Positions 1 to 57,752 of a DNA stretch of 57,752 nt are shown here, piece by piece. The translations under genes were made by a program, and so were the position numbers. Where the stretch lies: positions 1-57,752 of the forward strand of contig JABGPL010000021.1 of the NCBI GenBank assembly GCA_018644935.1, given 5' to 3'. Position 1 is the first letter of the stretch, and every line of letters starts with the position of its first letter. Below the pieces are notes generated by a model. The model did not search any database. It was not told the origin of the DNA and saw nothing but the letters and a program-made list of their open reading frames with translations. Source of the DNA: Calditrichota bacterium. GTDB taxonomy: Bacteria; Electryoneota; AABM5-125-24; Hatepunaeales; Hatepunaeaceae.

Positions 1-2
1 AT

Positions 3-1358
3 CTTCCCGAAACCCTCAAGAGGATAATTGACCAGACTACGAGGTTATGCGGTGAAGAGGTGAAACTATTTTGCGTTTCCGAATCTCTGGATTCTTTGCT
101 TGGACCTGGAAAGAAAGATCCTATAAATGTCCTATCCAGTGAGAAACTTTTGTCCACACAACTTGGAATTCACAACTTCAAAGTCCGTCCTCAAAAGGTA
201 AATGTATTAGAATCCAGGATTATCTGTCCTGCATGGGATATGGATGATGTACTGATTGGTGCCCTCTCCGTTCCGCTATCGAAAAAACTACTCGAAGACA
301 ATTTCAATACACAAGTAATTGGACTTGCCGCAATTCTCCTTCGACAGGTAGTGGAGAATTTTAGAATGCGCAAAAAATGTGACGAAAGCGATGCAGGTAC
401 AGCTTTGAAATACAAGAAAGTGATTGTCTCAAATGTTGTTCAAGCTCTGCGTTCAACTGATGAAAGCAAAGATGTTTATAAATGGCTACAATCTATAAAC
501 AGAATAGATCTTGATGAATACCGGGTTATTGGAAACTTTGTCACGGGTGATCCGAAAGAACGGAGCAGACTCTCGCTTGCTGTTGATGGTATTGCAAAGA
601 GATTCAACCAAGCCGGTAACAAACCCTATCCAGTATTAATATGTGCCCCTCCCGGATCAGGAAAAACCTATATTGCACAGGAAATTGCATTGTCATTGGT
701 TGGAGAAGGTCGATCTGCCGTCGATTCCAATCTCATAAAAGTTGATCTGGCGGCAACACAAGATATTGCGTCAACCCTGAGAGCTCTATTTAAGAAAATA
801 CTTGTCGCTGATAAACCACGCATAGCATTATTGGATGAAGTTGATACGAAGGTCGGGGATGAAAATGCATATCGATTCCTTCTAAGTGCTGTTGAAGGAA
901 AAAAAGTCGATCTCGGAGACGGAGCAGAAGGAAAATTGGGAAGCGTTTTGTGGTTCTTCACAGCAAGCTCAGCCGAAGATAAGGACGCGTTTTTGAAGGA
1001 AATTGAAAAAAGGGTAAAGGGAGCCGATTTCTTTAGAAGATTTGACCAAGCAGGTGCCTTCCTTCAACTCCCCAAATCGATGTCACCCATGGATAGCATT
1101 TGTCAGGTACTCTCAAATGCTCGAAATTTCCGTCCAAAGCTAGACCAAATTCAAGCCTCTGTTCTTTATTATTTTGCTGTTTCAAAATGGAGTGATGCGG
1201 GTGCTCTTCTTGCTGCAGTTCGAACTGCAACACAGGATGCGGGTTCGAGTGACATCCTCAAACTTGATACTATCGCCAGTAGAGATGACTATTTATTATT
1301 TATGAAAACTCACAGAGATGCGATAGAAGACTTGAATGAAAAACTAATCCGTTGGTAA
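3..1358 (+). CDS. AAA+ ATPase with GAF-like N-terminal part, 5' end outside window
   Basis: The frame is open to the left edge of the window, so the GTG at 60 is probably internal and the N-terminus is missing. Counting from that GTG, residues about 50-110 (SRIICPAW, LIGALSVPL) resemble a degenerate GAF-type sensory fold. A P-loop follows near residue 195 (APPGSGKT) and a Walker B near 255 (RIALLDEVDT), with an arginine-rich stretch (DFFRRFD) where AAA+ proteins carry sensor or arginine-finger residues. The protein should therefore hydrolyse ATP to remodel a partner, but the partner is unknown. It stops with TAA and is convergent with the giant gene that follows. No family name was recognised. 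A bacterial signalling or defence ATPase is possible, but nothing in the visible context supports either. Confidence 0.7.
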   Translation, partial: LPETLKRIIDQTTRLCGEEVKLFCVSESLDSLLGPGKKDPINVLSSEKLLSTQLGIHNFKVRPQKVNVLESRIICPAWDMDDVLIGALSVPLSKKLLEDNFNTQVIGLAAILLRQVVENFRMRKKCDESDAGTALKYKKVIVSNVVQALRSTDESKDVYKWLQSINRIDLDEYRVIGNFVTGDPKERSRLSLAVDGIAKRFNQAGNKPYPVLICAPPGSGKTYIAQEIALSLVGEGRSAVDSNLIKVDLAATQDIASTLRALFKKILVADKPRIALLDEVDTKVGDENAYRFLLSAVEGKKVDLGDGAEGKLGSVLWFFTASSAEDKDAFLKEIEKRVKGADFFRRFDQAGAFLQLPKSMSPMDSICQVLSNARNFRPKLDQIQASVLYYFAVSKWSDAGALLAAVRTATQDAGSSDILKLDTIASRDDYLLFMKTHRDAIEDLNEKLIRW

Positions 1359-1433
1359 CACTTTAATTTTAGCCAAAGGGCTTTATTACTCTTCACATCT
1401 GAGAAAGTACTAACCGTACCGTTTTTAATTAGT

Positions 1434-1466
1434 AGATGTCCCCCACGATTAAGGTGAGGGACATCT
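1434..1466 (+). terminator. Hairpin downstream of the AAA+ gene
   Basis: AGATGTCCC at 1434-1442 pairs with GGGACATCT at 1458-1466, and CAC/GTG inside lengthens the stem. The following CAATTTATAAAAT is AT-rich rather than a clean T-tract, so this may be a weak terminator or simply an intergenic palindrome. Confidence 0.4.
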
Positions 1467-1884
1467 CAATTTATAAAATCCTCGTTTTGTTTATATGTCT
1501 TCTTGGCTGAATTGATGTATGATTTCTTATTATACTTAATAATAATATCTTAAGTATTTATTAATCCGTTTCCAGAAGTCGTATAGAACTCAAATCATTC
1601 CATTTTGTCACCCATCCACTTTATTCTTGGTCAATACCTCTCCTCAAGGTGTTTATTAATTGTGTAACTAGTTACAATCGGCTTTTGAATTTCCACCAAA
1701 CTGGCTTAGTAAGAAAAACTAATTTTACCTCAAACTGGTTGGGATCAATTGGTAACTGAATTTCGTTTTTACTGAGCATGATTTCTTTTTACAGCCTTCA
1801 GATCGAAACGAGGCACCTACGAACCAAAGCATATTCAATCCCAATTTGCACCAACTCTCAAACTATAATAGTCACCCAAAAATG
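1467..1884. other. Intergenic region without visible gene
   Basis: This AT-rich gap lies between two convergent genes. I see no open frame with a ribosome binding site, no tRNA fold and no repeat shared with the rest of the window. Confidence 0.5.
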
Positions 1885-1917
1885 AAAATCCCCCGGTCTT
1901 GCGACCGGGGGATTTTT
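1885..1917 (-). terminator. Strong bidirectional terminator of the giant gene
   Basis: A perfect 9-bp GC stem (CCCCCGGTC at 1890-1898 with GACCGGGGG at 1903-1911, loop TTGC) is flanked by AAAAT and ATTTTT. It therefore has a T-tract on either strand. It lies about 50 bases beyond the stop of the minus-strand giant gene. Confidence 0.85.
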
Positions 1918-1965
1918 CAGACTGGTCTAGTGGAAGTTTTACAGAAACAACTCCCTATGCTGCGG

Positions 1966-4900
1966 CTACTTGACCAGCATAACCTTGCGGACTGCCTTGA
2001 ATCCAGTTGTGGATTCCATCCTAACCATGTAGATACCGGCTGATGCGGAACCCGCATCCCACAATGTTATGTGGTTTCCTGCATTTACACTTCCGTTAAC
2101 TAAGTCAGCTACCAAACGCCCGTTCAGATCAAAGACCTTAATAGAGACGTCCCCAGCTTCAGGCATGCCATAGGCAAGCTTTGTAACGTTGTTAAACGGG
2201 TTTGGATAGTTCTGTGACAAATAGAAGTCGTTCGGTACTTCTGCTGCAACGGAAACGTCAAGGACTACGAAGCTGTCAGCTTCATAAACCAGACTTCCCA
2301 TGTGAACGAGATCAATGTTCAAGTCACGTTCGATCTGGAGATCCGCATCCCAAATCTTAAGGCTTAACTCATCATTCTTAAACGCTCCATCAACGGCTTC
2401 TGTTGACTCGTCGTCACCCCAAACAGATAAACCACATTGTTCTTCTGTCAGAACATTGCTGCCTAAGAACCGCTCGGAGGCTCCAAACACAGCGATCTGG
2501 TCACCCTCTCCAAGCTGCATGCCTGAGATTGTGTTAACCAGAATACTCATATTTGCACCAGTTGCTACAGGAGCTGTCCAATGAGAATCAGAACCTTCAA
2601 CTCTTGCGTATGCAACTTCTTCCTGTTGTTCACGTGGATAGTTAAATACAATTTCTTCATCCGAATCGATGTTAACTTGATACCCCTGACTAGCTGTCCA
2701 AGGCTGCATGTTGGAGAAATCCCACCCGGGTGACATAAATAGACCATCATTGTCTTTTGCGAGTATTACTACTTCAATGATAGGTGAAAGAACATAGAAA
2801 TCGGGACGTGATGCATCGAGATCGTAGTTCGGGAAATATGCCATTAAGTTCCAGCCTGGTTCCAATGGAACATCTGCACCCGCAGGTATTCCCTGGCCGA
2901 CGAACACAGCAATCTGATCTGAATCTACATTAATCTGATAAGCTTCAGTTAGATTCCAGAAAGGAATATTATTGAAGTTCCATGCAGGTGCCCAGAAAAG
3001 ACCATCCTCATTCTTGAGCAGTTGGATTGGCTGATTTCCTTCTTCATCTTCGAGCTGTTCAAACATAAGCTCCACATCCGGTCCTGGTGCATCATCAACA
3101 TAAAATTCAACAGGATCGACTCTGAGTGAAACCATGTTCCAACCTTCATCGAGAACTAATTCCTGTACTTCTTCACGTTGACCTGTAAGTAATGTGACAG
3201 GGACTATGACTTCGGGATTTTCCGGATCATTTGAAGCAACCGTGAGGATGGCATTGTATTCAGACATATCTTCAAGTTCTGAAGCGTCAAAAGTAACCGT
3301 GACTTCAGCAAATTCACCAGCAACAACTGTTCCTTCCATTGGTTCAGCTGTTACCCAGGTTGACCAGGCACCTGCAGGTCCAAACGCAATGGCACGACCG
3401 TCGGCAATTTGATTTCCAAAGAACCAACCATGATCACCATCACCAAGGTTTACACCACAGTTACGAGGCTGATTGCCCTCACTGTATTGCATAACAGCCA
3501 ATCCGTTAGCATTCAGTTCAAGTTCAAACCATGTTGCATGGTTGCCAGCCCACATTATGCGTGCTTGATCCTGTTCGTTTGTCCAGAACCAAACATCGGT
3601 ACCTTGTGTATGATCAACTTGCATAAAGTTAATGAAATTTGCATTTCGTGCATTTCCATTTGCAGCAAGCGGATAACCGGCTGGTGAAATGTTGTAACCA
3701 TTGCCAGTATAAGTGAATGACGCCCATGCATCGGTGTTAGCATAAATAGTCTGGAACTCACGGCCCCAGAAAGTATAGGTCCAACCTAACTGGAGGGCTC
3801 CAGTATTCTGGTCATCACCCATATTAAATGTGCGTACACCCTCTAATTCCCGCACATCAACCCATTCAAATTCGGGGCCATCATCTTCGAGATTGTCACG
3901 CCATTCCCAACCCATATCGTCAGCATCACCACGATTGTCGCGGTTCACCAAGCGATCTGGACTGATGGAACGAACTGAACGATTTACTTCGTCCCGTTCT
4001 TCTTCGACATCTTCGATTGAAATTTCAAATTCCAGGTCACGTCTGAAATCTCCCTCATCGTTTCCGATTAGGAGCATTTGGTCAATTGGCTCATCGTCGA
4101 TAAGCATTCCTGCCATCAACTCTTCAGGATCGACAATTAAAACTGGAGGAAGTTGACCAAGACCACTTACTTCCCACCATATATCTCCATCTTCGAGGTT
4201 CATGGCATCTGTATGGAGAATGATTGTTGCTTCACACACACCTGCATTTTCAGGTGTAAATGTAAATACAACATCTGCTTCCTCCCGTGCTGCAACAACC
4301 AGTTCATCATCAATGTCAGTACTGAAGTCACCAGCATTTGCACCGGTGATTTCTACTTGATTAACTGTTGCATCAAGTGAACCTAGGTTGATTAAAGTCA
4401 CCACAAATTCGGCTTCACTGCCGTCAGCATAAGTATCGTCAAATTCGATTCCTAATGCCCCTTCGAGTGGTTCAGGAATTGGATCACCAGTCAGATGAGA
4501 CATACCCTGAACGGTAATGGTAAACATTACTTCAACAATTGGTGTTGCAGGATCATTTGATGTATAGGTCAGCATACCCTCATAATCACCATCCAACAGA
4601 CCTTCGGTGTTTACTGTAGCAATGACATCAATGTCTTCGTCAGGTTCAAGTACATCTTCTGTCGGTTCCCATGTGAACCACCGAACATTACTAACGCCAT
4701 CAGCCCAACGAGTAAGGTTGACACATTCCATCATACTCGACCATTGCCAGTTCTGTTGATAGAACAATGTTCCGGTAATTCCGGTGTACAGTACATAACC
4801 ACTACCATATGGCCAATCGGCAATAATTGTAGTATTTTCTTGCTGTTCCGGACGATAGTACCAAACCGCGTCTTCCGGCAAATCAGCATGGTTAACGATA

Positions 4901-7900
4901 CTGTAATTCAGTGAATTACCCCGCATGCGGGTACGTATGCGATCCTGACTTCCCTGATCATCTCTGAAAAACTCAAAAGGAGTAAGAATTGGGAATTCTT
5001 CCTCGATCCCTTCGATAAGACCGTCACCTTCTTCGTTCAGGAATTCAGCATTTACATCACCCCAGTCACCATTGGGACCGCGCGCTACTGGTACATCACC
5101 ATCATTCGATGGCAGGCTGACATCCTGGAAACTGTTACTGCCAGTAAAGAAGCAGAAAATTCCACCGCCGTCAACATATTCATCAAATGCTTCACGGTTT
5201 TGATTGTAGGTTTGGAAAAGAGCACCATTTTGATCTTCACCGGTTACAACCAGATCATAGTCGGACAAATTAATGTTACCAATGTTCTGAATATCTTCAA
5301 GAACTGGTTCCTGATCCTGATTATTAAAGACTTCAAGCCAGGTATTGTTATTAGCCCATCCGAAACCATTATTCTGAGCTGCTTTTAGCAACAGAACAGA
5401 TAATTCGTTTGGTTCGTCAAATACCGGGTTGCGATCTGAATCGACAGGACCGGCAGCAATTGAACGCACCGACCGACCAACATCATCCTGTCCAGGTTCG
5501 CTAAGAACCTCAAAGGCAGTTGCAAATCTAAGCAGGCTTCCACCTTCATTGGCAATATTCATAATGAATTCTTCAGATGAAGCTTCAGCCATATCAGCTT
5601 CATATTCCATCCTATCAACAAAGATTTCTGGTGGTAAACCAGCTGCTGCATGAAGATTAATTACAAATTCTGCTTCATCCGGATCGTTTGAAACGATCGT
5701 CATTGTGGCGTTGAAATCACCTGGATCATCTTCAGGAGCTTCAAATATGAAATCAACAACAACAGCTTCGTTAACTTCAACTTCAATATCCTCATCAAAT
5801 GGAACCATGAAGTAGTCATTATCGGAAACGAAATCGGAGACGATTAACAGGTCTGTACCTTCGTTGTTCAATGCAACAGGAATTGTGTATGCAACGCCCG
5901 TAAACAGATCCTCGTTGACTTCGTTCCAGTCAATTGCTTCCGCATAGCCAGCTTCTTCCGACCAAACCGGGTCAATGTCTGCAGCACCTTCGACATTAAT
6001 TTCAACAGAAACCACGGCGATTTGATTTCCTGGATCATTTGAGAAGATTGTCAACTCACCAATGTAAGCACCTGTGACTAAGCCTTCGGCACTTATGACA
6101 GCAAATATTTCATCTTCTTCACCAGACGGGATTTCACCTGCATCCGGTTCGTATGAGAACCATTGAGCACTTCCAGCTTGCGTTAAGAAATATAGAATCT
6201 CCGCGCCGATGGATCCCCACATACCTTCTTGATTGTAGTTAAACCAGCAGTGACCAACTGGATGACCGGTGACCATTACTGTACCACCTCCATAGCCATA
6301 AACTATCGCACCAGGCGCATTGCGATCATTTTCGTGAACAGCAATCACCTGATAATAATCCAGAATTTCTTCTTCAACACCGTTATCAAACTGTGCGAGT
6401 TGGAAACCTGAGTGCAGCCATGAATTACCTTCGATTCTTTCATCAACATTCCAGAAATCTGGTTGTGATTCCTGACAAATCTCAGCGAAAAGACTGTAAT
6501 TGTCATCACCCGGGTCAGGGCTGACAGTTAAGAAGCCGTTTGTTGAGTTGATACCCCAGTCATTCATTATTCCACCAGGGGTTCTAACACCTTGATTGGC
6601 ATCGCCCATCTCAGCATACAGTGCGCCGCCACCATCAATGTATTCGCAGAAGCGATCAAAGTTGGCATTGTACTCATTGACAAATCTCTGCCCGTATGTA
6701 CTCATGACAATGGCATCGTAATCTTCAAAATTTTCTTCTGCCCAAGATGCAGCATTTCTAAATGAAATGAAGTTCTCATCGTTCAAGAGAGGATCCTGAC
6801 GCATTCCATCATCTAACCAGCCCCAGTTTCCATTATCCTGGAAGCTTGCAAATGTCATTCCGTCAAGATCTACTTCATCACGGCGAGGTCCAATCTGACC
6901 GTCAATTGAACGAACATTTCTTTCACCAGAGTCAACTTCCGGCTCTGAAAGAACTTCAAATTCTGAATCCCAACGAAGAATTGCATCACCGTCATTAGAA
7001 ATGGTTATCACGGGTTCGATTGACTCGCCAGTGACCATATCTTCAGCAATTTCCATTGGGTCAATAACCATTTGAGGAGGTAATGTTGCCTCAGCATGTA
7101 GAGCAATTTCAAGAAATTCCATATCGGGATCATCACTTGTAATGACCATTACAGCATCATAATTTCCCGGTTCGGCACCGTTGAATATAAAACTGACATC
7201 AACAGATTCACCGATTGGAATTTCTACATCACCATCAACGTCTGAACCAAAGTACTCATGATCCGAAGAAACATCACTCACAATTAGTACTTCGGTACCG
7301 AAGTTAGAAATCGTTACCGGAATGGGATAAGGACCACCGGAGAAGACATCCAAGTATGCATCATTCCAGTTTACCACATTCGGGAAGCCGATTTCTTCAG
7401 GCCATTCAACAGTTATGTCAGGTGCGCCTGTAACTGTCAACAAAACACCTACTTCGACATGAGGATCTTCCGGATCGTTGGAATCGAAGTTTACAGAACC
7501 TTCATATTCTCCTCCGATCAAACCTTCAGCGTTAAGTGTAAGCATAACTTCAATGTCGTCGCCTGGATTCAATTCAAATTCATCGACATCAACTGATATC
7601 CAGCGTGTCCAAGCACTTTGAGGACCGAGAGCGATAGCACGACCTTCAACAAGATATCCGGCACCGTCACCTGGGGCCACTATCTGGAATCCATGCTGCG
7701 CATCGTTACCCATAACTCCGACCTCACTGCCATAATGACCATTATCGTAACCGTTACCATTACCAAAGTCACGACCATACTGTATTTTAATCATGCCGTC
7801 ACCATTCCAGATTATCTGGATATCTGCTAACGGACCACCCATCCTGGAGCTATTTTGGTGCCATGTACAAATAGCAAGATCTCGACCATTATCCCATGTA

Positions 7901-10900
7901 AAGACACCATTGTTCTGACCATGCCAGTCACCATCTGCCCAGAGGACAGTGTTGAACCAGTTCTGGTCTGCCATTGGGAAAGTAGGTACGCTCCTGGCAT
8001 ATTGTGCTCTTGTCCATGACATCCAACCGTCGGAACACGCCCAGTAGTGGTTATGCTCGCGACCATAGAATTCGAAGTTCCAACCGAAGTCAATCTGTGG
8101 GGTCAATTGATCATCGCCAAGTGCGAACTGACGAACGCCTTCAAACTCGAGAATGTCAATCCACTCGTATTCGGGACCGTCATCTTCGAGATTATCTCTC
8201 CATTCGTATCCTTCATCGTCTACTTCACCTCGTCGGTCACGATTTGCGACACGCTCAAGGCTTATGGAACGAACGGAACGTCCGGCAGCATCAACTTCCG
8301 GTTCATCGATTGATACTGCCTCGATTGTACCGCGAAGAGGAGCATCACCATCGTTAGCAACATTTATTGGGAATTCCCGAATTTCACCGGTCATGAGATC
8401 GGCCTCGACTCCAATTGGATCTACGGCAATCGTAGGAGGAAGACTCGCAGTTGCGTGCAATGCAATTTCAAATTCGGGTTCGTCCGGATCATCCGATATG
8501 ATTGTTACTATTGCATTGTAATCATTGGGTTCTTCTGCTGGAGCAGCAAAAGTGAGTACCATTTCAACGGTTTCACCAATAGGGATTTCAAATTCCTGTT
8601 CAAAATCTGTGGTGAAATAGTTATGATTCGAAATGTAATCCTCTATTAGGAGAGGTTCAGTACCCTCATTTGAAATTGTTACCGTAATAGTATATGGATT
8701 GCCTGTATACAGGTCTTCATATGCTGCATTCCAATCGATAACATTTGGGAAACCTAAGGCTTCATCCCATGCAGCAACCATATCCGGAGCACCCTGACAA
8801 TTGATCAAGATGCCGACTGCGACATCCGAATCTTCTGGATCGTTAGAGAGGATGTGTAAATCAGCCTCATATTCACCGGTATATAGACCGGTTGCATCAA
8901 GCGTGATAATTACATCCGAATCTTCGTCAGGTTGAAGAACCATTTCGGTTGGTTCATACGCCAACCATTTAGCGCTTCCCGCTTGCGACAAGAAATATAG
9001 AATCTCCGCGCCGATTGAGCCCCACATACCTTCTTCGTTGTAGTTAAACCAGCAATGGCCAACAGGATGACCTGTTACCAAAACCGTACCACCACCATAA
9101 CCATAAACAATGGCACCAGGCACATTGCGATCATTTTCATGAACAGCAATTACCTGATAATATTCAAGAGTTCCGTTATCAACACCTTCGTTGAACTGTG
9201 CGAGTTGGAAACCTGAATGCAGCCATGAATTACCTTCGATTCTTTCATCAACATTCCAGAAATCTGGTTGTGATTCCTGACATATCTCAGCGAAAAGACT
9301 GTAATTGTCATCACCTGGGTCAGGGCTGACTGTTAAGAAACCATTGGCAGAGTTGAGATTCTGGTCATTCATAATGCCACCAGGGGTTCTAACACCTCGA
9401 TTGGCATCACCCATCTCAGCATACAGTGCCCCACCACCATCGATGTATTCGCAGAAGCGTTCAAAGTTAGCATTGTACTGGTTGTTGAAATTCTGGCTAT
9501 ATGTACTCATGACAATGGCATTATAATCTTCAAAATCTTCTTCCGCCCAAGAAGCACCATTCCTGAATGAAATGAGGTTATCATTATTCAAGAGAGGATC
9601 CTGACGCATTCCATCATCTAACCAGCCCCAGTTTGAATTGTCCTGGAAGCTCGCAAACATCATTCCGTCAAGATCAACTTCATCACGACGTGGTCCAGCT
9701 TGATTGTTTGTCTGGCGAACATGACGATCGTTCTGGTCCCTATCTGGTTCAGAAATGATCACATGTTCGATTTCGACTATTAGCTCACTGCCACCTTCAT
9801 TGGCAATATTAACAGATTGTTCTGTTGATTCACCGGTGTTCAGGTCGACTTCGATTCCCATTGGATCTACAAAGATTGCAGGTTGAACCAGACCATTAAC
9901 AGCAAGTTCAAATGGAACTTCCGGGAAGTTAAGAGCATTACTGTTTACAACTAAAACACCTTCATCGTTACCCTGTGCTGCTGGTGTCACGTGAATAATT
10001 ACTTCAAGAACTTCACCCGGTGCTATGACCCATCCACCATCTGGGGCATCTTCCGCATAAAACACATCGGGATTGTTACAGGTGATTTCATCGATAATCA
10101 GATCTTCCTGTCCAATGTTCTCAACAGGAATTGCGGCATCAGCTTCAATACCTACATACACATCACCGAAATCCCATTCCTGGATTTCTGAGAAAATCGC
10201 AGGTCCACCGACAACATTCATGTCAACGGCGACTTCCAGATGTTCACCTTCTGAGGTTTCAATAAAAATCGAAGCAGAATAATCTCCATCTTCAATACCC
10301 TCTGTATTAAAAATGACATCTACTTCAAATTCATCGCCACTTGCGATAGAGCCTTCTGGTGGATCAACAGCTATCCAACTGACCCATGCTCCGGGAGGTC
10401 CGAAAGCAATAGCGCGACCAGGCTCGATTTGGTTACCAAAGTACCAGCCATGATCACCATCCCCAAGGTTCACACCACAATTACGTTGACCAACACCTTC
10501 ACCATATTGTATAACAGCTAGACCATTTCCATGAAGTGCCAGCTCAAACCATGTATTATGATTACCTGACCACATAATACGAGCTTCGTCATTCTCATTG
10601 GTCCAGAACCAGACTTCTGTGCCTTGAGTATTGTCTATCTGCATCATGTTAATAAAGTTTGCATTTCGAACATTTCCATTCGCAGCAAGCGGATAATCAT
10701 TCGGGGCGATGTTGTAGCCATTACCGGAATAGGTAAATGATGCCCATGCATCCGAGTTTGCAAACACTGTTTGGAACTCACGACCCCAGAATGTGTAGGT
10801 CCACCCCAACTGGAGTGCACCTGTGTTCTGATCGTCACCTAATCTGAACTCATTTGTTCCTTCCAACTCACGAATATCTACCCATTCAAATTCTGGGCCA

Positions 10901-11178
10901 TCATCTTCGAGGTTGTCGCGCCATTCATAACCCATATCGTCGGGATCACCTCTCTGATCTCGATCTGGAGCCATAAATTCCTCTCCCACCTCGACATTAA
11001 TACTAATATCTACCTCATTATCTCCGAGGTTACTAAGAGTCATTATTTCTATGCTACTCGTACCGGTTGGAACTTCTTGGAGTTCAAAACCGTTTGGATC
11101 AACCACTACTTCTGCAAATAGCGGTGAAGCAAAAAGTACACAGAACAATAATAACAGAAAGGGATTAGTCCGCAGCAT
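1966..11178 (-). CDS. 3070-residue secreted modular protein with type IX-like sorting tail
   Basis: It starts at an ATG preceded by TTAGGAGA and has a clean signal peptide (MLRTNPFLLLLFCVLFA). The body alternates choice-of-anchor/ASPM-like Ig strands (NEGTEPL and SNDPE motifs) with larger modules. Module A, with NLEDDGPE, LGDDQ and a Trp-rich lectin-like fold, occurs three times near residues 78-270, 983-1193 and 2417-2613. Module B, which resembles a class I glutamine amidotransferase or ThuA-like fold (YIDGGGALYAEMGD), occurs twice near 496-740 and 1430-1669. A divergent relative sits near 1910-2163. A GWNMVS module (about 2678-2846) and a sorting tail with YPNPFN (about 2985-3070) end the protein. 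It is probably exported and attached to the surface or released. No catalytic motif was recognised, so an adhesin or structural surface role is inferred. It is very acidic and contains no in-frame TGA. Confidence 0.9.
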   Translation of the reverse strand: MLRTNPFLLLLFCVLFASPLFAEVVVDPNGFELQEVPTGTSSIEIMTLSNLGDNEVDISINVEVGEEFMAPDRDQRGDPDDMGYEWRDNLEDDGPEFEWVDIRELEGTNEFRLGDDQNTGALQLGWTYTFWGREFQTVFANSDAWASFTYSGNGYNIAPNDYPLAANGNVRNANFINMMQIDNTQGTEVWFWTNENDEARIMWSGNHNTWFELALHGNGLAVIQYGEGVGQRNCGVNLGDGDHGWYFGNQIEPGRAIAFGPPGAWVSWIAVDPPEGSIASGDEFEVDVIFNTEGIEDGDYSASIFIETSEGEHLEVAVDMNVVGGPAIFSEIQEWDFGDVYVGIEADAAIPVENIGQEDLIIDEITCNNPDVFYAEDAPDGGWVIAPGEVLEVIIHVTPAAQGNDEGVLVVNSNALNFPEVPFELAVNGLVQPAIFVDPMGIEVDLNTGESTEQSVNIANEGGSELIVEIEHVIISEPDRDQNDRHVRQTNNQAGPRRDEVDLDGMMFASFQDNSNWGWLDDGMRQDPLLNNDNLISFRNGASWAEEDFEDYNAIVMSTYSQNFNNQYNANFERFCEYIDGGGALYAEMGDANRGVRTPGGIMNDQNLNSANGFLTVSPDPGDDNYSLFAEICQESQPDFWNVDERIEGNSWLHSGFQLAQFNEGVDNGTLEYYQVIAVHENDRNVPGAIVYGYGGGTVLVTGHPVGHCWFNYNEEGMWGSIGAEILYFLSQAGSAKWLAYEPTEMVLQPDEDSDVIITLDATGLYTGEYEADLHILSNDPEDSDVAVGILINCQGAPDMVAAWDEALGFPNVIDWNAAYEDLYTGNPYTITVTISNEGTEPLLIEDYISNHNYFTTDFEQEFEIPIGETVEMVLTFAAPAEEPNDYNAIVTIISDDPDEPEFEIALHATASLPPTIAVDPIGVEADLMTGEIREFPINVANDGDAPLRGTIEAVSIDEPEVDAAGRSVRSISLERVANRDRRGEVDDEGYEWRDNLEDDGPEYEWIDILEFEGVRQFALGDDQLTPQIDFGWNFEFYGREHNHYWACSDGWMSWTRAQYARSVPTFPMADQNWFNTVLWADGDWHGQNNGVFTWDNGRDLAICTWHQNSSRMGGPLADIQIIWNGDGMIKIQYGRDFGNGNGYDNGHYGSEVGVMGNDAQHGFQIVAPGDGAGYLVEGRAIALGPQSAWTRWISVDVDEFELNPGDDIEVMLTLNAEGLIGGEYEGSVNFDSNDPEDPHVEVGVLLTVTGAPDITVEWPEEIGFPNVVNWNDAYLDVFSGGPYPIPVTISNFGTEVLIVSDVSSDHEYFGSDVDGDVEIPIGESVDVSFIFNGAEPGNYDAVMVITSDDPDMEFLEIALHAEATLPPQMVIDPMEIAEDMVTGESIEPVITISNDGDAILRWDSEFEVLSEPEVDSGERNVRSIDGQIGPRRDEVDLDGMTFASFQDNGNWGWLDDGMRQDPLLNDENFISFRNAASWAEENFEDYDAIVMSTYGQRFVNEYNANFDRFCEYIDGGGALYAEMGDANQGVRTPGGIMNDWGINSTNGFLTVSPDPGDDNYSLFAEICQESQPDFWNVDERIEGNSWLHSGFQLAQFDNGVEEEILDYYQVIAVHENDRNAPGAIVYGYGGGTVMVTGHPVGHCWFNYNQEGMWGSIGAEILYFLTQAGSAQWFSYEPDAGEIPSGEEDEIFAVISAEGLVTGAYIGELTIFSNDPGNQIAVVSVEINVEGAADIDPVWSEEAGYAEAIDWNEVNEDLFTGVAYTIPVALNNEGTDLLIVSDFVSDNDYFMVPFDEDIEVEVNEAVVVDFIFEAPEDDPGDFNATMTIVSNDPDEAEFVINLHAAAGLPPEIFVDRMEYEADMAEASSEEFIMNIANEGGSLLRFATAFEVLSEPGQDDVGRSVRSIAAGPVDSDRNPVFDEPNELSVLLLKAAQNNGFGWANNNTWLEVFNNQDQEPVLEDIQNIGNINLSDYDLVVTGEDQNGALFQTYNQNREAFDEYVDGGGIFCFFTGSNSFQDVSLPSNDGDVPVARGPNGDWGDVNAEFLNEEGDGLIEGIEEEFPILTPFEFFRDDQGSQDRIRTRMRGNSLNYSIVNHADLPEDAVWYYRPEQQENTTIIADWPYGSGYVLYTGITGTLFYQQNWQWSSMMECVNLTRWADGVSNVRWFTWEPTEDVLEPDEDIDVIATVNTEGLLDGDYEGMLTYTSNDPATPIVEVMFTITVQGMSHLTGDPIPEPLEGALGIEFDDTYADGSEAEFVVTLINLGSLDATVNQVEITGANAGDFSTDIDDELVVAAREEADVVFTFTPENAGVCEATIILHTDAMNLEDGDIWWEVSGLGQLPPVLIVDPEELMAGMLIDDEPIDQMLLIGNDEGDFRRDLEFEISIEDVEEERDEVNRSVRSISPDRLVNRDNRGDADDMGWEWRDNLEDDGPEFEWVDVRELEGVRTFNMGDDQNTGALQLGWTYTFWGREFQTIYANTDAWASFTYTGNGYNISPAGYPLAANGNARNANFINFMQVDHTQGTDVWFWTNEQDQARIMWAGNHATWFELELNANGLAVMQYSEGNQPRNCGVNLGDGDHGWFFGNQIADGRAIAFGPAGAWSTWVTAEPMEGTVVAGEFAEVTVTFDASELEDMSEYNAILTVASNDPENPEVIVPVTLLTGQREEVQELVLDEGWNMVSLRVDPVEFYVDDAPGPDVELMFEQLEDEEGNQPIQLLKNEDGLFWAPAWNFNNIPFWNLTEAYQINVDSDQIAVFVGQGIPAGADVPLEPGWNLMAYFPNYDLDASRPDFYVLSPIIEVVILAKDNDGLFMSPGWDFSNMQPWTASQGYQVNIDSDEEIVFNYPREQQEEVAYARVEGSDSHWTAPVATGANMSILVNTISGMQLGEGDQIAVFGASERFLGSNVLTEEQCGLSVWGDDESTEAVDGAFKNDELSLKIWDADLQIERDLNIDLVHMGSLVYEADSFVVLDVSVAAEVPNDFYLSQNYPNPFNNVTKLAYGMPEAGDVSIKVFDLNGRLVADLVNGSVNAGNHITLWDAGSASAGIYMVRMESTTGFKAVRKVMLVK
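6172..6891 (-). repeat. Intragenic duplication, copy 2 of module B
   Basis: This segment aligns without gaps to 8977-9696 at a constant offset of 2805 bases, a multiple of three. Identity is very high even at third codon positions, with a stretch of more than 60 identical bases around 6414-6478. The duplication keeps the reading frame. Confidence 0.85.
8977..9696 (-). repeat. Intragenic duplication, copy 1 of module B
   Basis: This is the partner of 6172-6891 within the giant gene. Differences are scattered single bases with no insertions. Either a recent duplication or ongoing gene conversion would explain it. Confidence 0.85.
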
Positions 11179-11741
11179 ACAGTCTCCTAAATGTTTTTAA
11201 GTGCTGAAAATCAGCACAAGCTGAAATTGTTTTTTCAATTGCAAGCTGAAAAACCTGCAATGAAAAACTATTCGATTGTAGATCCGACTATTAATTATAG
11301 TAGGATCTGACGGTTACATAATTATTTAGCGACAAGCCCACATGGCACAATGCAGATATGCTACATTAAGCCATGCAGGATTGTGATTATTTTCACTTTC
11401 TCGAAAACACAAAGAATCTTCTCAGGTAAATAAAACAAACCTGAATTCTTGTAAGTTGCTACAAGAAGATTACTTAAAGTACGTTTTGGATTTTTGTCTT
11501 CGACGCTGTTGCGGAAGTGTCTTATGGCAAAAAATGCGAGTTTAGCGAATTGCTATAAATTCTCTGATTCTTACACTGACATGACATAGATGTGATTTTG
11601 CGAGTTAGGTAGTAGTTCAGTATGTCACACCAGTGCTCTCTGTCTCGCTGTATATAAATATAGCAAATAATTATGGATTGCGCAATGTAATGAATTTATT
11701 TATTACTTTTTTTACAGTCACGCAAAACATATTCTTAAAAT
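11179..11741. other. Upstream region of the giant gene, no gene seen
   Basis: It holds the leader of the minus-strand giant gene, including a small hairpin (GTGCTGA AAA TCAGCAC near 11200) just upstream of the ribosome binding site. The rest is AT-rich with several imperfect palindromes. No convincing coding frame or RNA gene was found. Confidence 0.45.
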
Positions 11742-12278
11742 TCAAGCTTCGGGGTCTCTTAAGTATTGGGAATACGAATCATAAAACTCTTTCAACTGTG
11801 TATCTTGATTCTCAAACTCCAAATTATGCCTTTCACAGGCGCGTCTGGAGCAAAATTGAAGCATCCCACTGCAAGCTATATCAGAAGGTGTTTTTTTGAA
11901 ATTTCGCTCAAATGCTTCAAGGCAAAGCTGTAACATACCACCCATTTCCAACTGTAATGAAACCATCGGGGCTTCGCAAATATCACACTCATTTGCCTTC
12001 ATTACAGCCTTTAGACAAAACGGACAATAAAACTCTGTCTGAACGCCATCAGAGATTTGTAATGAGGAATCAAACTCAGAATCACCGAAATAGGCTGAGA
12101 AATAGATATCAAAGTCTTTTACTGAATCCTCTGAACGCACTTTTCCCAATAGATATATACTCGGAGTATTATTTACTCTGTGTTTCTTGTTCATCAAACT
12201 ATGTCCACAATGCGGACATTGCACAACAACTTTCATCCTGGATCGGTGTCGAGCAGAAGGTGGTACAAAATTAATCAT
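11742..12278 (-). CDS. Small zinc-ribbon protein of unknown function
   Basis: This 178-residue protein starts at an ATG preceded by GAGGAAAG, which supports this start over the internal Met at residue 15. It carries three Cys pairs: CPHCGH near the N-terminus, CPFC and CDIC in the middle. Together these suggest one or two zinc-binding ribbons, with a further Cys-rich helix (FCSRRACERH) near the C-terminus. There is no signal peptide, so it should be cytoplasmic. It is isolated between two secreted-protein genes, with over 500 bases of non-coding sequence on each side. No named family was recognised. A regulatory or nucleic-acid binding role is possible but unproven. Confidence 0.65.
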   Translation of the reverse strand: MINFVPPSARHRSRMKVVVQCPHCGHSLMNKKHRVNNTPSIYLLGKVRSEDSVKDFDIYFSAYFGDSEFDSSLQISDGVQTEFYCPFCLKAVMKANECDICEAPMVSLQLEMGGMLQLCLEAFERNFKKTPSDIACSGMLQFCSRRACERHNLEFENQDTQLKEFYDSYSQYLRDPEA

Positions 12279-12776
12279 TCTTTCCTCGTTTATGATTTAT
12301 TGTATAATATCATTTTGTTATATTGATGTCAAGTTTCCGCTTTAAAATTGAATTTTTTTTAGGTGTGAAAATTCTAATCTAAGCCACACCTTTCCAAAAT
12401 AGACATTTGTACCATACCCAATCAAGATGGGATTGAGGATTGCGGTAATAAACTTATTTTGGAATCAATGGCCAGCTCTATATTTTTAACATTTAGACTT
12501 GAGCTTATAAATTTGCTCGTTAAACTGGGATTCTCTATTTTCTTTGTTTAAGCAGAATTGTTATATTTGGCATCCTTTTAAGTCACTGAGTAGTTTGATT
12601 TTTGATACCTGACACTTCGGATTCTACATCAATTATATATTTTTTAGGCATCTGATGTCATTTTGACCAACAACAGCTTGGCTCCAAACACGATGAACCC
12701 AATCTCACAAAATCACCCCTAACCTTTTGATAAAATCTGACGAAAACGAACTGCAGTAAAACAAATAACGCTGAAA
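12279..12776. other. Intergenic region, no gene seen
   Basis: AT-rich sequence between the zinc-ribbon gene and the end of the next minus-strand gene. I found no open frame with a start signal and no RNA gene. Confidence 0.4.
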
Positions 12777-12804
12777 GCCGCCGACAATTGGTGTTGTCGG
12801 CGGC
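12777..12804 (-). terminator. Hairpin after the 12838-16380 gene
   Basis: GCCGCCGACAA at 12777-12787 pairs perfectly with TTGTCGGCGGC at 12794-12804 around a 6-base loop. It lies 34 bases past the stop codon of the minus-strand gene. The T-tract on that strand is short (TTTCAG), so efficiency is uncertain. Confidence 0.65.
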
Positions 12805-12837
12805 TGATGTGGGAAAGTTGTAGCGTATTCTTAAAGG

Positions 12838-15800
12838 TTATTTCGTCAAAACGACCTTTGTTGCCAGCTTTATCTGATTTGTTTCAAGTTGTATCAGGTA
12901 CAAGCCTGATGACAAATTTTCAGCATTCCAGGCTATTGTGTGTCGTCCAATTTCCATTTCTTTATTGATTATGGTGTTAACTAACCTGCCGTTCGGGTCG
13001 TAGACTTTCATGGAAATATGTCCGGCCTCTGAGAGCCCATATTCAATCTTAGTGACATTGTTGAACGGATTTGGGTAAGGCAGGTTCAGGTAAAACTCCT
13101 GCGGAATATCCGGCATTTGACTTACATCACTCACCAGGAATGAATTAGTTTCATATACCAGTCTGTTTCCTGTGTAAATATTCCTGACTTCCAGCTCAGT
13201 TTCTCTCGCTACGTTTGGACTCAGGAATTTCAACAAGAAACCTTCGCCTTCAGATAGCCCGTCTTTATACTCGGTTGTCTCATCGTCGCCCCAAACTGCC
13301 AATCCGCAGATTCCATCGTTCATAACTCCGGAACCCACAAGGACATCACCGGAATAAGCCCCCACTTCACCATTCATGGGCTCATCCATTCTGACCAGCA
13401 GGTTCATGTTTACACCGGTGTTCTGGTGGATTGGGAGTAGACTTGGCAGCCGGTAGGGAGATGCTTGCCTGGCAAGTTCCTCTTCGACCCTGTAAACCAG
13501 TTCAAAGGCTTCCTCCATTTTCAGCAGATACCCCTGTCCGGGAACCATATCCCCCATGTTGCTGAATCCGAAAGCAGGGCTATAAAACCTTCCCTGAGCA
13601 TCTTTTGCCATTAACAATACATCAACAATCCCTGATAGTACAACCACTGCATCGATTCCCTGGCGGGGGTAATAACTCGCAATCTGCCAACCTGCATTCA
13701 GCAGAATTTCCTGATCCCAGGGAACAGCATCCCCAGAGAGTGTTAACTCGTCAGCACCATCCATTTTAATCATGTAACCCTCTTCAACTTGCCATCCAGG
13801 GATGTTATTGAAATTAAATTGAGGATTATAGAATTGGCCGGCTCCGTTCTTAATCATAATTAGTGTTCCAGCTTCAACAAGATTGGACATTATTTCGATG
13901 ATGTCATCAGGATCTGGTTGAACGAATGCTGAGACCATATTCCATCCATTGGCGAGCTCAAGCACCATTTCCTCAGGTCCGCCACCTTCACCTACCTGAA
14001 GTGTAAGCGGCAAATGAGTTTCGTTACCTACCCCATCATGAAGAAATACCACCTCGCCCTCAAACAATGCTTGTGGTAAACCAGTCGCATCAAGAGTTAC
14101 AACAAATTCTTGTTGTTCGCCAGCTCCAATAACACCCTCAGTCGGTTCAATTGCCATCCAATCCTTCCGAGCATCAACCTGCCAGATATCGACTCGATCT
14201 TCCGCTCCGCTGTTTGCAACACCCATAAACACCCAGCTATATATGTCATACTGGTTTGTGATGAAACATCCTTGTGCAACTCCGCCGATTTCATGTTGGA
14301 GGTTTGCAACATCCATCACCTGACCGTTTGCGATGTCGTATTTTGCAACTAGTAAATTGCCAACGTCGTTGATCTTATGATAAGCATAAATCTGATAACC
14401 ATCGGGATCATCAGGCCAATAGGCAAGCCCATAAATTCGTAAGTCCTGCCTGTCCAGCTCACCAATCTGATTTCCTTCTCTATCAAAACCCATGATGTTT
14501 GTCGTGGTACCTGAGACCCAGAGTATATCTCTATCAGAATCCCATGCAAGGTTATTGCATGGAGAAATGCCGCAATCAAAGGTACTAACTTCTTCACCGT
14601 CAGGAGTAAATTCATAGACTATTCTTTCACCAGACCCCCAAATTGTTTCACCATCAGAGGCAAGATCTTTGTAACCATAACGACTTTCGCCAAGTTGAGC
14701 ATATTGCTCTAAAAGTTCCTGTTCACGATTAAGCACATAAATGGCAGCATCTCCGTCATTAGCACCACTTGCATAGAAATGATCATTAATAAAAACTGCG
14801 CCATGAACCCGGGCATCTTCAACTACAACACCAGCGGAAATTTCAGCTCTGAGCTCCCATGGTTCTGCGTTTGCGTCTCCGAGTAACCTGCGATCTGTTG
14901 TAAAAGTTAATGGACCATTACCATCATTTGAAACCGTAAGAACAGTTTCAGATTGTGCATCGGCATCGAGTTCATCAACAATATCTTCGAGGTCAAGGTT
15001 GCATTGAGAGTGCAGCAATTCCACGTCGAGTTGAACTTCTCCCTCTCCGTCTATTCTGAAATCATCCATAAGCGGGAGGTAATCGGGTGCTGAAAAGGTG
15101 AAGACATATTCATCCGGAGGTAGGTTTTCGTATGCATAAGCTCCATCTTCATCGCTAAACCGGCGCATAATATAGTTATCCATTTCAATGGTTACACCTT
15201 CAACTAAGTCTCCAGTTGCAGCGTCCGTCACAGTTCCGCTAAGATCAGCTGTAACATCCTCAACGGTTAAAAGAATTGTCAGTTCAAGCATTGGTTGATC
15301 TGGATTGTCGAATTCGATAGTCACATAAATCTCAGTAGTTGTTTCGGGTAGTATCCCCTCGGAGAGAAGAGTCACCGTTATTTCCTGGCTCTCGTTGGCG
15401 GCAATTATGCCTTCTTCCGGATCGAAAATAATGTTTCGGAACTCCATGTTTCCGTCATCAAAACCCGTGATAGTGGAGTTACCATGGTTGGATATCCAAA
15501 TGTTCTCACCATCGTGGGCGATCATACCATATTCATTGGCATTACCGGAATTAAATGACTGTAACGTTTCAGTCAACGTCCAGTCTTCAACGCCTCCCGC
15601 CCTGTCAACACCAATCTGAAACACAGTATTTCGACAAGATACCCACAATGGACCGTCCCTGTGTTCAGGAACCCATTCAATTGAGCGGAACAGAATATCC
15701 TCAACGTATTCATTTATATCGCCGAGTTCACCGATTTGGGCACCTTCAAGGTCATAGGAAAAGAGTGAATGTGGATTTCCCGCCCCAGTCACCGCCAGGA

Positions 15801-16380
15801 TGACTTCCTCATCCCGATCAACAGCGATTCCGTTAATACCATTGTGACCCTGTAGTTCGAGGTTTCCTAAATTGTTACCTTCAATGTCGTACCGGTAAAG
15901 AATCGGATTCCAGATCCACATAACATAGATAATGCCATCATAATAGGCCAGATCCATTGACAGATCACCCGTCCGGAACCGAGTAACTTCCTCGAAGTCG
16001 TTGTTGGGATCGAACGCAGCGCAAATATATCCTGGAGAATATTGCTGGACCCAGAACAAATCATTGTCATTATCCCAGCATCCGTTTTTATAAGCCCCCC
16101 CTCCAATGTGGCACTCGAATTCACCTATTACGTCGCCCAAATCATCCCGGCGTGGACCCATTTGTTCGTCTTCCGGGTCAATTATGTCGAAATCGATTTC
16201 ATAAGCGATTTCCGAGTCAAAATTATTCATCAATGTCAATGTTGACTCTATCTGTTCTGCGTTTCCAAGGGTGACGCCGAAGCCTACAGGGTCCACCGTC
16301 ACGTTACTAAAGCCAATGTTTACGACGGCAAAAATGAATAATGCCGCTAAATAGGTAGAGATTAAACTTCTTGAGATCAT
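12838..16380 (-). CDS. Secreted beta-propeller/carboxypeptidase-regulatory protein with sorting tail
   Basis: I place the start at the ATG at 16380, because GGAGAC precedes it and a signal peptide (MISRSLISTYLAALFIFAVV) follows directly; the longer frame to 16464 has neither. Of about 1180 residues, the first 370 form a propeller-like domain. A carboxypeptidase regulatory-like domain follows (about 373-470, GTVTDAATG), then a second propeller (about 516-743). A GWNMVS repeat module comes next (about 808-1010), and a C-terminal sorting tail with YPNPFN begins near 1100. The second propeller and the GWNMVS module recur in the proteins at 33150 and/or 53529. The protein is likely exported through a type IX-like route. 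No enzyme active site was seen. Confidence 0.88.
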   Translation of the reverse strand: MISRSLISTYLAALFIFAVVNIGFSNVTVDPVGFGVTLGNAEQIESTLTLMNNFDSEIAYEIDFDIIDPEDEQMGPRRDDLGDVIGEFECHIGGGAYKNGCWDNDNDLFWVQQYSPGYICAAFDPNNDFEEVTRFRTGDLSMDLAYYDGIIYVMWIWNPILYRYDIEGNNLGNLELQGHNGINGIAVDRDEEVILAVTGAGNPHSLFSYDLEGAQIGELGDINEYVEDILFRSIEWVPEHRDGPLWVSCRNTVFQIGVDRAGGVEDWTLTETLQSFNSGNANEYGMIAHDGENIWISNHGNSTITGFDDGNMEFRNIIFDPEEGIIAANESQEITVTLLSEGILPETTTEIYVTIEFDNPDQPMLELTILLTVEDVTADLSGTVTDAATGDLVEGVTIEMDNYIMRRFSDEDGAYAYENLPPDEYVFTFSAPDYLPLMDDFRIDGEGEVQLDVELLHSQCNLDLEDIVDELDADAQSETVLTVSNDGNGPLTFTTDRRLLGDANAEPWELRAEISAGVVVEDARVHGAVFINDHFYASGANDGDAAIYVLNREQELLEQYAQLGESRYGYKDLASDGETIWGSGERIVYEFTPDGEEVSTFDCGISPCNNLAWDSDRDILWVSGTTTNIMGFDREGNQIGELDRQDLRIYGLAYWPDDPDGYQIYAYHKINDVGNLLVAKYDIANGQVMDVANLQHEIGGVAQGCFITNQYDIYSWVFMGVANSGAEDRVDIWQVDARKDWMAIEPTEGVIGAGEQQEFVVTLDATGLPQALFEGEVVFLHDGVGNETHLPLTLQVGEGGGPEEMVLELANGWNMVSAFVQPDPDDIIEIMSNLVEAGTLIMIKNGAGQFYNPQFNFNNIPGWQVEEGYMIKMDGADELTLSGDAVPWDQEILLNAGWQIASYYPRQGIDAVVVLSGIVDVLLMAKDAQGRFYSPAFGFSNMGDMVPGQGYLLKMEEAFELVYRVEEELARQASPYRLPSLLPIHQNTGVNMNLLVRMDEPMNGEVGAYSGDVLVGSGVMNDGICGLAVWGDDETTEYKDGLSEGEGFLLKFLSPNVARETELEVRNIYTGNRLVYETNSFLVSDVSQMPDIPQEFYLNLPYPNPFNNVTKIEYGLSEAGHISMKVYDPNGRLVNTIINKEMEIGRHTIAWNAENLSSGLYLIQLETNQIKLATKVVLTK

Positions 16381-17042
16381 GTCGTCTCCAAAATGTATGT
16401 GATTTTCAGGTATGACAGAATAAACGCAAACGATGCGCAGATGGCTGCAGCTTGGGGGGATCAAATCAGGCTGAACATCGCAAATTGATAATTGCTTTTG
16501 TTTTCAAGGATGCGGTTCGATTATTACCAATTTAAGATAACAAAATACCTCAATAAAAACGATAGGTAATAACAAAAATTGGAGGCTGAACAGAATTTTC
16601 TAATAAGGTATAAATTAATTATATTGAAGTTACATTTGTCTATACGTAAATTGTGTGTAGTTTTAAGGTCTATAGTTTTAAGCTTACTTGATACAAAGAT
16701 TCTTGGAAACATGTATATATTTTTTTGTTTATGCAACTAGAGATACAATCCACTCTCAGAAATTGTCCCGCTTTTTTCGTACATGCTCTTTCCCGTTTGA
16801 GAGGGGACCAGCTTATCGATTGAACGAGCATAGACAAGGTGAATTAGCATGCCACGCATCTGCTGGATTTAGGTTCTAGGCCAGATATTGTTGATCATTC
16901 GTGAGGTTCTGCGGAATAGGGTCCCACCGTACGTTTTTTTGTAAATTGTAAAATTAGGTAAACAAACAATTTTGCGAACTTATTTTTGTTCCTGCTAAAT
17001 ACCGTAACAAAATCTATCCCAGATCATCGCAAAAAGAGGAAA
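16381..17042. other. Intergenic region, no gene seen
   Basis: This AT-rich gap separates two minus-strand transcription units. It holds the leader of the 16380 gene. A possible 70-codon minus frame around 16524-16736 has no start signal or recognisable domain and was not called. Confidence 0.4.
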
Positions 17043-17060
17043 GGCACGTGGTGACGTGCC
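17043..17060 (-). terminator. Terminator of the ars/selenoprotein operon
   Basis: GGCACGT at 17043-17049 pairs with ACGTGCC at 17054-17060. Read on the minus strand, the hairpin is followed by TTTCCTCTTTTT. It sits 32 bases after the last gene of the minus-strand run 22230-17092. Confidence 0.75.
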
Positions 17061-17091
17061 CCTATACTCCTATATTACAACATGTTACAGT

Positions 17092-18135
17092 TTATTCCTC
17101 TAACAACTCATCAATCATTTCGCCAACCGCTTCTATGCTGATCGAACCACGACCGAGGCTGCGGTGTCTTATTATTCCGTGTTTGTCGATGACGACAAAT
17201 AGTGGTGGTGCAGCCTGATACTCGTAACCGAGTCTGAAGGAATCAAATGCAACGTCTGCATTCTTCAGGATTGGTAAGCTCAAACTGTACTCTGCGCGAA
17301 ATGCAGTTAACCAGTCCATACTGGCGTCTGAGTTGACCGTCCAGATTTCCACATCTTCATCGGCGTAAGTTTCAAATAACAGGTGTTGCGTGGCAGGAAT
17401 CTCCTCCCCGATGCAAACCGTTCAAGTTGACCCGAAGAAGTATAGGAAAATAACCTCTCCCCAGTGATTGGAGAGACTTTTGGTATCCCCATTCATATCG
17501 AGACAATTTATTTCCGGAGCATGGTTTCCAAGATAGGCTGATACCATTTGCAGATCGAGATCAACATAAGTGGTCTCGGCAGCTGATACGGTAACCTCCG
17601 CCCACGCCTGATATTCTGTTGTATCGACTCTTGTTGCAAGAGATATATTGTGTGGACCGTCCGGGATGGACAACATAACGAACGGTTGGTCATAAGCTGT
17701 TTTGAAGAATACACCATCCATATGTATGGAGCAGCTATCTGTTGGATGATTTTCAATTGTTGAATTGACAACCACAATTCCGGTACTGCTCATTACGGTG
17801 TTAACAGTCGCAATGGAATCGTAGGAGACTTCAAACCTTTGATCTGAGCTTCGGTAAAAACCATTTGCATTTTCTATAAATGTTGATAGGAGGTGTTCGC
17901 CGACCCGGGTTTTAAAGGTGTAAGGGTTTGCTCTTTCCCCGATAGAATCTCCGTCGAGAAGGATAAAAACAGATTCCGGTATAACCAAAGAATCCGGATT
18001 GATCTCGATAATCGCATTAACAGTAACTGCCCCGCGCACTTCAGGCATTACTGGTGGAACTTCGCCACAACCGGAGATCAGAATGACACCAAATATCAGC
18101 ATCAGAATGTCAATTATTTTTATGATCGATATCAT
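17092..18135 (-). CDS. PEGA-thioredoxin lipoprotein, candidate selenoprotein (U-T-V-C)
   Basis: This 347-codon gene is read through one in-frame TGA (complement of 17422-17424, codon 238). A lipoprotein signal (LILISGCGE) is followed by a PEGA-type domain (ILLDGDSIGERANPY) and then a thioredoxin/TlpA-like domain. The strand before the active site reads VIFLYFFGST, and the next codons give U-T-V-C, so Sec takes the place of the nucleophilic Cys of CXXC. The downstream part (EIWTVNSD, the cis-Pro region APPLFVVID) completes the fold and would be lost if TGA were a stop. Its ATG overlaps the stop of the barrel gene by four bases, which implies translational coupling. The likely role is periplasmic thiol or selenol redox chemistry. 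The paralogue at 37020 has the same plan and the same Sec position. Confidence 0.88.
17391..17424 (-). promoter_or_regulatory. Sec codon and SECIS-like hairpin
   Basis: On the minus strand, TGA is followed by a short stem AGGA-GAT-TCCT, extended by GG/CC after one mismatch. The loop begins 21 bases after the TGA, within the 16-37 range known for bacterial SECIS elements. The stem is weaker than in the other candidates. Confidence 0.5.
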
Positions 18136-19151
18136 ACGTCAAACTCTAAGCTGAGCAGGTATGTGTTCATCTTGATGTCCTGATCACTGAGGTATCTTCT
18201 GTACTTAAACCTCGTCTGAATATCTGAGAACATTTGCCAGTTAATTTCCGCTGCACAGGAGTGTGAATTTATTGATCTGCCCTTAATGAAATCAGGAACA
18301 GCATCTTCATCAAACCGACAGGCGAAGTATCTGTAACGGAGCCGCATTGATAAATCCCACCGCAAATACTGCCCAATTTCAAAAGTCGGTGAAATTGATT
18401 TTACTCCGTAGTCGTGATTATAGACACGCATTCCAGCATGAAGTGCAGTTTGAGTTGGCAGGTAGCGACTTAGAACTACAGTAAATGCACGACCGATGAA
18501 GTCTCCCGAATCACTCGTAGTTCGGTAAAGCTCCACCCGACCGCTCAATGCAGTCAAAGAATTGAGTGACCATCTCACATTTAGCATTGGTTTGAGTGTG
18601 CTGATAATCAAACCGTTTGAGTCCTTACTCATATCATAGCTTACTGACGCATCACCCTTGATCCAGCCTGACCGGTCATATTTAAGCCCAGCCGTAGCAA
18701 CATTTCCTCCGACATTTGCACTCGAATCTGGATCATTAATCCCAATGTTCAGGTTTTGGAATGACCCGTATAACGTCATCATATCGGTCAAATATCTATT
18801 ATATCTGAGATATCCGCGATGCTGGTCTTTATAATCGCTAAGCTCAGAATACTCATGCCTGAGCTCTATTGATTGCAACGGTCCCAGTGTCTGCTGAACC
18901 TTTGTCAGAAGCCGGTGTTCCGGGAAATCGGTAACATATGGATTCAAATATTCGAAGCCAATCTCGGGATCAGACGAAAGAGAAAGTGGATATCGATACT
19001 GGTTGTAATCACTGTATTGATACTCGAATTTGACTCGTGTCGCATACCAGCCTGTTTTGCCGAATGCCTGAATTTCCGATTGGAACCCGAAGACTAACAG
19101 GCAGATGATTATATACCATTGGCCAGTGGATCTGAGATCTTTGTTTTTCAT
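18132..19151 (-). CDS. DUF3570-like outer-membrane beta-barrel
   Basis: This 339-residue protein has a signal segment (IIICLLVFGFQSEIQAFG) and then alternating amphipathic strands rich in Tyr and Arg with a terminal aromatic/aliphatic residue pattern (LLSLEFDV), typical of an outer-membrane barrel. It is clearly paralogous to the protein at 35968: both share GxTGWY, EYQxSDY, FPEHR and DRSGWIKG. In other bacteria DUF3570 proteins are, to my knowledge, encoded next to a small DUF4266 lipoprotein and thioredoxin-like genes. Here the thioredoxin is present, but an FG-GAP selenoprotein stands where DUF4266 might be expected. It overlaps both neighbours by four bases. Its transported or bound substrate is unknown. 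Confidence 0.75.
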   Translation of the reverse strand: MKNKDLRSTGQWYIIICLLVFGFQSEIQAFGKTGWYATRVKFEYQYSDYNQYRYPLSLSSDPEIGFEYLNPYVTDFPEHRLLTKVQQTLGPLQSIELRHEYSELSDYKDQHRGYLRYNRYLTDMMTLYGSFQNLNIGINDPDSSANVGGNVATAGLKYDRSGWIKGDASVSYDMSKDSNGLIISTLKPMLNVRWSLNSLTALSGRVELYRTTSDSGDFIGRAFTVVLSRYLPTQTALHAGMRVYNHDYGVKSISPTFEIGQYLRWDLSMRLRYRYFACRFDEDAVPDFIKGRSINSHSCAAEINWQMFSDIQTRFKYRRYLSDQDIKMNTYLLSLEFDV

Positions 19152-20359
19152 TTCGTCAGTGTAATCATTTTAGTAGAATATTGACCAGCATTAGAAAGCC
19201 TAACGAGGTAATTTCCTGCCGGGTAGTCGGTCAAATCGAGTGGAATCTCAAGCTGGCCTAGGGATACATCCATAGTTGATACTGTCTGCCCGAAGGGATT
19301 GAATATCTCTAATTTTGAACTACCCAATAGTAAGCCACCGTATACTAACTTTGTGGAATTGTTAAAAGGATTGGGGTAATTTGACATGATTACAAACCCA
19401 GCAGGTGAAGGATTGGTGACAACGGGTGCACTATTCTCTGAGGCGTTTATGTACAGCCGAATTTCGGATTCGCGCAATCCTGTCACAATATCATAAAAGC
19501 CATCTCCGTTCCAATCGAAGAGGTCTATCCGGGCATACCCCGATAACCTGATACGGCCGTTTTCATCATCAAGACGGGTTCCGGAGTTGAACTGTGGGTC
19601 GTTATCTGTACCAATATTGGTATAAAACCAGATGTCGCCCCAGGTGCAACCAAACACCAGATCTCTTTTTCCATCTCCGTCAAGATCGACAAAAGCCGGG
19701 GATGAATCCGCACCATTATTAATTTCACCGTTACCCGATTCCAACGTGATACAACTCGATAAAACAAAGTTCTCAGGTGAGCCCGAATTAATGTAAAGAT
19801 TAATTGTCCCCCCAAAGGTGCCGACCAAAAGGTCAAGATCACCATCAAGGTCCCAGTCAACTGTCTGTGGAGCAGCTCTGGATAGACTGATTACCTCTCC
19901 ATCAACCTCAACTTTTCCTGCTGAGGAAAGCTCACCATCCTCATCTCGTATATATAAGGTAATCTCTCCATCAGCATCACCAACAAGCAGATCCATGTCA
20001 CCATCAGCATCTACATCCGCCATCTGCGGATAAGCACCCTGACATCATTCAAAAGGTGCGCAGAGCAATTCACCATCGGCAGAAAGTCGCCCTGAGAGCT
20101 CAAACGAGGGTTGGTTATCCTGAGGGGTGTTTGTGAACAGGTAAATTGGCCCATCTGTGAAAGTGCCAACAAGAATATCAAAATCACCATCATTGTCCCA
20201 GTCACCAACACAGGGAGCCGTGTATCCGGATGCGTCACCCGGAAATTCAGACGCTTCATTTTGAAGAACCACTGCCGGCTGGAAAACTGGAGGATCGGCA
20301 GTTGCAACAGCTGTCAAACTTAAGAGAAACAAAATTATCAGTGGAAACATATCTTTCAT
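19148..20359 (-). CDS. FG-GAP/VCBS repeat secreted protein, candidate selenoprotein (U-C)
   Basis: A signal peptide (MFPLIILFLLSLTAVATA) leads into FG-GAP repeats with Asp-rich calcium-binding loops (DWDNDGDFDILVG, DVDADGDMDLLVG, DWDLDGDLDLLVG). A sorting tail with YPNPFN closes the 403-residue protein. A TGA at codon 105 (complement of 20045-20047) is read through and is directly followed by Cys, giving FEUCQG; another Cys lies eight codons before it. The frame continues without shift into the next repeat. The ribosome site AGGAAA lies within the 18-base gap after arsG, so it is probably co-transcribed with the arsenical genes. A surface metal- or redox-related role is possible but unproven. 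Without Sec insertion only the first repeat and a half would be made. Confidence 0.82.
20015..20047 (-). promoter_or_regulatory. Sec codon and SECIS-like hairpin
   Basis: On the minus strand TGA is followed after 13 bases by the perfect stem ATCCGC/GCGGAT with loop AGATG. The loop starts 20 bases from the TGA. Stem length and loop distance match those of the other candidates in this window. Confidence 0.75.
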
Positions 20360-20377
20360 TTTTTATAATTTCCTGAG

Positions 20378-21061
20378 TTAAAGCATAACACCGAATGTAT
20401 AAATAATTGTGCAGTAAATGCCTGCCAGAATAAAAACAACGCTCGTAATCCGTCTCGCCCAGAGCTCAAACACCTTAAGTTTGTCATAGGCACGACCAAC
20501 GGCGTTTGCACTGAAAGCCAGCAGGATTGCGAAAAAGATGACTGGAAGTCCGGTCCCAATTCCGAAAATGGATGGATACAATATTGTCGAACCTATTCCG
20601 ACTGCCAGAGGAATCAAACTGCCGAAGAACAAAGCCGCTGAAACCGGGCAAAATGAAAGTGCAAAAACTATTCCCAACAGACCTGCACCCCAAATCCCCA
20701 TATCTCCCGCCTTGTCCTGTAGTTTTCCTGATCCCAGGGAGCTAAACCAATGGGCTGGAATTACTCCGAGCAGCATCACTCCGACAACAATCAGCACCGG
20801 ACCGAGAAAACGGTTGAAATAGTCCTGTAAGAAATTCGCCACACCCGGAATCGAGAGAATCCCGGTTACCACAATCGCGCCAACTACAACATAAGCAATC
20901 ATCCGCCCAAGGGTATAGAGCATTCCAGCGAGCAGCACTCGCCGGGTATTCTCAACTTTGTTTCCAATAAAGGAAATTGCAGCAATATTCGTCGCTAACG
21001 GGCAAGGGCTGATTGATGTCAATATGCCCAACCAGAGTGCGGTACCAATGCTTAGGAGCAT
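20378..21061 (-). CDS. arsG: ArsG-family efflux permease
   Basis: This 227-residue integral membrane protein has about six hydrophobic helices and the hallmark SISPCPLATNIAAISF near the N-terminus, plus a second Cys-Pro site (SFCPVSAALFFGSLIP). It belongs to the DsbD/CcdA-like superfamily, and the motifs fit the subgroup I know as ArsG, which with ArsE and ArsF handles aromatic arsenicals (reduction and extrusion). Its ATG directly abuts the stop of arsF. The order arsR, small thioredoxin, arsF, arsG supports the call. A general thiol-electron carrier of the CcdA type is the main alternative, and would also fit the redox genes downstream. Confidence 0.72.
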   Translation of the reverse strand: MLLSIGTALWLGILTSISPCPLATNIAAISFIGNKVENTRRVLLAGMLYTLGRMIAYVVVGAIVVTGILSIPGVANFLQDYFNRFLGPVLIVVGVMLLGVIPAHWFSSLGSGKLQDKAGDMGIWGAGLLGIVFALSFCPVSAALFFGSLIPLAVGIGSTILYPSIFGIGTGLPVIFFAILLAFSANAVGRAYDKLKVFELWARRITSVVFILAGIYCTIIYTFGVML

Positions 21062-21553
21062 CTACTTGCCTTCAGCGATGAAGGTGTCCATTTCAACTTT
21101 AACATAGTCGTAGAACTTTTCTTTATCTTTTTTATGTTCCCATACATCCTTCAGGTTTTTCCAGCGAACGATCTCTTCACCATTCATCACGAAAAATACA
21201 ACAGATTGAGTAAATAATCCGAATTCCTTTTTGAATTTCTTGTTCTTGGGATCCAAATAATTCGCAACCTTCCATTCAATCTGACCAGTCTCAACCCTTT
21301 TGGGGAAGAACTTTAACAGAGCATCATGTGAGTACATTTCAATTGTCTTGCATGACATACAGCGTTTGCGACCATGAAAGTAGTATGCTGAAATGGTCGT
21401 GAATTCTGTTTCGCTGTTCTTATCTGTCGATTCAATTTCTTTAACAGGCTCAACTGTTTTGTTTTTATCACCCGCGACACTCGCAGAAGGCAGAGTGATC
21501 AGCAATATAGCAAATGCTACCAGTATAACCATCCAAACATCAGAGGTCTTCAA
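21062..21553 (-). CDS. arsF: ArsF-family exported thiol protein
   Basis: The start is TTG at 21553, chosen because GGGAG lies at a good distance and a signal peptide (MVILVAFAILLITLPSASVAG) follows at once. The mature part holds the motif YFHGRKRCMSCKTIE, with CXXC near the start of a thioredoxin-like fold, and a Lys-rich C-terminus. This matches the family annotated as the ArsF subunit of nitrophenyl-compound reduction. It probably works outside the cytoplasmic membrane with ArsG. A generic nitroreductase-associated or thiol-handling role cannot be excluded. Confidence 0.72.
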   Translation of the reverse strand: MKTSDVWMVILVAFAILLITLPSASVAGDKNKTVEPVKEIESTDKNSETEFTTISAYYFHGRKRCMSCKTIEMYSHDALLKFFPKRVETGQIEWKVANYLDPKNKKFKKEFGLFTQSVVFFVMNGEEIVRWKNLKDVWEHKKDKEKFYDYVKVEMDTFIAEGK

Positions 21554-21580
21554 TTGGATTCTCCCATAAAATAAATCGTG

Positions 21581-21644
21581 CTTGCAGACGCTCTTGTCTG
21601 CAAGTTTGGATTGTTATCACTGTCACACGAGGGCGTGTGACAGT
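21581..21644. repeat. Two adjacent perfect intergenic hairpins
   Basis: CTTGCAGAC at 21581-21589 pairs with GTCTGCAAG at 21596-21604. ACTGTCACACG at 21619-21629 pairs with CGTGTGACAGT at 21634-21644 around the loop AGGG. They lie inside the ars operon between the thioredoxin and arsF genes, with no T-tract, so an REP-like element or an RNA-stability hairpin is likelier than a terminator. Confidence 0.7.
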
Positions 21645-21655
21645 ACAATATTCAA

Positions 21656-21889
21656 TCAGGACAAAAGTTCTTTTATTTTATCAACTGAGAGTACCTTTCC
21701 GACACTCTCAACTTTTCCATCAATAACCAGTCCGGGAGTCATGGCGACTCCGAACTTCATTATATCTACAATATCCTTAACCTTCTCGATTTCGCACTCC
21801 ACCCCGGCAGCTTTTGCAGCTTCATCCGCATTCCTGGCTAATGTCTCACATTTGGGACATCCCGGTCCCAGTACTTTAATCTGTTTCAT
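21656..21889 (-). CDS. Small thioredoxin-fold protein (ArsE-like)
   Basis: A 77-residue protein with an active site GPGCPKCETL at residues 8-17 and the TPGLVIDGKV region that supplies the cis-Pro. It belongs to the small archaeal/bacterial glutaredoxin-like family (thioredoxin_3). There is no signal peptide, so it acts in the cytoplasm. Its ATG overlaps the stop of the arsR-type gene. In known arsEFG clusters, as I recall, the first gene encodes such a protein, so a role as intracellular reductant in arsenical processing is inferred. Confidence 0.8.
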   Translation of the reverse strand: MKQIKVLGPGCPKCETLARNADEAAKAAGVECEIEKVKDIVDIMKFGVAMTPGLVIDGKVESVGKVLSVDKIKELLS

Positions 21890-22230
21890 TTTATTTCCTG
21901 TATTTCAAAATGTTCTGTTGCAGCCAGATGTAATTCCGCATTGCTCTTGAGAACTCCTTCTATGCATCCGAAGAAATTGAGCACACAGGGTGTTGTCAGT
22001 TCATAATACACCGAAGCACCAATTTTTTCATCTTTGACAATGCCAGCGTTCCGCAACACCGAGAGGTGCTTCGAAACTGTTGAACCATCTGCACCAATCA
22101 TATCCGTCAGCTCATTAACACGGCGTTTATGGTTTGAGAGCTGATCGACGATAAAAAGTCGTGTTGGATGCGCCAAAGCCTTTACAATCTTAGCTCTGAC
22201 TTCATACCGAGCTTTCGTTTTTACATCCAT
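21886..22230 (-). CDS. ArsR/SmtB-family transcriptional repressor
   Basis: A 114-residue winged-helix regulator: RAKIVKALAHPTRLFIVDQL gives the first helices, and SKHLSVLRNAGIVKDEK gives the recognition helix and wing. Cys residues in the C-terminal part (TPCVLNFFGCIEG) could bind arsenite, antimonite or a soft metal, as in other members. It is the first gene of the minus-strand run and is divergent from the permease at 22379. Two copies of an operator-like sequence lie in the gap, so it probably represses both units and is released by metal(loid). The ligand is not certain from sequence. Confidence 0.88.
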   Translation of the reverse strand: MDVKTKARYEVRAKIVKALAHPTRLFIVDQLSNHKRRVNELTDMIGADGSTVSKHLSVLRNAGIVKDEKIGASVYYELTTPCVLNFFGCIEGVLKSNAELHLAATEHFEIQEIK

Positions 22231-22252
22231 TATCTATCCCGATTACCTGTAG

Positions 22253-22277
22253 ATATGGCAATATAGCCAAATAACCA
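22253..22277. promoter_or_regulatory. Probable ArsR operator, copy 1
   Basis: This 25-base element starts ATATGGCAATATAGCC and ends AAATAACCA. It contains the dyad TGGC-N6-GCCA. It lies 23 bases upstream of the regulator's start codon and recurs at 22332-22356 with only a few changes. Confidence 0.6.
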
Positions 22278-22331
22278 AGAATGTGCAATAGTCTCTCTAG
22301 AGTTGAGGATAATACTTGCAACATTATGGTC

Positions 22332-22356
22332 ATATGGCTATATTACCAAATGACCA
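22332..22356. promoter_or_regulatory. Probable ArsR operator, copy 2
   Basis: This copy, starting ATATGGCTATATTACC, lies 79 bases from copy 1 and just upstream of the permease start. It lies within a larger dyad (ATGGTCAT at 22326-22333 with ATGACCAT at 22350-22357). Binding here would block the permease leader. Confidence 0.6.
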
Positions 22357-22378
22357 TATTAATCAAACAGGAATACTA

Positions 22379-23674
22379 ATGTTCTGGAAAAGGGAATGGA
22401 AAGCGCTTGCAATTATCACGGCTGTTTTCCTGGCGAGTTTTTATCTGCCTGTTGGCAAGGAACGGTTTGATGCGTCGATTATCGAGGCATTCCACCTTGT
22501 AAAATGGTACGCTCGTGAGCACGTCCTCCTCTGCCTGATACCCGCGTTCTTTATTGCGGGTGCTATTGCGGTTTTTGTCAGTCAGGGCTCTGTAATGAAG
22601 TACCTTGGAGCTCGGGCTAATAAGTTTCTGGCGTTCAGCGTTGCTTCTGTATCAGGATCAGTTCTGGCTGTTTGTTCTTGCACGATACTGCCACTGTTTG
22701 CGGGAATCTACAGAATGGGTGCAGGTCTCGGTCCTGCAACAGCATTCCTCTACTCCGGACCAGCAGTTAATGTTCTTGCTATTATCCTGACCGCTCGAAT
22801 ACTTGGAATAGAGCTTGGAATAGCTCGGGCAATTGGTGCAATCGTTTTCAGCATTGTAATCGGTCTGCTGATGCACTTCATCTTCAGAAAAGAAGAACTC
22901 GAAAAATCCGAAGCCCAAATGTTAATGCCGGAAACCGATGTGCAGCGTCCCCTGTGGCAAAATGGTCTGTATTTTCTCTCTATGGTCGGGATATTGGTAT
23001 TCGCTAACTGGGGAAAACCGGCTGAAAGCTCAGGATTATGGTACAATATCTATCATGCTAAGTGGATTGTAACTAGTATTTTTGCTATTGGATTTGGGGT
23101 CATGCTCAGTTTGTGGTTCGGAATGAAATGGATGCATATACTTTTCGCTGGATTGCCAGCCGTAATACTGGCAATAATGTATCCCGAAATGCCGTTAATT
23201 GCATTCAGTGCAGGAGTAGTCGGTTTATCGGTCATTACAAGCTCGAACAAAGAAGAACCCGGAGAATGGTTCTCTTCAACATGGGGATTTGCCAAACAGA
23301 TTTTGCCTCTGCTCTTCTTCGGTGTGCTGGTCGCCGGAGCACTTTTGGGACGTCCAGGTAATGAAGGACTGATCCCATCCGAATGGATTCATGCCGCAGT
23401 CGGTGGAAACTCAATCGGATCAAATTTCTTCGCATCCATCGCCGGGGCTTTCATGTACTTCGCGACTCTGACCGAGGTCCCAATCTTACAGGGTTTGATA
23501 GGCAACGGGATGGGAAAAGGTCCAGCACTGGCATTGCTGCTCGCTGGTCCCGCGCTCAGCTTGCCAAATATGCTGGTGATTCGCAGTGTTATGGGAAGTA
23601 AGAAAACGGTGGTTTTTGTGGGATTGGTGATTATTATGGCGACAATCAGTGGGATCATTTACGGGGCAATTTAA
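22379..23674 (+). CDS. Membrane permease of the ArsP/SO_0444 (DUF318) type
   Basis: I chose the ATG at 22379, preceded by AGGA, because the longer frame from the TTG at 22316 would run through the operator copy. The 431-residue protein has about ten hydrophobic helices. The hallmark is VLAVCSCTILPLFAGIYRMG with its Cys-Ser-Cys, followed by LGPATAFLYSGPAVN and, in the second half, a matching GPALALLLAGPALSLPN. This family exports trivalent organoarsenicals or soft metals. The divergent placement opposite the arsR-type operon, with shared operators, supports metal(loid) efflux. The exact substrate, organoarsenical or Cu/Zn-like ion, cannot be decided from sequence. Confidence 0.82.
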   Translation: MFWKREWKALAIITAVFLASFYLPVGKERFDASIIEAFHLVKWYAREHVLLCLIPAFFIAGAIAVFVSQGSVMKYLGARANKFLAFSVASVSGSVLAVCSCTILPLFAGIYRMGAGLGPATAFLYSGPAVNVLAIILTARILGIELGIARAIGAIVFSIVIGLLMHFIFRKEELEKSEAQMLMPETDVQRPLWQNGLYFLSMVGILVFANWGKPAESSGLWYNIYHAKWIVTSIFAIGFGVMLSLWFGMKWMHILFAGLPAVILAIMYPEMPLIAFSAGVVGLSVITSSNKEEPGEWFSSTWGFAKQILPLLFFGVLVAGALLGRPGNEGLIPSEWIHAAVGGNSIGSNFFASIAGAFMYFATLTEVPILQGLIGNGMGKGPALALLLAGPALSLPNMLVIRSVMGSKKTVVFVGLVIIMATISGIIYGAI

Positions 23675-23683
23675 GCACAATAT

Positions 23684-23715
23684 CTCGTAGCCGCGACCCT
23701 TGCGGTCGTGGAAAA
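23684..23715 (-). repeat. Inverted copy of the 46-bp repeat unit
   Basis: This is the reverse complement of the tandem unit that begins about 75 bases later. It includes the core CGACCCTTGCGGTCG, itself a hairpin, flanked by CTCGTAG and GGAAAA. Confidence 0.8.
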
Positions 23716-23790
23716 TGACATCTCCATCTTACTATATTCCCACGCTGGAGCATGGGAACAAGTATCGTCGTGAAAAATCATATCTCCCTT

Positions 23791-24000
23791 TCCACGACCG
23801 CAAGGGTCGCGGCTACGAGTTAATGGAGAGTTGTTTTCCACGACCGCAAGGGTCGCGGCTACTAGTTAATGGAGAGTTGTTTTCCACGACCGCAAGGGTC
23901 GCGGCTACGAGTTAATGTAGAGTTGTTTTCCACAACCGCAAGGGTCGCGGCAACGAGTTAATGGAGAGTTGTTTTCCACGACCGCAAGGGTCGAGGCCAA
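23791..24000 (+). repeat. Five tandem copies of a 46-bp palindromic unit
   Basis: Copies start at 23791, 23837, 23883, 23929 and 23975, a constant period of 46. Each contains CCACGACCGCAAGGGTCG and, in the first four, GTTAATGGAGAG or a close variant. Each can fold through CGACC-GCAAG-GGTCG. Units differ by one to three bases and the last is truncated. It occupies most of the gap between the permease and the C25-like gene and contains no convincing coding frame. Confidence 0.9.
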
Positions 24001-24102
24001 TTAAGGGTTACATAATTTATTGTCGGGGTTGTTTTCCCGGTCAAATAAAGTTACATTTTATAGATGTACTAAAAATTTCGAAAATAAAACAGGACCAGCG
24101 AA

Positions 24103-27100
24103 ATGCGAATTGCTGCCATTTTCCTCTGTACAATTTTGTTGACTTTTTCAGTTACCGGCGCGTCGCCCGTAACCGAAGACATTCGATCATCAGCAGCTCC
24201 ACTCCCGCTATATGATGTTGATGACCAAGCATCCTTTTTCGTAAGGGATCGTGGTCTGAACGGCATTACACTTGAGGTTGTGCTTCCGCCGACAGCAGAC
24301 CGGGTTTCGATGCAAGGGGTGTTTTCCAGTTCAATGGATGAATCTTCGGATTCTCCTCTGCCTTATATATCGCGCTGGGTTGTAATCCCTGAAAATGTTG
24401 ATGCAAATCTGCATATCGTTAGTCAGGAAGGTCGACGATTAAGAACTGATCCTCAAATCGGATCAACAACCTTTATTGACGATTGGGATATCTCAATAAC
24501 GGAAACGGAGAATTTTCAGGACATCACTACGGTTCCTGCATTTGTCGGAAATCCTTCGGTCCTGCGCGGCATTCGGATGGTTCCTGTTCTGATTTTTCCA
24601 CTTCAAAAACTCGATGACTCGGGAACAGTTTTCGAGAATCATGAGGTGACCATTGAGCTTGAATTCACACCTTCCGAGAACAATTCTTTTCAATTCTCAC
24701 ACAGAGCTCCGTATAGCCTGGAATTTTCAAATGTAATTGAAAATCTGGTTGTCAATCCACCGGCAAGAGATCTGTCTGCAGAGAACCGCTCCAAGATATT
24801 AATTGTACATACCTCAAGGCTCAGTGAAGATGAAGCGATGATGAATGATCTCAACGCCTTTGCGGAATGGAAACGGAGACTTGGTTATGCGGTTGAGTTA
24901 CTTCCGATAGAAATTGATGTGGCTTTTGAAGCCCAGCAAGAGAATCAGGAGGCAGTTAAAGAAGCAATTCGAGAGAGATATGAAGCGCCTCAATCAATTG
25001 AATTTCTGATGATTATGGGACATTATAATGTTTTCGCATTCGGTGCAGATTCAATTGACCAGCTGGTGGAAACTCCGTATTTATTCCCAACCTTTTACGG
25101 GGAAATCGAAAACTGGGAACGTGTTGATGTGCAATATCAGGGGGATCAATTCTTTGTTACATTCGATGAAGCGGATAATATGCCTGATGTGATTGTTGGC
25201 AGATTTATGAGTACAAATTATGAGGAACTCTCGTATGCCCTACACAGAGTGATTCAATATGAGCAGAATCCCATTGAAGGAGAATGGTTCACTCGTTCAA
25301 TATTCTCGGCTGCAACAAACGTAGATAATGGAGTTGCAATCCCACCTTCTTTTCTTGCTCTTGATGTAGCTCAATGGACGGAAAGACGGTTAATGGAACT
25401 TGGCTACGAAGGAATATTTACCGTTGTAGATCAAGAGTTTCCTGATATCGGAGATGAGGTTCTGCCGAGACTCGAAGCTGGTGTTTCGCTTGCATTAAGT
25501 GAAACCTGGTTGTGCGGGGCGGTGACGTATGAAACAGTTTTTGATGAAGATAGTGTTCAATCTTTTCAGAGGGGACCAATTGCTAACACTGGAAGAAAAC
25601 ACCCGTTTGTGATTACGAACCATTCCCATTACCACGATCCAATATTAGAACCATTCTTTAATAGTGGTTCTGTTGATGAGCCGAGTGGTCCTGTTAGTGC
25701 ATTTGGCATGTGGCTTTACCCTTATGATTTGCATCTCAGTCATATAATTGGCTGGTCTGTATGGGGAATGCAGAATTTACGTACCATGACCAGTGGTTAT
25801 CTCTTTCAATACACGGGGATGCAATTAAATCCAATTATTGATTTCTCATTAATTGATGAGGCCACACGCTGGCAATTCAAGGGGTTTTATCAATTCCTCG
25901 GAGATCCCACAGTACAGATTCGTAATGCACAACCGACTCAACTTACAGTCAATCATCCCGAATCGTTTAACATAGGTGCTACTCTGGTCAATTTGACAGT
26001 GACTGATGGAGAGAATCCGGTTGGGGATGCCATTGTCTGTATTCGTCAGGGGGAAGATCTACAATATGTAGAGATGTCAGGTCCAGGAGGTAATGTCAGG
26101 TTCACTGTACCGGATGGGTTGCTGGAGGGAGAGTTACAGATTACAGCATCAAAACACAACTTCATCCCTTATCTTGAATCACCGGCAGTTGAAGAACAGG
26201 ATATTAATATCGTTCTTGATCAATTTCAACTGGTTGACGGTGAACTAACTAATGGTCAGAACATTGAACTCGAATTGACATTTCGTAATACCGGTGAATC
26301 TGATGCAAATGAACTTACCGCAACCTTCAGCTCTAATGACGACTATTTGAGTTTTTCAGCAAACGAGATTGGAGTTGCGGATATTCGAGCCGGACAAACC
26401 GGAGGCTTGGCTGGTGATTTGCGGTTAACCCTCGATCATGATTGTCCCGGAGGAACTCTTATTCAGGTGAGTGTGGACGTAAATTCCGGTGATAGTCATT
26501 GGCTGTCCGCTTTTGAAATCGCGACATCCGGTCCAAATCTGGTAATTGAAGCAGCGAATGATCAATTGGTCATTGGTGAAGAGAGAAGGTTAAATCCGGC
26601 AATTGCAAACATCGGTGATATTGCTTCAGGCGAACTTACGGCTGAACTGGTCACATCGGATCCATCTGTGACAGTGACAGTCCCAAACCAAAGTTATCAA
26701 GCGATTGGGGCGGATAGAAGTGCCGAACCAGAGGAACAATTTACAGTGAGCGTTGATGAACTATTCTTCCCTGGTAGTAAAATAAACTTTGAGCTTTTGC
26801 TTTCAGATGGTGAAGAATACAACGCTGTTGTTCCATTTCAGGCAGGACCTGTTGGGGAAGTGAGCGCAGGTGATCCGTATGGACCAGATGATTTTGGCTA
26901 TATCTGCTTTGATAGTAATGACGATGAATGGGAAGATCATCCCGTTTTTAACTGGATTGAAATCAGCTCTGACGCAGTAGATGCCGATATTCCTGGAACT
27001 AAGATAGAATTTGAGTTTCCGGAACGTCCAGAGGCCTGGGACGTATGGAACGCAACGGAATGGGTCGAACTCCCGTTTACGTTCAAGTATTATGGAAGAG

Positions 27101-29292
27101 ATTATGATACAATTTCTATATGTACTGACGGATGGATTTCTATGGGAGCTGATGGTGTAGAAAATCGCTCACCTGAGGATTGGCGGATACCCGGACCTGG
27201 TGGAGCTGACGCGATATTGAATGTTTACCATACGGATCTCGAAACCTCAGATCCTTCTCTAAGTGGAGTGTATTATCACTATCTTGAGGAGGAGAGTAAA
27301 TTCATTGTGGAGTGGTATGGCCACGATTTCAGAGGACAAACTCAATTACTTCAAAATCTGACATTTCAGGTTATTTTATACGATCCGGATGTTTATACAA
27401 CTCCAACTGGAGATGGTGAAATTGAATTTCAATACAAGATTTTTGGTGAGATGGATGCTCTAATTGAGGTAAACACACCGCCCTCTATTGGAATCAGAAA
27501 TTATGATGGGTCGGATGGTCTTCAATATTATTACAAATTTGAATTCCCTCCACAAGCTGTTCAGCCCGAAAATGAGTTTGCATTGAAATTCACAACAGTG
27601 GTTCAAACGGGAAAAGGATCAGCATCAGGGCGGATCGTCCAAATGGCTGATCCTGAAATCGGGGTTCCCGGCGCGACAATTGATTTGCGTCGGGTTGATG
27701 AAATTTTTTCTGATGATGAAGGACTGTTCAGAATTGAGAACCTTCGTGAAGGGCTCTATACTGCCACAATAAATGCCCCAGGGTATGGAAGGATAGATCA
27801 TGAGATAATTATTGTCGCAGGAGAGGATATTGATCTTGATCCGATTCTTTTGCCGAGTCCCCAACCTCATGTTGAAGTAAATCCATTTGCTACTGAAGTG
27901 AGACCGGACACTTCAAGAACTCGTGCGGATGTGTTACTTGAAAATCGGGGAACGGGTTTGCTTGAGTATAGTGCCAAGATTGGGCTTCCAGACGGGAGAC
28001 TTGTCGACTATAGATCAATATCGGAGTTTTCAATAAATGAAATTTTTGAGTTAGAGGGATTTTCTCGAGCTTACGCACCGTTGTATATTCCAGAACAAGA
28101 TTTGCTATATATTCCAGTAAAAAATGGTGATCAAAAGGTTATCGGCGTGTTCAATCTTAATGGTGAGTTACAAAGGACAATTCAACAGCCATTGATAGAT
28201 GAATATGAAGAATTCAGAAGTCTGGCCTGGGATGGTGAAAATCTGTGGGGTAGCGTTAATTCATTTAACGAGGGTGATGGAATTCGTTTATTGTTAAAGC
28301 TCGATGCGGAGGGAGCTATAGTTGACACAATTGAAGTCCCCTTTGAGTTCTTCAAATCCCTCCCATTTGTTTTTTCTCCCGGAGGAGAAACCGTTTACGT
28401 AACTGAAGCGGAAGAAGCATTGCTTGAAATGGACAGAGACGGTAATGTATTGCAATCCTGGAATATTGAGTTTCCTGCCAGATTAACGGAGATAACCGGG
28501 ATGGGATACTACCCATTTGATGTCGATGGTATGCCTCTCTATCTGTTGGAAACAGGAGAGGAATTTGAAGGTGATACGCGACTTCGGTACATCAAGTTCA
28601 ACCCGGACAATGGTGATTGGAAAGTCGAATATGTAATCGAGGCTGAGGACAGAAATGGTGAGTTAGGCCTTCGGACTACTTATGGTGCAACAGTTATCCC
28701 ACCCGGATATGATGGAGAGTTTGCCTCAATGGTCGTCGTTCAAACATATGGGAGAACACGCGAGGCAAATGATTTATTGATTGAACGGGAGATTAGCCCT
28801 AATATTGGTTTTATGGTTCCCGGGACAATTCAAAACATGAGTGGAGAGGTTGAACCCGGTAGGAGTGTCAGGTTGGGATTTGAGGTTGAGGGTAACGGTT
28901 GGCCAGAAGGTCAATACCGCTGGTCTTATGTTATCAATCATAATGCCATTGGGGACTCAATCGTAGTACCGGTTACATTAACACTCGATTTGGAATCCGG
29001 TTACGAAAGTAATAAACCAAACACACCAGCAGATTTCGGATTGAGCGCGGTTTATCCGAATCCGTTCAACAACATAACTCGAATTACCTTCGGGATTGAT
29101 CAATCTGTGTTTAGTACAGTAAACGTTTTCGACTTAAATGGTCGTCTGGTAGAAACACTGTTTAATGGTAAACCGGAACTCGGAAGATATACTATTTCCT
29201 GGGATGCTACCGACATTGTATCAGGAGTCTATTTCCTTCAACTTCAGTCTGGTGATAAAATCCATTCTAAGAAGGTCGTGCTTTTGAAATAA
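24103..29292 (+). CDS. Gingipain-like (C25) secreted protein, probably inactive
   Basis: This 1729-residue protein has a signal peptide (MRIAAIFLCTILLTFSVTGA), a pro-like region, and a caspase-like C25 domain about residues 225-610 (KILIVHTSRL, FAEWKRRLGYAVELLP, VIVGRFMSTNYEEL, YQFLGDPTVQIRN). Where active gingipains have the TGHG histidine this protein reads ALSETWLCGA. Where they have the catalytic Cys it reads FVITNHSHYHDP. Both catalytic residues therefore appear missing (alignment by eye). Ig-like domains follow, then a carboxypeptidase regulatory-like domain (about 1170-1250), a propeller (about 1300-1560) and a sorting tail with YPNPFN from about 1643. A surface binding role rather than proteolysis is inferred. 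A hairpin terminator follows. Confidence 0.85.
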   Translation: MRIAAIFLCTILLTFSVTGASPVTEDIRSSAAPLPLYDVDDQASFFVRDRGLNGITLEVVLPPTADRVSMQGVFSSSMDESSDSPLPYISRWVVIPENVDANLHIVSQEGRRLRTDPQIGSTTFIDDWDISITETENFQDITTVPAFVGNPSVLRGIRMVPVLIFPLQKLDDSGTVFENHEVTIELEFTPSENNSFQFSHRAPYSLEFSNVIENLVVNPPARDLSAENRSKILIVHTSRLSEDEAMMNDLNAFAEWKRRLGYAVELLPIEIDVAFEAQQENQEAVKEAIRERYEAPQSIEFLMIMGHYNVFAFGADSIDQLVETPYLFPTFYGEIENWERVDVQYQGDQFFVTFDEADNMPDVIVGRFMSTNYEELSYALHRVIQYEQNPIEGEWFTRSIFSAATNVDNGVAIPPSFLALDVAQWTERRLMELGYEGIFTVVDQEFPDIGDEVLPRLEAGVSLALSETWLCGAVTYETVFDEDSVQSFQRGPIANTGRKHPFVITNHSHYHDPILEPFFNSGSVDEPSGPVSAFGMWLYPYDLHLSHIIGWSVWGMQNLRTMTSGYLFQYTGMQLNPIIDFSLIDEATRWQFKGFYQFLGDPTVQIRNAQPTQLTVNHPESFNIGATLVNLTVTDGENPVGDAIVCIRQGEDLQYVEMSGPGGNVRFTVPDGLLEGELQITASKHNFIPYLESPAVEEQDINIVLDQFQLVDGELTNGQNIELELTFRNTGESDANELTATFSSNDDYLSFSANEIGVADIRAGQTGGLAGDLRLTLDHDCPGGTLIQVSVDVNSGDSHWLSAFEIATSGPNLVIEAANDQLVIGEERRLNPAIANIGDIASGELTAELVTSDPSVTVTVPNQSYQAIGADRSAEPEEQFTVSVDELFFPGSKINFELLLSDGEEYNAVVPFQAGPVGEVSAGDPYGPDDFGYICFDSNDDEWEDHPVFNWIEISSDAVDADIPGTKIEFEFPERPEAWDVWNATEWVELPFTFKYYGRDYDTISICTDGWISMGADGVENRSPEDWRIPGPGGADAILNVYHTDLETSDPSLSGVYYHYLEEESKFIVEWYGHDFRGQTQLLQNLTFQVILYDPDVYTTPTGDGEIEFQYKIFGEMDALIEVNTPPSIGIRNYDGSDGLQYYYKFEFPPQAVQPENEFALKFTTVVQTGKGSASGRIVQMADPEIGVPGATIDLRRVDEIFSDDEGLFRIENLREGLYTATINAPGYGRIDHEIIIVAGEDIDLDPILLPSPQPHVEVNPFATEVRPDTSRTRADVLLENRGTGLLEYSAKIGLPDGRLVDYRSISEFSINEIFELEGFSRAYAPLYIPEQDLLYIPVKNGDQKVIGVFNLNGELQRTIQQPLIDEYEEFRSLAWDGENLWGSVNSFNEGDGIRLLLKLDAEGAIVDTIEVPFEFFKSLPFVFSPGGETVYVTEAEEALLEMDRDGNVLQSWNIEFPARLTEITGMGYYPFDVDGMPLYLLETGEEFEGDTRLRYIKFNPDNGDWKVEYVIEAEDRNGELGLRTTYGATVIPPGYDGEFASMVVVQTYGRTREANDLLIEREISPNIGFMVPGTIQNMSGEVEPGRSVRLGFEVEGNGWPEGQYRWSYVINHNAIGDSIVVPVTLTLDLESGYESNKPNTPADFGLSAVYPNPFNNITRITFGIDQSVFSTVNVFDLNGRLVETLFNGKPELGRYTISWDATDIVSGVYFLQLQSGDKIHSKKVVLLK

Positions 29293-29324
29293 TCGAACTT
29301 TATAGATTTGGCAAGATCAGCGAA

Positions 29325-29362
29325 GCAGGTCAGATTACGAATCTGATCTGCTTTGCAATTTT
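29325..29362 (+). terminator. Terminator of the C25-like gene
   Basis: GCAGGTCAGATT at 29325-29336 pairs with AATCTGATCTGC at 29340-29351 (one G-T wobble), and TTTGCAATTTTT follows. It lies about 30 bases after the stop codon. Confidence 0.8.
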
Positions 29363-29538
29363 TGAATGTCTGCACTCAAAATCACAACCTCTTGCCTCGA
29401 GCTTGTATTATGAAATCTCAAAGATTATTTTAGAAGACTACTCTACTTTCCACAGTCGGAAATGGGCTGTTTTCAGCACCTGCATGATCGCTGGGATACC
29501 TGAAAACAATTGTCGGTAATTCAAGGGAGCATTCAACT

Positions 29539-31455
29539 TTGTCGCAAAGTCACACGGTAATATGTACAGCCGGTCATATCGACCACGGTAAATCATCTCT
29601 CATCGAGTGTCTGACAGGATATCATCCTGATGTCTTGCAAGAAGAGCGTGACCGGGAGATGACAATTGAACTTGGATTTGCCTTTTACAAAGATGATGTA
29701 ACTTTTATTGATGTCCCCGGCCACGAGAAATTCCTAAAGACAATGCTCGCTGGTGCTTCCGGCGTTGATGGTGCAGTTCTGGTAATTGCAGCCGATGATG
29801 GCATAATGCCTCAGACCAGAGAACATTTCGAGATTTTGCGGATGATGGGTATCCAAGAGGGAATTATTGCACTGACGAAAATAGATCTCGCAGAGGAGGA
29901 ATGGGTTGAACTCGTTATCGATGATATCCGTGATATGGTCAAAGACACTTTTCTTGAATCAGCTCCAATAATTCCAGTTTCCAATCGTTCCAAAGTCGGA
30001 ATAGAGGATTTTCGAGCAGAACTTAACGATTTGATAGAGCGTGTGCCGATCAGAGGAGACCGTGGGTTGTTTCGAATGTGGCTTGATCGGGCTTTTACAA
30101 TAAAGGGGTCAGGAACCGTAGTTGCCGGCACAGTTCTTTCTGGTAGTGGCAATTTAAATGACCGAGTCGAAATCCTTCCCGCAGGAACGATAGCGCGAAT
30201 TAAACGGATACAGGTGCATAAGAAAGACGTCGCTGTTTGCAATATTGGTGAACGTGCGGCACTCAACTTGCCAGGGATCGATAAGGACCAAGTGAAACGT
30301 GGTGATTTGCTGGCAACGCCTGAACATTATCGACCATCGTTCATGCTCAATGCAAGATTGCATCTCATGCCTGGATTAAAGAGACCTATTGAGAATAGAT
30401 TCCGCATCCGGTTTCATCTTGGAAGTTCAGAGATTATTGGCAGATTATCCCTTTTGGAGGGAGATGTAATCAATCCGGGTGAGTCCTCATTAATTCAATT
30501 TCGTCTTGAATCACAGGCTATGGCAGATGTTGGGGACAAGTTTGTTCTTCGCAGTTTTTCAGAGGGGAGAGTGATAGGTGGTGGTGTTATCCTCGAAACT
30601 CATCCGAAAAAGATGCGGCATGTTAAGAAAGAAGAGCTCCGCCGACTGCGCAGGCTCGAATCTGCCGAACCGCGTGAGATTGTAAGACAATATCTTGAAA
30701 AGGTTGTTCACTTTATTGCCGATGCAGAAACGATTGCCCATGCAACAGCGTTTTTACAGACAGATATCATTGATATTTTAGCTGCTCAACATCGCGATAA
30801 TGAGATAAAAGTCATTGATCCGGATCCCAGGTGGGGCGTTGTGCTGATGTCTCGATACGCCGAATTAAAAGAGCTTATAATAAATTACATAGATCTTTTT
30901 CACAAGAAGAAACCCAACCTTCAGGGTGCACGCCGCTCTGATATGAAATCTCGATTAATGCCAAAGGCTCACCAGAAAGTTTTCGATGCAATTCTAGTCG
31001 ATCTCGCAGCTGAAAATGAGGCAATTGTTTCTGGTGAGATTGTCCGGAAAGCAGATTTTCAGATTAAATTCTCACCTGAGCAGGAGGAATGTCGTGACAA
31101 AATCAACAATTTGTTTTTGGCCAACCTCTTCACTCCTCCCAATCAGGATGCTATCTGTGATGAGGTTGACACAAATTGGAAATCTGTGGAATCAATTTTT
31201 ACTGGTATGGTTGAGCTTGGGATACTGACAAGGTTGTTCACGCCGGAAGGAAAACCGATATATTATCATTGTGAGGCAATTAAACAGGCTCGAAATAAAT
31301 TGAAAGAGTTCTTTGAAAGTCAGAATGAGATGCGTTTTTTTGAATTCCGGGAGCTCATCGGATCGAGTCGGAAATTTACAACACCGATACTCACTTTGTT
31401 TGATGATGAGGGATTAACTGTCAGAGAGGGTGAAATCAGAAAATTAAGGGGTTAG
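29539..31455 (+). CDS. selB: Selenocysteine-specific elongation factor SelB
   Basis: SelB delivers Sec-tRNA to UGA codons that carry a SECIS hairpin. The 638-residue protein has G1 GHIDHGKSSL at residues 12-21, G3 DVPGHEKFLKTML, and G4 TKID. EF-Tu-like domains II and III follow (RAFTIKGSGTVVAGTVLSG is typical of SelB), and then a long C-terminal winged-helix region (about 380-638) that binds SECIS RNA. The start is TTG at 29539, preceded by GGGAGC; no ATG fits the conserved N-terminus. It is followed 212 bases later by the FTR-SelD gene in the same direction. Its length is normal for the family. Identification is secure. Confidence 0.96.
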   Translation: MSQSHTVICTAGHIDHGKSSLIECLTGYHPDVLQEERDREMTIELGFAFYKDDVTFIDVPGHEKFLKTMLAGASGVDGAVLVIAADDGIMPQTREHFEILRMMGIQEGIIALTKIDLAEEEWVELVIDDIRDMVKDTFLESAPIIPVSNRSKVGIEDFRAELNDLIERVPIRGDRGLFRMWLDRAFTIKGSGTVVAGTVLSGSGNLNDRVEILPAGTIARIKRIQVHKKDVAVCNIGERAALNLPGIDKDQVKRGDLLATPEHYRPSFMLNARLHLMPGLKRPIENRFRIRFHLGSSEIIGRLSLLEGDVINPGESSLIQFRLESQAMADVGDKFVLRSFSEGRVIGGGVILETHPKKMRHVKKEELRRLRRLESAEPREIVRQYLEKVVHFIADAETIAHATAFLQTDIIDILAAQHRDNEIKVIDPDPRWGVVLMSRYAELKELIINYIDLFHKKKPNLQGARRSDMKSRLMPKAHQKVFDAILVDLAAENEAIVSGEIVRKADFQIKFSPEQEECRDKINNLFLANLFTPPNQDAICDEVDTNWKSVESIFTGMVELGILTRLFTPEGKPIYYHCEAIKQARNKLKEFFESQNEMRFFEFRELIGSSRKFTTPILTLFDDEGLTVREGEIRKLRG

Positions 31456-31667
31456 GCCGATAAGTATTTCTTTTCCCTCTTCAGTTTGAGCTTTCCTCAC
31501 AACCATCCCATTTTCTGATGGGAATAATAGCAGAATGAGACTATTGAATTACCCATTCAGGATTGAGTATATTACTTTGTTCGAATAAGTCTAAAAGTTT
31601 TTTAACAGGATCGAAAATGAACTCCCATTTCCACACCGCGTAGATCTGTTGAGAGTTCTGGAAATTT

Positions 31668-32990
31668 ATGGATACCGAATTACAAAAGGCATTGAAATTC
31701 CTGCGGAATGTCGCTGATCGTAACGGATATTTGCTTAATCCGGATCTGCGCACATTAGAGCGAATTGCATTGTCAATGGTTGAAAATCGCAGAAACCATA
31801 AACGGTATTTCTGCCCATGTAAACAGCATCATCCGGTTAACGCTGAGGTTGACCCTGTTTGTCCATGTGATGAATCGAAAGATGAAATCAGGCGTGACGG
31901 ATTCTGTGATTGTCATGTTTTCTTTGATGAATCTGGATATGAACATGCTAAAATGCGACCAGGTTTACTTTCAACTGTTGCATGCCCTGGTTGAGCATCC
32001 AAACTGTCAAGAGCGCAGTTGGCGCTCGCGTTATCGGGCTTAACCCCAATCACTGATGAACGGGTACTTGTCGGGACAAATACAGCAGATGATGCTGGAA
32101 TTATTCAGGTAACCCCAGACCTCGCTCTGGTTCAAACAGTTGATGTTTTTGCACCGATTGTTGATGATGCTTACACCTTCGGACGAATCGCTGCTATTAA
32201 TTCTCTGTCTGATATTTATGCAATGGGTGGGACACCATTATCAGCATTGAATGTAGTCGGGTTTCCTCAGGATCTGCCAAATGAAGTACTTTCTGAAATG
32301 CTTCAAGGAGGGCAGGATGAGGTAAATAAAGCCGGGGCAGTTTTGCTTGGAGGGCACACGTATCAGAGTACCGAACTCAGATATGGGCTTTCCATTACGG
32401 GACAAATCCATCCAGACGAAATAATTACCAATCAAGGTGCTAAACCGGGCGATAAACTAATTTTCACCAAGTCTCTTGGCTCCGGAACTATAATCCACGC
32501 AATGGTTTCGCGTGGAACTATAATGTCAGAGCTGTACAATGCTGCAGTTGAGACGATGACAATCTCAAACCGGGTCGCAGCGGTTGCAATGAAGGGCAAA
32601 GCCAATGCCTGTACCGATATAACCGGATTTGGATTCATAGGACATTGTTGGGAAATGGCAAACGCGAGTGGGTTTGGTATGGATATCTTCATCCATCGCC
32701 TGCCCGTTCTTCCACGGACCCTGGATTTAATTCGAGGGGGTGTTACAAATGTCGGCACAAAACAGAATCGGAATTCATTTGAAGAGTTTGTGATTATTGA
32801 TGACGAAGTTCCTGATGAATACGAAATATTGTTATATAATGCCGAGACCTCCGGCGGTTTACTAATGTCAGTAGATAAAAACAAAGTCGAAGAGTTATTG
32901 CAAGATCTAGACAATAAAGGGGAAAGAGGTGTAGTTGTGGGGGAAGTAACGACAGATCATCCCAGGAAGGTAAGAATAATTAATAAGTGA
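31668..32990 (+). CDS. selD: Ferredoxin-thioredoxin reductase domain fused in frame to SelD, Sec at CPGU
   Basis: Residues about 1-96 match the catalytic subunit of ferredoxin-thioredoxin reductase: FCPC, then VCPC, then FCDCHVFF hold the ligands of a 4Fe-4S cluster and a redox disulfide. With no stop codon, the frame runs into CPGUASKLSR, the selenophosphate synthetase active site with Sec at codon 109 (TGA 31992-31994) and the conserved Lys three residues on. The SelD ATP-binding domains follow (DDAGI, DIYAMGG, TGFGFIGH, ETSGGLL), total 440 residues. SelD makes selenophosphate for Sec synthesis. An internal ATG at 31953 could start SelD alone, 13 residues before Sec. In that case UGA would act as stop for FTR and as Sec for SelD. 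Downstream of selB; a terminator follows. Confidence 0.88.
31992..32027 (+). promoter_or_regulatory. Sec codon and SECIS-like hairpin of selD
   Basis: TGA at 31992-31994 is followed by the perfect stem GAGCGC (32011-32016)/GCGCTC (32022-32027) with loop AGTTG. The loop starts 23 bases after the TGA. Confidence 0.8.
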
Positions 32991-33026
32991 CACAAATTTC
33001 ACAAAAGGATGATTTGTGCATTTTTT
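32991..33026 (+). terminator. Terminator after selD
   Basis: CACAAAT at 32991-32997 pairs with ATTTGTG at 33012-33018, followed by CATTTTTT. The stem starts immediately after the selD stop codon. Confidence 0.65.
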
Positions 33027-33149
33027 CATTTGATACCTGTAAATAAATTTTGTAACTTTGAGATATGGTGGAAAAGCCTGATTTTGTGAAACAAATTAAC
33101 TGGTTTTTTAAATACAAGTGTTTAGATTGCACACTAATGCGGAGGAAGA

Positions 33150-35468
33150 ATGAAACGTACCTGGATTATTTCTGGTTGTATGTTCCTCGCAGTATTATTT
33201 CTCGTCGGTCCTGTAGGGGCTGTTGAGATATTTCTGTGGGAACATGATAACCGTCTACTATCACGAGATGCTGTTTTTAATGCTGAGATAACCTGTACAG
33301 AGTCGGTTGCCCGAACTCTGACCGGGCTTAATATGGACTTTACTCGTGATGCGGCTTTACCTTCTATCGAGGAGTTGAACCACTACGATGTAGTTGTTAC
33401 AGCACTCGGTTTTTATTGTCCTGGTTGAGGTGGTGGTACACCAGCAAGCCGGATCGGCTTGGAAGAACAAGAAATATTGATTGAATACCTCAATGGTAAT
33501 CACGGACTTTATGTAGAAGGAAACGACTGGTGTGCGGATCACCGCAACACCGAGCTCTTCGAATATTTTCATATTAATTTTGAAGGCTTTAGTCAGAATA
33601 ACGTTGTTCGTACATTAGATGCGAATGACATCAATCGCTTTGGACTTAGAGCTTTCAGTTACTTGACTGGGAACAATGCTGCTGAACGCCCTGACTACGT
33701 TACCCCTGGTGACGGAGCGGAAGCAATTTTCACCTGTAATGCAGGTAATATCCGTGGAGTCTATTACGACGGAATGAGCCAGTATCGAACCTACGGGCAA
33801 ACAGTATCCTTCATGAGCCTCCAAAACAATCGCAACTTTGACCGCGCAGAATTCATGAGAGATGTTATCAATGAATTAGCTGGATATCGTGGCACCATGA
33901 CCGGCGTTGTGGTAGATCGTGAAGACACTCCCGTTGAAGGAGCCTTAGTTTCTGTATTCGGTCGTCTTTCTGCCTATACTGATGAAAATGGTGAGTTTTC
34001 GATTGACCGGATTCCAGTGCAGCAATTTTCAGTACAGGTTGAACGTCGCGGCTACACCACAATCGAATCTCAGGACTTCTCTTTTGAAGGAAACCGCGAG
34101 ATGGATGTGGTTATTCAAATGCGGAATCCAGTGCTGGATATTGACCCTATCTCAATTGAAGTAGATGTCAATCAGAATGCAGAAGAGACTTTCTCTGTGA
34201 ATATTAACAACTCGGGAGATGGACCTCTTGCATTCTCGACTCGTTTGAGAGCTGAACCTGTTGAAGGTCAACTTTGGGAAGAAGTTGGTGGTTTTGATGC
34301 AGGAACAATTACTGAAGATATCAGACTTCAGGCTGCTGTATTCCTTAATGGTTTTTATTGGATCGCTGGTGGTGGAAGCAGTGCAGATAACCCTAACTTG
34401 CTTTATAAAGTTAATCTCGATGGTGAATTAGTCGATCAATTTGAGCAGAACACAGAGAGTAACTACGGCTGGCGGGATATGACAACGGATGGTGAATTTA
34501 TTTATGCCGTTGATGCTAACTATATCGCGCAGATTGACCCGGAAACTGGTCAAATGACCGATACGCCAATTAACAGTGCGTACATGCCTCGCGAAACACA
34601 CGTTATTACTTATGATCCCGAAGAGGACATTTTTTGGGTTGCAGAGCAAACCGGTAATATCCTTGGAATTGATCGTCAGGGCAGTTGGGTTGATTTAGTA
34701 AACAACCGCAATCGCTTCAGGATGAGTGGATTATCATGGTTCGCGGATGATCCCGATGGTTACCAGCTCTATATTTCCTCACTTGATCCACAACAATTTC
34801 CAATTATGGTCAAATGTTCATATGCAAGTGAAGAAGCTATGGATATTTGCCTTATGCCATGTGGTGAAGAAGAAAGCATGGGTGGTGGTGAGATGTCATC
34901 TGAATTGATGCCCTATACCACATTGTTGGTTGCCCAGATGCAGGGACGCGCAGATTGGATTCGTACCTATGAAGCTGGAACTTGCTTCAATTGGGTTAGT
35001 CTTCCCCCCGGTCAGGCTGATATTGACCCTGAAGGTGCGATGAGCTTTGATCTTAAGTTTGATGCAACTGGTCTTGTAGTTGGGAACACTTACGAAGCCC
35101 ATATTCAGTTCGACCATAACACACCCGTTGAAGGTGCGATTTTTGTTGATATTGTAATGACAGTTCTGGATGCTAGCGCAGTAAATGAAGATGAAGCACT
35201 ACCATATCAGTTTGGCATTGCATCAGTCTATCCGAATCCGTTCAATCCGACAACAACTGTTAATTTTGGACTTGATATCGCATCAGACGTGAACCTCGCA
35301 GTGTTTGATCTTTCTGGACGGACAATGGCGACATTAATCAATGGTCAGGTTCCGGCTGGTCTTCACAACGCAACAGTTGACGCTCAGAATTGGCCGTCAG
35401 GTGTCTATGTTGTTCGACTTGCAGATGACACACGAGTTAATATGACTAAGATTACGCTTATCAGGTAA
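33150..35468 (+). CDS. Secreted amidotransferase-like/propeller protein with sorting tail, candidate selenoprotein (CPGU)
   Basis: GGAGGAAG precedes the ATG, and the signal peptide ends near VGPVGA. Residues about 25-240 resemble a class I glutamine amidotransferase or ThuA-like fold (HYDVVVTALGFYCPG, then a read-through TGA, then GGGTPASRIGLEE). The Sec at codon 93 forms a C-P-G-U redox-type motif at the spot where such folds carry a nucleophile elbow. Next come a carboxypeptidase regulatory-like domain (about 246-327), a propeller shared with the proteins at 12838 and 53529 (about 371-604), and a tail with YPNPFN from about 687; 772 residues in total. The upstream part alone would be only 92 residues with no fold. 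The enzymatic role is unknown; the same fold without Sec occurs in module B of the giant protein. Confidence 0.85.
33426..33460 (+). promoter_or_regulatory. Sec codon and SECIS-like hairpin
   Basis: TGA at 33426-33428 is followed by stem AAGCCG (33446-33451)/CGGCTT (33455-33460) with loop GAT. The loop starts 24 bases after the TGA (23 intervening). Confidence 0.75.
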
Positions 35469-35509
35469 TCCTCGATTTTAACTTCCAGAAAGGAAGTTCT
35501 ATTCGATAT

Positions 35510-35556
35510 AGCTGCGCTTCACCAGTTTCTATACTGGTAAAGTGCAGCTTTTTTTT
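35510..35556 (+). terminator. Strong terminator of the 33150 gene
   Basis: A 17-bp stem (AGCTGCGCTTCACCAGT at 35510-35526 with ACTGGTAAAGTGCAGCT at 35533-35549, two G-T wobbles) with loop TTCTAT is followed by a run of seven or more T. Confidence 0.92.
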
Positions 35557-35764
35557 ACACTATTATACAGGGTCTGAATCATCATTGTCCTTTCCAAAAG
35601 GGCCTCTAATCTTGCAATACAAACTTACATGAGTTATTTTAAATAAAGGTATTCTACCGCAGTTGCGGAATCCAACAGGCGCATCGACTTTTGGTCCACA
35701 TCTTTTTGATTAAGAATTGATGATGTTCTGTTAACGAAAAATATTGTAGTTTTACAGGATTAAC
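35557..35764. other. Promoter region of the envelope selenoprotein operon
   Basis: This gap between the terminator and the DUF4266-like gene must hold the promoter of the run 35765-41610. AGGA lies 7 bases before the ATG. No clear operator or -35/-10 pair could be assigned with confidence. Confidence 0.35.
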
Positions 35765-35983
35765 ATGACGGTTTTCTACAATTTAAAAAAACATCTACTG
35801 TTGCCGTTTCTCCTGATCTTTGTGATCTTGCTGATTGCGGGATGTAGCGGGACAGGGAAGTACATGATTGATGATCCAGTGAATGACCCAATCATGCTGA
35901 CCGATGATCAACAGGATAGTGATCTCGTGAAGGTGGAAGAGGGCGGAGGTGGTTCTGCCGGAGGAGGATGTCCTACGTGATAG
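35765..35983 (+). CDS. DUF4266-like small lipoprotein ending in C-P-T-Sec
   Basis: The 72-codon product has a lipoprotein signal (FVILLIAGCSG), then DDPVNDPIM, an acidic stretch, and a Gly-rich end, GGGGSAGGGCPT. The next codon is TGA (35978-35980), followed at once by TAG (35981-35983). DUF4266 proteins, as I know them, have the same plan: lipobox, a DP-M motif, and a Gly-rich tail ending GGGCGCN. Here the terminal Cys pair would be C-P-T-U. A hairpin with the canonical GGTC loop follows at the expected distance, which makes C-terminal Sec more likely than a simple TGA stop. The gene overlaps the barrel gene that follows. It probably sits in the outer or inner membrane as a redox-active tail; its partner may be the DUF3570 barrel. 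Confidence 0.78.
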
Positions 35984-37023
35984 GCTTCAAATCACGCTTC
36001 GGTCGAAGCGAACTAAACGACGGAATTCTTAGCAGACAGCAGATTATTGTTCTATTGTCGACTTGTCTTCTAGTGTTTTGCATCACAGCTGAGCTTTTCG
36101 CAATAGGACCTACTGGTTGGTACAACACGAAGATAAAAGCTGAATATCAGTTCAGTGATTATGGTGAATATTCATTTCCTGAGGTTGAGTACGGGGATTC
36201 AATACAATTCATTGATCCCTATGTCTTCAGTTTTCCAGAACATCGCTCCCTGGTGAAGATTATTCAGTCGTTCGGTCCTAAAAAGGCACTTGAACTGCGT
36301 TATGAGAACTCTGTTCTTTCCAGTGACAAACAACAGGACAGATACTACTCTCGTTACGATCAGAACATTTCTGATCTGACAACTGTCTATGGTGTTTATC
36401 AGAGCCTTGACCTTTCGTATGATTCTCCTGACTCAATCTCCTCGGTTGGACATATGATGTCTCTCGGGATTAAGCATGACCGGTCGGGTTGGATTAAGGG
36501 CGAAACGAGCTTTAGCTATGACAATAGTAAAGCGCCTTCTGGATTAATCACTGAAACATTCATGCCTATGGTACAGGGCCGATGGTCTATCGATTCGTAT
36601 ACTGCTCTGTCTGCAAGGTGGGATGGTTACTGGGCAGTCAGCGATTCCGGGACGGTTCCTGCGCACGCATTTACAGTTTTTGTGAGCCGATATTTTCCGA
36701 CAGAGACTGCTGTTCACCTATTTTCACGATTCTATCGGAATGAAGATGGTGTTGAATCAATATCACCTGCAGTTGAAGTCGCACAATATGTTTTGTGGAA
36801 TCTTACCGCTCGCATGACCTACAGGTTCTATCGTAATTGGTTCGAGTCAGAAAATGCTCCTCCAACAATTGAAGGCAATTCTCTAACCGCACACAGCATA
36901 AGAACTAACATCGAATACGAGATAATGTCTGATGTTAAAATGCTGATTAAGTACCGATGGTATTCGAGCGACCAAAACATAAAAATGAGCACTTACCTGC
37001 TCGGTTTTGAGTATAATTTATGA
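35968..37023 (+). CDS. DUF3570-like outer-membrane beta-barrel
   Basis: This 351-residue protein starts at an ATG inside the Gly-Cys codons of the preceding gene, so the two are coupled, and its first codons double as the SECIS of that gene. The N-terminal extension is followed by a signal segment (LLSTCLLVFCITAELFAIGP). Then come the paired strand motifs GPTGWY, EYQFSDY, FPEHRS and DRSGWIKG that it shares with the protein at 18132. It ends with the alternating YLLGFEYNL typical of barrels. Position after a DUF4266-like lipoprotein and before a thioredoxin lipoprotein agrees with the gene order known for DUF3570. It is likely an outer-membrane protein; substrate unknown. Because its N-terminus serves two purposes, a start further downstream is possible. 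Confidence 0.78.
   Translation: MSYVIGFKSRFGRSELNDGILSRQQIIVLLSTCLLVFCITAELFAIGPTGWYNTKIKAEYQFSDYGEYSFPEVEYGDSIQFIDPYVFSFPEHRSLVKIIQSFGPKKALELRYENSVLSSDKQQDRYYSRYDQNISDLTTVYGVYQSLDLSYDSPDSISSVGHMMSLGIKHDRSGWIKGETSFSYDNSKAPSGLITETFMPMVQGRWSIDSYTALSARWDGYWAVSDSGTVPAHAFTVFVSRYFPTETAVHLFSRFYRNEDGVESISPAVEVAQYVLWNLTARMTYRFYRNWFESENAPPTIEGNSLTAHSIRTNIEYEIMSDVKMLIKYRWYSSDQNIKMSTYLLGFEYNL
35978..36010 (+). promoter_or_regulatory. Sec codon, TAG stop and SECIS with GGTC loop
   Basis: TGA (35978-35980) and TAG (35981-35983) are followed by perfect stem CGCTTC (35995-36000)/GAAGCG (36005-36010) with loop GGTC, the loop sequence of the E. coli SECIS. The loop begins 21 bases after the TGA. The hairpin lies inside the next gene's coding sequence. 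Confidence 0.82.
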
Positions 37024-38348
37024 TGAAATACAAATTTTTAATATACATACTGCCTCTATTGCTGCTAATGAGCTGCGGTGATTCTCCGACTGATCCACCG
37101 GATACAATCCTTAGCACTGGTTCAATCGAGATTTCGAGCAGTGTGGAGACCAATGCAACAGATGGAGTTGAAGCAGGACTTGGATTAGTTGTTCCCAGTC
37201 AAGGTATCATCCTGGATGGAGAAGATCTTGGTTTTAAACCTAATCCGATTGTTTTAAATGACATAATGTCCGGACCTCACCGTATTGAAACATATTTCAG
37301 CCTTGCAGAAAGGATTGTCGACGGCCCCAGTCAGACGGTTGAGGTAACATACAAAAATACGATGTCTGTACAGATTGTGGTCAATGTCGGCGTAATATCA
37401 ATTCGTAATTTTATCAATATTGATGGTGGTGAACAGGTCGAACCGGAGAGCATTGGTGTTATCCTTGATGGTGATTCACTCGGATTTTTGACGAATCCTG
37501 TTACATTGCATATGATTCCGGAGGGAAGCCATGATATTGCCACTTATGTAAATTATGCAGGTCGTGATTATGTCGGACCGCCAAGGGGTGTTAATGTTAG
37601 CCTCGGTGAAACTTCAGCGATGAACATCGAAATGGTTGCCGGTGGAGTAATAATTGCTACTGCAAGGTACAACGGTCAGGTTGTCTCGGAACTCGGGCTT
37701 AAACTCGACGGTGAAATTAGTGAGATATCCGGAAGCCCAAAGGTAATCACCAATGTTTCATCCGATGATCATGTTCTCGTGGCGTGGGCTATGGACGATA
37801 CCACAAGGCTTGAGGGATGGGATACTGACATTTATGTTGCAACCGGAGAGACTCTGTACGTCCAGATTGACCTTCAGGTTGTATCCCCCTGGGTTGGAAT
37901 GCATGCTCCCGACATATACTGTAGTGACATTGATGGCAATTCCCATTCGCTTTCAGAGAACTGGGGAAAAGTAATTTACGTTTATTACTTCAGCTACACG
38001 TGAGGCACCTGTACCGGGGAGGACATCCCCAACGCACAGTTGAAGTTGTTAGACCAGTTCCCGAATGATGAGATTGAAGTTTGGGTTCTTAATATGGATG
38101 CCGGAAAAGAGTGGCTTGAACAATATCGAGCTGATCCCAATCAACACCACATTTCAGAAAACCTTGATATGCCGATCATGTACGATGCTGACTCTGCATT
38201 TGAGAGCCATCAGGTTGGATGGCAATGGAATAGTTATCCTCCCTGTTATTTGATTATCGATCAGAATGGGATTGTTGTTAGTAGACAAAACTACATAAAT
38301 GTCGATACTGCCGCTGAAGTAATAGGTGGATTGTTGAGTGGGGATTAA
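37020..38348 (+). CDS. PEGA-thioredoxin lipoprotein, candidate selenoprotein (U-G-T-C)
   Basis: The ATG overlaps the barrel's stop (ATGA). A lipobox (LPLLLLMSCGDS) is followed by three PEGA-like repeats (IILDGEDLGFKPNPI, VILDGDSLGFLTNPV, GLKLDGEISEISGSP). A TlpA/thioredoxin-like domain follows from about residue 310. Before the active site it reads VIYVYYFSYT; TGA at 38001-38003 (codon 328) then gives U-G-T-C. After it come EVWVLNMDAGKEWL, MPIMYDADSAF and the cis-Pro-like SYPPCYLIID. The 442-residue protein parallels that at 17092 but has more PEGA repeats. It is probably a periplasm-facing selenol-thiol exchanger. Without read-through the fold would be cut before its active-site helix. Confidence 0.9.
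38001..38030 (+). promoter_or_regulatory. Sec codon and SECIS-like hairpin
   Basis: TGA at 38001-38003 is followed by stem GGGGA (38016-38020)/TCCCC (38026-38030) with loop GGACA, which starts 18 bases after the TGA. Confidence 0.7.
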
Positions 38349-38357
38349 GTTAAACGC

Positions 38358-38371
38358 AGGCGAGGACGCCT
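38358..38371. repeat. Small intergenic hairpin with AGGA loop
   Basis: AGGCG-AGGA-CGCCT lies 9 bases after the stop of the PEGA-thioredoxin gene. It matches the other hairpins of this window that share an AGGG or AGGA apex. Confidence 0.5.
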
Positions 38372-38410
38372 ACGCTACCAAAATTAATTCTAAACCAAAA
38401 ACGAAACAAA

Positions 38411-38959
38411 ATGCGATTAACAATAATTCTGGCATTAGTTTTAATGCTGACTACAAGTGTGATGGCGGATATTGAGCCCGGAACGCCTGTACCTGACTTA
38501 ACCTTGATTTCCCCGGAGGGTGAAAAAGTACAACTCCAAGATATGCTTGGGAGTGTTACTATATTGCACCTCTGGAAATGCAATTGACTGCAATGCCGTG
38601 CGGAGATTCCGCACCTGAAGAAAATTATGCCCGATTATGCTGATAAATCTGTCAAGTTTGTCTCCGTCAATACACGAGATCCAAAGGGTCAGGTTAAAGC
38701 AGAAATCAAGCGGTACAAAATAAATTATCCGGTTCATCTTGGTCGTGGGCAGAAAATCACTGAAAAATTTAAAGTGATGAAACTTCCTCGTCTAATCCTG
38801 ATAAAGTCAGACGGGACTATTTACAAAGATGTAATGTTTATGAAAGCTAAGGAGTTGAAAGCCGAAATTGATATGCTTCTAGCTGAAGTTCCCGTTCCAT
38901 CTGAAGAGACTCCCGACGTCCCTGAATCCGATAATGCGTCGGAAGAAATGAAGAAATAA
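38411..38959 (+). CDS. TlpA/peroxiredoxin-like exported protein, candidate selenoprotein (C-N-U-L-Q-C)
   Basis: A signal peptide (MRLTIILALVLMLTTSVMA) precedes a TlpA-type domain: EPGTPVPDLTLISPEGEKV, then ILHLWKCN, then TGA at 38585-38587 (codon 59), then LQCRAEIPHLKKI. With Sec the active site reads CNULQC: U-X-X-C with an extra Cys two residues before. The rest (VKFVSVNTRD, the cis-Pro region MKLPRLILIKSDG) is a complete thioredoxin fold, followed by an acidic tail rich in Pro and Glu. Total 182 residues. No good ribosome site precedes the ATG, so the start rests on the signal peptide. The gene probably hands electrons between the membrane oxidoreductase downstream and the lipoproteins upstream. 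Confidence 0.9.
38585..38614 (+). promoter_or_regulatory. Sec codon and SECIS-like hairpin
   Basis: TGA at 38585-38587 is followed by perfect stem GTGCGG (38598-38603)/CCGCAC (38609-38614) with loop AGATT, starting 17 bases after the TGA. It resembles the AGATG-loop hairpin at 20015. Confidence 0.8.
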
Positions 38960-38970
38960 AGGAGTAAGGG

Positions 38971-39165
38971 ATTAACATTAAAAAACTAATCCTCTTCGTC
39001 GTGTGGAGTATCATAATCATAGGTTCTCTGGTTTATGGTATTGTCCTCGGTGATCCACAGGGAATGCGCATCGAGGCGTCTACCCTTTGACTGGCTTGTA
39101 TCGGGGTCGGATGATCTCAAGATTACAAGTTTTTATGGAAAAAGAATTGTGAGTTCGCATCTTAG
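38971..39165 (+). CDS. 64-codon membrane protein with two in-frame TGA (candidate double selenoprotein)
   Basis: AAGGAG at 38958-38963 is followed by ATT AAC ATT, then KKLILFVVWSIIIIGSLVYG, a membrane helix. The exposed part continues IEASTL, TGA (39088-39090), LACIGVG, TGA (39112-39114), SQDYKFLW, and ends at TAG. If both TGA are Sec the motif is U-L-A-C-I-G-V-G-U, a three-selenol/thiol cluster just outside the membrane. No ATG or GTG precedes the helix, so the start would be ATT at 38971 or 38977; this is rare and adds doubt. A stem (CTTGTA 39095-39100 with TACAAG 39124-39129) could serve as SECIS for the first TGA. The gene lies between a TlpA-like selenoprotein and a membrane oxidoreductase, both redox genes. 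A decayed gene is the main alternative. Confidence 0.5.
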
Positions 39166-39279
39166 AGTGTTGGACACAGTTCTCATACATCCGCACTTGA
39201 CGGATAAGTCTTGTTTTCCCTTTTACGGGATTGGAAGGCAGTACAATCTGGAACAAGTTTGAATAAAGATAACCAAAGT

Positions 39280-41610
39280 ATGCTTGCCCCATGCATAAAT
39301 GGCTGCCCTCAGGGCACAGATATTTGTGCAATTTTAGCAAAGCTTTCCCATTCAGAAAAACCGGGTCAATCGAAAGAAAGATCTTTCGAGGAAGCCTGGG
39401 AAATTCTGACTAACACAAACCCTTTGCCTGCCATTTGCGGAAGAGTCTGTCCGCATAATTGCGAAAGCGCCTGTAATCGCAATGAAAAGGACGCCGCTGT
39501 AGCTTTCAACAATATTGAACGTTTTCTTGGTGATTATGGGATTGAACACGATCTCAAGTATACGCGATTACCAAATCCCGATCGACCGGAAAAAGTAGCG
39601 ATTATCGGAGCAGGTCCTGCTGGATTATCGTGTGCATATCAATTGGTTCGCAGGGGATATTCAGCGACTATCTTTGAGGCACTTCCGAAAGCGGGAGGTA
39701 TGCTCAGGTATGGCATTCCCGATTACAGGTTGCCACGTGATGTGATTGATGCTGAAGTCGCAAAGATAGTTGATCTTGGTGTAGAACTCCGCACAGGTGT
39801 AGAGGTTGGGAAAGATATTTCTTATGAGGAGATAGAATCTGAATTTAATTCAGTATTTATCGGCATAGGAGCTCATAAAGGCGCAAAGCTATACTGCCCC
39901 GGAGAAGAGACTGCTGGAGTTTATTCGGGTGCTGAGTTCCTGAGATTGATCAACAGCGGTGAATCGGTTGATGTTGGTGAGAATGTTGTTGTCGTAGGTG
40001 GTGGAGATACTGCTATTGATGCGGCGAGAGTTTCGAGACGACTCGGGGCAAATGTAACAATTCTCTATAGACGCACCAGATCTGAAATGCCAGCATATGC
40101 AGATGAAATTGTTGGAGGAGAAGAAGAGGGCGTTAAATTACATTTTCTCGCTGCGCCAATTGAAATTAAATCCGAAAATGGTCACGCGACCACAGTAATT
40201 TGTCAGCGGATGGAACTTGGAGAACCGGACAGATCAGGCAGACGCAGACCAATTCCGATAGATGGAGACACTTTCACACTGCCAGTCAGCAGTGTTATAG
40301 CTGCGATATCTCAGGCTCCCAGCTGGGGAAAAATTGATCAGTTTCAGAATCGCAAGGGTTGGATCGATGCGGATATGTGGGGTAGTACGCGTTTCGATAA
40401 TGTATATACCGGTGGTGACGACACCGGGCTGGGGTTGGTTACATCAGCGATAGCGGATGGACGGCGTGCCGCGGATGCTATTCACGCACGTTTAACGAAA
40501 TCCGAACTTCCTGTTGAAACAGAGCCAAATCTTATCCTTCCTGATAGATTAAATTTGCAGGTTGTTAAATCTACTCCACGACACGATCCAGTTGATGTCG
40601 GTGTTGAAAAGAGACTGCAATACACCTCAATCGAAATCAGACCAAGCCTGACTGCTGATGACGTAATCGCAGAATCGCAGCGCTGTATTAACTGCGGTCA
40701 CAGCTATATAAAGCCGAAAAGTAATCCTCTCCATTTCTTCCGTCGTTTCACACAACTTGGAATCGGAACGATACTGTTAAACAGTTACTTCGCGGTTGGT
40801 ACGACCAAACAGATTTACGGTGGTCAATTCCGCATGGTCTGCGTTCCTGGACTAAATTGCCACGCTTGTCCAACGGCGACAATGGGTTGCCCGATTGGGA
40901 TGCTTCAGTATTTCGCAGCCAATCACCGTTTCCCGTGGTTCTTGATCGGATTTGTCGGGATTATTGGTTTGTTGTCCGGGAGATTTACATGTGGCTGGCT
41001 GTGCCCGTGGGGATTCTTTCAGGACATAACGAACTTCTTCAAAAGGATAACGGTCCCTATCCCAAGAATCCTTGGATACGGCAAATACGTCGCACTTGTT
41101 CTATTGTGTATAGTCCTGCCATATATCACCTATGAGCATTGGTTTAGTGCGTTGTGTCCATGTGGAGCATTAATTGCCGGAATTCCCTGGGCTGTGTGGA
41201 ATCCGATAGATCCGGTGTTTGATGGACCAGTAATAGCTGCCGATGGAATAGGAATGATGTTCTGGATTAAGATGTGGATACTGGGAGTGTGTCTTGCGTT
41301 ATTCATGTTTATCAAGCGACCATTTTGCCGTACGGTATGCCCGTTGGGTGGTTTATACGCATTCTTTAACAGAATTTCACTCGTGTCGCTAAAGGTAAAA
41401 CCGGAATGTTCAGATTGCGGTCAATGCCGAGAATTGTGCCCTGTGGATATCGAACCGCAGAATGAAATAAACTCCGAGCCGTGCATCAAGTGTCTGGAAT
41501 GCACACAATGTGAACACATCAATTTCGATGTGAACTGGCCGGGGAAACCGAGCAACGGTTTCAAAAAGATTCCGGTTCAGGTGAAAACGGAAGTGAAAGC
41601 AACGGTTTGA
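39280..41610 (+). CDS. FAD/NAD(P) oxidoreductase (GltD-like) fused to a NapH-like membrane iron-sulfur module
   Basis: I start at ATG 39280 (MLAPCINGCPQGTDI); TTG at 39259 is possible. The N-terminal 4Fe-4S part (CINGCPQ, ICGRVCPHNCESAC) leads into a GltD-like flavoprotein with FAD motif IIGAGPAGLSCAYQL and NAD(P) motif VVVGGGDTAIDAARV. From about residue 465 it becomes a NapH/CcoG-like membrane protein: CHACP, FTCGWLCPWGFF, CPCGAL and RTVCPLGG loops between four or five helices, then two ferredoxin clusters (CSDCGQCRELCP, CIKCLECTQC). Such fusions can move electrons from NAD(P)H across the membrane. It closes the run of candidate selenoproteins and is the natural electron donor for them, which is an inference from gene order. 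Total about 776 residues. Confidence 0.88.
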   Translation: MLAPCINGCPQGTDICAILAKLSHSEKPGQSKERSFEEAWEILTNTNPLPAICGRVCPHNCESACNRNEKDAAVAFNNIERFLGDYGIEHDLKYTRLPNPDRPEKVAIIGAGPAGLSCAYQLVRRGYSATIFEALPKAGGMLRYGIPDYRLPRDVIDAEVAKIVDLGVELRTGVEVGKDISYEEIESEFNSVFIGIGAHKGAKLYCPGEETAGVYSGAEFLRLINSGESVDVGENVVVVGGGDTAIDAARVSRRLGANVTILYRRTRSEMPAYADEIVGGEEEGVKLHFLAAPIEIKSENGHATTVICQRMELGEPDRSGRRRPIPIDGDTFTLPVSSVIAAISQAPSWGKIDQFQNRKGWIDADMWGSTRFDNVYTGGDDTGLGLVTSAIADGRRAADAIHARLTKSELPVETEPNLILPDRLNLQVVKSTPRHDPVDVGVEKRLQYTSIEIRPSLTADDVIAESQRCINCGHSYIKPKSNPLHFFRRFTQLGIGTILLNSYFAVGTTKQIYGGQFRMVCVPGLNCHACPTATMGCPIGMLQYFAANHRFPWFLIGFVGIIGLLSGRFTCGWLCPWGFFQDITNFFKRITVPIPRILGYGKYVALVLLCIVLPYITYEHWFSALCPCGALIAGIPWAVWNPIDPVFDGPVIAADGIGMMFWIKMWILGVCLALFMFIKRPFCRTVCPLGGLYAFFNRISLVSLKVKPECSDCGQCRELCPVDIEPQNEINSEPCIKCLECTQCEHINFDVNWPGKPSNGFKKIPVQVKTEVKATV

Positions 41611-41618
41611 TTTGCTGG

Positions 41619-41677
41619 CGTAGGGGCTGAATATTTTCAGCCCATGATATAGGGTCGAAAACATTCAACCCCTACGA
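41619..41677. repeat. Intergenic inverted repeat, copy 1
   Basis: GGGCTGAA-TATT-TTCAGCCC (41624-41643) is a perfect hairpin. It sits inside a larger inverted repeat, CGTAGGGGCTGAAT at 41619-41632 with ATTCAACCCCTACG at 41664-41677. Confidence 0.8.
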
Positions 41678-41701
41678 TTCGTAAAGAAACAATTTCTAAA
41701 G

Positions 41702-41726
41702 AAGGGACACTTACACAGTGTCCCTT
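41702..41726 (+). terminator. Hairpin between oxidoreductase and selA
   Basis: AAGGGACACT at 41702-41711 pairs with AGTGTCCCTT at 41717-41726, a perfect 10-bp stem with loop TACAC. CCTTGCTTTAAAT follows, so termination is plausible though the T-tract is broken. Confidence 0.6.
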
Positions 41727-41764
41727 CCTTGCTTTAAATAGTTGGACTTGATACATTGGCTTCT

Positions 41765-41839
41765 GTAGGGGTTGAATATCTTCAGTCCCGATGATATCGT
41801 TAAGACCGTAATAGGGCTGAAAATATTCAGCCCCTACAT
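41765..41839. repeat. Intergenic inverted repeat, copy 2
   Basis: TGTAGGGGTTGAAT near 41765 faces ATTCAGCCCCTACA ending near 41839. It is the same element as 41619-41677 with a longer centre. It lies in the selA leader. Confidence 0.8.
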
Positions 41840-41867
41840 CCTGTCCAAACCAAACAAAAGACGCATC

Positions 41868-43310
41868 ATGCTTGAAGACAAAAAAAAGAAAAAGAACCCC
41901 GGTCAGAAATTGCTTGCCAGTTTGCCGTCCATGACAGTGCTGCTGCAAAATGACGAAGTTGTGAATCTGATTGCCGAGTACCCCGAACGTTACGTGCAAA
42001 AATGCCTCCGCGAGATCCTTGATGACACCCGGCAGAAGATATTGAAAGGAAAAATCACCGATGCCGAACAAACGCCGGATATCTCGGATGTTATCTCCCT
42101 CGCGCGAAAAAGAGTGAAAGCCGGGTTAGGCAATAAGATTATGCGGGTGATTAACGGTGCAGGGGTGATCCTTCATACCGGTCTGGGCAGGGCTGCCCTT
42201 TCGGATTCGGCATTGGATGCGCTGACCGAAGCTTCGACACGCTACAGCCTCCTGGCAACAGACAGAGATTCGGGCAAGCGAGGTGACAGGTTTTCCCATA
42301 CGGATGAACTGCTCTGTGAGTTGACAGGTGCTGAGGCATCTCTCGTTGTCAACAATAACTCAGCTGCAGTGATGCTTGCGCTTAACACTTTCGGTGCAGG
42401 CAAGGAGTCCATTGTATCCCGTGGGGAATTGGTTGAGATCGGTGGTGCTTTCAGAATCCCTGACGTAATGGAAAGATCCGGGACGATCATGGTTGAGGTT
42501 GGAACGACCAACAAAACCCATTTGCGAGATTATCGTAATGCCATTACTGAAGAGACTTCACTGCTGTTAAAAGTTCACACATCGAACTACCGCATTGAAG
42601 GATTCCACGGTGAGGTTGGTGAAGCCGAAATGTCAGCACTTGCCAGAGAGAAGAACCTGATTACGGTTATGGATCTTGGCAGTGGCGCGATGGTCGATAT
42701 CCGTCGTTGGGGTGTAGCACACGAGCCGACTGTCCCGCAAGCTGTGAAAGATGGCATGGACATTATTACCTTTTCCGGTGACAAGATGCTGGGAGGTCCG
42801 CAATGTGGGATTCTAATTGGCAAAAAAGAACTCATTGCACAGATGAAAGTCAATCCCTTGATGCGAGCTTTCCGGTGCGGTAAACTGACATTGTCGGCAC
42901 TTAACGGGACACTACGCCTATTCCTGAATCCAGATACACTGCCTCAGACGCACCCTGTCTACGAGATGATAGGAACTCCAATGGATGTCATTAAGCTCAG
43001 GGCACAACGACTGGCGAGACGACTGCGAGCCATCGAAGGCTTCAAAGAAGCAATCGATATTTCAATTGGTACAGGACTTACAGAAATGGGATCCGGTTCA
43101 CTGCCAGCCAGAGGAATTGCAACACATGTAGTAGCTATGACCCCCAAAGCATGCAGTGCCGAAAACCTCTCAACGGCATTGCGTCAGGCGACACCTCCAC
43201 TGTTCACAAGGATAGAGGAGGAGCAAGTGAAGATTGATGCGCGGACGATCACGGATAAGGAAGTGGTTTGGATTGGTGAGGTGATGAGGGAGGTTTTGGG
43301 GAGGATATAG
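41868..43310 (+). CDS. selA: L-seryl-tRNA(Sec) selenium transferase SelA
   Basis: SelA converts Ser-tRNA(Sec) to Sec-tRNA(Sec) using selenophosphate. I start at ATG 41868, since the longer frame from 41772 runs through the repeat. The 480-residue protein, normal for the family, has the SelA hallmarks VINGAGVILHTGLGRAALS, the seryl-tRNA region DRDSGKRGDRF, and NNNSAAVMLAL. The PLP-binding site with its lysine is FSGDKMLGGPQCGI, followed by the C-terminal RGIATHVVAM region. No clear ribosome site precedes the ATG. It stands apart from selB and selD by about 9 kb of candidate selenoprotein genes, so the Sec machinery brackets them. Confidence 0.97.
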   Translation: MLEDKKKKKNPGQKLLASLPSMTVLLQNDEVVNLIAEYPERYVQKCLREILDDTRQKILKGKITDAEQTPDISDVISLARKRVKAGLGNKIMRVINGAGVILHTGLGRAALSDSALDALTEASTRYSLLATDRDSGKRGDRFSHTDELLCELTGAEASLVVNNNSAAVMLALNTFGAGKESIVSRGELVEIGGAFRIPDVMERSGTIMVEVGTTNKTHLRDYRNAITEETSLLLKVHTSNYRIEGFHGEVGEAEMSALAREKNLITVMDLGSGAMVDIRRWGVAHEPTVPQAVKDGMDIITFSGDKMLGGPQCGILIGKKELIAQMKVNPLMRAFRCGKLTLSALNGTLRLFLNPDTLPQTHPVYEMIGTPMDVIKLRAQRLARRLRAIEGFKEAIDISIGTGLTEMGSGSLPARGIATHVVAMTPKACSAENLSTALRQATPPLFTRIEEEQVKIDARTITDKEVVWIGEVMREVLGRI

Positions 43311-43373
43311 ATTGATTGTCATTCCCGCGCAGACGGGCAAACTGTTTCACTTGTGAAGTGCATCCAGAGGTAG

Positions 43374-43392
43374 GGCGGGATCTTATCCCGCC
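43374..43392. repeat. Perfect intergenic hairpin
   Basis: GGCGGGAT-CTT-ATCCCGCC lies about 65 bases past the selA stop. There is no strong T-tract (GAATTTATTTT follows), so it may be a terminator or a dispersed palindrome. Confidence 0.55.
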
Positions 43393-43537
43393 GAATTTAT
43401 TTTATGAGCAACCCAAAAGAAACAAAATTCGTCATTGCATCGAGAATTGCGACTGCGATAATCACGTGATCGGAAAAGCGTACCGGATACTCCTGAACCC
43501 AACGGTTTGACATTATAATTTATCGAGTAAGGTAACT

Positions 43538-45447
43538 ATGCGAAGACAAATAGATAGCATTAAATGCATTCTGAGGATTCTTATCGTCGCAATCATTTGT
43601 ATAGTTTCGACGTCACATGCGGTAATTTTTCAGTATGCCTATAAGGGAGATTACGAAAACTACCGTTCGCGCTTTAATGCTTCCGTTTTCCAGAGTGCAT
43701 TCAGGGAGTCACTGTTTCTTAACATCGATGGCTGCGCAGCGACAACACTCCAAAATGGTAGCGTACTCTTGCTCATCGTCGACGGTTCACTCGGTTCAAT
43801 TGTCTATACCGTTATTGATCCGGATCTAACAAATGATCCCGAAATATGCGGTTTTGGCAATTACCACGGCAAGGAAGCCGGCTCATTTGCCATTATAACA
43901 GACATAGCTGCAGATAAATGGGGAAACATTGCCGTTTCGGAATCCAATGTCGAGGTGGCATATGGTCAGGCTCCAGATGACCGCATTCAGATATTCCGGT
44001 ATGTCAACGGTGAGGTGATTTGGCAAAGGATTATTACGGATATTGGCCTGAGTGACCCGACCGGAATCTGCATCGGAGAAATGAGCAATAGCAATAGTGA
44101 CCGAGACAATTTATTGTTCATAACGGATGCTCGTAATAATCGGGTCGTGGTGACGGATTTAACCGGAAATGTTATGGGAACTTACTTCGAGGAAACGGAC
44201 GAAGGTGCACTCCTGTACCCAAATGACGTGGAATGGCAGCCTGATGCAGCACAAAACTCCGAGATTGTATATGTGATCGATACTGGAAATAAAAGGATTG
44301 CCAAGTTGCAGGGAGCATTGGATAATCTTCAATACCAGTATCAAGCTTTATCTTCCTTACTAATCCCGAACTGACGAGAATTAGTCTTGATCAATTCGGA
44401 CAACTATTTGTATTGGATGGGAACAATGCAAGAATCTGCAAATATCTTGATACCCAAACCGACTTTGAATTGCTGACTCATACACCGGGTTTTGGAACCG
44501 GAAGTGCAGGACTTCTTAAGTACCCTACAGGTATTGCAATGGCAAAAGGCTTTCCGCATATCATCGCAACGGAACTGTATACCGAGAATACAGGAGTCGT
44601 AATGTTTATTAACGACCTTGTCATATACATTGAAGATGTTGATAATGAAATGATTGACCCGTCAATAGCAGAAACTTCGACTATTGAATACATGCTATCT
44701 GAGTACACTGTGGATCATGCTGTGGAGATTTTTGACAGCCAGAAATTACTCGTAAGGACCTTAATTGATGTAGCAGGTCCGGTCATTTCCGGAAAACAAT
44801 CAGTAGTTTGGGATGGCAGGAGTGATCAGGGTCAAATACTGCCAGAAGGTGCCTATACGGTGCAAATATCAGGACAGGATCCTTACAATGTACCGGGAGC
44901 AAAGGATATTTACACCACAACTGTAGGAAAAATCAAGATCGAAATACGTCCGCAAACGGTATATATCACCGAAAACACTCAGTGGGACGAAACTCACATA
45001 ATTTACAGGGATTTGGTGATTAATCCGGATGTTACATTGACTCTGGCATCTGGAACTACGCTTGATTGTAGAAAAAACTCTTCGATAACAGTATTGGGAA
45101 CACTCCTATCTAACGGCACTGAAGAGTATCCAAATTTCATTGGGAAAGTATTTGGATATATTGGACCAGCTTATGCCCCTCCGGATAATGAGTACTGGCA
45201 GGGCATAAAGATACTTTCAACAACTCCAAATTCAAGCCATTTAAATTATACACTCATAAGCGGTGGTCAAACGGGTCTTTACGTTTCTCACACAAGTTCT
45301 ATGCCTACACAGATAGAGCTCAATAACGTAACAATAAAGCATTGCAAATTTGGATTGTATCGTCAGAATGCGTTTGGTATGGATTGTAATTCTGTTAGAA
45401 TTGATGAATGTGAAACGCGAATCTATCCTACGAAACAGAATAGATAA
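43538..45447 (+). pseudogene. Exported NHL-repeat/FlgD-like protein gene broken by a frameshift
   Basis: The first part (43538-44374) has a signal peptide (LRILIVAIICIVSTSHA) and NHL or propeller repeats (IAADKWGNIAVSE, DPTGICIGEM, NEIVYVIDTGNKRI-like). Near 44330-44345 the reading frame changes by one base: the other frame continues FLTNPELTRISLDQFGQLFV and VLDGNNARICKYL, an obvious continuation of the same repeat. The second part holds a FlgD-type Ig segment (VVWDGRSDQGQILPEGAYTV) and a short beta-helix end, and stops without a sorting tail. A one-base deletion, an assembly error or programmed slippage would each fit. The product of the intact gene would be about 630 residues. Function unknown. 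Confidence 0.75.
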
Positions 45448-45541
45448 AAAATTTGATTATGCAAAAGAACAACTCTGCTGGACTCCAGCGCAAGGCCGGA
45501 GAGACGAAGCCGAAACAACATGAAAGGCAAATGAGAAAACC

Positions 45542-45994
45542 ATGACAATGCAACCAATACAAATCACCACCTACAACAACCAAACCCACCGTGCCCAGGT
45601 AATCTCCCTCTGGCAAAAGGTTTTCAGTTACGAAGCTGAACACAATGAACCAAACCTTGTAATCGACAAAAAATGTGTGGTTGATGATGGGTTGTTTTTT
45701 GTGGCAGTTCGGGATGATGTTGTTGTGGGGACTATCATGGCGGGGTATGATGGGCATCGGGGGTGGATTTATGCTATGGCTGTTGCTCCGGAGCTTCAGA
45801 AAGGGGGGATTGGGTCTGCGCTATTGGAGTTTGCTGAGAAAGAGCTCGCTCTGCGGGGGTGTATGAAGATTAATCTCCAGATTATGGAGGGTAATGAAGG
45901 GGTGCAGCGGTTTTATGAGGCAAATGGGTATTTGGCGGAGAAGAGGGTCAGTATGGGGAAGAGGGTGGGGGATGTGTCAGGTGGGGGCAGTTGA
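45542..45994 (+). CDS. GNAT acetyltransferase, YpeA-like
   Basis: This 150-residue GNAT N-acetyltransferase has VVGTIMAGYDGHRGWIYAMA forming strands 3-4 and the acetyl-CoA loop LQKGGIGSALLEFAEKEL (the usual R/Q-x-x-G-x-G/A). MEGNEGVQRFYEANGYL ends the fold. The GYDGHRG motif is typical of YpeA, a small acetyltransferase of uncertain substrate. The last residues (SGGGS) run into an intergenic hairpin, so the original stop may have been moved by repeat insertion. The strong G bias of the wobble positions in the middle differs from its neighbours and may point to transfer. Confidence 0.85.
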   Translation: MTMQPIQITTYNNQTHRAQVISLWQKVFSYEAEHNEPNLVIDKKCVVDDGLFFVAVRDDVVVGTIMAGYDGHRGWIYAMAVAPELQKGGIGSALLEFAEKELALRGCMKINLQIMEGNEGVQRFYEANGYLAEKRVSMGKRVGDVSGGGS

Positions 45995-46014
45995 CACCAC
46001 AGCAATTGAGGTAA

Positions 46015-46073
46015 CTGGCAGACGAGGGCGTCTTCCAGCCCACTAGTGTCAGGTGAGGACACCCTGACACCAC
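46015..46073. repeat. Two intergenic hairpins with AGGG/AGGA apex
   Basis: CTGGCAGACG-AGGG-CGTCTTCCAG and GTGTCAGGTG-AGGA-CACCCTGACACC lie back to back after the GNAT gene. They share the apex type of the hairpins at 21619 and 38358 although their stems differ. Confidence 0.65.
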
Positions 46074-46090
46074 TTGCAACCCCAACGCAT

Positions 46091-46387
46091 TCACATCGAA
46101 GCGGCAGACTCCTCAGACAATGTGATCCAGGAATTCTTCATCTTTGCTGGTATCAGTATCCGGTTTTTCATAAATTTTCCTGTTCTAGGATCAAAAGGGA
46201 GTCCTTCTCCAGCAGCTATCAGCTCAGCTACACGGTCAGGAGGCATGTTCAACACCAAGTCACCCTTATAAAACATGGCAAACATTTTAGTACTAACCTT
46301 CATGCCTTGAGCACCACGTCCTGAGTTGACGATCACCTCTTCAACTCCTGAGAAATGTTCTTTAATTTCGGCGTATGGATCAGACAT
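46091..46387 (-). CDS. TfoX N-terminal domain protein
   Basis: A 98-residue cytoplasmic protein starting at ATG after GAGGGCGAA. The pattern KVSTKMFAMFYKGDLVLNMP, then RVAELIAAGEGLPFDP and a closing Trp/Thr helix, fits the TfoX_N/MmcQ-like fold. Members are small proteins of unclear biochemical role, often taken for competence-linked or DNA-related regulators only by name. It is monocistronic between two clusters of intergenic hairpins. Confidence 0.75.
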   Translation of the reverse strand: MSDPYAEIKEHFSGVEEVIVNSGRGAQGMKVSTKMFAMFYKGDLVLNMPPDRVAELIAAGEGLPFDPRTGKFMKNRILIPAKMKNSWITLSEESAASM

Positions 46388-46454
46388 TTCGCCCTCTGTG
46401 TTCGTGAATGTTCGACCTACCGGGTTTGGTTGTTGTCAACCTCCAAATTTGCGG

Positions 46455-46494
46455 AATCCCGCTGGTGCGGGATTGACAAGCAGGAATGCTTGTC
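46455..46494. repeat. Two adjacent perfect intergenic hairpins
   Basis: AATCCCGC-TGGT-GCGGGATT (46455-46474) is followed directly by GACAAGCA-GGAA-TGCTTGTC (46475-46494). A partial copy of the second unit (CAGGAATGCTTATCC) follows around 46517. They lie between the ClpX-like gene's end and the TfoX_N gene's start. Confidence 0.75.
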
Positions 46495-46530
46495 CTACCA
46501 ATTTCAAACGGTCGAACAGGAATGCTTATC

Positions 46531-48030
46531 CTACGGTTTTTGGCTTTTCTGATAGCTTGCTTTGACTAATTTATCGAGATATTCCTGCGGGTTGTTCAGT
46601 ACTTTGGCTGTGACGGAAAAGGTGTCTTTTTCTGCGAGTTTAAGACCATAGTCGTAGTTCTGAAGAGAGTTATTTAGGAAATCTCCCAGGCTAAGGTCTT
46701 GCTCTAAAGCAAGTTCTTCAGCCTTTTTTCGAGCACTGGGGGAAAACTGAAGTTTTATTCCAGTCTTTTCAGTGAATAATAACTCAAAGCTCTCAAATGC
46801 GTCATCTTTTGCAATTTTAATCAGATAACCTTCCGGGTCATTACATAGTTCCTCGTTAACGAGAAGATGTTTTACAGTCGTTGATGGCAGACCTCTTTCA
46901 AAAGGTAACAGCAGCTTTTCAGCAACGCTGACCAAGCCACGGGCACCGGTTTTAAATGGGACAGCACGCCTTGCAATTATTCGCAGAGCATCATCATCGA
47001 ATGACAGCTTGATTCCGTAGGCAGCGAAATCACGCTTTTTGCTTTGAATAACCGCACTTTTTGGGTTATTCAATATTTTATAGAGTCCGTCTTCATCGAG
47101 CTCATTTAGGGTTGTGACTATCGGAATTCTTCCTACAAATTCCGATTCAAAACCAAATGACATCAAATCTTCCGCGTTAAGGTGATCCAACAGGAACTCA
47201 ACGTCTGCTCTGGACGTCATTGTTTCTCCTGTAAAACCAACGCCACCCTTTTTCATCCGTTTCGATATTATCGGTGGCAGTTCAAGAAATGCTCCTGACA
47301 TCACGAACAGGATGTTGCGGGTATTGACTTTTTTGCGTGCAGCTTTCCCTGTGCGCTGAGTTTCAATTACCGCTTCCATCTGGCTGGCGAGATCATGGGC
47401 GACTTTCATATCGACTTCGGTCTCCTCCATTAACTTCAGAAGGTTGCGCTGAACTCCACTTCTAGACACATCCGGTCCGTGAGGCGAACCACTGGAGGCA
47501 ATTTTATCAATCTCATCGATGTATATAATGCCATATTCCGCGAGTGGAATATCACCTCCGGATTGATGGACTAATTCTCTGACCAGATCCTCAACATCAC
47601 CACCGACATACCCGGTCTCGGAGAATTTGGTGGCATCGCCCTTTACAAATGGCACATTCAATTTATTGGCAATAAGTTTGATCAGATATGTTTTTCCGAC
47701 ACCCGTTGGTCCGATCAGCAGCATATTCGATTTTACATGGCCAAGAATTCTTGGGAGATCTGGGTGATCTCTTTCTAGATGCATTCGGTGGAAGTGAGTG
47801 CATATTTTAGTCGCGATGACATTTATTGCTTCCCGCTGCCCGACAAGGTATTCTTTTAAATGATCAATTAGTTCATTTGGCTTAATATCAAACTGAATAT
47901 TGTCGATAGATGGATCTTTAGTTTTTTCACCGGGAGGCGTTCCAACTTCGTCTGGATCAGGAATTGATTTATCCCACAGCAGTTCAGCCATTCTCTCATC
48001 CATTTTATACTTTGATCGATCTTTGTCCAT
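46531..48030 (-). CDS. ClpX-like AAA+ unfoldase lacking the zinc-binding domain
   Basis: This 499-residue protein has the ClpX order: EYLVGQREAINVIATKIC, P-loop GPTGVGKTYL near residue 107, pore loop TGYVGGDVEDLV, Walker B IIYIDEIDKIA, the RSGVQRNLLKLMEET helix and sensor 2 TGARGLVSVAE. The N-terminal zinc ribbon of canonical ClpX is absent; instead there is a charged 60-residue lead. A long C-terminal extension (about 400-499) is also not typical. It may be a specialised unfoldase, or a ClpX paralogue that uses another adaptor system. Whether it docks to ClpP is uncertain: no clear IGF-type loop was identified. The rhomboid gene lies 48 bases upstream in the same direction, so the two may be co-transcribed. 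Confidence 0.85.
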   Translation of the reverse strand: MDKDRSKYKMDERMAELLWDKSIPDPDEVGTPPGEKTKDPSIDNIQFDIKPNELIDHLKEYLVGQREAINVIATKICTHFHRMHLERDHPDLPRILGHVKSNMLLIGPTGVGKTYLIKLIANKLNVPFVKGDATKFSETGYVGGDVEDLVRELVHQSGGDIPLAEYGIIYIDEIDKIASSGSPHGPDVSRSGVQRNLLKLMEETEVDMKVAHDLASQMEAVIETQRTGKAARKKVNTRNILFVMSGAFLELPPIISKRMKKGGVGFTGETMTSRADVEFLLDHLNAEDLMSFGFESEFVGRIPIVTTLNELDEDGLYKILNNPKSAVIQSKKRDFAAYGIKLSFDDDALRIIARRAVPFKTGARGLVSVAEKLLLPFERGLPSTTVKHLLVNEELCNDPEGYLIKIAKDDAFESFELLFTEKTGIKLQFSPSARKKAEELALEQDLSLGDFLNNSLQNYDYGLKLAEKDTFSVTAKVLNNPQEYLDKLVKASYQKSQKP

Positions 48031-48078
48031 GATGTATTATCCGGGATAAATTGTTCTTTGTCGTTGTCAGGTTTTTAG

Positions 48079-48897
48079 TTAAAACTGGCTGTTCTCTTTA
48101 CGATTAAGGAGTTCACTCGCCTTTTTTAAACGGTGTACTTCCCGCGTGGTGAGTTTATTCATGCCCACTTCGTTAATCTTATCAAGTAAGTCATCAACTT
48201 CCTGTCTGAGTTGCTCGTCCGATTCCTGTTCTTTCTGTACTACAGTTTGCTTATGCTTGACCTGGTAGGATTTAATTTTCCTCCCCAGTAGACGGGCAAA
48301 ATCCTTACGTTTTAAGTATATCACGCCGATTACCATCCCGCCGAGATGCACTATATGAGCAATTCCGTCGCCTGAGTTGCCAAATGAAGACATCAAAGAC
48401 AGAAATCCAAAGATTAACACAACATATTTTGCCCGAATCGGGATTAAGAACGATATATAGATACGGGTATCGGGAAACAAGATTCCGTATGCAGCAAGCA
48501 GACCGTACATAGATCCGGAAGCCCCGATAATGGGAGTTGGCATTGATGGAGTCAGGAAACAGTTTGAGAGTCCGGCTCCAATTCCGGTCAAGAAATAGAA
48601 TCGAATAAATTCCTTTTTTCCCCAAGCTGATTCGAGAACACTTCCAAACATCCACAGCATGAGCATATTGAACAAAATATGCATCAAACCAGCATGCATG
48701 AACATGTATGTAAGAGGCTGCCAGACAGCACCTCGCCAGAAATTGGCGGGTACCAAACCAAACATACTGTTAACTATGGCTGGATTAAAAAATCCCTGAA
48801 GCAGAAAAACTATCCCATTTGCGATTAGTAGACCTTTTACCGCAGGAGGAAGATTTCCAGGACCGCCGGGTCCGCCTATGTTGTATCTGTAATTCAT
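48079..48897 (-). CDS. Rhomboid-family intramembrane serine protease
   Basis: Start set at ATG 48897 (MNYRYNIGG); a GTG two codons earlier is possible. Six or more helices with the catalytic motif IGASGSMYGLLAAYG (Ser) and IAHIVHLGGMVIG (His) show an active rhomboid, and the HAGLMHILFNMLMLWMFG motif is typical. The C-terminal tail (about 205-272) is a charged, coiled-coil-like segment (LRQEVDDLLDKINEVG, REVHRLKKASELL) seen in Bacteroidota-type rhomboids. It cleaves membrane helices; the substrate is unknown. It is followed by the ClpX-like gene. Confidence 0.9.
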   Translation of the reverse strand: MNYRYNIGGPGGPGNLPPAVKGLLIANGIVFLLQGFFNPAIVNSMFGLVPANFWRGAVWQPLTYMFMHAGLMHILFNMLMLWMFGSVLESAWGKKEFIRFYFLTGIGAGLSNCFLTPSMPTPIIGASGSMYGLLAAYGILFPDTRIYISFLIPIRAKYVVLIFGFLSLMSSFGNSGDGIAHIVHLGGMVIGVIYLKRKDFARLLGRKIKSYQVKHKQTVVQKEQESDEQLRQEVDDLLDKINEVGMNKLTTREVHRLKKASELLNRKENSQF

Positions 48898-48967
48898 GCC
48901 CACCAGTAAATACGATCTTAATCAACAATCAACGCTTGAATATGGTATTATAATATAATACGTAGCG

Positions 48968-49003
48968 AAAAAAAAGAAACGATCTTCTTTAAAGATCGTT
49001 TCT
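48968..49003 (-). terminator. Terminator of the agmatinase-like gene
   Basis: AGAAACGATCTT at 48975-48986 pairs perfectly with AAGATCGTTTCT at 48992-49003. On the minus strand the hairpin is followed by a run of eight T. Confidence 0.9.
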
Positions 49004-49039
49004 TAAAGTACTTTGAAAGCTGTTTTGTTCCCCATTGGC

Positions 49040-49879
49040 TTATTTCATCAAGACCAGCATCAGTTCTCTCACTGCAGATGCTGCAATGACAGCAGAAATT
49101 CCTGTTGAATCATGTTCAGGGGCTAATCCCACAACATCAAAACCTACCACATTCAGAAAATTAAGTCCTCTGGCAGTTTTTATGAAATCTCGCCAGGTGA
49201 AACCGTTAGGTTTTGGTTTTCCAACCCCTGGAACAAGGGATGGATCGAAAACGCTCATATCAAAGGTCACGTAAAGTGGTACATCCTTGGGAATAGCACG
49301 AACCACTGAATTAACATCAATGCCAGTGCTGTCCATCGAAATTGGCAATTCTACTTTTGCCTCAATCAATTCTTCTCGAGTTCCAGATCGAATTCCAAGT
49401 CTGTATATTCTGCTTGCAGGGAGAATCTCAGAAATCCTCTTCATTGTAGTTAAATGGCAGAGTTTTTCGTCATCTAACTCCTCACGTAAGCATGCATGAG
49501 CATCAACTTGCAAAACTGCAAGGTCGGGAAATTTCTTCAGCATAGAGGCAACAACACCATAACTGATAGTGCGGTCTCCTCCAAAGATAACAGTTTTGAG
49601 ATTGAGTTCCAGCGCATTCGAAACCCTTTCATCAACCTGTTTCAGCATTTCGCCTGGTTGACTTGATGTTTCAATATCACCCCAGTCAAGGTAGTCTCGA
49701 CCCAGTAGATCCATATCGAGAAAAGTACTGAAGGTTTCTAAACTGTAGGATGCTCCACGTATCGCCTGGGGGCCATGTTTTGCCCCTGACCGATATGCTG
49801 TTATTCCGTCGTACGGAATACCGATTAGTGCTGCCTCACCGCGATCCCCTTCGGGCAAGGCTGCCAAATATCGCTTCAT
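49040..49879 (-). CDS. Agmatinase/ureohydrolase family protein with degenerate metal site
   Basis: The 279-residue protein follows the arginase-fold family through its length (IGIPYDGITAYRSGAKHGPQAIR, then the central strand order), but the metal ligands are altered. Motif GGDHS reads GGDRTIS (His lost). DAHxD reads DAHACLREE (second Asp lost). SxDxDxxDP reads TFDMSVFDP (middle Asp lost). At least three of six usual manganese ligands are therefore missing, and urea-forming activity is unlikely. It is monocistronic with its own terminator. A regulatory or non-catalytic binding role, or a different chemistry, is possible. GDxTGIS-like ending EHDSTGISAVIAAS is well conserved. Confidence 0.85.
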   Translation of the reverse strand: MKRYLAALPEGDRGEAALIGIPYDGITAYRSGAKHGPQAIRGASYSLETFSTFLDMDLLGRDYLDWGDIETSSQPGEMLKQVDERVSNALELNLKTVIFGGDRTISYGVVASMLKKFPDLAVLQVDAHACLREELDDEKLCHLTTMKRISEILPASRIYRLGIRSGTREELIEAKVELPISMDSTGIDVNSVVRAIPKDVPLYVTFDMSVFDPSLVPGVGKPKPNGFTWRDFIKTARGLNFLNVVGFDVVGLAPEHDSTGISAVIAASAVRELMLVLMK

Positions 49880-50239
49880 ACGTTTAACCTGTTACGACCA
49901 TCAGAATGTTGCGGATTGACCATGAATTTAAGCCATGATTAAGATTATAATACTTTAAAACTCAAAATGGTGTGTTTTATCTCACGTTGCAAAACTAATA
50001 TAAAAAAAATTACCTTTTGAAGAGAAGGGTTGAAGCTCTAAATAGGAGGTATATATTAAAACAAAACAATTCGTTGACTCATCTGTGTATGATAGTTAGA
50101 TTACATTTATGACATAGTGAAAGTTAATTGGCTGGTTTAAGGACGATTTCTGAGCAAGAATGTCACTCAGGGGTGTTCATAGTTCATTGTTTTTCGTTTC
50201 TCTGGAAGCATTATAGTTAAACTGCTTAAAATATCATTA
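49880..50239. other. Intergenic region with an orphan ribosome binding site
   Basis: This AT-rich gap lies between divergent genes and must hold their promoters. AGGAGG at 50044-50049 stands six bases before ATT AAA ACA, opening a 14-codon frame that ends at TAG 50097-50099. There is no ATG. No other structure was seen. Confidence 0.4.
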
Positions 50240-53119
50240 ATGTTGTTATTGTTACTGGGATTTCCATTGGTTCAGGGAATTTGTGCGAGTGGTAACATAG
50301 AAGCCCGGTCTAACAAGCCATCCACAATTTGGATAGATCCGATTGATATCAACAATAACTCTTCAATAGAAGAGTTATTGTTGATGACGGGATATCAGAG
50401 TGAAATTCTGAGTGGTAATCTCCGGTTGATTAGAAAAACTCATTTTGCCACCGGTTTGGTGGTGAAGTATGGTCAATATTTGTCTGGATTGCGAGTTATT
50501 GGGGGTGGGGTAACTATTCGGTGTGATGTCAATGAGTTGCCGGTTTCTGTTTACAGTACTCTTTCCAACCTGAATATTGAAAAACCATCTCACTTCAGTT
50601 TTAATGCAGAAAGAGCAATTGAAACAGCTTCAGAGTCAATCAATTTCAATTTTTTACGGTCTGAGATTGCAGTTGATCGAGTTATTCTCCCCCATAATAA
50701 TGAACTTAAACATTGCTGGCGAGTAAAAATCCCCTCAAAACAACCCACCCACGATTGGGAGATTTTTGTAGATGGTGAAAGTGGGGACATTCTGCTGTCA
50801 GAAGACAGGCTTCTCAGGTTTGATGGAGTTGGATCTGTTTTTATGCCGGATCCTATGACAGCTCTGCATGATACCACATTGCGTGATGAAGAAGATGATG
50901 CGGATGCGATTCCAGAAGAGGCTTATGTTAATGTGGAAATTAGAGATGTGGATCAAAATGAAAATAATCAGTTCAATCTGACTGGACCATATGTGGATAC
51001 AAGCCCGTCGGAGACTCGAGCATATGAGGATGAGCTGAGTTTTATTTATAGTCGAGCAGATGACAGGTTTGAAGAGGTAATGGCATATTTTCATATTGAT
51101 CATCAGGCGAGATATATTTCTTCGCTGGGATTTGAAGATCTTCCTCCTTCACCAATATTGGTTGATGCTAACCGATTGGATGAGGATATTTCTTTTTATA
51201 GCCCTTTTACGGGTATCCTTACAACCGGTACAGGTGGTATAGATGACGCTGAAGACGCTGACGTGCTGATCCACGAGTATTCTCATGCCATTGTGTATCT
51301 GTTGACTGATGGATGGCGTGGAGGTGAGACTGCTGTCCTAAGTGAAGGAATCTGTGATTATTTTGCAGGTGAATACAGCCTCAATATTGACCCTGATTTC
51401 CAACCCTACAAACTATATAATTGGGATGGTCACAATGACCTCTGGGATGGGAGAATATTGAATTCTGACCTGACATATCCCGAAATCGAGAACCTCGATT
51501 CACACATTGCCGGTCAGATGTGGTCATCATTGTTGATTGAGGTACTAGAGTCATCTGAAAACAGGGACATGTTTAATACTATTGTAATTGATCATATTAG
51601 TGCTCTGGGAGACAGTGCAACAATATATGATGCAGCTGAATCGCTTTTGCATTCGGACCTGGTTATTAATAATGCAGTCTTCAGAAGATTTATTGTTCAA
51701 GCATGTGAATCTCGTCGCATTACCATCTCTGGAGAATTTAGTCCGAGAATAGTTCATACCGAACTTTTAGACTCAGAAGAAATCAATTCTGCACATGTTG
51801 CAAGGGTTGAGATATCTTCAGAGTTTCCTCTCGATCCGGATAGACTCTGGTTGATATTCGGATTTGCAAATGAGATACCCGACACGTTAAATCTCCAACG
51901 GGAAAACGTGAATGAAGATATTTACCGAGCGGAGATTCCCGCTCCGGGTATTGAAACGAATGTTTATTATTATTTTGTAGCAACGGACACTGCTGGTGTA
52001 TTCACAACTCTACCAGCAGGAGCACCACTGACATCATTCAGGTTCCGAATTGGTGCTGACAGGCAACCTCCGGCGATACTATCTTCAGATTCGCTGGAGA
52101 ATACGGTGTTCGGTGAACATTCTGCTAATTTTAAGGCGAGAGTTATTGATAATCTGGGTATTCGTGAAGTCTCACTGGTTTTGTTTAACTTACACCAGCA
52201 ACCTCTCGATCAGTTCACTTTAGAACCATTGCGCGAGGAACCGGGGTGTTACATGAGTGCGATTCACTGGAGTTTTGATGGCAGACCTGCATTGCTGTAT
52301 CAAGTCAATGCAATTGACAATTCTAGATCCCGAAATATGTCGCATGGTGCCATGACATCCTTTAGTTTAAATGAAGAAGCCGTTTTTGATGGTTTTGAAC
52401 ACGAATCTTCGAGATGGCAGTTGTCTGGTTGGGGCAGGGATAACGGTGCAGCTCTAAGCGGAATCTGGGGACTATCAGATCGAGAATCTCAAGATATTGA
52501 AACACCACGTGAAGCAATTGCAGTAATTGATGAGAGTTGGGATCTTTCCTCTTTCGGAAGATTTAAGGTTTTCTTCTGGGAGAAACACGTACTGAATAGA
52601 GATGATGGTGAAGTGGGATTTTGTGAAATATCCAGTGATGATGGGGAGTCATGGTCTGAACTGTTGCAGATAACTGGAACCCAATTCTGGTGGATTCGTC
52701 ACGAATTGGATCTCGATGAATATACGGGTCCTAACCATCCACCAGTTCAAATTCGGTGGCGAAGTTATATCCCTGAGGGAGCTCATCCGGGTGAGGGATG
52801 GCATATTGATAACATTTTTATCTCCACAGACAACATTGTAGGTATAGGGCAAAATGACCGACCCTCTGTTGGATCTCAAATTTTGTCCGAACCTTATCCC
52901 AATCCCACAAATGGAAAGTTTAACCTATCCTATCAATTATTGCTGCCGGGTCAGATCAAAATATTTGACATCAATGGCAGGAACATCATCAATATGCCTC
53001 TCCACAGTAGCTTGGGAAGAGTTTCTTTGAATATGGATAAATATGTAAGTGGTTCATATTTCATAACCCTCGAAAATGATGATACTATTCTCAGAAAACA
53101 GTTGATTCTGATTAAGTAG
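50240..53119 (+). CDS. Secreted zinc metallopeptidase (HEYSH) with sorting tail
   Basis: After the hydrophobic lead (MLLLLLGFPLVQGICAS) comes an FTP/thermolysin-type propeptide (FATGLVVKYGQYLSGLRVIG; HCWRVKIPSKQPTHDWEIFVDG). The peptidase domain holds HEYSH at residues 345-349 and the third zinc ligand in LSEGICDYFAG (Glu 369), as in M36/M4-like gluzincins. Beta domains follow (residues about 520-870), then a sorting tail with YPNPTNG from about 884. It should degrade extracellular protein or process surface proteins after its propeptide is removed. The signal peptide lacks its usual positive N-region at the ATG; upstream codons in the same frame (KLLKIS) would supply it, so a non-ATG start near 50210-50222 is possible. 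Confidence 0.88.
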   Translation: MLLLLLGFPLVQGICASGNIEARSNKPSTIWIDPIDINNNSSIEELLLMTGYQSEILSGNLRLIRKTHFATGLVVKYGQYLSGLRVIGGGVTIRCDVNELPVSVYSTLSNLNIEKPSHFSFNAERAIETASESINFNFLRSEIAVDRVILPHNNELKHCWRVKIPSKQPTHDWEIFVDGESGDILLSEDRLLRFDGVGSVFMPDPMTALHDTTLRDEEDDADAIPEEAYVNVEIRDVDQNENNQFNLTGPYVDTSPSETRAYEDELSFIYSRADDRFEEVMAYFHIDHQARYISSLGFEDLPPSPILVDANRLDEDISFYSPFTGILTTGTGGIDDAEDADVLIHEYSHAIVYLLTDGWRGGETAVLSEGICDYFAGEYSLNIDPDFQPYKLYNWDGHNDLWDGRILNSDLTYPEIENLDSHIAGQMWSSLLIEVLESSENRDMFNTIVIDHISALGDSATIYDAAESLLHSDLVINNAVFRRFIVQACESRRITISGEFSPRIVHTELLDSEEINSAHVARVEISSEFPLDPDRLWLIFGFANEIPDTLNLQRENVNEDIYRAEIPAPGIETNVYYYFVATDTAGVFTTLPAGAPLTSFRFRIGADRQPPAILSSDSLENTVFGEHSANFKARVIDNLGIREVSLVLFNLHQQPLDQFTLEPLREEPGCYMSAIHWSFDGRPALLYQVNAIDNSRSRNMSHGAMTSFSLNEEAVFDGFEHESSRWQLSGWGRDNGAALSGIWGLSDRESQDIETPREAIAVIDESWDLSSFGRFKVFFWEKHVLNRDDGEVGFCEISSDDGESWSELLQITGTQFWWIRHELDLDEYTGPNHPPVQIRWRSYIPEGAHPGEGWHIDNIFISTDNIVGIGQNDRPSVGSQILSEPYPNPTNGKFNLSYQLLLPGQIKIFDINGRNIINMPLHSSLGRVSLNMDKYVSGSYFITLENDDTILRKQLILIK

Positions 53120-53528
53120 TCCTAATTTCTAATCTCAAACTATTTTTTGTTTGCTTTTATCCTGATAGCCGGCAAGGACATTTTTAGACAGGTATATTAG
53201 GTAAGTGTATAAGTTTGTTTGGATTCGAGGCACAGCTTGCACAAAAGTTACCTTTAAGTGAACGTGCGTTCAGAAAGGTCAGATTTATACTGATCTTTGT
53301 TGCAAAATATAAATATTGAGTTATATTTAATAGTGCAAAACAAGCTCATCTCATTTCAGGAAGATTTTTATTTAAGCATCTTAATAAACTTATGTCAACG
53401 ATGCGCTTAAAGATTCCTGAATGTCTTTCTGAGATAGACTCAGAAAAGATTAGATTTACCTCCTGTGCTGATCACAACAAGCAAACACTGATTGATAACA
53501 ATTATACTTTTTCGAACGAGAGTGAAAC
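53120..53528. other. Intergenic region with a terminator-like hairpin
   Basis: AAAGGTCAG at 53274-53282 pairs with CTGATCTTT at 53290-53298 (one wobble) about 155 bases after the metallopeptidase stop. It resembles the terminator at 29325 in sequence (GGTCAGATT then TGATCT). The remainder is the leader of the next gene; no coding frame was seen. Confidence 0.45.
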
Positions 53529-56500
53529 ATGAAATCGCGTGCACTTCTTCTTATTATGCTGGCATTCCTCATTGCCGCAGTTCCTTCATTTTCAGATATA
53601 CTCCATGTTCCGGATGAAGCTGAGAGTTTTAGTGAAGCCATTGAGAACTCTGCTCCGAATGATACTATAATGGTCTCTGACGGAGAATATGTTGGAGACA
53701 ATAACTACGATCTCGTGGTTGATTTACCACTCACAATAATGTCAGAGAATGGGCAGGATGATTGTATCATCAGCAGTGTTGAAGATAATGCTCAATATTG
53801 TTTTAATGTTCAATCTCAAGTTTCCATAATTGGGCTCACAATTGTAGGTTTCCAGGTGGGAATCTTTGCTGATGGGATTAATAACCTTGTAATAGAAGAT
53901 TGTTTTGTTACTGGTTCAACGGCCACTGGAATCAATATAACAGATTGCGAGGGTGTCGGCATCACCAGATGTGATATCAGTGAAAATAACAACACTGTTG
54001 ATGGTCAAAGTAGTGCAGGTATTTTTCTTAGTGATGTGACTGGATTTATTGACCAGTGCGTTTTCTCTGAAAACACTACCCTTGGTAGAGGCGCGGCCAT
54101 CGTCGTTCAATCATGCAGTTTTGTTATCCAAAATTCAGATATTGTCGGAAATACTTCCAGACTTCATGGCGGTGGGATTCTGATCTCAAACAATAATAAT
54201 TTAGAGATCAGGAATTGTTTAATTTCCGGTAATGTAGCGGAAGGATTTGAGGATACCAGAGCAAATGGTGGAGGTATTGCGTTAACAGCTGGTGATGCGA
54301 TAATTGACAATTGCATAATTACTCAGAATAGTGCTCCAACTGGATCTGCCGGTGGTCTGTATTGCTTCAACGCTGGTGGGGAATGTTTAATATCAAATAC
54401 CGTATTCACAGAAAATGATGCGATAAGAAACGGAGGAGGAATTCTTATTTTTCAAGACGCAAGCTGTGAAGTGTTGAACTGTATATTTGAGAACAACAGT
54501 GCCGGCATAGATGGGGGAGGCATAAGTGTAACATCGGGATCCACGATCGCGGTTGGAAATAGTGATTTTATTGGCAATGAAGCTGGGCTCGAAGTAGAAA
54601 ATGGTATGGGCGGGGGGATTTACATGGGACGCACGAGTACACCAGTTGTAACGAATTCTATTTTCTTTGAAAACGAAGCTGATATTGGCGTTCAGGCATA
54701 TGCGCAAAATGCGGGACAGGTTACACTGAGCTATTGTTTGATCGATGGAGGTGTGAATCAGAACGATGACTGGTCAATGGAAGGGCTAAGTGTAGAAGAA
54801 ATTATAGATGGTGATCCTGTATTGTCTGATGGTCGGGATCCAGATTGGGGAATGAACGGATTTTATCTCGGAGAGGACAGCCCCTGCATAGATGCTGGCA
54901 GCGGACAGGCAGCCGACCTCGGGTTTGGCGAGATGTCAACTCAAGGGGATCTGTCACCTGATGAAGATGTTATCGATTTGGGTTACCACTATAGTGTAAG
55001 TAATTTTGCGATCTTTGGAAGATTGTCCGGAGTTGTTTTTAATGTTTCAAATGATGAACCGCTTGAGGGAGCACTTGTTCATACTTCGTTTGGACAAGAG
55101 GCGGTAACAAATGAAGAGGGTCTCTGGGAAATTGCTGAAGCATTCGCCATGCGGGAGTTTGAAATTACTGCTTCTATGGCAGGATTCCTTGATTCCACAC
55201 TTACAGAGCTTATACTTGAAGACGGGGGAGAGCTGGATGTAAACTTCGGGCTGCTTCATCCAGAGTTTGAGATATCTCACGATCAGATTGTTGAGCAGGT
55301 TGAGGCAGGTGAGCAGGTTGGTGTCGAGATAACAATCGGCAATGCGGGAAATGCGCCTCTGAGCTGGGATGCAGATTTGACTCTGCGAGATGTCCCGGAT
55401 GTTGAACCCTGGGGTTTTGAGCAATCACTCGGTGTGGGAGAAATTATTGAAGACAATGTGGTAGGTGGTGTAGTATACGTAGATAATCATTTATTTGTGT
55501 CAGCGGGTGGTGGTGACCCGAACATGGTTCATGTAATGGATATGAATGGGAACTTAAGGGATGCATTTCCACAGTTCGGTGATTCCCGAGACGGCATGGA
55601 AGATATGAGTTGGGATGGAGAATTGATATGGGGGACTGAGGACGACATGGTCTATGGTTTTACAACTGAAGGTGATGTTGTCGAATCATGGGAGGGGCCA
55701 TTTAACCTTGCGAAGTATGTCGCCTGGGATAGTGACCGTGAGGTGCTTTGGATAGCATATACCACTTCTAATATTGCGGGTTATAACCGTCAGGGAGAAC
55801 GGATCATTGAAAATGATCTGCCCCGTGGTGAGAACAGAATTTATGGGCTGACATATTGGGCAGAAGATCCGGATGGTCACCCGCTGTATATATTGACACG
55901 AAGGGTGAATGACGATACCGGTTATATTTACAAGATGAACCCGGATGATGGGGATATGCTGTTTGTGACTGAATTAGTACTGGCTTCAGGCGCGCCCAAA
56001 TCAGCATTTATCGCTAATCCAGTTAATCCTTCGGTAATGAGTTTTATGACTATTGGTGACGCTTCCGTTAATGACGGTGGAGACAGAATCGATTTCTTCC
56101 AAATCTCTACCAATACGGCATGGATGGCGGTTGATCCTGCTGCGGGTATAGTTGCGCCTGAAGAAGAGGGTGGACTGACACTGACCTTGATGGATGACAA
56201 CTTTGGAGAAGGGGATTATCTCGGTATGTTGACCGTTACGCATGATGCAATGGGCGGCATGGTCGAAATACCAATAACTTTTTCAATCGGCGGTGGGGAT
56301 AGGATGCCACGTGATCTGGTGGTTTCCTTCGATGAAGGGTGGAATATGATCTCAATAAATATCGTTCCGCCTCAAGAAATGTGGGAAGGACGAGATGGCC
56401 CTGATGTCAGGCTGATGACTGAACAACTGAGGATTGATGAGGAGAACCATCACATATCAATTTTCAAAAACAAAACGGGTGCATTCTACGCCCCGGCATG

Positions 56501-57503
56501 GGATTTCACCAACATTCCATATTGGAACCTCGAGGAAGGTTATCTTGTGCGAGTGGATGAGGATGTTGAAGCGACATGGAACGGGGTTCCCATCCGCCCC
56601 GATGCAGACCTGCCTCTTGGTTTCGGATGGAACATGGTTGCATATTATCCGGATTATGAGCTCAGTTCGTCGGCTCCGGATTTTTATGTCCTGTCATCAA
56701 TCATTGATAATGTGATTATAGCAAAAGATGTCCTTGGTCGATTCTTAAATCCTGCTTTCAGATTCTCCAACATGGATCCATGGCGTGAAACTCAGGGGTA
56801 CCTGATCAAAATCGACGCGGATGTTGTGTTGACGTACCCGGATGAACAGGGTGAAGAACGTGTTGCGGATGTTGAGACAGTACTGCAAAATAGTACAGTA
56901 TTTAGTAGTGATAATATGAGTGTCCTCATTAACTCCATTTCAGGGGTGAAACCGGAACTCGGAGATCAGGTTCTGGCATATAATAAGGACAAAATCCTTG
57001 TTGGAAGCGGAACATTTGGTGAAAATGGGGGTTGTGGTTTAGCTGTTTGGGGCATAGATTTGGCTTCAGGCAATTCCACTGGTTTGAGACCGGATGAGGC
57101 ATTTGAGCTGGTTTTCCGAGAAGCCGTCAGTCAAATGGAATATCCCATTCAAATGGACAAACTGCTTGAAGGTAGGGGACTAACATACGAGACGGATGGA
57201 TTCACTGTTCTCGATGTAATGGTTAACACAACTGTTCCGGATGAATACTACCTTTCACAAAATTATCCGAATCCATTCAACTCAATGACCCGACTGGATT
57301 ACGGGCTGCCTGAAACTGCCAGTGTTTCAATTAAAGCCTTTGACATGAACGGCAGGCTTGCTGCTACGGTGGTAGATGGAAAGATAAAAGCAGGTCACCA
57401 TTCAGCTGTAATTAACGGTAGTAACTTAGCATCCGGTGTTTACTGGATTAAACTTGAATCAAATGATTTCAAAGCGATTCGCAAGGTCGCTATGATTAAA
57501 TAG
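53529..57503 (+). CDS. Secreted right-handed beta-helix/propeller protein with sorting tail
   Basis: This 1324-residue protein starts with a signal peptide (MKSRALLLIMLAFLIAAVPSFS). A right-handed parallel beta-helix of repeated GGGI/Asn-ladder turns follows (about 25-430; LHGGGILISNNNN, NGGGILIFQDASC). Next come a carboxypeptidase regulatory-like domain (about 500-575, GVVFNVSNDEPLEGALV), a propeller shared with the proteins at 12838 and 33150 (about 600-850), two GWNM-type modules (about 936-1110) and a sorting tail with YPNPFN from about 1236. Beta-helices of this kind often bind or cleave polysaccharide, but no lyase residues were recognised. It is probably a surface adhesin or structural protein. 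Confidence 0.88.
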   Translation: MKSRALLLIMLAFLIAAVPSFSDILHVPDEAESFSEAIENSAPNDTIMVSDGEYVGDNNYDLVVDLPLTIMSENGQDDCIISSVEDNAQYCFNVQSQVSIIGLTIVGFQVGIFADGINNLVIEDCFVTGSTATGINITDCEGVGITRCDISENNNTVDGQSSAGIFLSDVTGFIDQCVFSENTTLGRGAAIVVQSCSFVIQNSDIVGNTSRLHGGGILISNNNNLEIRNCLISGNVAEGFEDTRANGGGIALTAGDAIIDNCIITQNSAPTGSAGGLYCFNAGGECLISNTVFTENDAIRNGGGILIFQDASCEVLNCIFENNSAGIDGGGISVTSGSTIAVGNSDFIGNEAGLEVENGMGGGIYMGRTSTPVVTNSIFFENEADIGVQAYAQNAGQVTLSYCLIDGGVNQNDDWSMEGLSVEEIIDGDPVLSDGRDPDWGMNGFYLGEDSPCIDAGSGQAADLGFGEMSTQGDLSPDEDVIDLGYHYSVSNFAIFGRLSGVVFNVSNDEPLEGALVHTSFGQEAVTNEEGLWEIAEAFAMREFEITASMAGFLDSTLTELILEDGGELDVNFGLLHPEFEISHDQIVEQVEAGEQVGVEITIGNAGNAPLSWDADLTLRDVPDVEPWGFEQSLGVGEIIEDNVVGGVVYVDNHLFVSAGGGDPNMVHVMDMNGNLRDAFPQFGDSRDGMEDMSWDGELIWGTEDDMVYGFTTEGDVVESWEGPFNLAKYVAWDSDREVLWIAYTTSNIAGYNRQGERIIENDLPRGENRIYGLTYWAEDPDGHPLYILTRRVNDDTGYIYKMNPDDGDMLFVTELVLASGAPKSAFIANPVNPSVMSFMTIGDASVNDGGDRIDFFQISTNTAWMAVDPAAGIVAPEEEGGLTLTLMDDNFGEGDYLGMLTVTHDAMGGMVEIPITFSIGGGDRMPRDLVVSFDEGWNMISINIVPPQEMWEGRDGPDVRLMTEQLRIDEENHHISIFKNKTGAFYAPAWDFTNIPYWNLEEGYLVRVDEDVEATWNGVPIRPDADLPLGFGWNMVAYYPDYELSSSAPDFYVLSSIIDNVIIAKDVLGRFLNPAFRFSNMDPWRETQGYLIKIDADVVLTYPDEQGEERVADVETVLQNSTVFSSDNMSVLINSISGVKPELGDQVLAYNKDKILVGSGTFGENGGCGLAVWGIDLASGNSTGLRPDEAFELVFREAVSQMEYPIQMDKLLEGRGLTYETDGFTVLDVMVNTTVPDEYYLSQNYPNPFNSMTRLDYGLPETASVSIKAFDMNGRLAATVVDGKIKAGHHSAVINGSNLASGVYWIKLESNDFKAIRKVAMIK

Positions 57504-57630
57504 ACTTGACCCGTAGTACCATTCACATCCAGGGAAATCCGCTCTTTAGGTTGGGGCGGGTTTCTTTTTTTTTGGGGTTGGGAATAGTTAGCAGGGTTGA
57601 TCTGTGGAACAATTCCCAGGCATGGGTGAA

Positions 57631-57700
57631 GGCGGATCGGGAGATCCGCGATCCCGGGAAAAGCAGAATCCCCCACCGGAAGATCCGGTGGGGGATTCTG
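57631..57700 (+). terminator. Two hairpins after the last gene
   Basis: GCGGATC-GGGA-GATCCGC near 57632-57649 is followed by a 16-bp perfect stem (CAGAATCCCCCACCGG at 57664-57679 with CCGGTGGGGGATTCTG at 57685-57700, loop AAGAT). No T-tract follows on the plus strand, so these may be convergent-transcription stops or dispersed palindromes. Confidence 0.55.
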
Positions 57701-57752
57701 TCTCAATGAAGAGAGGGATACTTCGGTAAGGTTCTGCTGAATTAGCTGACCT

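Follow-up and report, generated by a model that had tools for sequence, protein, structure and literature searches.

Seven predicted selenoprotein genes interleaved with selB, selD and selA in a genomic island of an uncultured bacterium close to Candidatus Electryoneota

Results

Organization of the locus

We analysed a 57,752-nucleotide stretch of contig JABGPL010000021.1 (hereafter the window) from an uncultured member of the FCB group that is close to Candidatus Electryoneota. Seven predicted selenoprotein genes, numbered 1–7 below, are interleaved with selB, selD and selA in one genomic island, whose features are listed here (U, selenocysteine or Sec).

17092..18135, minus strand: selenoprotein 1, a lipoprotein with a C-terminal redoxin/AhpC-TSA domain (PF00578, 6.8e-11), motif STUTVC
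18132..19151, minus strand: outer-membrane-type beta barrel A, a paralogue of barrel B, with an ordinary TGA stop
19148..20359, minus strand: selenoprotein 2, a secreted FG-GAP/VCBS propeller with a T9SS sorting tail, motif FEUCQGAYPQ
20378..22230, minus strand: ars-type genes (ArsG permease, ArsF, a small thioredoxin-like protein and ArsR)
29539..31455, plus strand: selB, selenocysteine-specific elongation factor (TIGR00475, 7.4e-98)
31668..32990, plus strand: selenoprotein 3, selD with an N-terminal ferredoxin-thioredoxin reductase (FTR) beta domain (PF02943, 6.1e-11; TIGR00476, 1.7e-96)
33150..35468, plus strand: selenoprotein 4 (CPGU), secreted, with a GATase-like domain, CarboxypepD_reg and a T9SS sorting tail
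35765..35980, plus strand: selenoprotein 5 (CPTU), a 72-residue lipoprotein with Sec as its last residue
35968..37023, plus strand: outer-membrane-type beta barrel B, start codon uncertain
37020..38348, plus strand: selenoprotein 6, a redoxin lipoprotein, motif YTUGTC, TGA at 38001, hairpin loop 17 nt after it
38411..38959, plus strand: selenoprotein 7, periplasmic and TlpA-like, motif KCNULQC, TGA at 38585, hairpin loop 17 nt after it
39211..41610, plus strand: fused NAD(P)H/FAD oxidoreductase and NapH-like Fe-S membrane protein, with an ordinary TGA stop
41772..43310, plus strand: selA, L-seryl-tRNA(Sec) selenium transferase (TIGR00474, 3.9e-164)

The TIGR00474, TIGR00475 and TIGR00476 matches bear out the names selA, selB and selD that had been assigned in a sequence-only reading of this DNA; SelD scores 323 bits against the TIGR00476 cut-off of 125 and is a member of that family. 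With a tRNA-Sec bearing a UCA anticodon, encoded on a contig separate from the island, the genome has the full Sec machinery. The SelD active site, CPGUASK, holds Sec, and its FTR domain has six Cys residues arranged as CPC/CPC/CDC. The Sec codon of CPGU lies in a CPGUGGGTPAS loop (CxxU). A T9SS C-terminal sorting domain (PF18962/TIGR04183) was matched in both the propeller and CPGU. The same genome encodes a further secreted protein that combines a repeat domain, a TlpA domain with WASWUPTC and a sorting tail.

The order propeller/CPGU, CPTU, barrel, redoxin, TlpA, FAD/NapH, selA is retained in relatives, where it is seen piecewise because their contigs are short; the FAD/NapH gene has an equivalent position in the relative L073. 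In the relatives examined, ars-type genes were not seen next to the island.

Number of in-frame TGA sites

We scanned the full window on both strands for TGA codons within ORFs of at least 45 codons, having a Cys no more than 4 codons away and a bSECIS-type hairpin. This mechanical scan returned 11 sites, seven of which correspond to the island selenoprotein genes; the remaining four we judged to be frames antisense to, or shadowing, known genes. The seven sites upheld are 17424 (17424–17422) and 20047 (20047–20045) on the minus strand, and 31992, 33426, 35978, 38001 and 38585 on the plus strand. Eight such genes had been claimed from the sequence; seven are confirmed, and for the eighth neither the scan nor the all-against-all comparison described below gave another conserved in-frame TGA in 16.9–43.7 kb. 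The gene at 43538–45447 was considered and rejected: its frame is broken, and it is not a Sec gene. A codon-usage scan for recoded TGAs recovered one true site, the codon bias being too weak. The genome-wide selenoproteome count is a lower bound, and a Molybdopterin domain of the formate dehydrogenase type has a single, partial match in the genome (89% complete), without TGA.

Hairpins downstream of the TGA codons

All seven sites are followed by a bSECIS-type hairpin at a distance of 17–23 nt (20 nt in selenoprotein 1, 19 nt in the propeller, 22 nt in selD and 23 nt in CPGU), within the 17–24 nt proposed earlier. The six internal sites conform to the bSECIS criteria (G in the first two loop positions, 16–37 nt from the UGA, MFE ≤ −7.5); the CPTU hairpin, with an MFE of −7.1, is marginally short of the energy limit. 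As an estimate of chance occurrence, a hairpin of the bSECIS model followed 32 of 300 random TGAs of the window (about 11%). Compensatory stem changes are present in the best-sampled families. Five of the seven pairs of the CPGU stem have two-sided changes (17 cells), against 0 of 500 shuffles, and the signal collapses when slid. The propeller stem has nine double-change cells, also against 0 of 500 shuffles; one slid version gives a similar covariation score.

Conservation and distribution of the TGA codons

At the six internal sites, the protein is conserved on both sides of the TGA and the homologues all have TGA. When the TGA contexts of the window were compared all-against-all, in the best frame, with those of 20 loci of relatives, six of the seven sites aligned TGA-to-TGA without a Cys counterpart. 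The TGA of selenoprotein 1 is kept in three other loci, and the U105–C106 pair of the propeller is invariant in 18 sequences. A search for homologues with either Cys or Sec at the same codon had been proposed: TGA was found at the equivalent codon, but Cys forms were not, so that this test was replaced by that of TGA/TGA conservation. For CPGU and the propeller we looked for homologues with Cys and obtained none; distant relatives have a gap, not Cys, at the Sec loop, and the distant propeller matches are not informative because the FG-GAP family is repetitive. TGA conservation extends across genera and families, and two cases lie outside the host's phylum, a propeller with TGA (genome G044) and a CPGU homologue with TGC-TGA in candidate division TA06. 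In the host's family, f1, CPGU and CPTU occur in 7/7 genomes with SelA and in 0/2 genomes without it (Fisher, 0.028); island-type genes are present there only in SelA-bearing genomes.

CPTU ends in a TGA codon followed at once by TAG (TGA at 35978–35980). Its hairpin, CGCTTC-GGTC-GAAGCG, lies past the end of the ORF, with the loop GGTC 20 nt after the TGA, and the 5′ end of barrel B overlaps this SECIS region. The CPT-TGA-stop ending is found in 12/12 CPTU homologues, in which conservation runs up to the TGA. In all 12, a hairpin follows 15–20 nt after the TGA, its sequence varying while the pairing is kept; the control gave 9/151 at E ≤ −4.

The conserved TGAs, the hairpins, the Sec machinery and the SelA-only distribution support the earlier reading of the locus as an island of envelope redox and surface selenoproteins, and they make it highly probable that the in-frame TGA codons at all seven sites are read as selenocysteine. 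It might be argued that translation simply ends at these TGAs, and that what follows is pseudogene remnants or distinct genes: a standard annotation would terminate there, the genome commonly uses TGA as a stop, and a truncated CPTU would be just one residue shorter. This is very improbable in view of the protein conservation past an invariant TGA in many independent genomes, the retention of the CPTU hairpin past the stop in all 12 homologues, and the absence of these genes from SelA-less genomes. A reassignment of TGA throughout (to Trp, Gly or another residue, like code 4 or 25), to which the need for read-through in several genes could point, deserves practically no credence and is refuted, as had been anticipated, by the ordinary TGA stops of 7 of the 25 window genes (including ArsR, the barrels, FAD/NapH and SelD itself), the recoded TGAs moreover lying at redox motifs, with SECIS hairpins downstream, in a genome with sel machinery and tRNA-Sec.

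Relation to known families and gene clusters

Four of the selenoproteins are of kinds already known, namely SelD, both redoxin lipoproteins and TlpA. They share the UxxC redoxin/TlpA domains and the Sec-form SelD with the Redoxin, TlpA and SelD families (PMC13188914, Table 1), but the redoxins here are C-terminal domains of larger lipoproteins and SelD is fused to FTR beta. The FTR beta fold at the SelD N-terminus is also that of the FtrB double-selenoprotein (NF041072), whereas here it retains Cys, is fused to SelD and, at 44.6 bits, falls under the family cut-off of 160. The FG-GAP propeller, CPGU and CPTU have no listed match, by table, in the May 2026 catalogue of 119 prokaryotic families (PMC13188914). 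NCBIfam release 20, scanned with the propeller Sec region and the CPGU domain, has no model for either.

Among multi-gene systems, the extracytosolic redox clusters of DsbD or ApbE-DUF3570, thioredoxin and DUF4266 (Meheust et al. 2021, PMC8238504) resemble the island in combining a TlpA/Trx-like protein with a tiny secreted protein or lipoprotein that has a Gly-rich tail. In both, the small protein terminates with a redox pair (CXC in those clusters, CPTU in the island), and the end of its gene overlaps the start of the barrel gene. The relative G015 (L124) carries a true DUF4266 cassette, with the small gene and barrel in the same order as in the island and with the tail GGSSAGGGGCGCN. The island differs in having Sec at the last residue, in placing TlpA after rather than before the barrel, in lacking ApbE (one is encoded elsewhere in the genome) and in adding redoxin lipoproteins and T9SS surface selenoproteins. 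CPTU was rejected as a DUF4266 protein (PF14086), with no Pfam match and a tail of CPTU, not CXC; profile comparison with one DUF4266 gave 93.6% probability, largely from the signal peptide and Gly-rich tail. The barrel was likewise rejected as DUF3570 (PF12094), having neither a Pfam match nor the [ST]GA[ST] flavinylation motif. The SAO and Tso multi-selenoprotein operons (PMC13188914) also cluster several unrelated selenoprotein genes, thioredoxin-like ones included, but the propeller, CPGU and CPTU have no counterpart among their named proteins, and the island, in contrast, contains selB, selD and selA and is directed to the envelope and surface.

Discussion

We suggest, with confidence and doubt in about equal measure, that the island products together relay electrons across the cell envelope through selenols and thiols. 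As a candidate for the electron input, the membrane-bound FAD/NapH protein would pass NAD(P)H electrons to the periplasmic TlpA and the redoxin lipoproteins (all UxxC), which would reduce the CPTU lipoprotein. At the outer membrane, CPTU would have the beta barrel as its partner, and the T9SS-tailed surface proteins (the U-C propeller and CPGU) would encounter a substrate outside the cell. The FTR domain of SelD may provide low-potential electrons for selenophosphate synthesis. We have guessed this sequence of transfers from the arrangement of the genes and the predicted locations of their products. Such a relay would be analogous to the Trx/DUF4266/DUF3570 system and not a member of it. We count against the relay that the barrel is not recognized as DUF3570 by Pfam and has no flavinylation motif. 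More tentatively, the relay could be a trans-envelope conduit in which Sec pairs replace haem or flavin, running from TlpA(U) through a redoxin lipoprotein(U) and CPTU/barrel to the surface Sec proteins; Sec would be obligate, and CPTU would represent a class of lipoproteins with C-terminal Sec and a SECIS outside the coding region.

The same selenoproteins could instead serve on the cell surface to capture or detoxify metal(loid)s (arsenic, mercury, selenium), with the ars-type genes included, as might be suggested by the ArsR/ArsF/ArsG-type genes that separate one half of the island from the other. In favour of this role, vicinal U-C and CxxU bind soft metals well. Sec proteins of organometal chemistry are also known (PMC13188914). 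We nonetheless regard this role as unlikely: the ars-type genes do not adjoin selenoprotein genes in the relatives examined, and the occurrence of TlpA, redoxin and NAD(P)H/FAD/NapH in one run favours electron transfer. It is similarly doubtful that the selenoproteins serve in the making or repair of surface proteins, with the TlpA/redoxin pair keeping the Sec and Cys residues of T9SS-exported proteins reduced and the propeller and CPGU being themselves peroxide or disulfide reductases. The AhpC-TSA/redoxin domains with UxxC and the secreted WASWUPTC protein would suit this role, which, however, does not account for why the CPTU lipoprotein is regularly paired with a barrel.

As CPTU indicates, a bacterial gene can have Sec as its final codon and the hairpin past the stop, a class invisible to methods that require coding sequence after the TGA. 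The three families absent from the catalogue, all of them predicted to be exported, would extend the known roles of selenium outside the cytoplasm. That none of the three has any Cys form found is unusual and suggests a chemistry needing selenium. The island offers a concrete, testable proposal for how an uncultured phylum may use selenium in redox chemistry on its outer surface.

Conserved in-frame TGA codons

Reading through TGA gave long, sensible proteins at six places in the window, and a seventh candidate TGA lies at the end of a small lipoprotein gene.

Predicted selenoproteins of the window, by Sec TGA
17424(-), redoxin lipoprotein, motif UxxC
20047(-), FG-GAP propeller, secreted, with a T9SS tail; invariant U-C in a loop
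31992(+), SelD, Sec in the active site; N-terminal ferredoxin-thioredoxin reductase beta domain with six Cys
33426(+), CPGU, secreted, with a GATase-like domain
35978(+), CPTU, 72-residue lipoprotein
38001(+), redoxin lipoprotein, motif UxxC
38585(+), TlpA-like, motif CNULQC

As a motif-independent test, we compared stop-to-stop (TAA/TAG) frames all against all over the window and 20 loci, drawn from relatives and from further contigs of the host's own genome, retaining the best-scoring frame alone at each place. The six internal TGAs (all but 35978(+)) matched TGA elsewhere with both flanks conserved, and no true orthologue in this comparison had Cys at these sites. A seventh line of the comparison, 19150(-), was rejected as Sec, being the propeller gene's ordinary stop. 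A mechanical scan of the whole window on both strands (an ORF no shorter than 45 codons, a Cys at most four codons away and a bSECIS-type hairpin) returned 11 sites, seven of which were the six internal TGAs and 35978(+); the other four were judged to be shadow or antisense frames. The sequence-only reading had counted eight Sec TGAs, placed at redox motifs, within 17.1-43.3 kb; seven of these stand, and no eighth Sec gene was found in the window, where TGA is the normal stop of 7 of 25 genes.

SECIS-type hairpins

Judged by the published bSECIS model (reviewed in PMC13188914), six window sites passed fully (-8.8 to -17.8 kcal/mol; loops 17-23 nt from the TGA), as did 32 of 300 random window TGAs used as a control. 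The loops were strikingly alike among unrelated selenoprotein families, most containing GAT or AGATG. The CPGU stem had two-sided changes in five of seven pairs (17 cells), which none of 500 shuffles reached, and sliding the partner destroyed this covariation; the propeller stem covaried more weakly.

At 35978, the TGA stands immediately between the end of the lipoprotein frame, GGGGSAGGGCPT, and a TAG codon; such a tail is naturally read as a C-terminal CxxU. CPTU homologues were found in three families, in 13 genomes besides the host's. In a comparison of 12 sequences, the window's own included, every gene had CPT-TGA with an immediate second stop (TAG, TAA or TGA) and, 15-20 nt past the TGA, a hairpin whose first loop positions are G. 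Stem sequences vary with pairing retained (CGCTTC/GAAGCG, GCCTC/GAGGC, GCCC/GGGC, CTGCTC/GAGCAG, CTGCCCG/CGGGTGG). Hairpins of E <= -4 followed 9 of 151 TGA-stop pairs of the window, taken as a control. The CPTU hairpin, at -7.1, is slightly short of the model's energy limit. Protein conservation cannot account for this hairpin, since it lies outside the lipoprotein coding sequence; in certain genomes it may extend into the beginning of the next frame, that of the outer-membrane-type beta barrel.

Machinery and distribution

The selA, selB and selD genes, previously proposed to lie near the sites, were all clearly identified, and tRNA-Sec with a UCA anticodon is on contig C167 of the same genome. 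In the host's family, the seven genomes with full SelA all carry CPGU and CPTU, and the two without real SelA (G004, G007) lack CPTU and the Sec forms of CPGU, propeller and redoxin (Fisher p = 0.028). Among 61 genomes, SelA was present in all 15 bearing any of these genes (chance 0.003, relatedness ignored). TGA-to-TGA conservation, no Cys in true orthologues, the hairpins and the sel machinery with tRNA-Sec bear out the proposal that the in-frame TGAs are Sec codons; by comparative-genomic standards, decoding as Sec is shown. Among named records, Candidatus Hatepunaea meridiana, filed under Candidatus Electryoneota, and Calditrichaeota bacterium AABM5.125.24 are the nearest; the host's placement rests on relatives.

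The host genome also encodes four further CPGU paralogues (contigs C148, C190, C145 and C83), a second propeller selenoprotein (C176) and, at L110 (G000:C163:19956-20318), a 778-residue secreted frame combining a T9SS tail with a TlpA domain of motif WASWUPTC, and thus at least 13 selenoproteins. No TGA-containing molybdopterin enzyme was found in this genome. An AhpC/TSA match at G000:C158:39512-39940 carries an in-frame TAG.

Individual families

Four loci (L070, L071, L072, L074) retain a SelD as long as the window's, its Sec at residue 109; the Sec-SelD of another family, f6, is shorter. In f6, up to four propeller selenoprotein genes stand in tandem, adjoining Sec-containing selD (L076, L077, L083, L084, L085). 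The propeller model is moderate (pLDDT 69), with weak matches to propellers. CPGU is well modelled (pLDDT 82.5), Foldseek returned GATase and ThuA-like folds, and its Sec is predicted in a flexible loop following a core strand; distant relatives without Sec lack the loop. TGC-TGA is found in the homologue from bacterium SM23_40 of candidate division TA06 (L098:3880-4240), where WWCUGGGG replaces CPGU and the Cys/Sec spacing is different.

Propeller, CPGU and CPTU match no family among 119 catalogued prokaryotic selenoprotein families (May 2026, PMC13188914), and NCBIfam, scanned for the first two, has no model for their Sec regions. Full-text searches of a limited set of papers for selenoprotein with FG-GAP or type IX secretion returned nothing relevant.

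Gene order and a possible electron relay

The runs selB-selD-CPGU and propeller-CPTU-barrel-redoxin-TlpA-FAD/NapH-selA are retained in relatives, in contig-limited pieces. An ars-type group (20378-23674; ArsR, small thioredoxin-like, ArsF, ArsG, permease) is inserted between two selenoprotein runs; it is outside the conserved run and does not adjoin the island in relatives examined. Between the permease gene and a C25-peptidase-like gene, a 46-bp unit with an internal inverted repeat (CGACCGCAAGGGTCG) is repeated in about five tandem copies (23743-24018). A secreted repeat-protein gene at 43538-45447 stops at TGA 44372 and resumes in another frame from ~44413, and is therefore a pseudogene or contains an assembly error.

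Of described arrangements, the Trx-DUF4266-DUF3570-ApbE extracytosolic redox cluster (Meheust et al. 2021, PMC8238504) comes closest. The relative G015 has a true non-Sec cassette of this kind, Trx(WCAPC)-DUF4266-barrel(MTGAS)-ApbE-like (L124:866-3150), with the tail GGSSAGGGGCGCN. CPTU is similar in size to DUF4266, and both have a Gly-rich tail that ends in a redox pair. CPTU did not match the Pfam DUF4266 model, nor the barrel that of DUF3570, so we propose a likeness in working and claim no membership. With protein locations predicted from signal peptides, lipoboxes and sorting tails, we infer an electron relay in which NAD(P)H electrons would pass through FAD/NapH to TlpA and the redoxins, and from these to CPTU/barrel and the surface proteins; by analogy, the system may work as the Trx-DUF4266-DUF3570-ApbE cluster does.

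Follow-up and report, generated by a model that had tools for sequence, protein, structure and literature searches.

How can reducing power cross a bacterial envelope without DsbD, and why do some bacteria place selenocysteine (Sec) in several adjoining genes? Both questions are raised by a six-gene cassette of an uncultured bacterium, carried on contig JABGPL010000021.1 of assembly GCA_018644935.1 (57,752 nucleotides, the whole of which is called the window here). The cassette probably moves reducing power from inside the cell, across the inner membrane and towards the outer membrane, and we put the probability of a selenium-based relay of reductant across the envelope at about 0.55.

Layout and inheritance of the cassette

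An earlier note on this DNA had placed six consecutive genes of one electron path at 35765-41610. All six are indeed present on the + strand:

35765-41613, +, six-gene cassette, genes consecutive on one strand
35765..35983, +, DUF4266-like lipoprotein ending ...GGGCPTU (Sec TGA 35978-35980, then TAG)
35995..36010, +, SECIS-like hairpin CGCTTC(GGTC)GAAGCG for the lipoprotein Sec (both-side changes in 4/6 pairs)
35968..37023, +, DUF3570-like outer-membrane beta-barrel (HHalign, AlphaFold and porin-fold matches)
37020..38348, +, PEGA-like and redoxin lipoprotein, TUGTC motif (Sec TGA 38001-38003, covarying hairpin just 3')
38411..38959, +, TlpA/ResA-like redoxin, WKCNULQC (Sec TGA 38585-38587, covarying hairpin GTGCGGA(GAT)TCCGCAC)
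about 38971-39114, +, one-helix membrane selenopeptide ...STLULACIGVG (Sec TGA 39088-39090, stop TGA 39112-39114)
39262..41613, +, GltD-NapH fusion (open frame from 39211)
about 39262-40719, +, GltD/NfnA-like FAD-Fe-S NAD(P)H oxidoreductase half of the fusion
about 40720-41550, +, NapH-like membrane Fe-S module of the fusion

The membership given in the earlier note was right, but its path runs 3' to 5', the reverse of the genome order (DUF4266-like, DUF3570-like, PEGA-redoxin, TlpA/ResA-like, one-helix membrane peptide, GltD-NapH fusion). Overlapping starts do occur, although at other genes than those it had named: the DUF3570-like ATG lies 10 nt before the lipoprotein UGA, in the window and in five family members, and the DUF3570-like and PEGA-redoxin genes overlap by 4 nt, whereas neither the small peptide nor GltD-NapH has such an overlap.

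This order is kept unbroken in 10 assemblies, representing at least two families, and co-occurrence of the genes was seen in each of the 14 cassette genomes. NapH is present in every one of these, as compared with 1/25 other genomes of the phylum (hypergeometric 1e-9, kinship ignored). A true linkage break was encountered in one genome, G005, whose peptide-NapH pair lies on another contig than the lipoprotein, barrel and PEGA genes. Genes that are unlinked and do not co-occur, which the earlier note had named as evidence against its reading, are not what this survey of neighbourhoods and co-occurrence found, since the order is conserved and co-occurrence complete. The survey supports the view that the six genes are one conserved, co-inherited unit, within which the lipoprotein and barrel could simply be co-regulated with the rest.

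Selenocysteine in four cassette genes

Four of the six genes (lipoprotein, PEGA-redoxin, TlpA-like and peptide) contain an in-frame UGA that is predicted to be read as Sec, and comparison with relatives puts this decoding far beyond chance. The selenoproteins that the earlier note had proposed are upheld by invariant UGA codons, tandem stops, hairpins and Sec machinery. UGA is invariant at the four sites in every relative examined, and at 15/15 loci a second stop codon comes immediately after the lipoprotein UGA (background 2/89), TAG, TAA and TGA all being in use across loci. Because Rfam at gathering scores gave no SECIS in the window, SECIS-like hairpins were found by a purpose-made scan and alignment. 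Clear covariation was seen in three of the four downstream hairpins (lipoprotein, PEGA-redoxin and TlpA-like), with scores above those of all shuffles, and is weaker at the peptide; for the lipoprotein it was counted on the nine hairpins of equal length among 15 (MAFFT misaligned all 15 together). The host has selA, selB, selD and tRNA-Sec, the three proteins being encoded on either side of the cassette:

29539..31455, +, SelB
31668..32990, +, FtrB-SelD fusion selenophosphate synthetase (Sec TGA 31992)
41772..43310, +, SelA

Moreover, selB and tRNA-Sec are over cut-off in 14/14 cassette genomes and in 0/2 cassette-less genomes of the same family. Cys homologues are shown for the peptide family and, via TlpA/ResA matches, for the redoxins; no Cys form of the lipoprotein CPTU motif was found. 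The usual marks of selenoproteins, i.e., conserved in-frame UGA, downstream hairpin, Sec machinery and Cys homologues, are thus found. Although the source data are metagenome assemblies only, broken genes in which UGA is an ordinary stop or a sequencing error are a negligible prospect, given the same UGA in up to 16 loci of different projects, the tandem stops, the covarying hairpins and the full Sec machinery.

The peptide has no ATG, GTG or TTG start in the window and likely begins at ATT; most of its relatives start with ATG. Its Sec motif is ULAC, and Cys and Sec exchange within the family. A second in-frame UGA was considered as a further Sec codon and rejected: because no relationship is seen among the codons beyond it and the Sec hairpin encloses it, it is taken as the stop.

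Outer-membrane and inner-membrane parts beside known systems

The labels DUF4266 and DUF3570 hold as distant resemblances, but neither Pfam model matches. Pfam DUF4266 (PF14086) is over cut-off in no cassette genome and, within the phylum, only in G015; Pfam DUF3570 (PF12094) is over cut-off in none, the only match being a sub-threshold one of 19.7 bits in G005. The lipoprotein matches canonical DUF4266 in layout alone (short lipoprotein, Gly-rich tail, adjoining DUF3570) and ends in CxxU instead of CxC; two weak DUF4266 members (G071 and G216) end in CxxC. In a profile-to-profile comparison with canonical DUF3570, the barrel reached an HHalign probability of 96.9% (1.9e-10 over 227 columns), although barrels may match generically, and its AlphaFold model is a barrel (pLDDT 83.5) whose structure matches are of the porin fold. 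It would thereby be a distant homologue of canonical DUF3570 proteins.

On the donor side, one half of the fusion resembles the structures of NfnA, dihydropyrimidine dehydrogenase and GltD. The other half is NapH-like only, scoring 49.9 bits against a cut-off of 213 with the NapH/MauN ferredoxin-type model TIGR02163, and because its structure model is of low confidence (pLDDT 62), its topology is putative. The fusion described in the earlier note exists in the window but is not obligatory, as 5/15 loci have NapH alone or a ferredoxin-domain fusion. Outside the phylum, a [CU]xxC[IV]G peptide lies just upstream of NapH in 29/40 NapH homologues, versus 1.7% of random windows, and a Pfam-confirmed thioredoxin-fold protein adjoins 7/40. 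Many other bacteria have the peptide-NapH pair, as a rule with Cys in place of Sec, and a literature search on the peptide family and on NapH-thioredoxin pairs found no paper describing them. This Cys version in culturable bacteria makes the widespread pair testable.

The closest known system is that of the ApbE/DsbD-linked DUF3570-DUF4266 clusters, in which ApbE and DUF3570 are found with thioredoxin-like and DUF4266 proteins (Meheust et al., 2021; PMC8238504). These DsbD-type flavinylation clusters and the cassette have in common a DUF3570-type barrel, a small lipoprotein whose C terminus carries a redox-type motif, a thioredoxin-fold protein and an inner-membrane donor. The donor, however, is DsbD in the clusters and GltD-NapH with a UxxC peptide in the cassette, whose redoxins use Sec; no DsbD/CcdA-like membrane protein is encoded within 35765-41613, an ArsG/CcdA-like gene lying in a separate - strand cluster. 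Flavinylation of the cassette was considered and rejected, there being no apbE beside it and no [ST]GA[ST] motif in the barrel of the window or in 14/15 barrel sequences overall. The NapH-like transmembrane systems of the same study likewise rely on a multi-Cys membrane Fe-S protein of the NapH type to supply electrons to extracytosolic carriers, but the cassette has no FMN-binding domain, a Cys/Sec peptide as partner and, in most members, a fused NAD(P)H flavoprotein.

The peptide recalls the CD1871A family CXXC peptide (NF040920), also tiny, one-helix and ending in CxxC[IV]G; in most genomes that have a match, its gene is the immediate upstream neighbour of a NapH homologue. This position and the [CU]LxCIG motif are common to both, but the cassette peptide carries Sec at the first position and reaches only 10.8 bits, the cut-off being 32. 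Its LULA motif also suggested TsoA, a candidate that was rejected since the spacing differs (TsoA has LULAxC and 144 positions) and TsoA has no match in the phylum. The Tso (three-selenoprotein) and SAO operons, named in PMC13188914, likewise hold several selenoprotein genes each, of different families. Neither DUF4266-like nor CD1871A-like families appear in the accessible part of the selenoprotein table of that paper, and the lipoprotein ending in CxxU-stop and the UxxC membrane peptide are apparently two uncatalogued selenoprotein families. The GltD-like half resembles NF045663 (diclust_near_Sec, a pyridine nucleotide-disulfide oxidoreductase/dicluster protein named for its proximity to Sec genes), but belongs to a different family (146 bits, the cut-off being 530).

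A putative relay and its alternatives

The domain content fits the path drawn in the earlier note, which starts at an NAD(P)H flavoprotein in the cytosol, passes a NapH-type Fe-S membrane protein and reaches periplasmic seleno-redoxins, while its direction is what we infer. NAD(P)H would reduce the FAD and Fe-S clusters of the GltD/NfnA-type module, and NapH would take the electrons to the periplasmic face to reduce the selenenylsulfide of the peptide. NapH is a quinol-linked protein, so that in relatives lacking GltD the electron source may be quinol, or else another cytosolic donor. The peptide would then pass electrons to the two redoxins, the TlpA-like protein and the PEGA-redoxin, from which, in a presumed last step, they would reach the CxxU lipoprotein, which would be docked at the barrel of the outer membrane. 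Candidate end targets are disulfides of outer-membrane or T9SS-exported proteins, or an external oxidant. The whole would in effect be a DsbD/CcdA-like pathway with NapH and the UxxC peptide in place of DsbD, and with selenols in place of the thiols and bound flavin of known DUF3570 systems. Next to the cassette, a further selenoprotein gene possibly encodes the surface end of the path; its TGA and a compensated hairpin recur in two relatives:

33150..35468, +, T9SS-sorting-domain protein with YCPGU (Sec TGA 33426-33428, hairpin CAAGCCG(GAT)CGGCTTG)

The same donor could instead serve periplasmic repair or maturation, with redoxins that hold periplasmic proteins, T9SS-exported proteins or apocytochromes in the reduced state; the lipoprotein and barrel would then be a site of assembly or docking, and nothing would leave the cell. 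ResA structures are the nearest to the TlpA-like protein, T9SS-type proteins adjoin the cassette and the peptide-NapH pair has thioredoxin partners elsewhere, all of which make this possible, though clearly less so than the relay; no cytochrome-maturation genes were noticed near the cassette, and we know of no maturation pathway into which a DUF3570-type barrel and a CxxU lipoprotein would fit. Peroxide or oxidant defence, in which AhpC/TSA-type seleno-redoxins would be peroxidases recycled by NAD(P)H via NapH, is suggested by the Redoxin and AhpC-TSA domain matches of the cassette redoxins, several selenoproteins of redoxin fold being peroxidases. It is nonetheless unlikely, as the UxxC motifs align with the CxxC of thioredoxin and ResA and not with peroxidatic TxxC/TxxU, and an outer-membrane barrel would be superfluous for a peroxidase.

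Electrons might also flow inward, NAD(P)+ or quinone being reduced at the expense of a donor outside the cell or in the periplasm: the sequences leave the direction unfixed, and NapH-type proteins serve reductases and oxidases alike (PMC8238504). TlpA/ResA-type proteins are normally reductants, however, and in canonical DUF3570-DUF4266 clusters the partner is DsbD, which donates outward; this makes inward flow highly improbable. A broader form of the outward relay is more doubtful: NapH and a UxxC/CxxC peptide might supply extracytoplasmic thioredoxins with electrons across the membrane in bacteria at large, as a general donor not described so far. In this phylum the pair would drive a chain of neighbouring selenoproteins, a selenium wire between NAD(P)H and the cell surface, with the CxxU lipoprotein, the barrel and, outside the cell, the T9SS-exported CPGU selenoprotein at its far end.

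Two Sec codons had been overlooked in the first reading of the window, that of the T9SS-tail gene directly upstream (33426) and that of a paralogous PEGA-redoxin (17424), which belongs to the following group:

17092..18135, -, paralogous PEGA-redoxin selenoprotein, STUTVC (Sec TGA at 17424)
18132..19151, -, paralogous DUF3570-like barrel
20378..21061, -, ArsG/CcdA-like membrane protein beside the paralogous cluster
21062..21553, -, ArsF-like thioredoxin-fold protein, CMSC motif

Here, in the same window, a CcdA-like protein and a thioredoxin adjoin the paralogous barrel and PEGA-redoxin.

Gene order and conservation of the cassette

The assembly containing the window is 4.5 Mb in size, the window being its contig 124. 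The six consecutive genes claimed by the earlier note are all present and on one strand, and the cassette that they form is flanked by selB-selD on one side and selA on the other.

Cassette, adjoining gene and parallel cluster in the window
35765-41613, + strand: cassette, 5' to 3', DUF4266-like lipoprotein, DUF3570-like barrel, PEGA-redoxin lipoprotein, TlpA-like redoxin, peptide (~47 residues, one helix), GltD-NapH (flavoprotein-membrane Fe-S fusion)
33150-35468: T9SS-sorting-domain protein, just upstream of the cassette; YCPG-UGA-GGG, UGA at 33426
17092-21553, - strand: parallel cluster, ArsF-like thioredoxin, ArsG-family CcdA-like protein, VCBS/T9SS protein, second DUF3570-like barrel, second PEGA-redoxin (Sec at 17424)

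The lipoprotein was found in 14 of the 39 phylum genomes, and a NapH module of the cassette kind in those same 14 and in G019 (hypergeometric 1e-9, uncorrected for kinship). The gene-neighbourhood survey proposed earlier thereby bears out the association, despite a genuinely split cassette in G005. Complete six-gene order is seen in nine genomes and in locus L057, a count that takes in G018 and L057, where NapH stands without GltD. Gaps in G002, G021, and G024 are explained by contig ends; in G017, NapH lies on a separate contig, fused to a ferredoxin-like domain, and no peptide is visible there. Across 84,980 species, a pattern scan that required close matches and missed distant forms matched the lipoprotein only 14 times.

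In genome G003, a tRNA-Sec gene lies ~180 bases 3' of selA (C57:9284-9377, locus L018), so that cassette, selA, and tRNA-Sec form a single locus. SelD (31668-32990) carries an FtrB-like (ferredoxin-thioredoxin-reductase) domain fused at its N terminus, a fusion kept in loci L017 and L021. An Obg-like small GTPase gene occurs near peptide-NapH in two distant genomes (L087:6122-7189 in G005 and L025:4958-6037 in G018).

Selenocysteine in the cassette and in the adjoining gene

The lipoprotein has a CPT-UGA terminus in 15 of 15 loci, directly followed each time by a second stop codon (nine TAG, four TGA, and two TAA). By comparison, 2 of 89 control frames (open frames of at least 150 codons ending in TGA, from the same loci, the relatives not being independent) then carry another stop. 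As it switches among three stop codons, the second stop itself is under conservation. Each cassette Sec UGA has a hairpin 3' of the codon, with a stem mostly of 6-7 pairs and a G-containing loop. Since 9% of the 89 control TGAs reach a hairpin score of 16, a single strong hairpin is not rare and covariation is what counts: its score is above 500 of 500 shuffles for the PEGA-redoxin, the TlpA-like gene, and the lipoprotein (nine sequences). The peptide stem is nearly always paired and varies little, its score being matched by 64 of 500 shuffles. UGA replaces the first Cys of CxxC in all PEGA-redoxin (16/16) and TlpA-like (13/13) sites found; in the peptide family outside the phylum, Cys mostly occupies the Sec position, with UGA in 3 of 29 loci. 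Both selB and tRNA-Sec are above cut-off in 14 of 14 cassette genomes, and both below it in G004 and G007, two members of the same family that lack the cassette.

Genomes of family f6 (G013, G018, G021, G024, G027, and G030) have two tRNA-Sec genes each and, in most, two strong SelB matches, which suggests two Sec-decoding sets.

The T9SS-tail protein has the same UGA in two relatives (L017:13930 and L021:5397), and both strands of its hairpin stem differ between relatives in at least two pairs, with compensation; judging from sequence, it is probably a surface selenoprotein. Since selD is close by in each of the three loci (window and two relatives), the gene is tied to the cassette by place only; if it does belong there, the chain would extend to the surface.

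The peptide-NapH pair as putative donor

Elsewhere in bacteria, matches to the CD1871A family (CXXC peptides, NF040920) stand directly upstream of NapH matches in most genomes having both. Outside the phylum, a [CU]xxC[IV]G peptide lies within ~500 nt upstream of NapH in 29 of 40 loci, against 1.7% of random windows, some true ones included. Seven of these 40 loci adjoin a Pfam-confirmed thioredoxin-fold protein and one further locus an Omp28/T9SS-type protein with CPYC; the remaining neighbours are unrelated, and the partners of the pair thus vary. A Sec (UxxC) peptide stands beside NapH, the rest of the cassette being absent, in four genomes (L146, L147, L151, and L130, the last in G019).

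NapH has conserved cysteines near its first helices (CVPxLNCHxCP and CPIG) and two ferredoxin-type clusters at its C terminus, and positive residues ahead of the peptide helix predict that the UxxC should lie outside. Relatives of the GltD half include NfnA, dihydropyrimidine dehydrogenase, and the small chain of glutamate synthase, each an NAD(P)H-FAD-Fe-S protein. ResA is the nearest relative of the TlpA-like protein, and the barrel is porin-like in structure prediction (pLDDT 83.5). Gene content, selenocysteine, conservation, and pairing are established for the cassette; for the proposed selenium relay, we infer the electron direction, the periplasmic face, every transfer, and the barrel as terminus. 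That barrels and redoxins of one kind adjoin two different membrane donors, in cassette and parallel cluster, is the best argument that NapH and the peptide would here take the role of DsbD/CcdA.

Relation to known systems

A 2026 review tabulating ~119 prokaryotic selenoprotein families includes UxxC redoxins of TlpA and Redoxin kinds; neither the CPTU lipoprotein nor the peptide appears in the examined portion of that table (PMC13188914). A deep-learning survey gave LCP-89 bacterium B3_LCP four known and zero new selenoproteins, and a contig of that title holds four Sec genes from the cassette alone; the two small ones among them, for the lipoprotein and the peptide, may have been overlooked.

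DsbD is the donor in known DUF3570-DUF4266 clusters (PMC8238504). The cassette appears similar in its working, but lacks the defining features of that family, having neither DsbD nor a flavinylation motif, and its lipoprotein carries CxxU instead of CxC. In G071 and G216 (L083 and L084), DUF4266-like lipoproteins adjoining a DUF3570 protein end in CxxC (CVSC) rather than CxC, and are possible intermediates.
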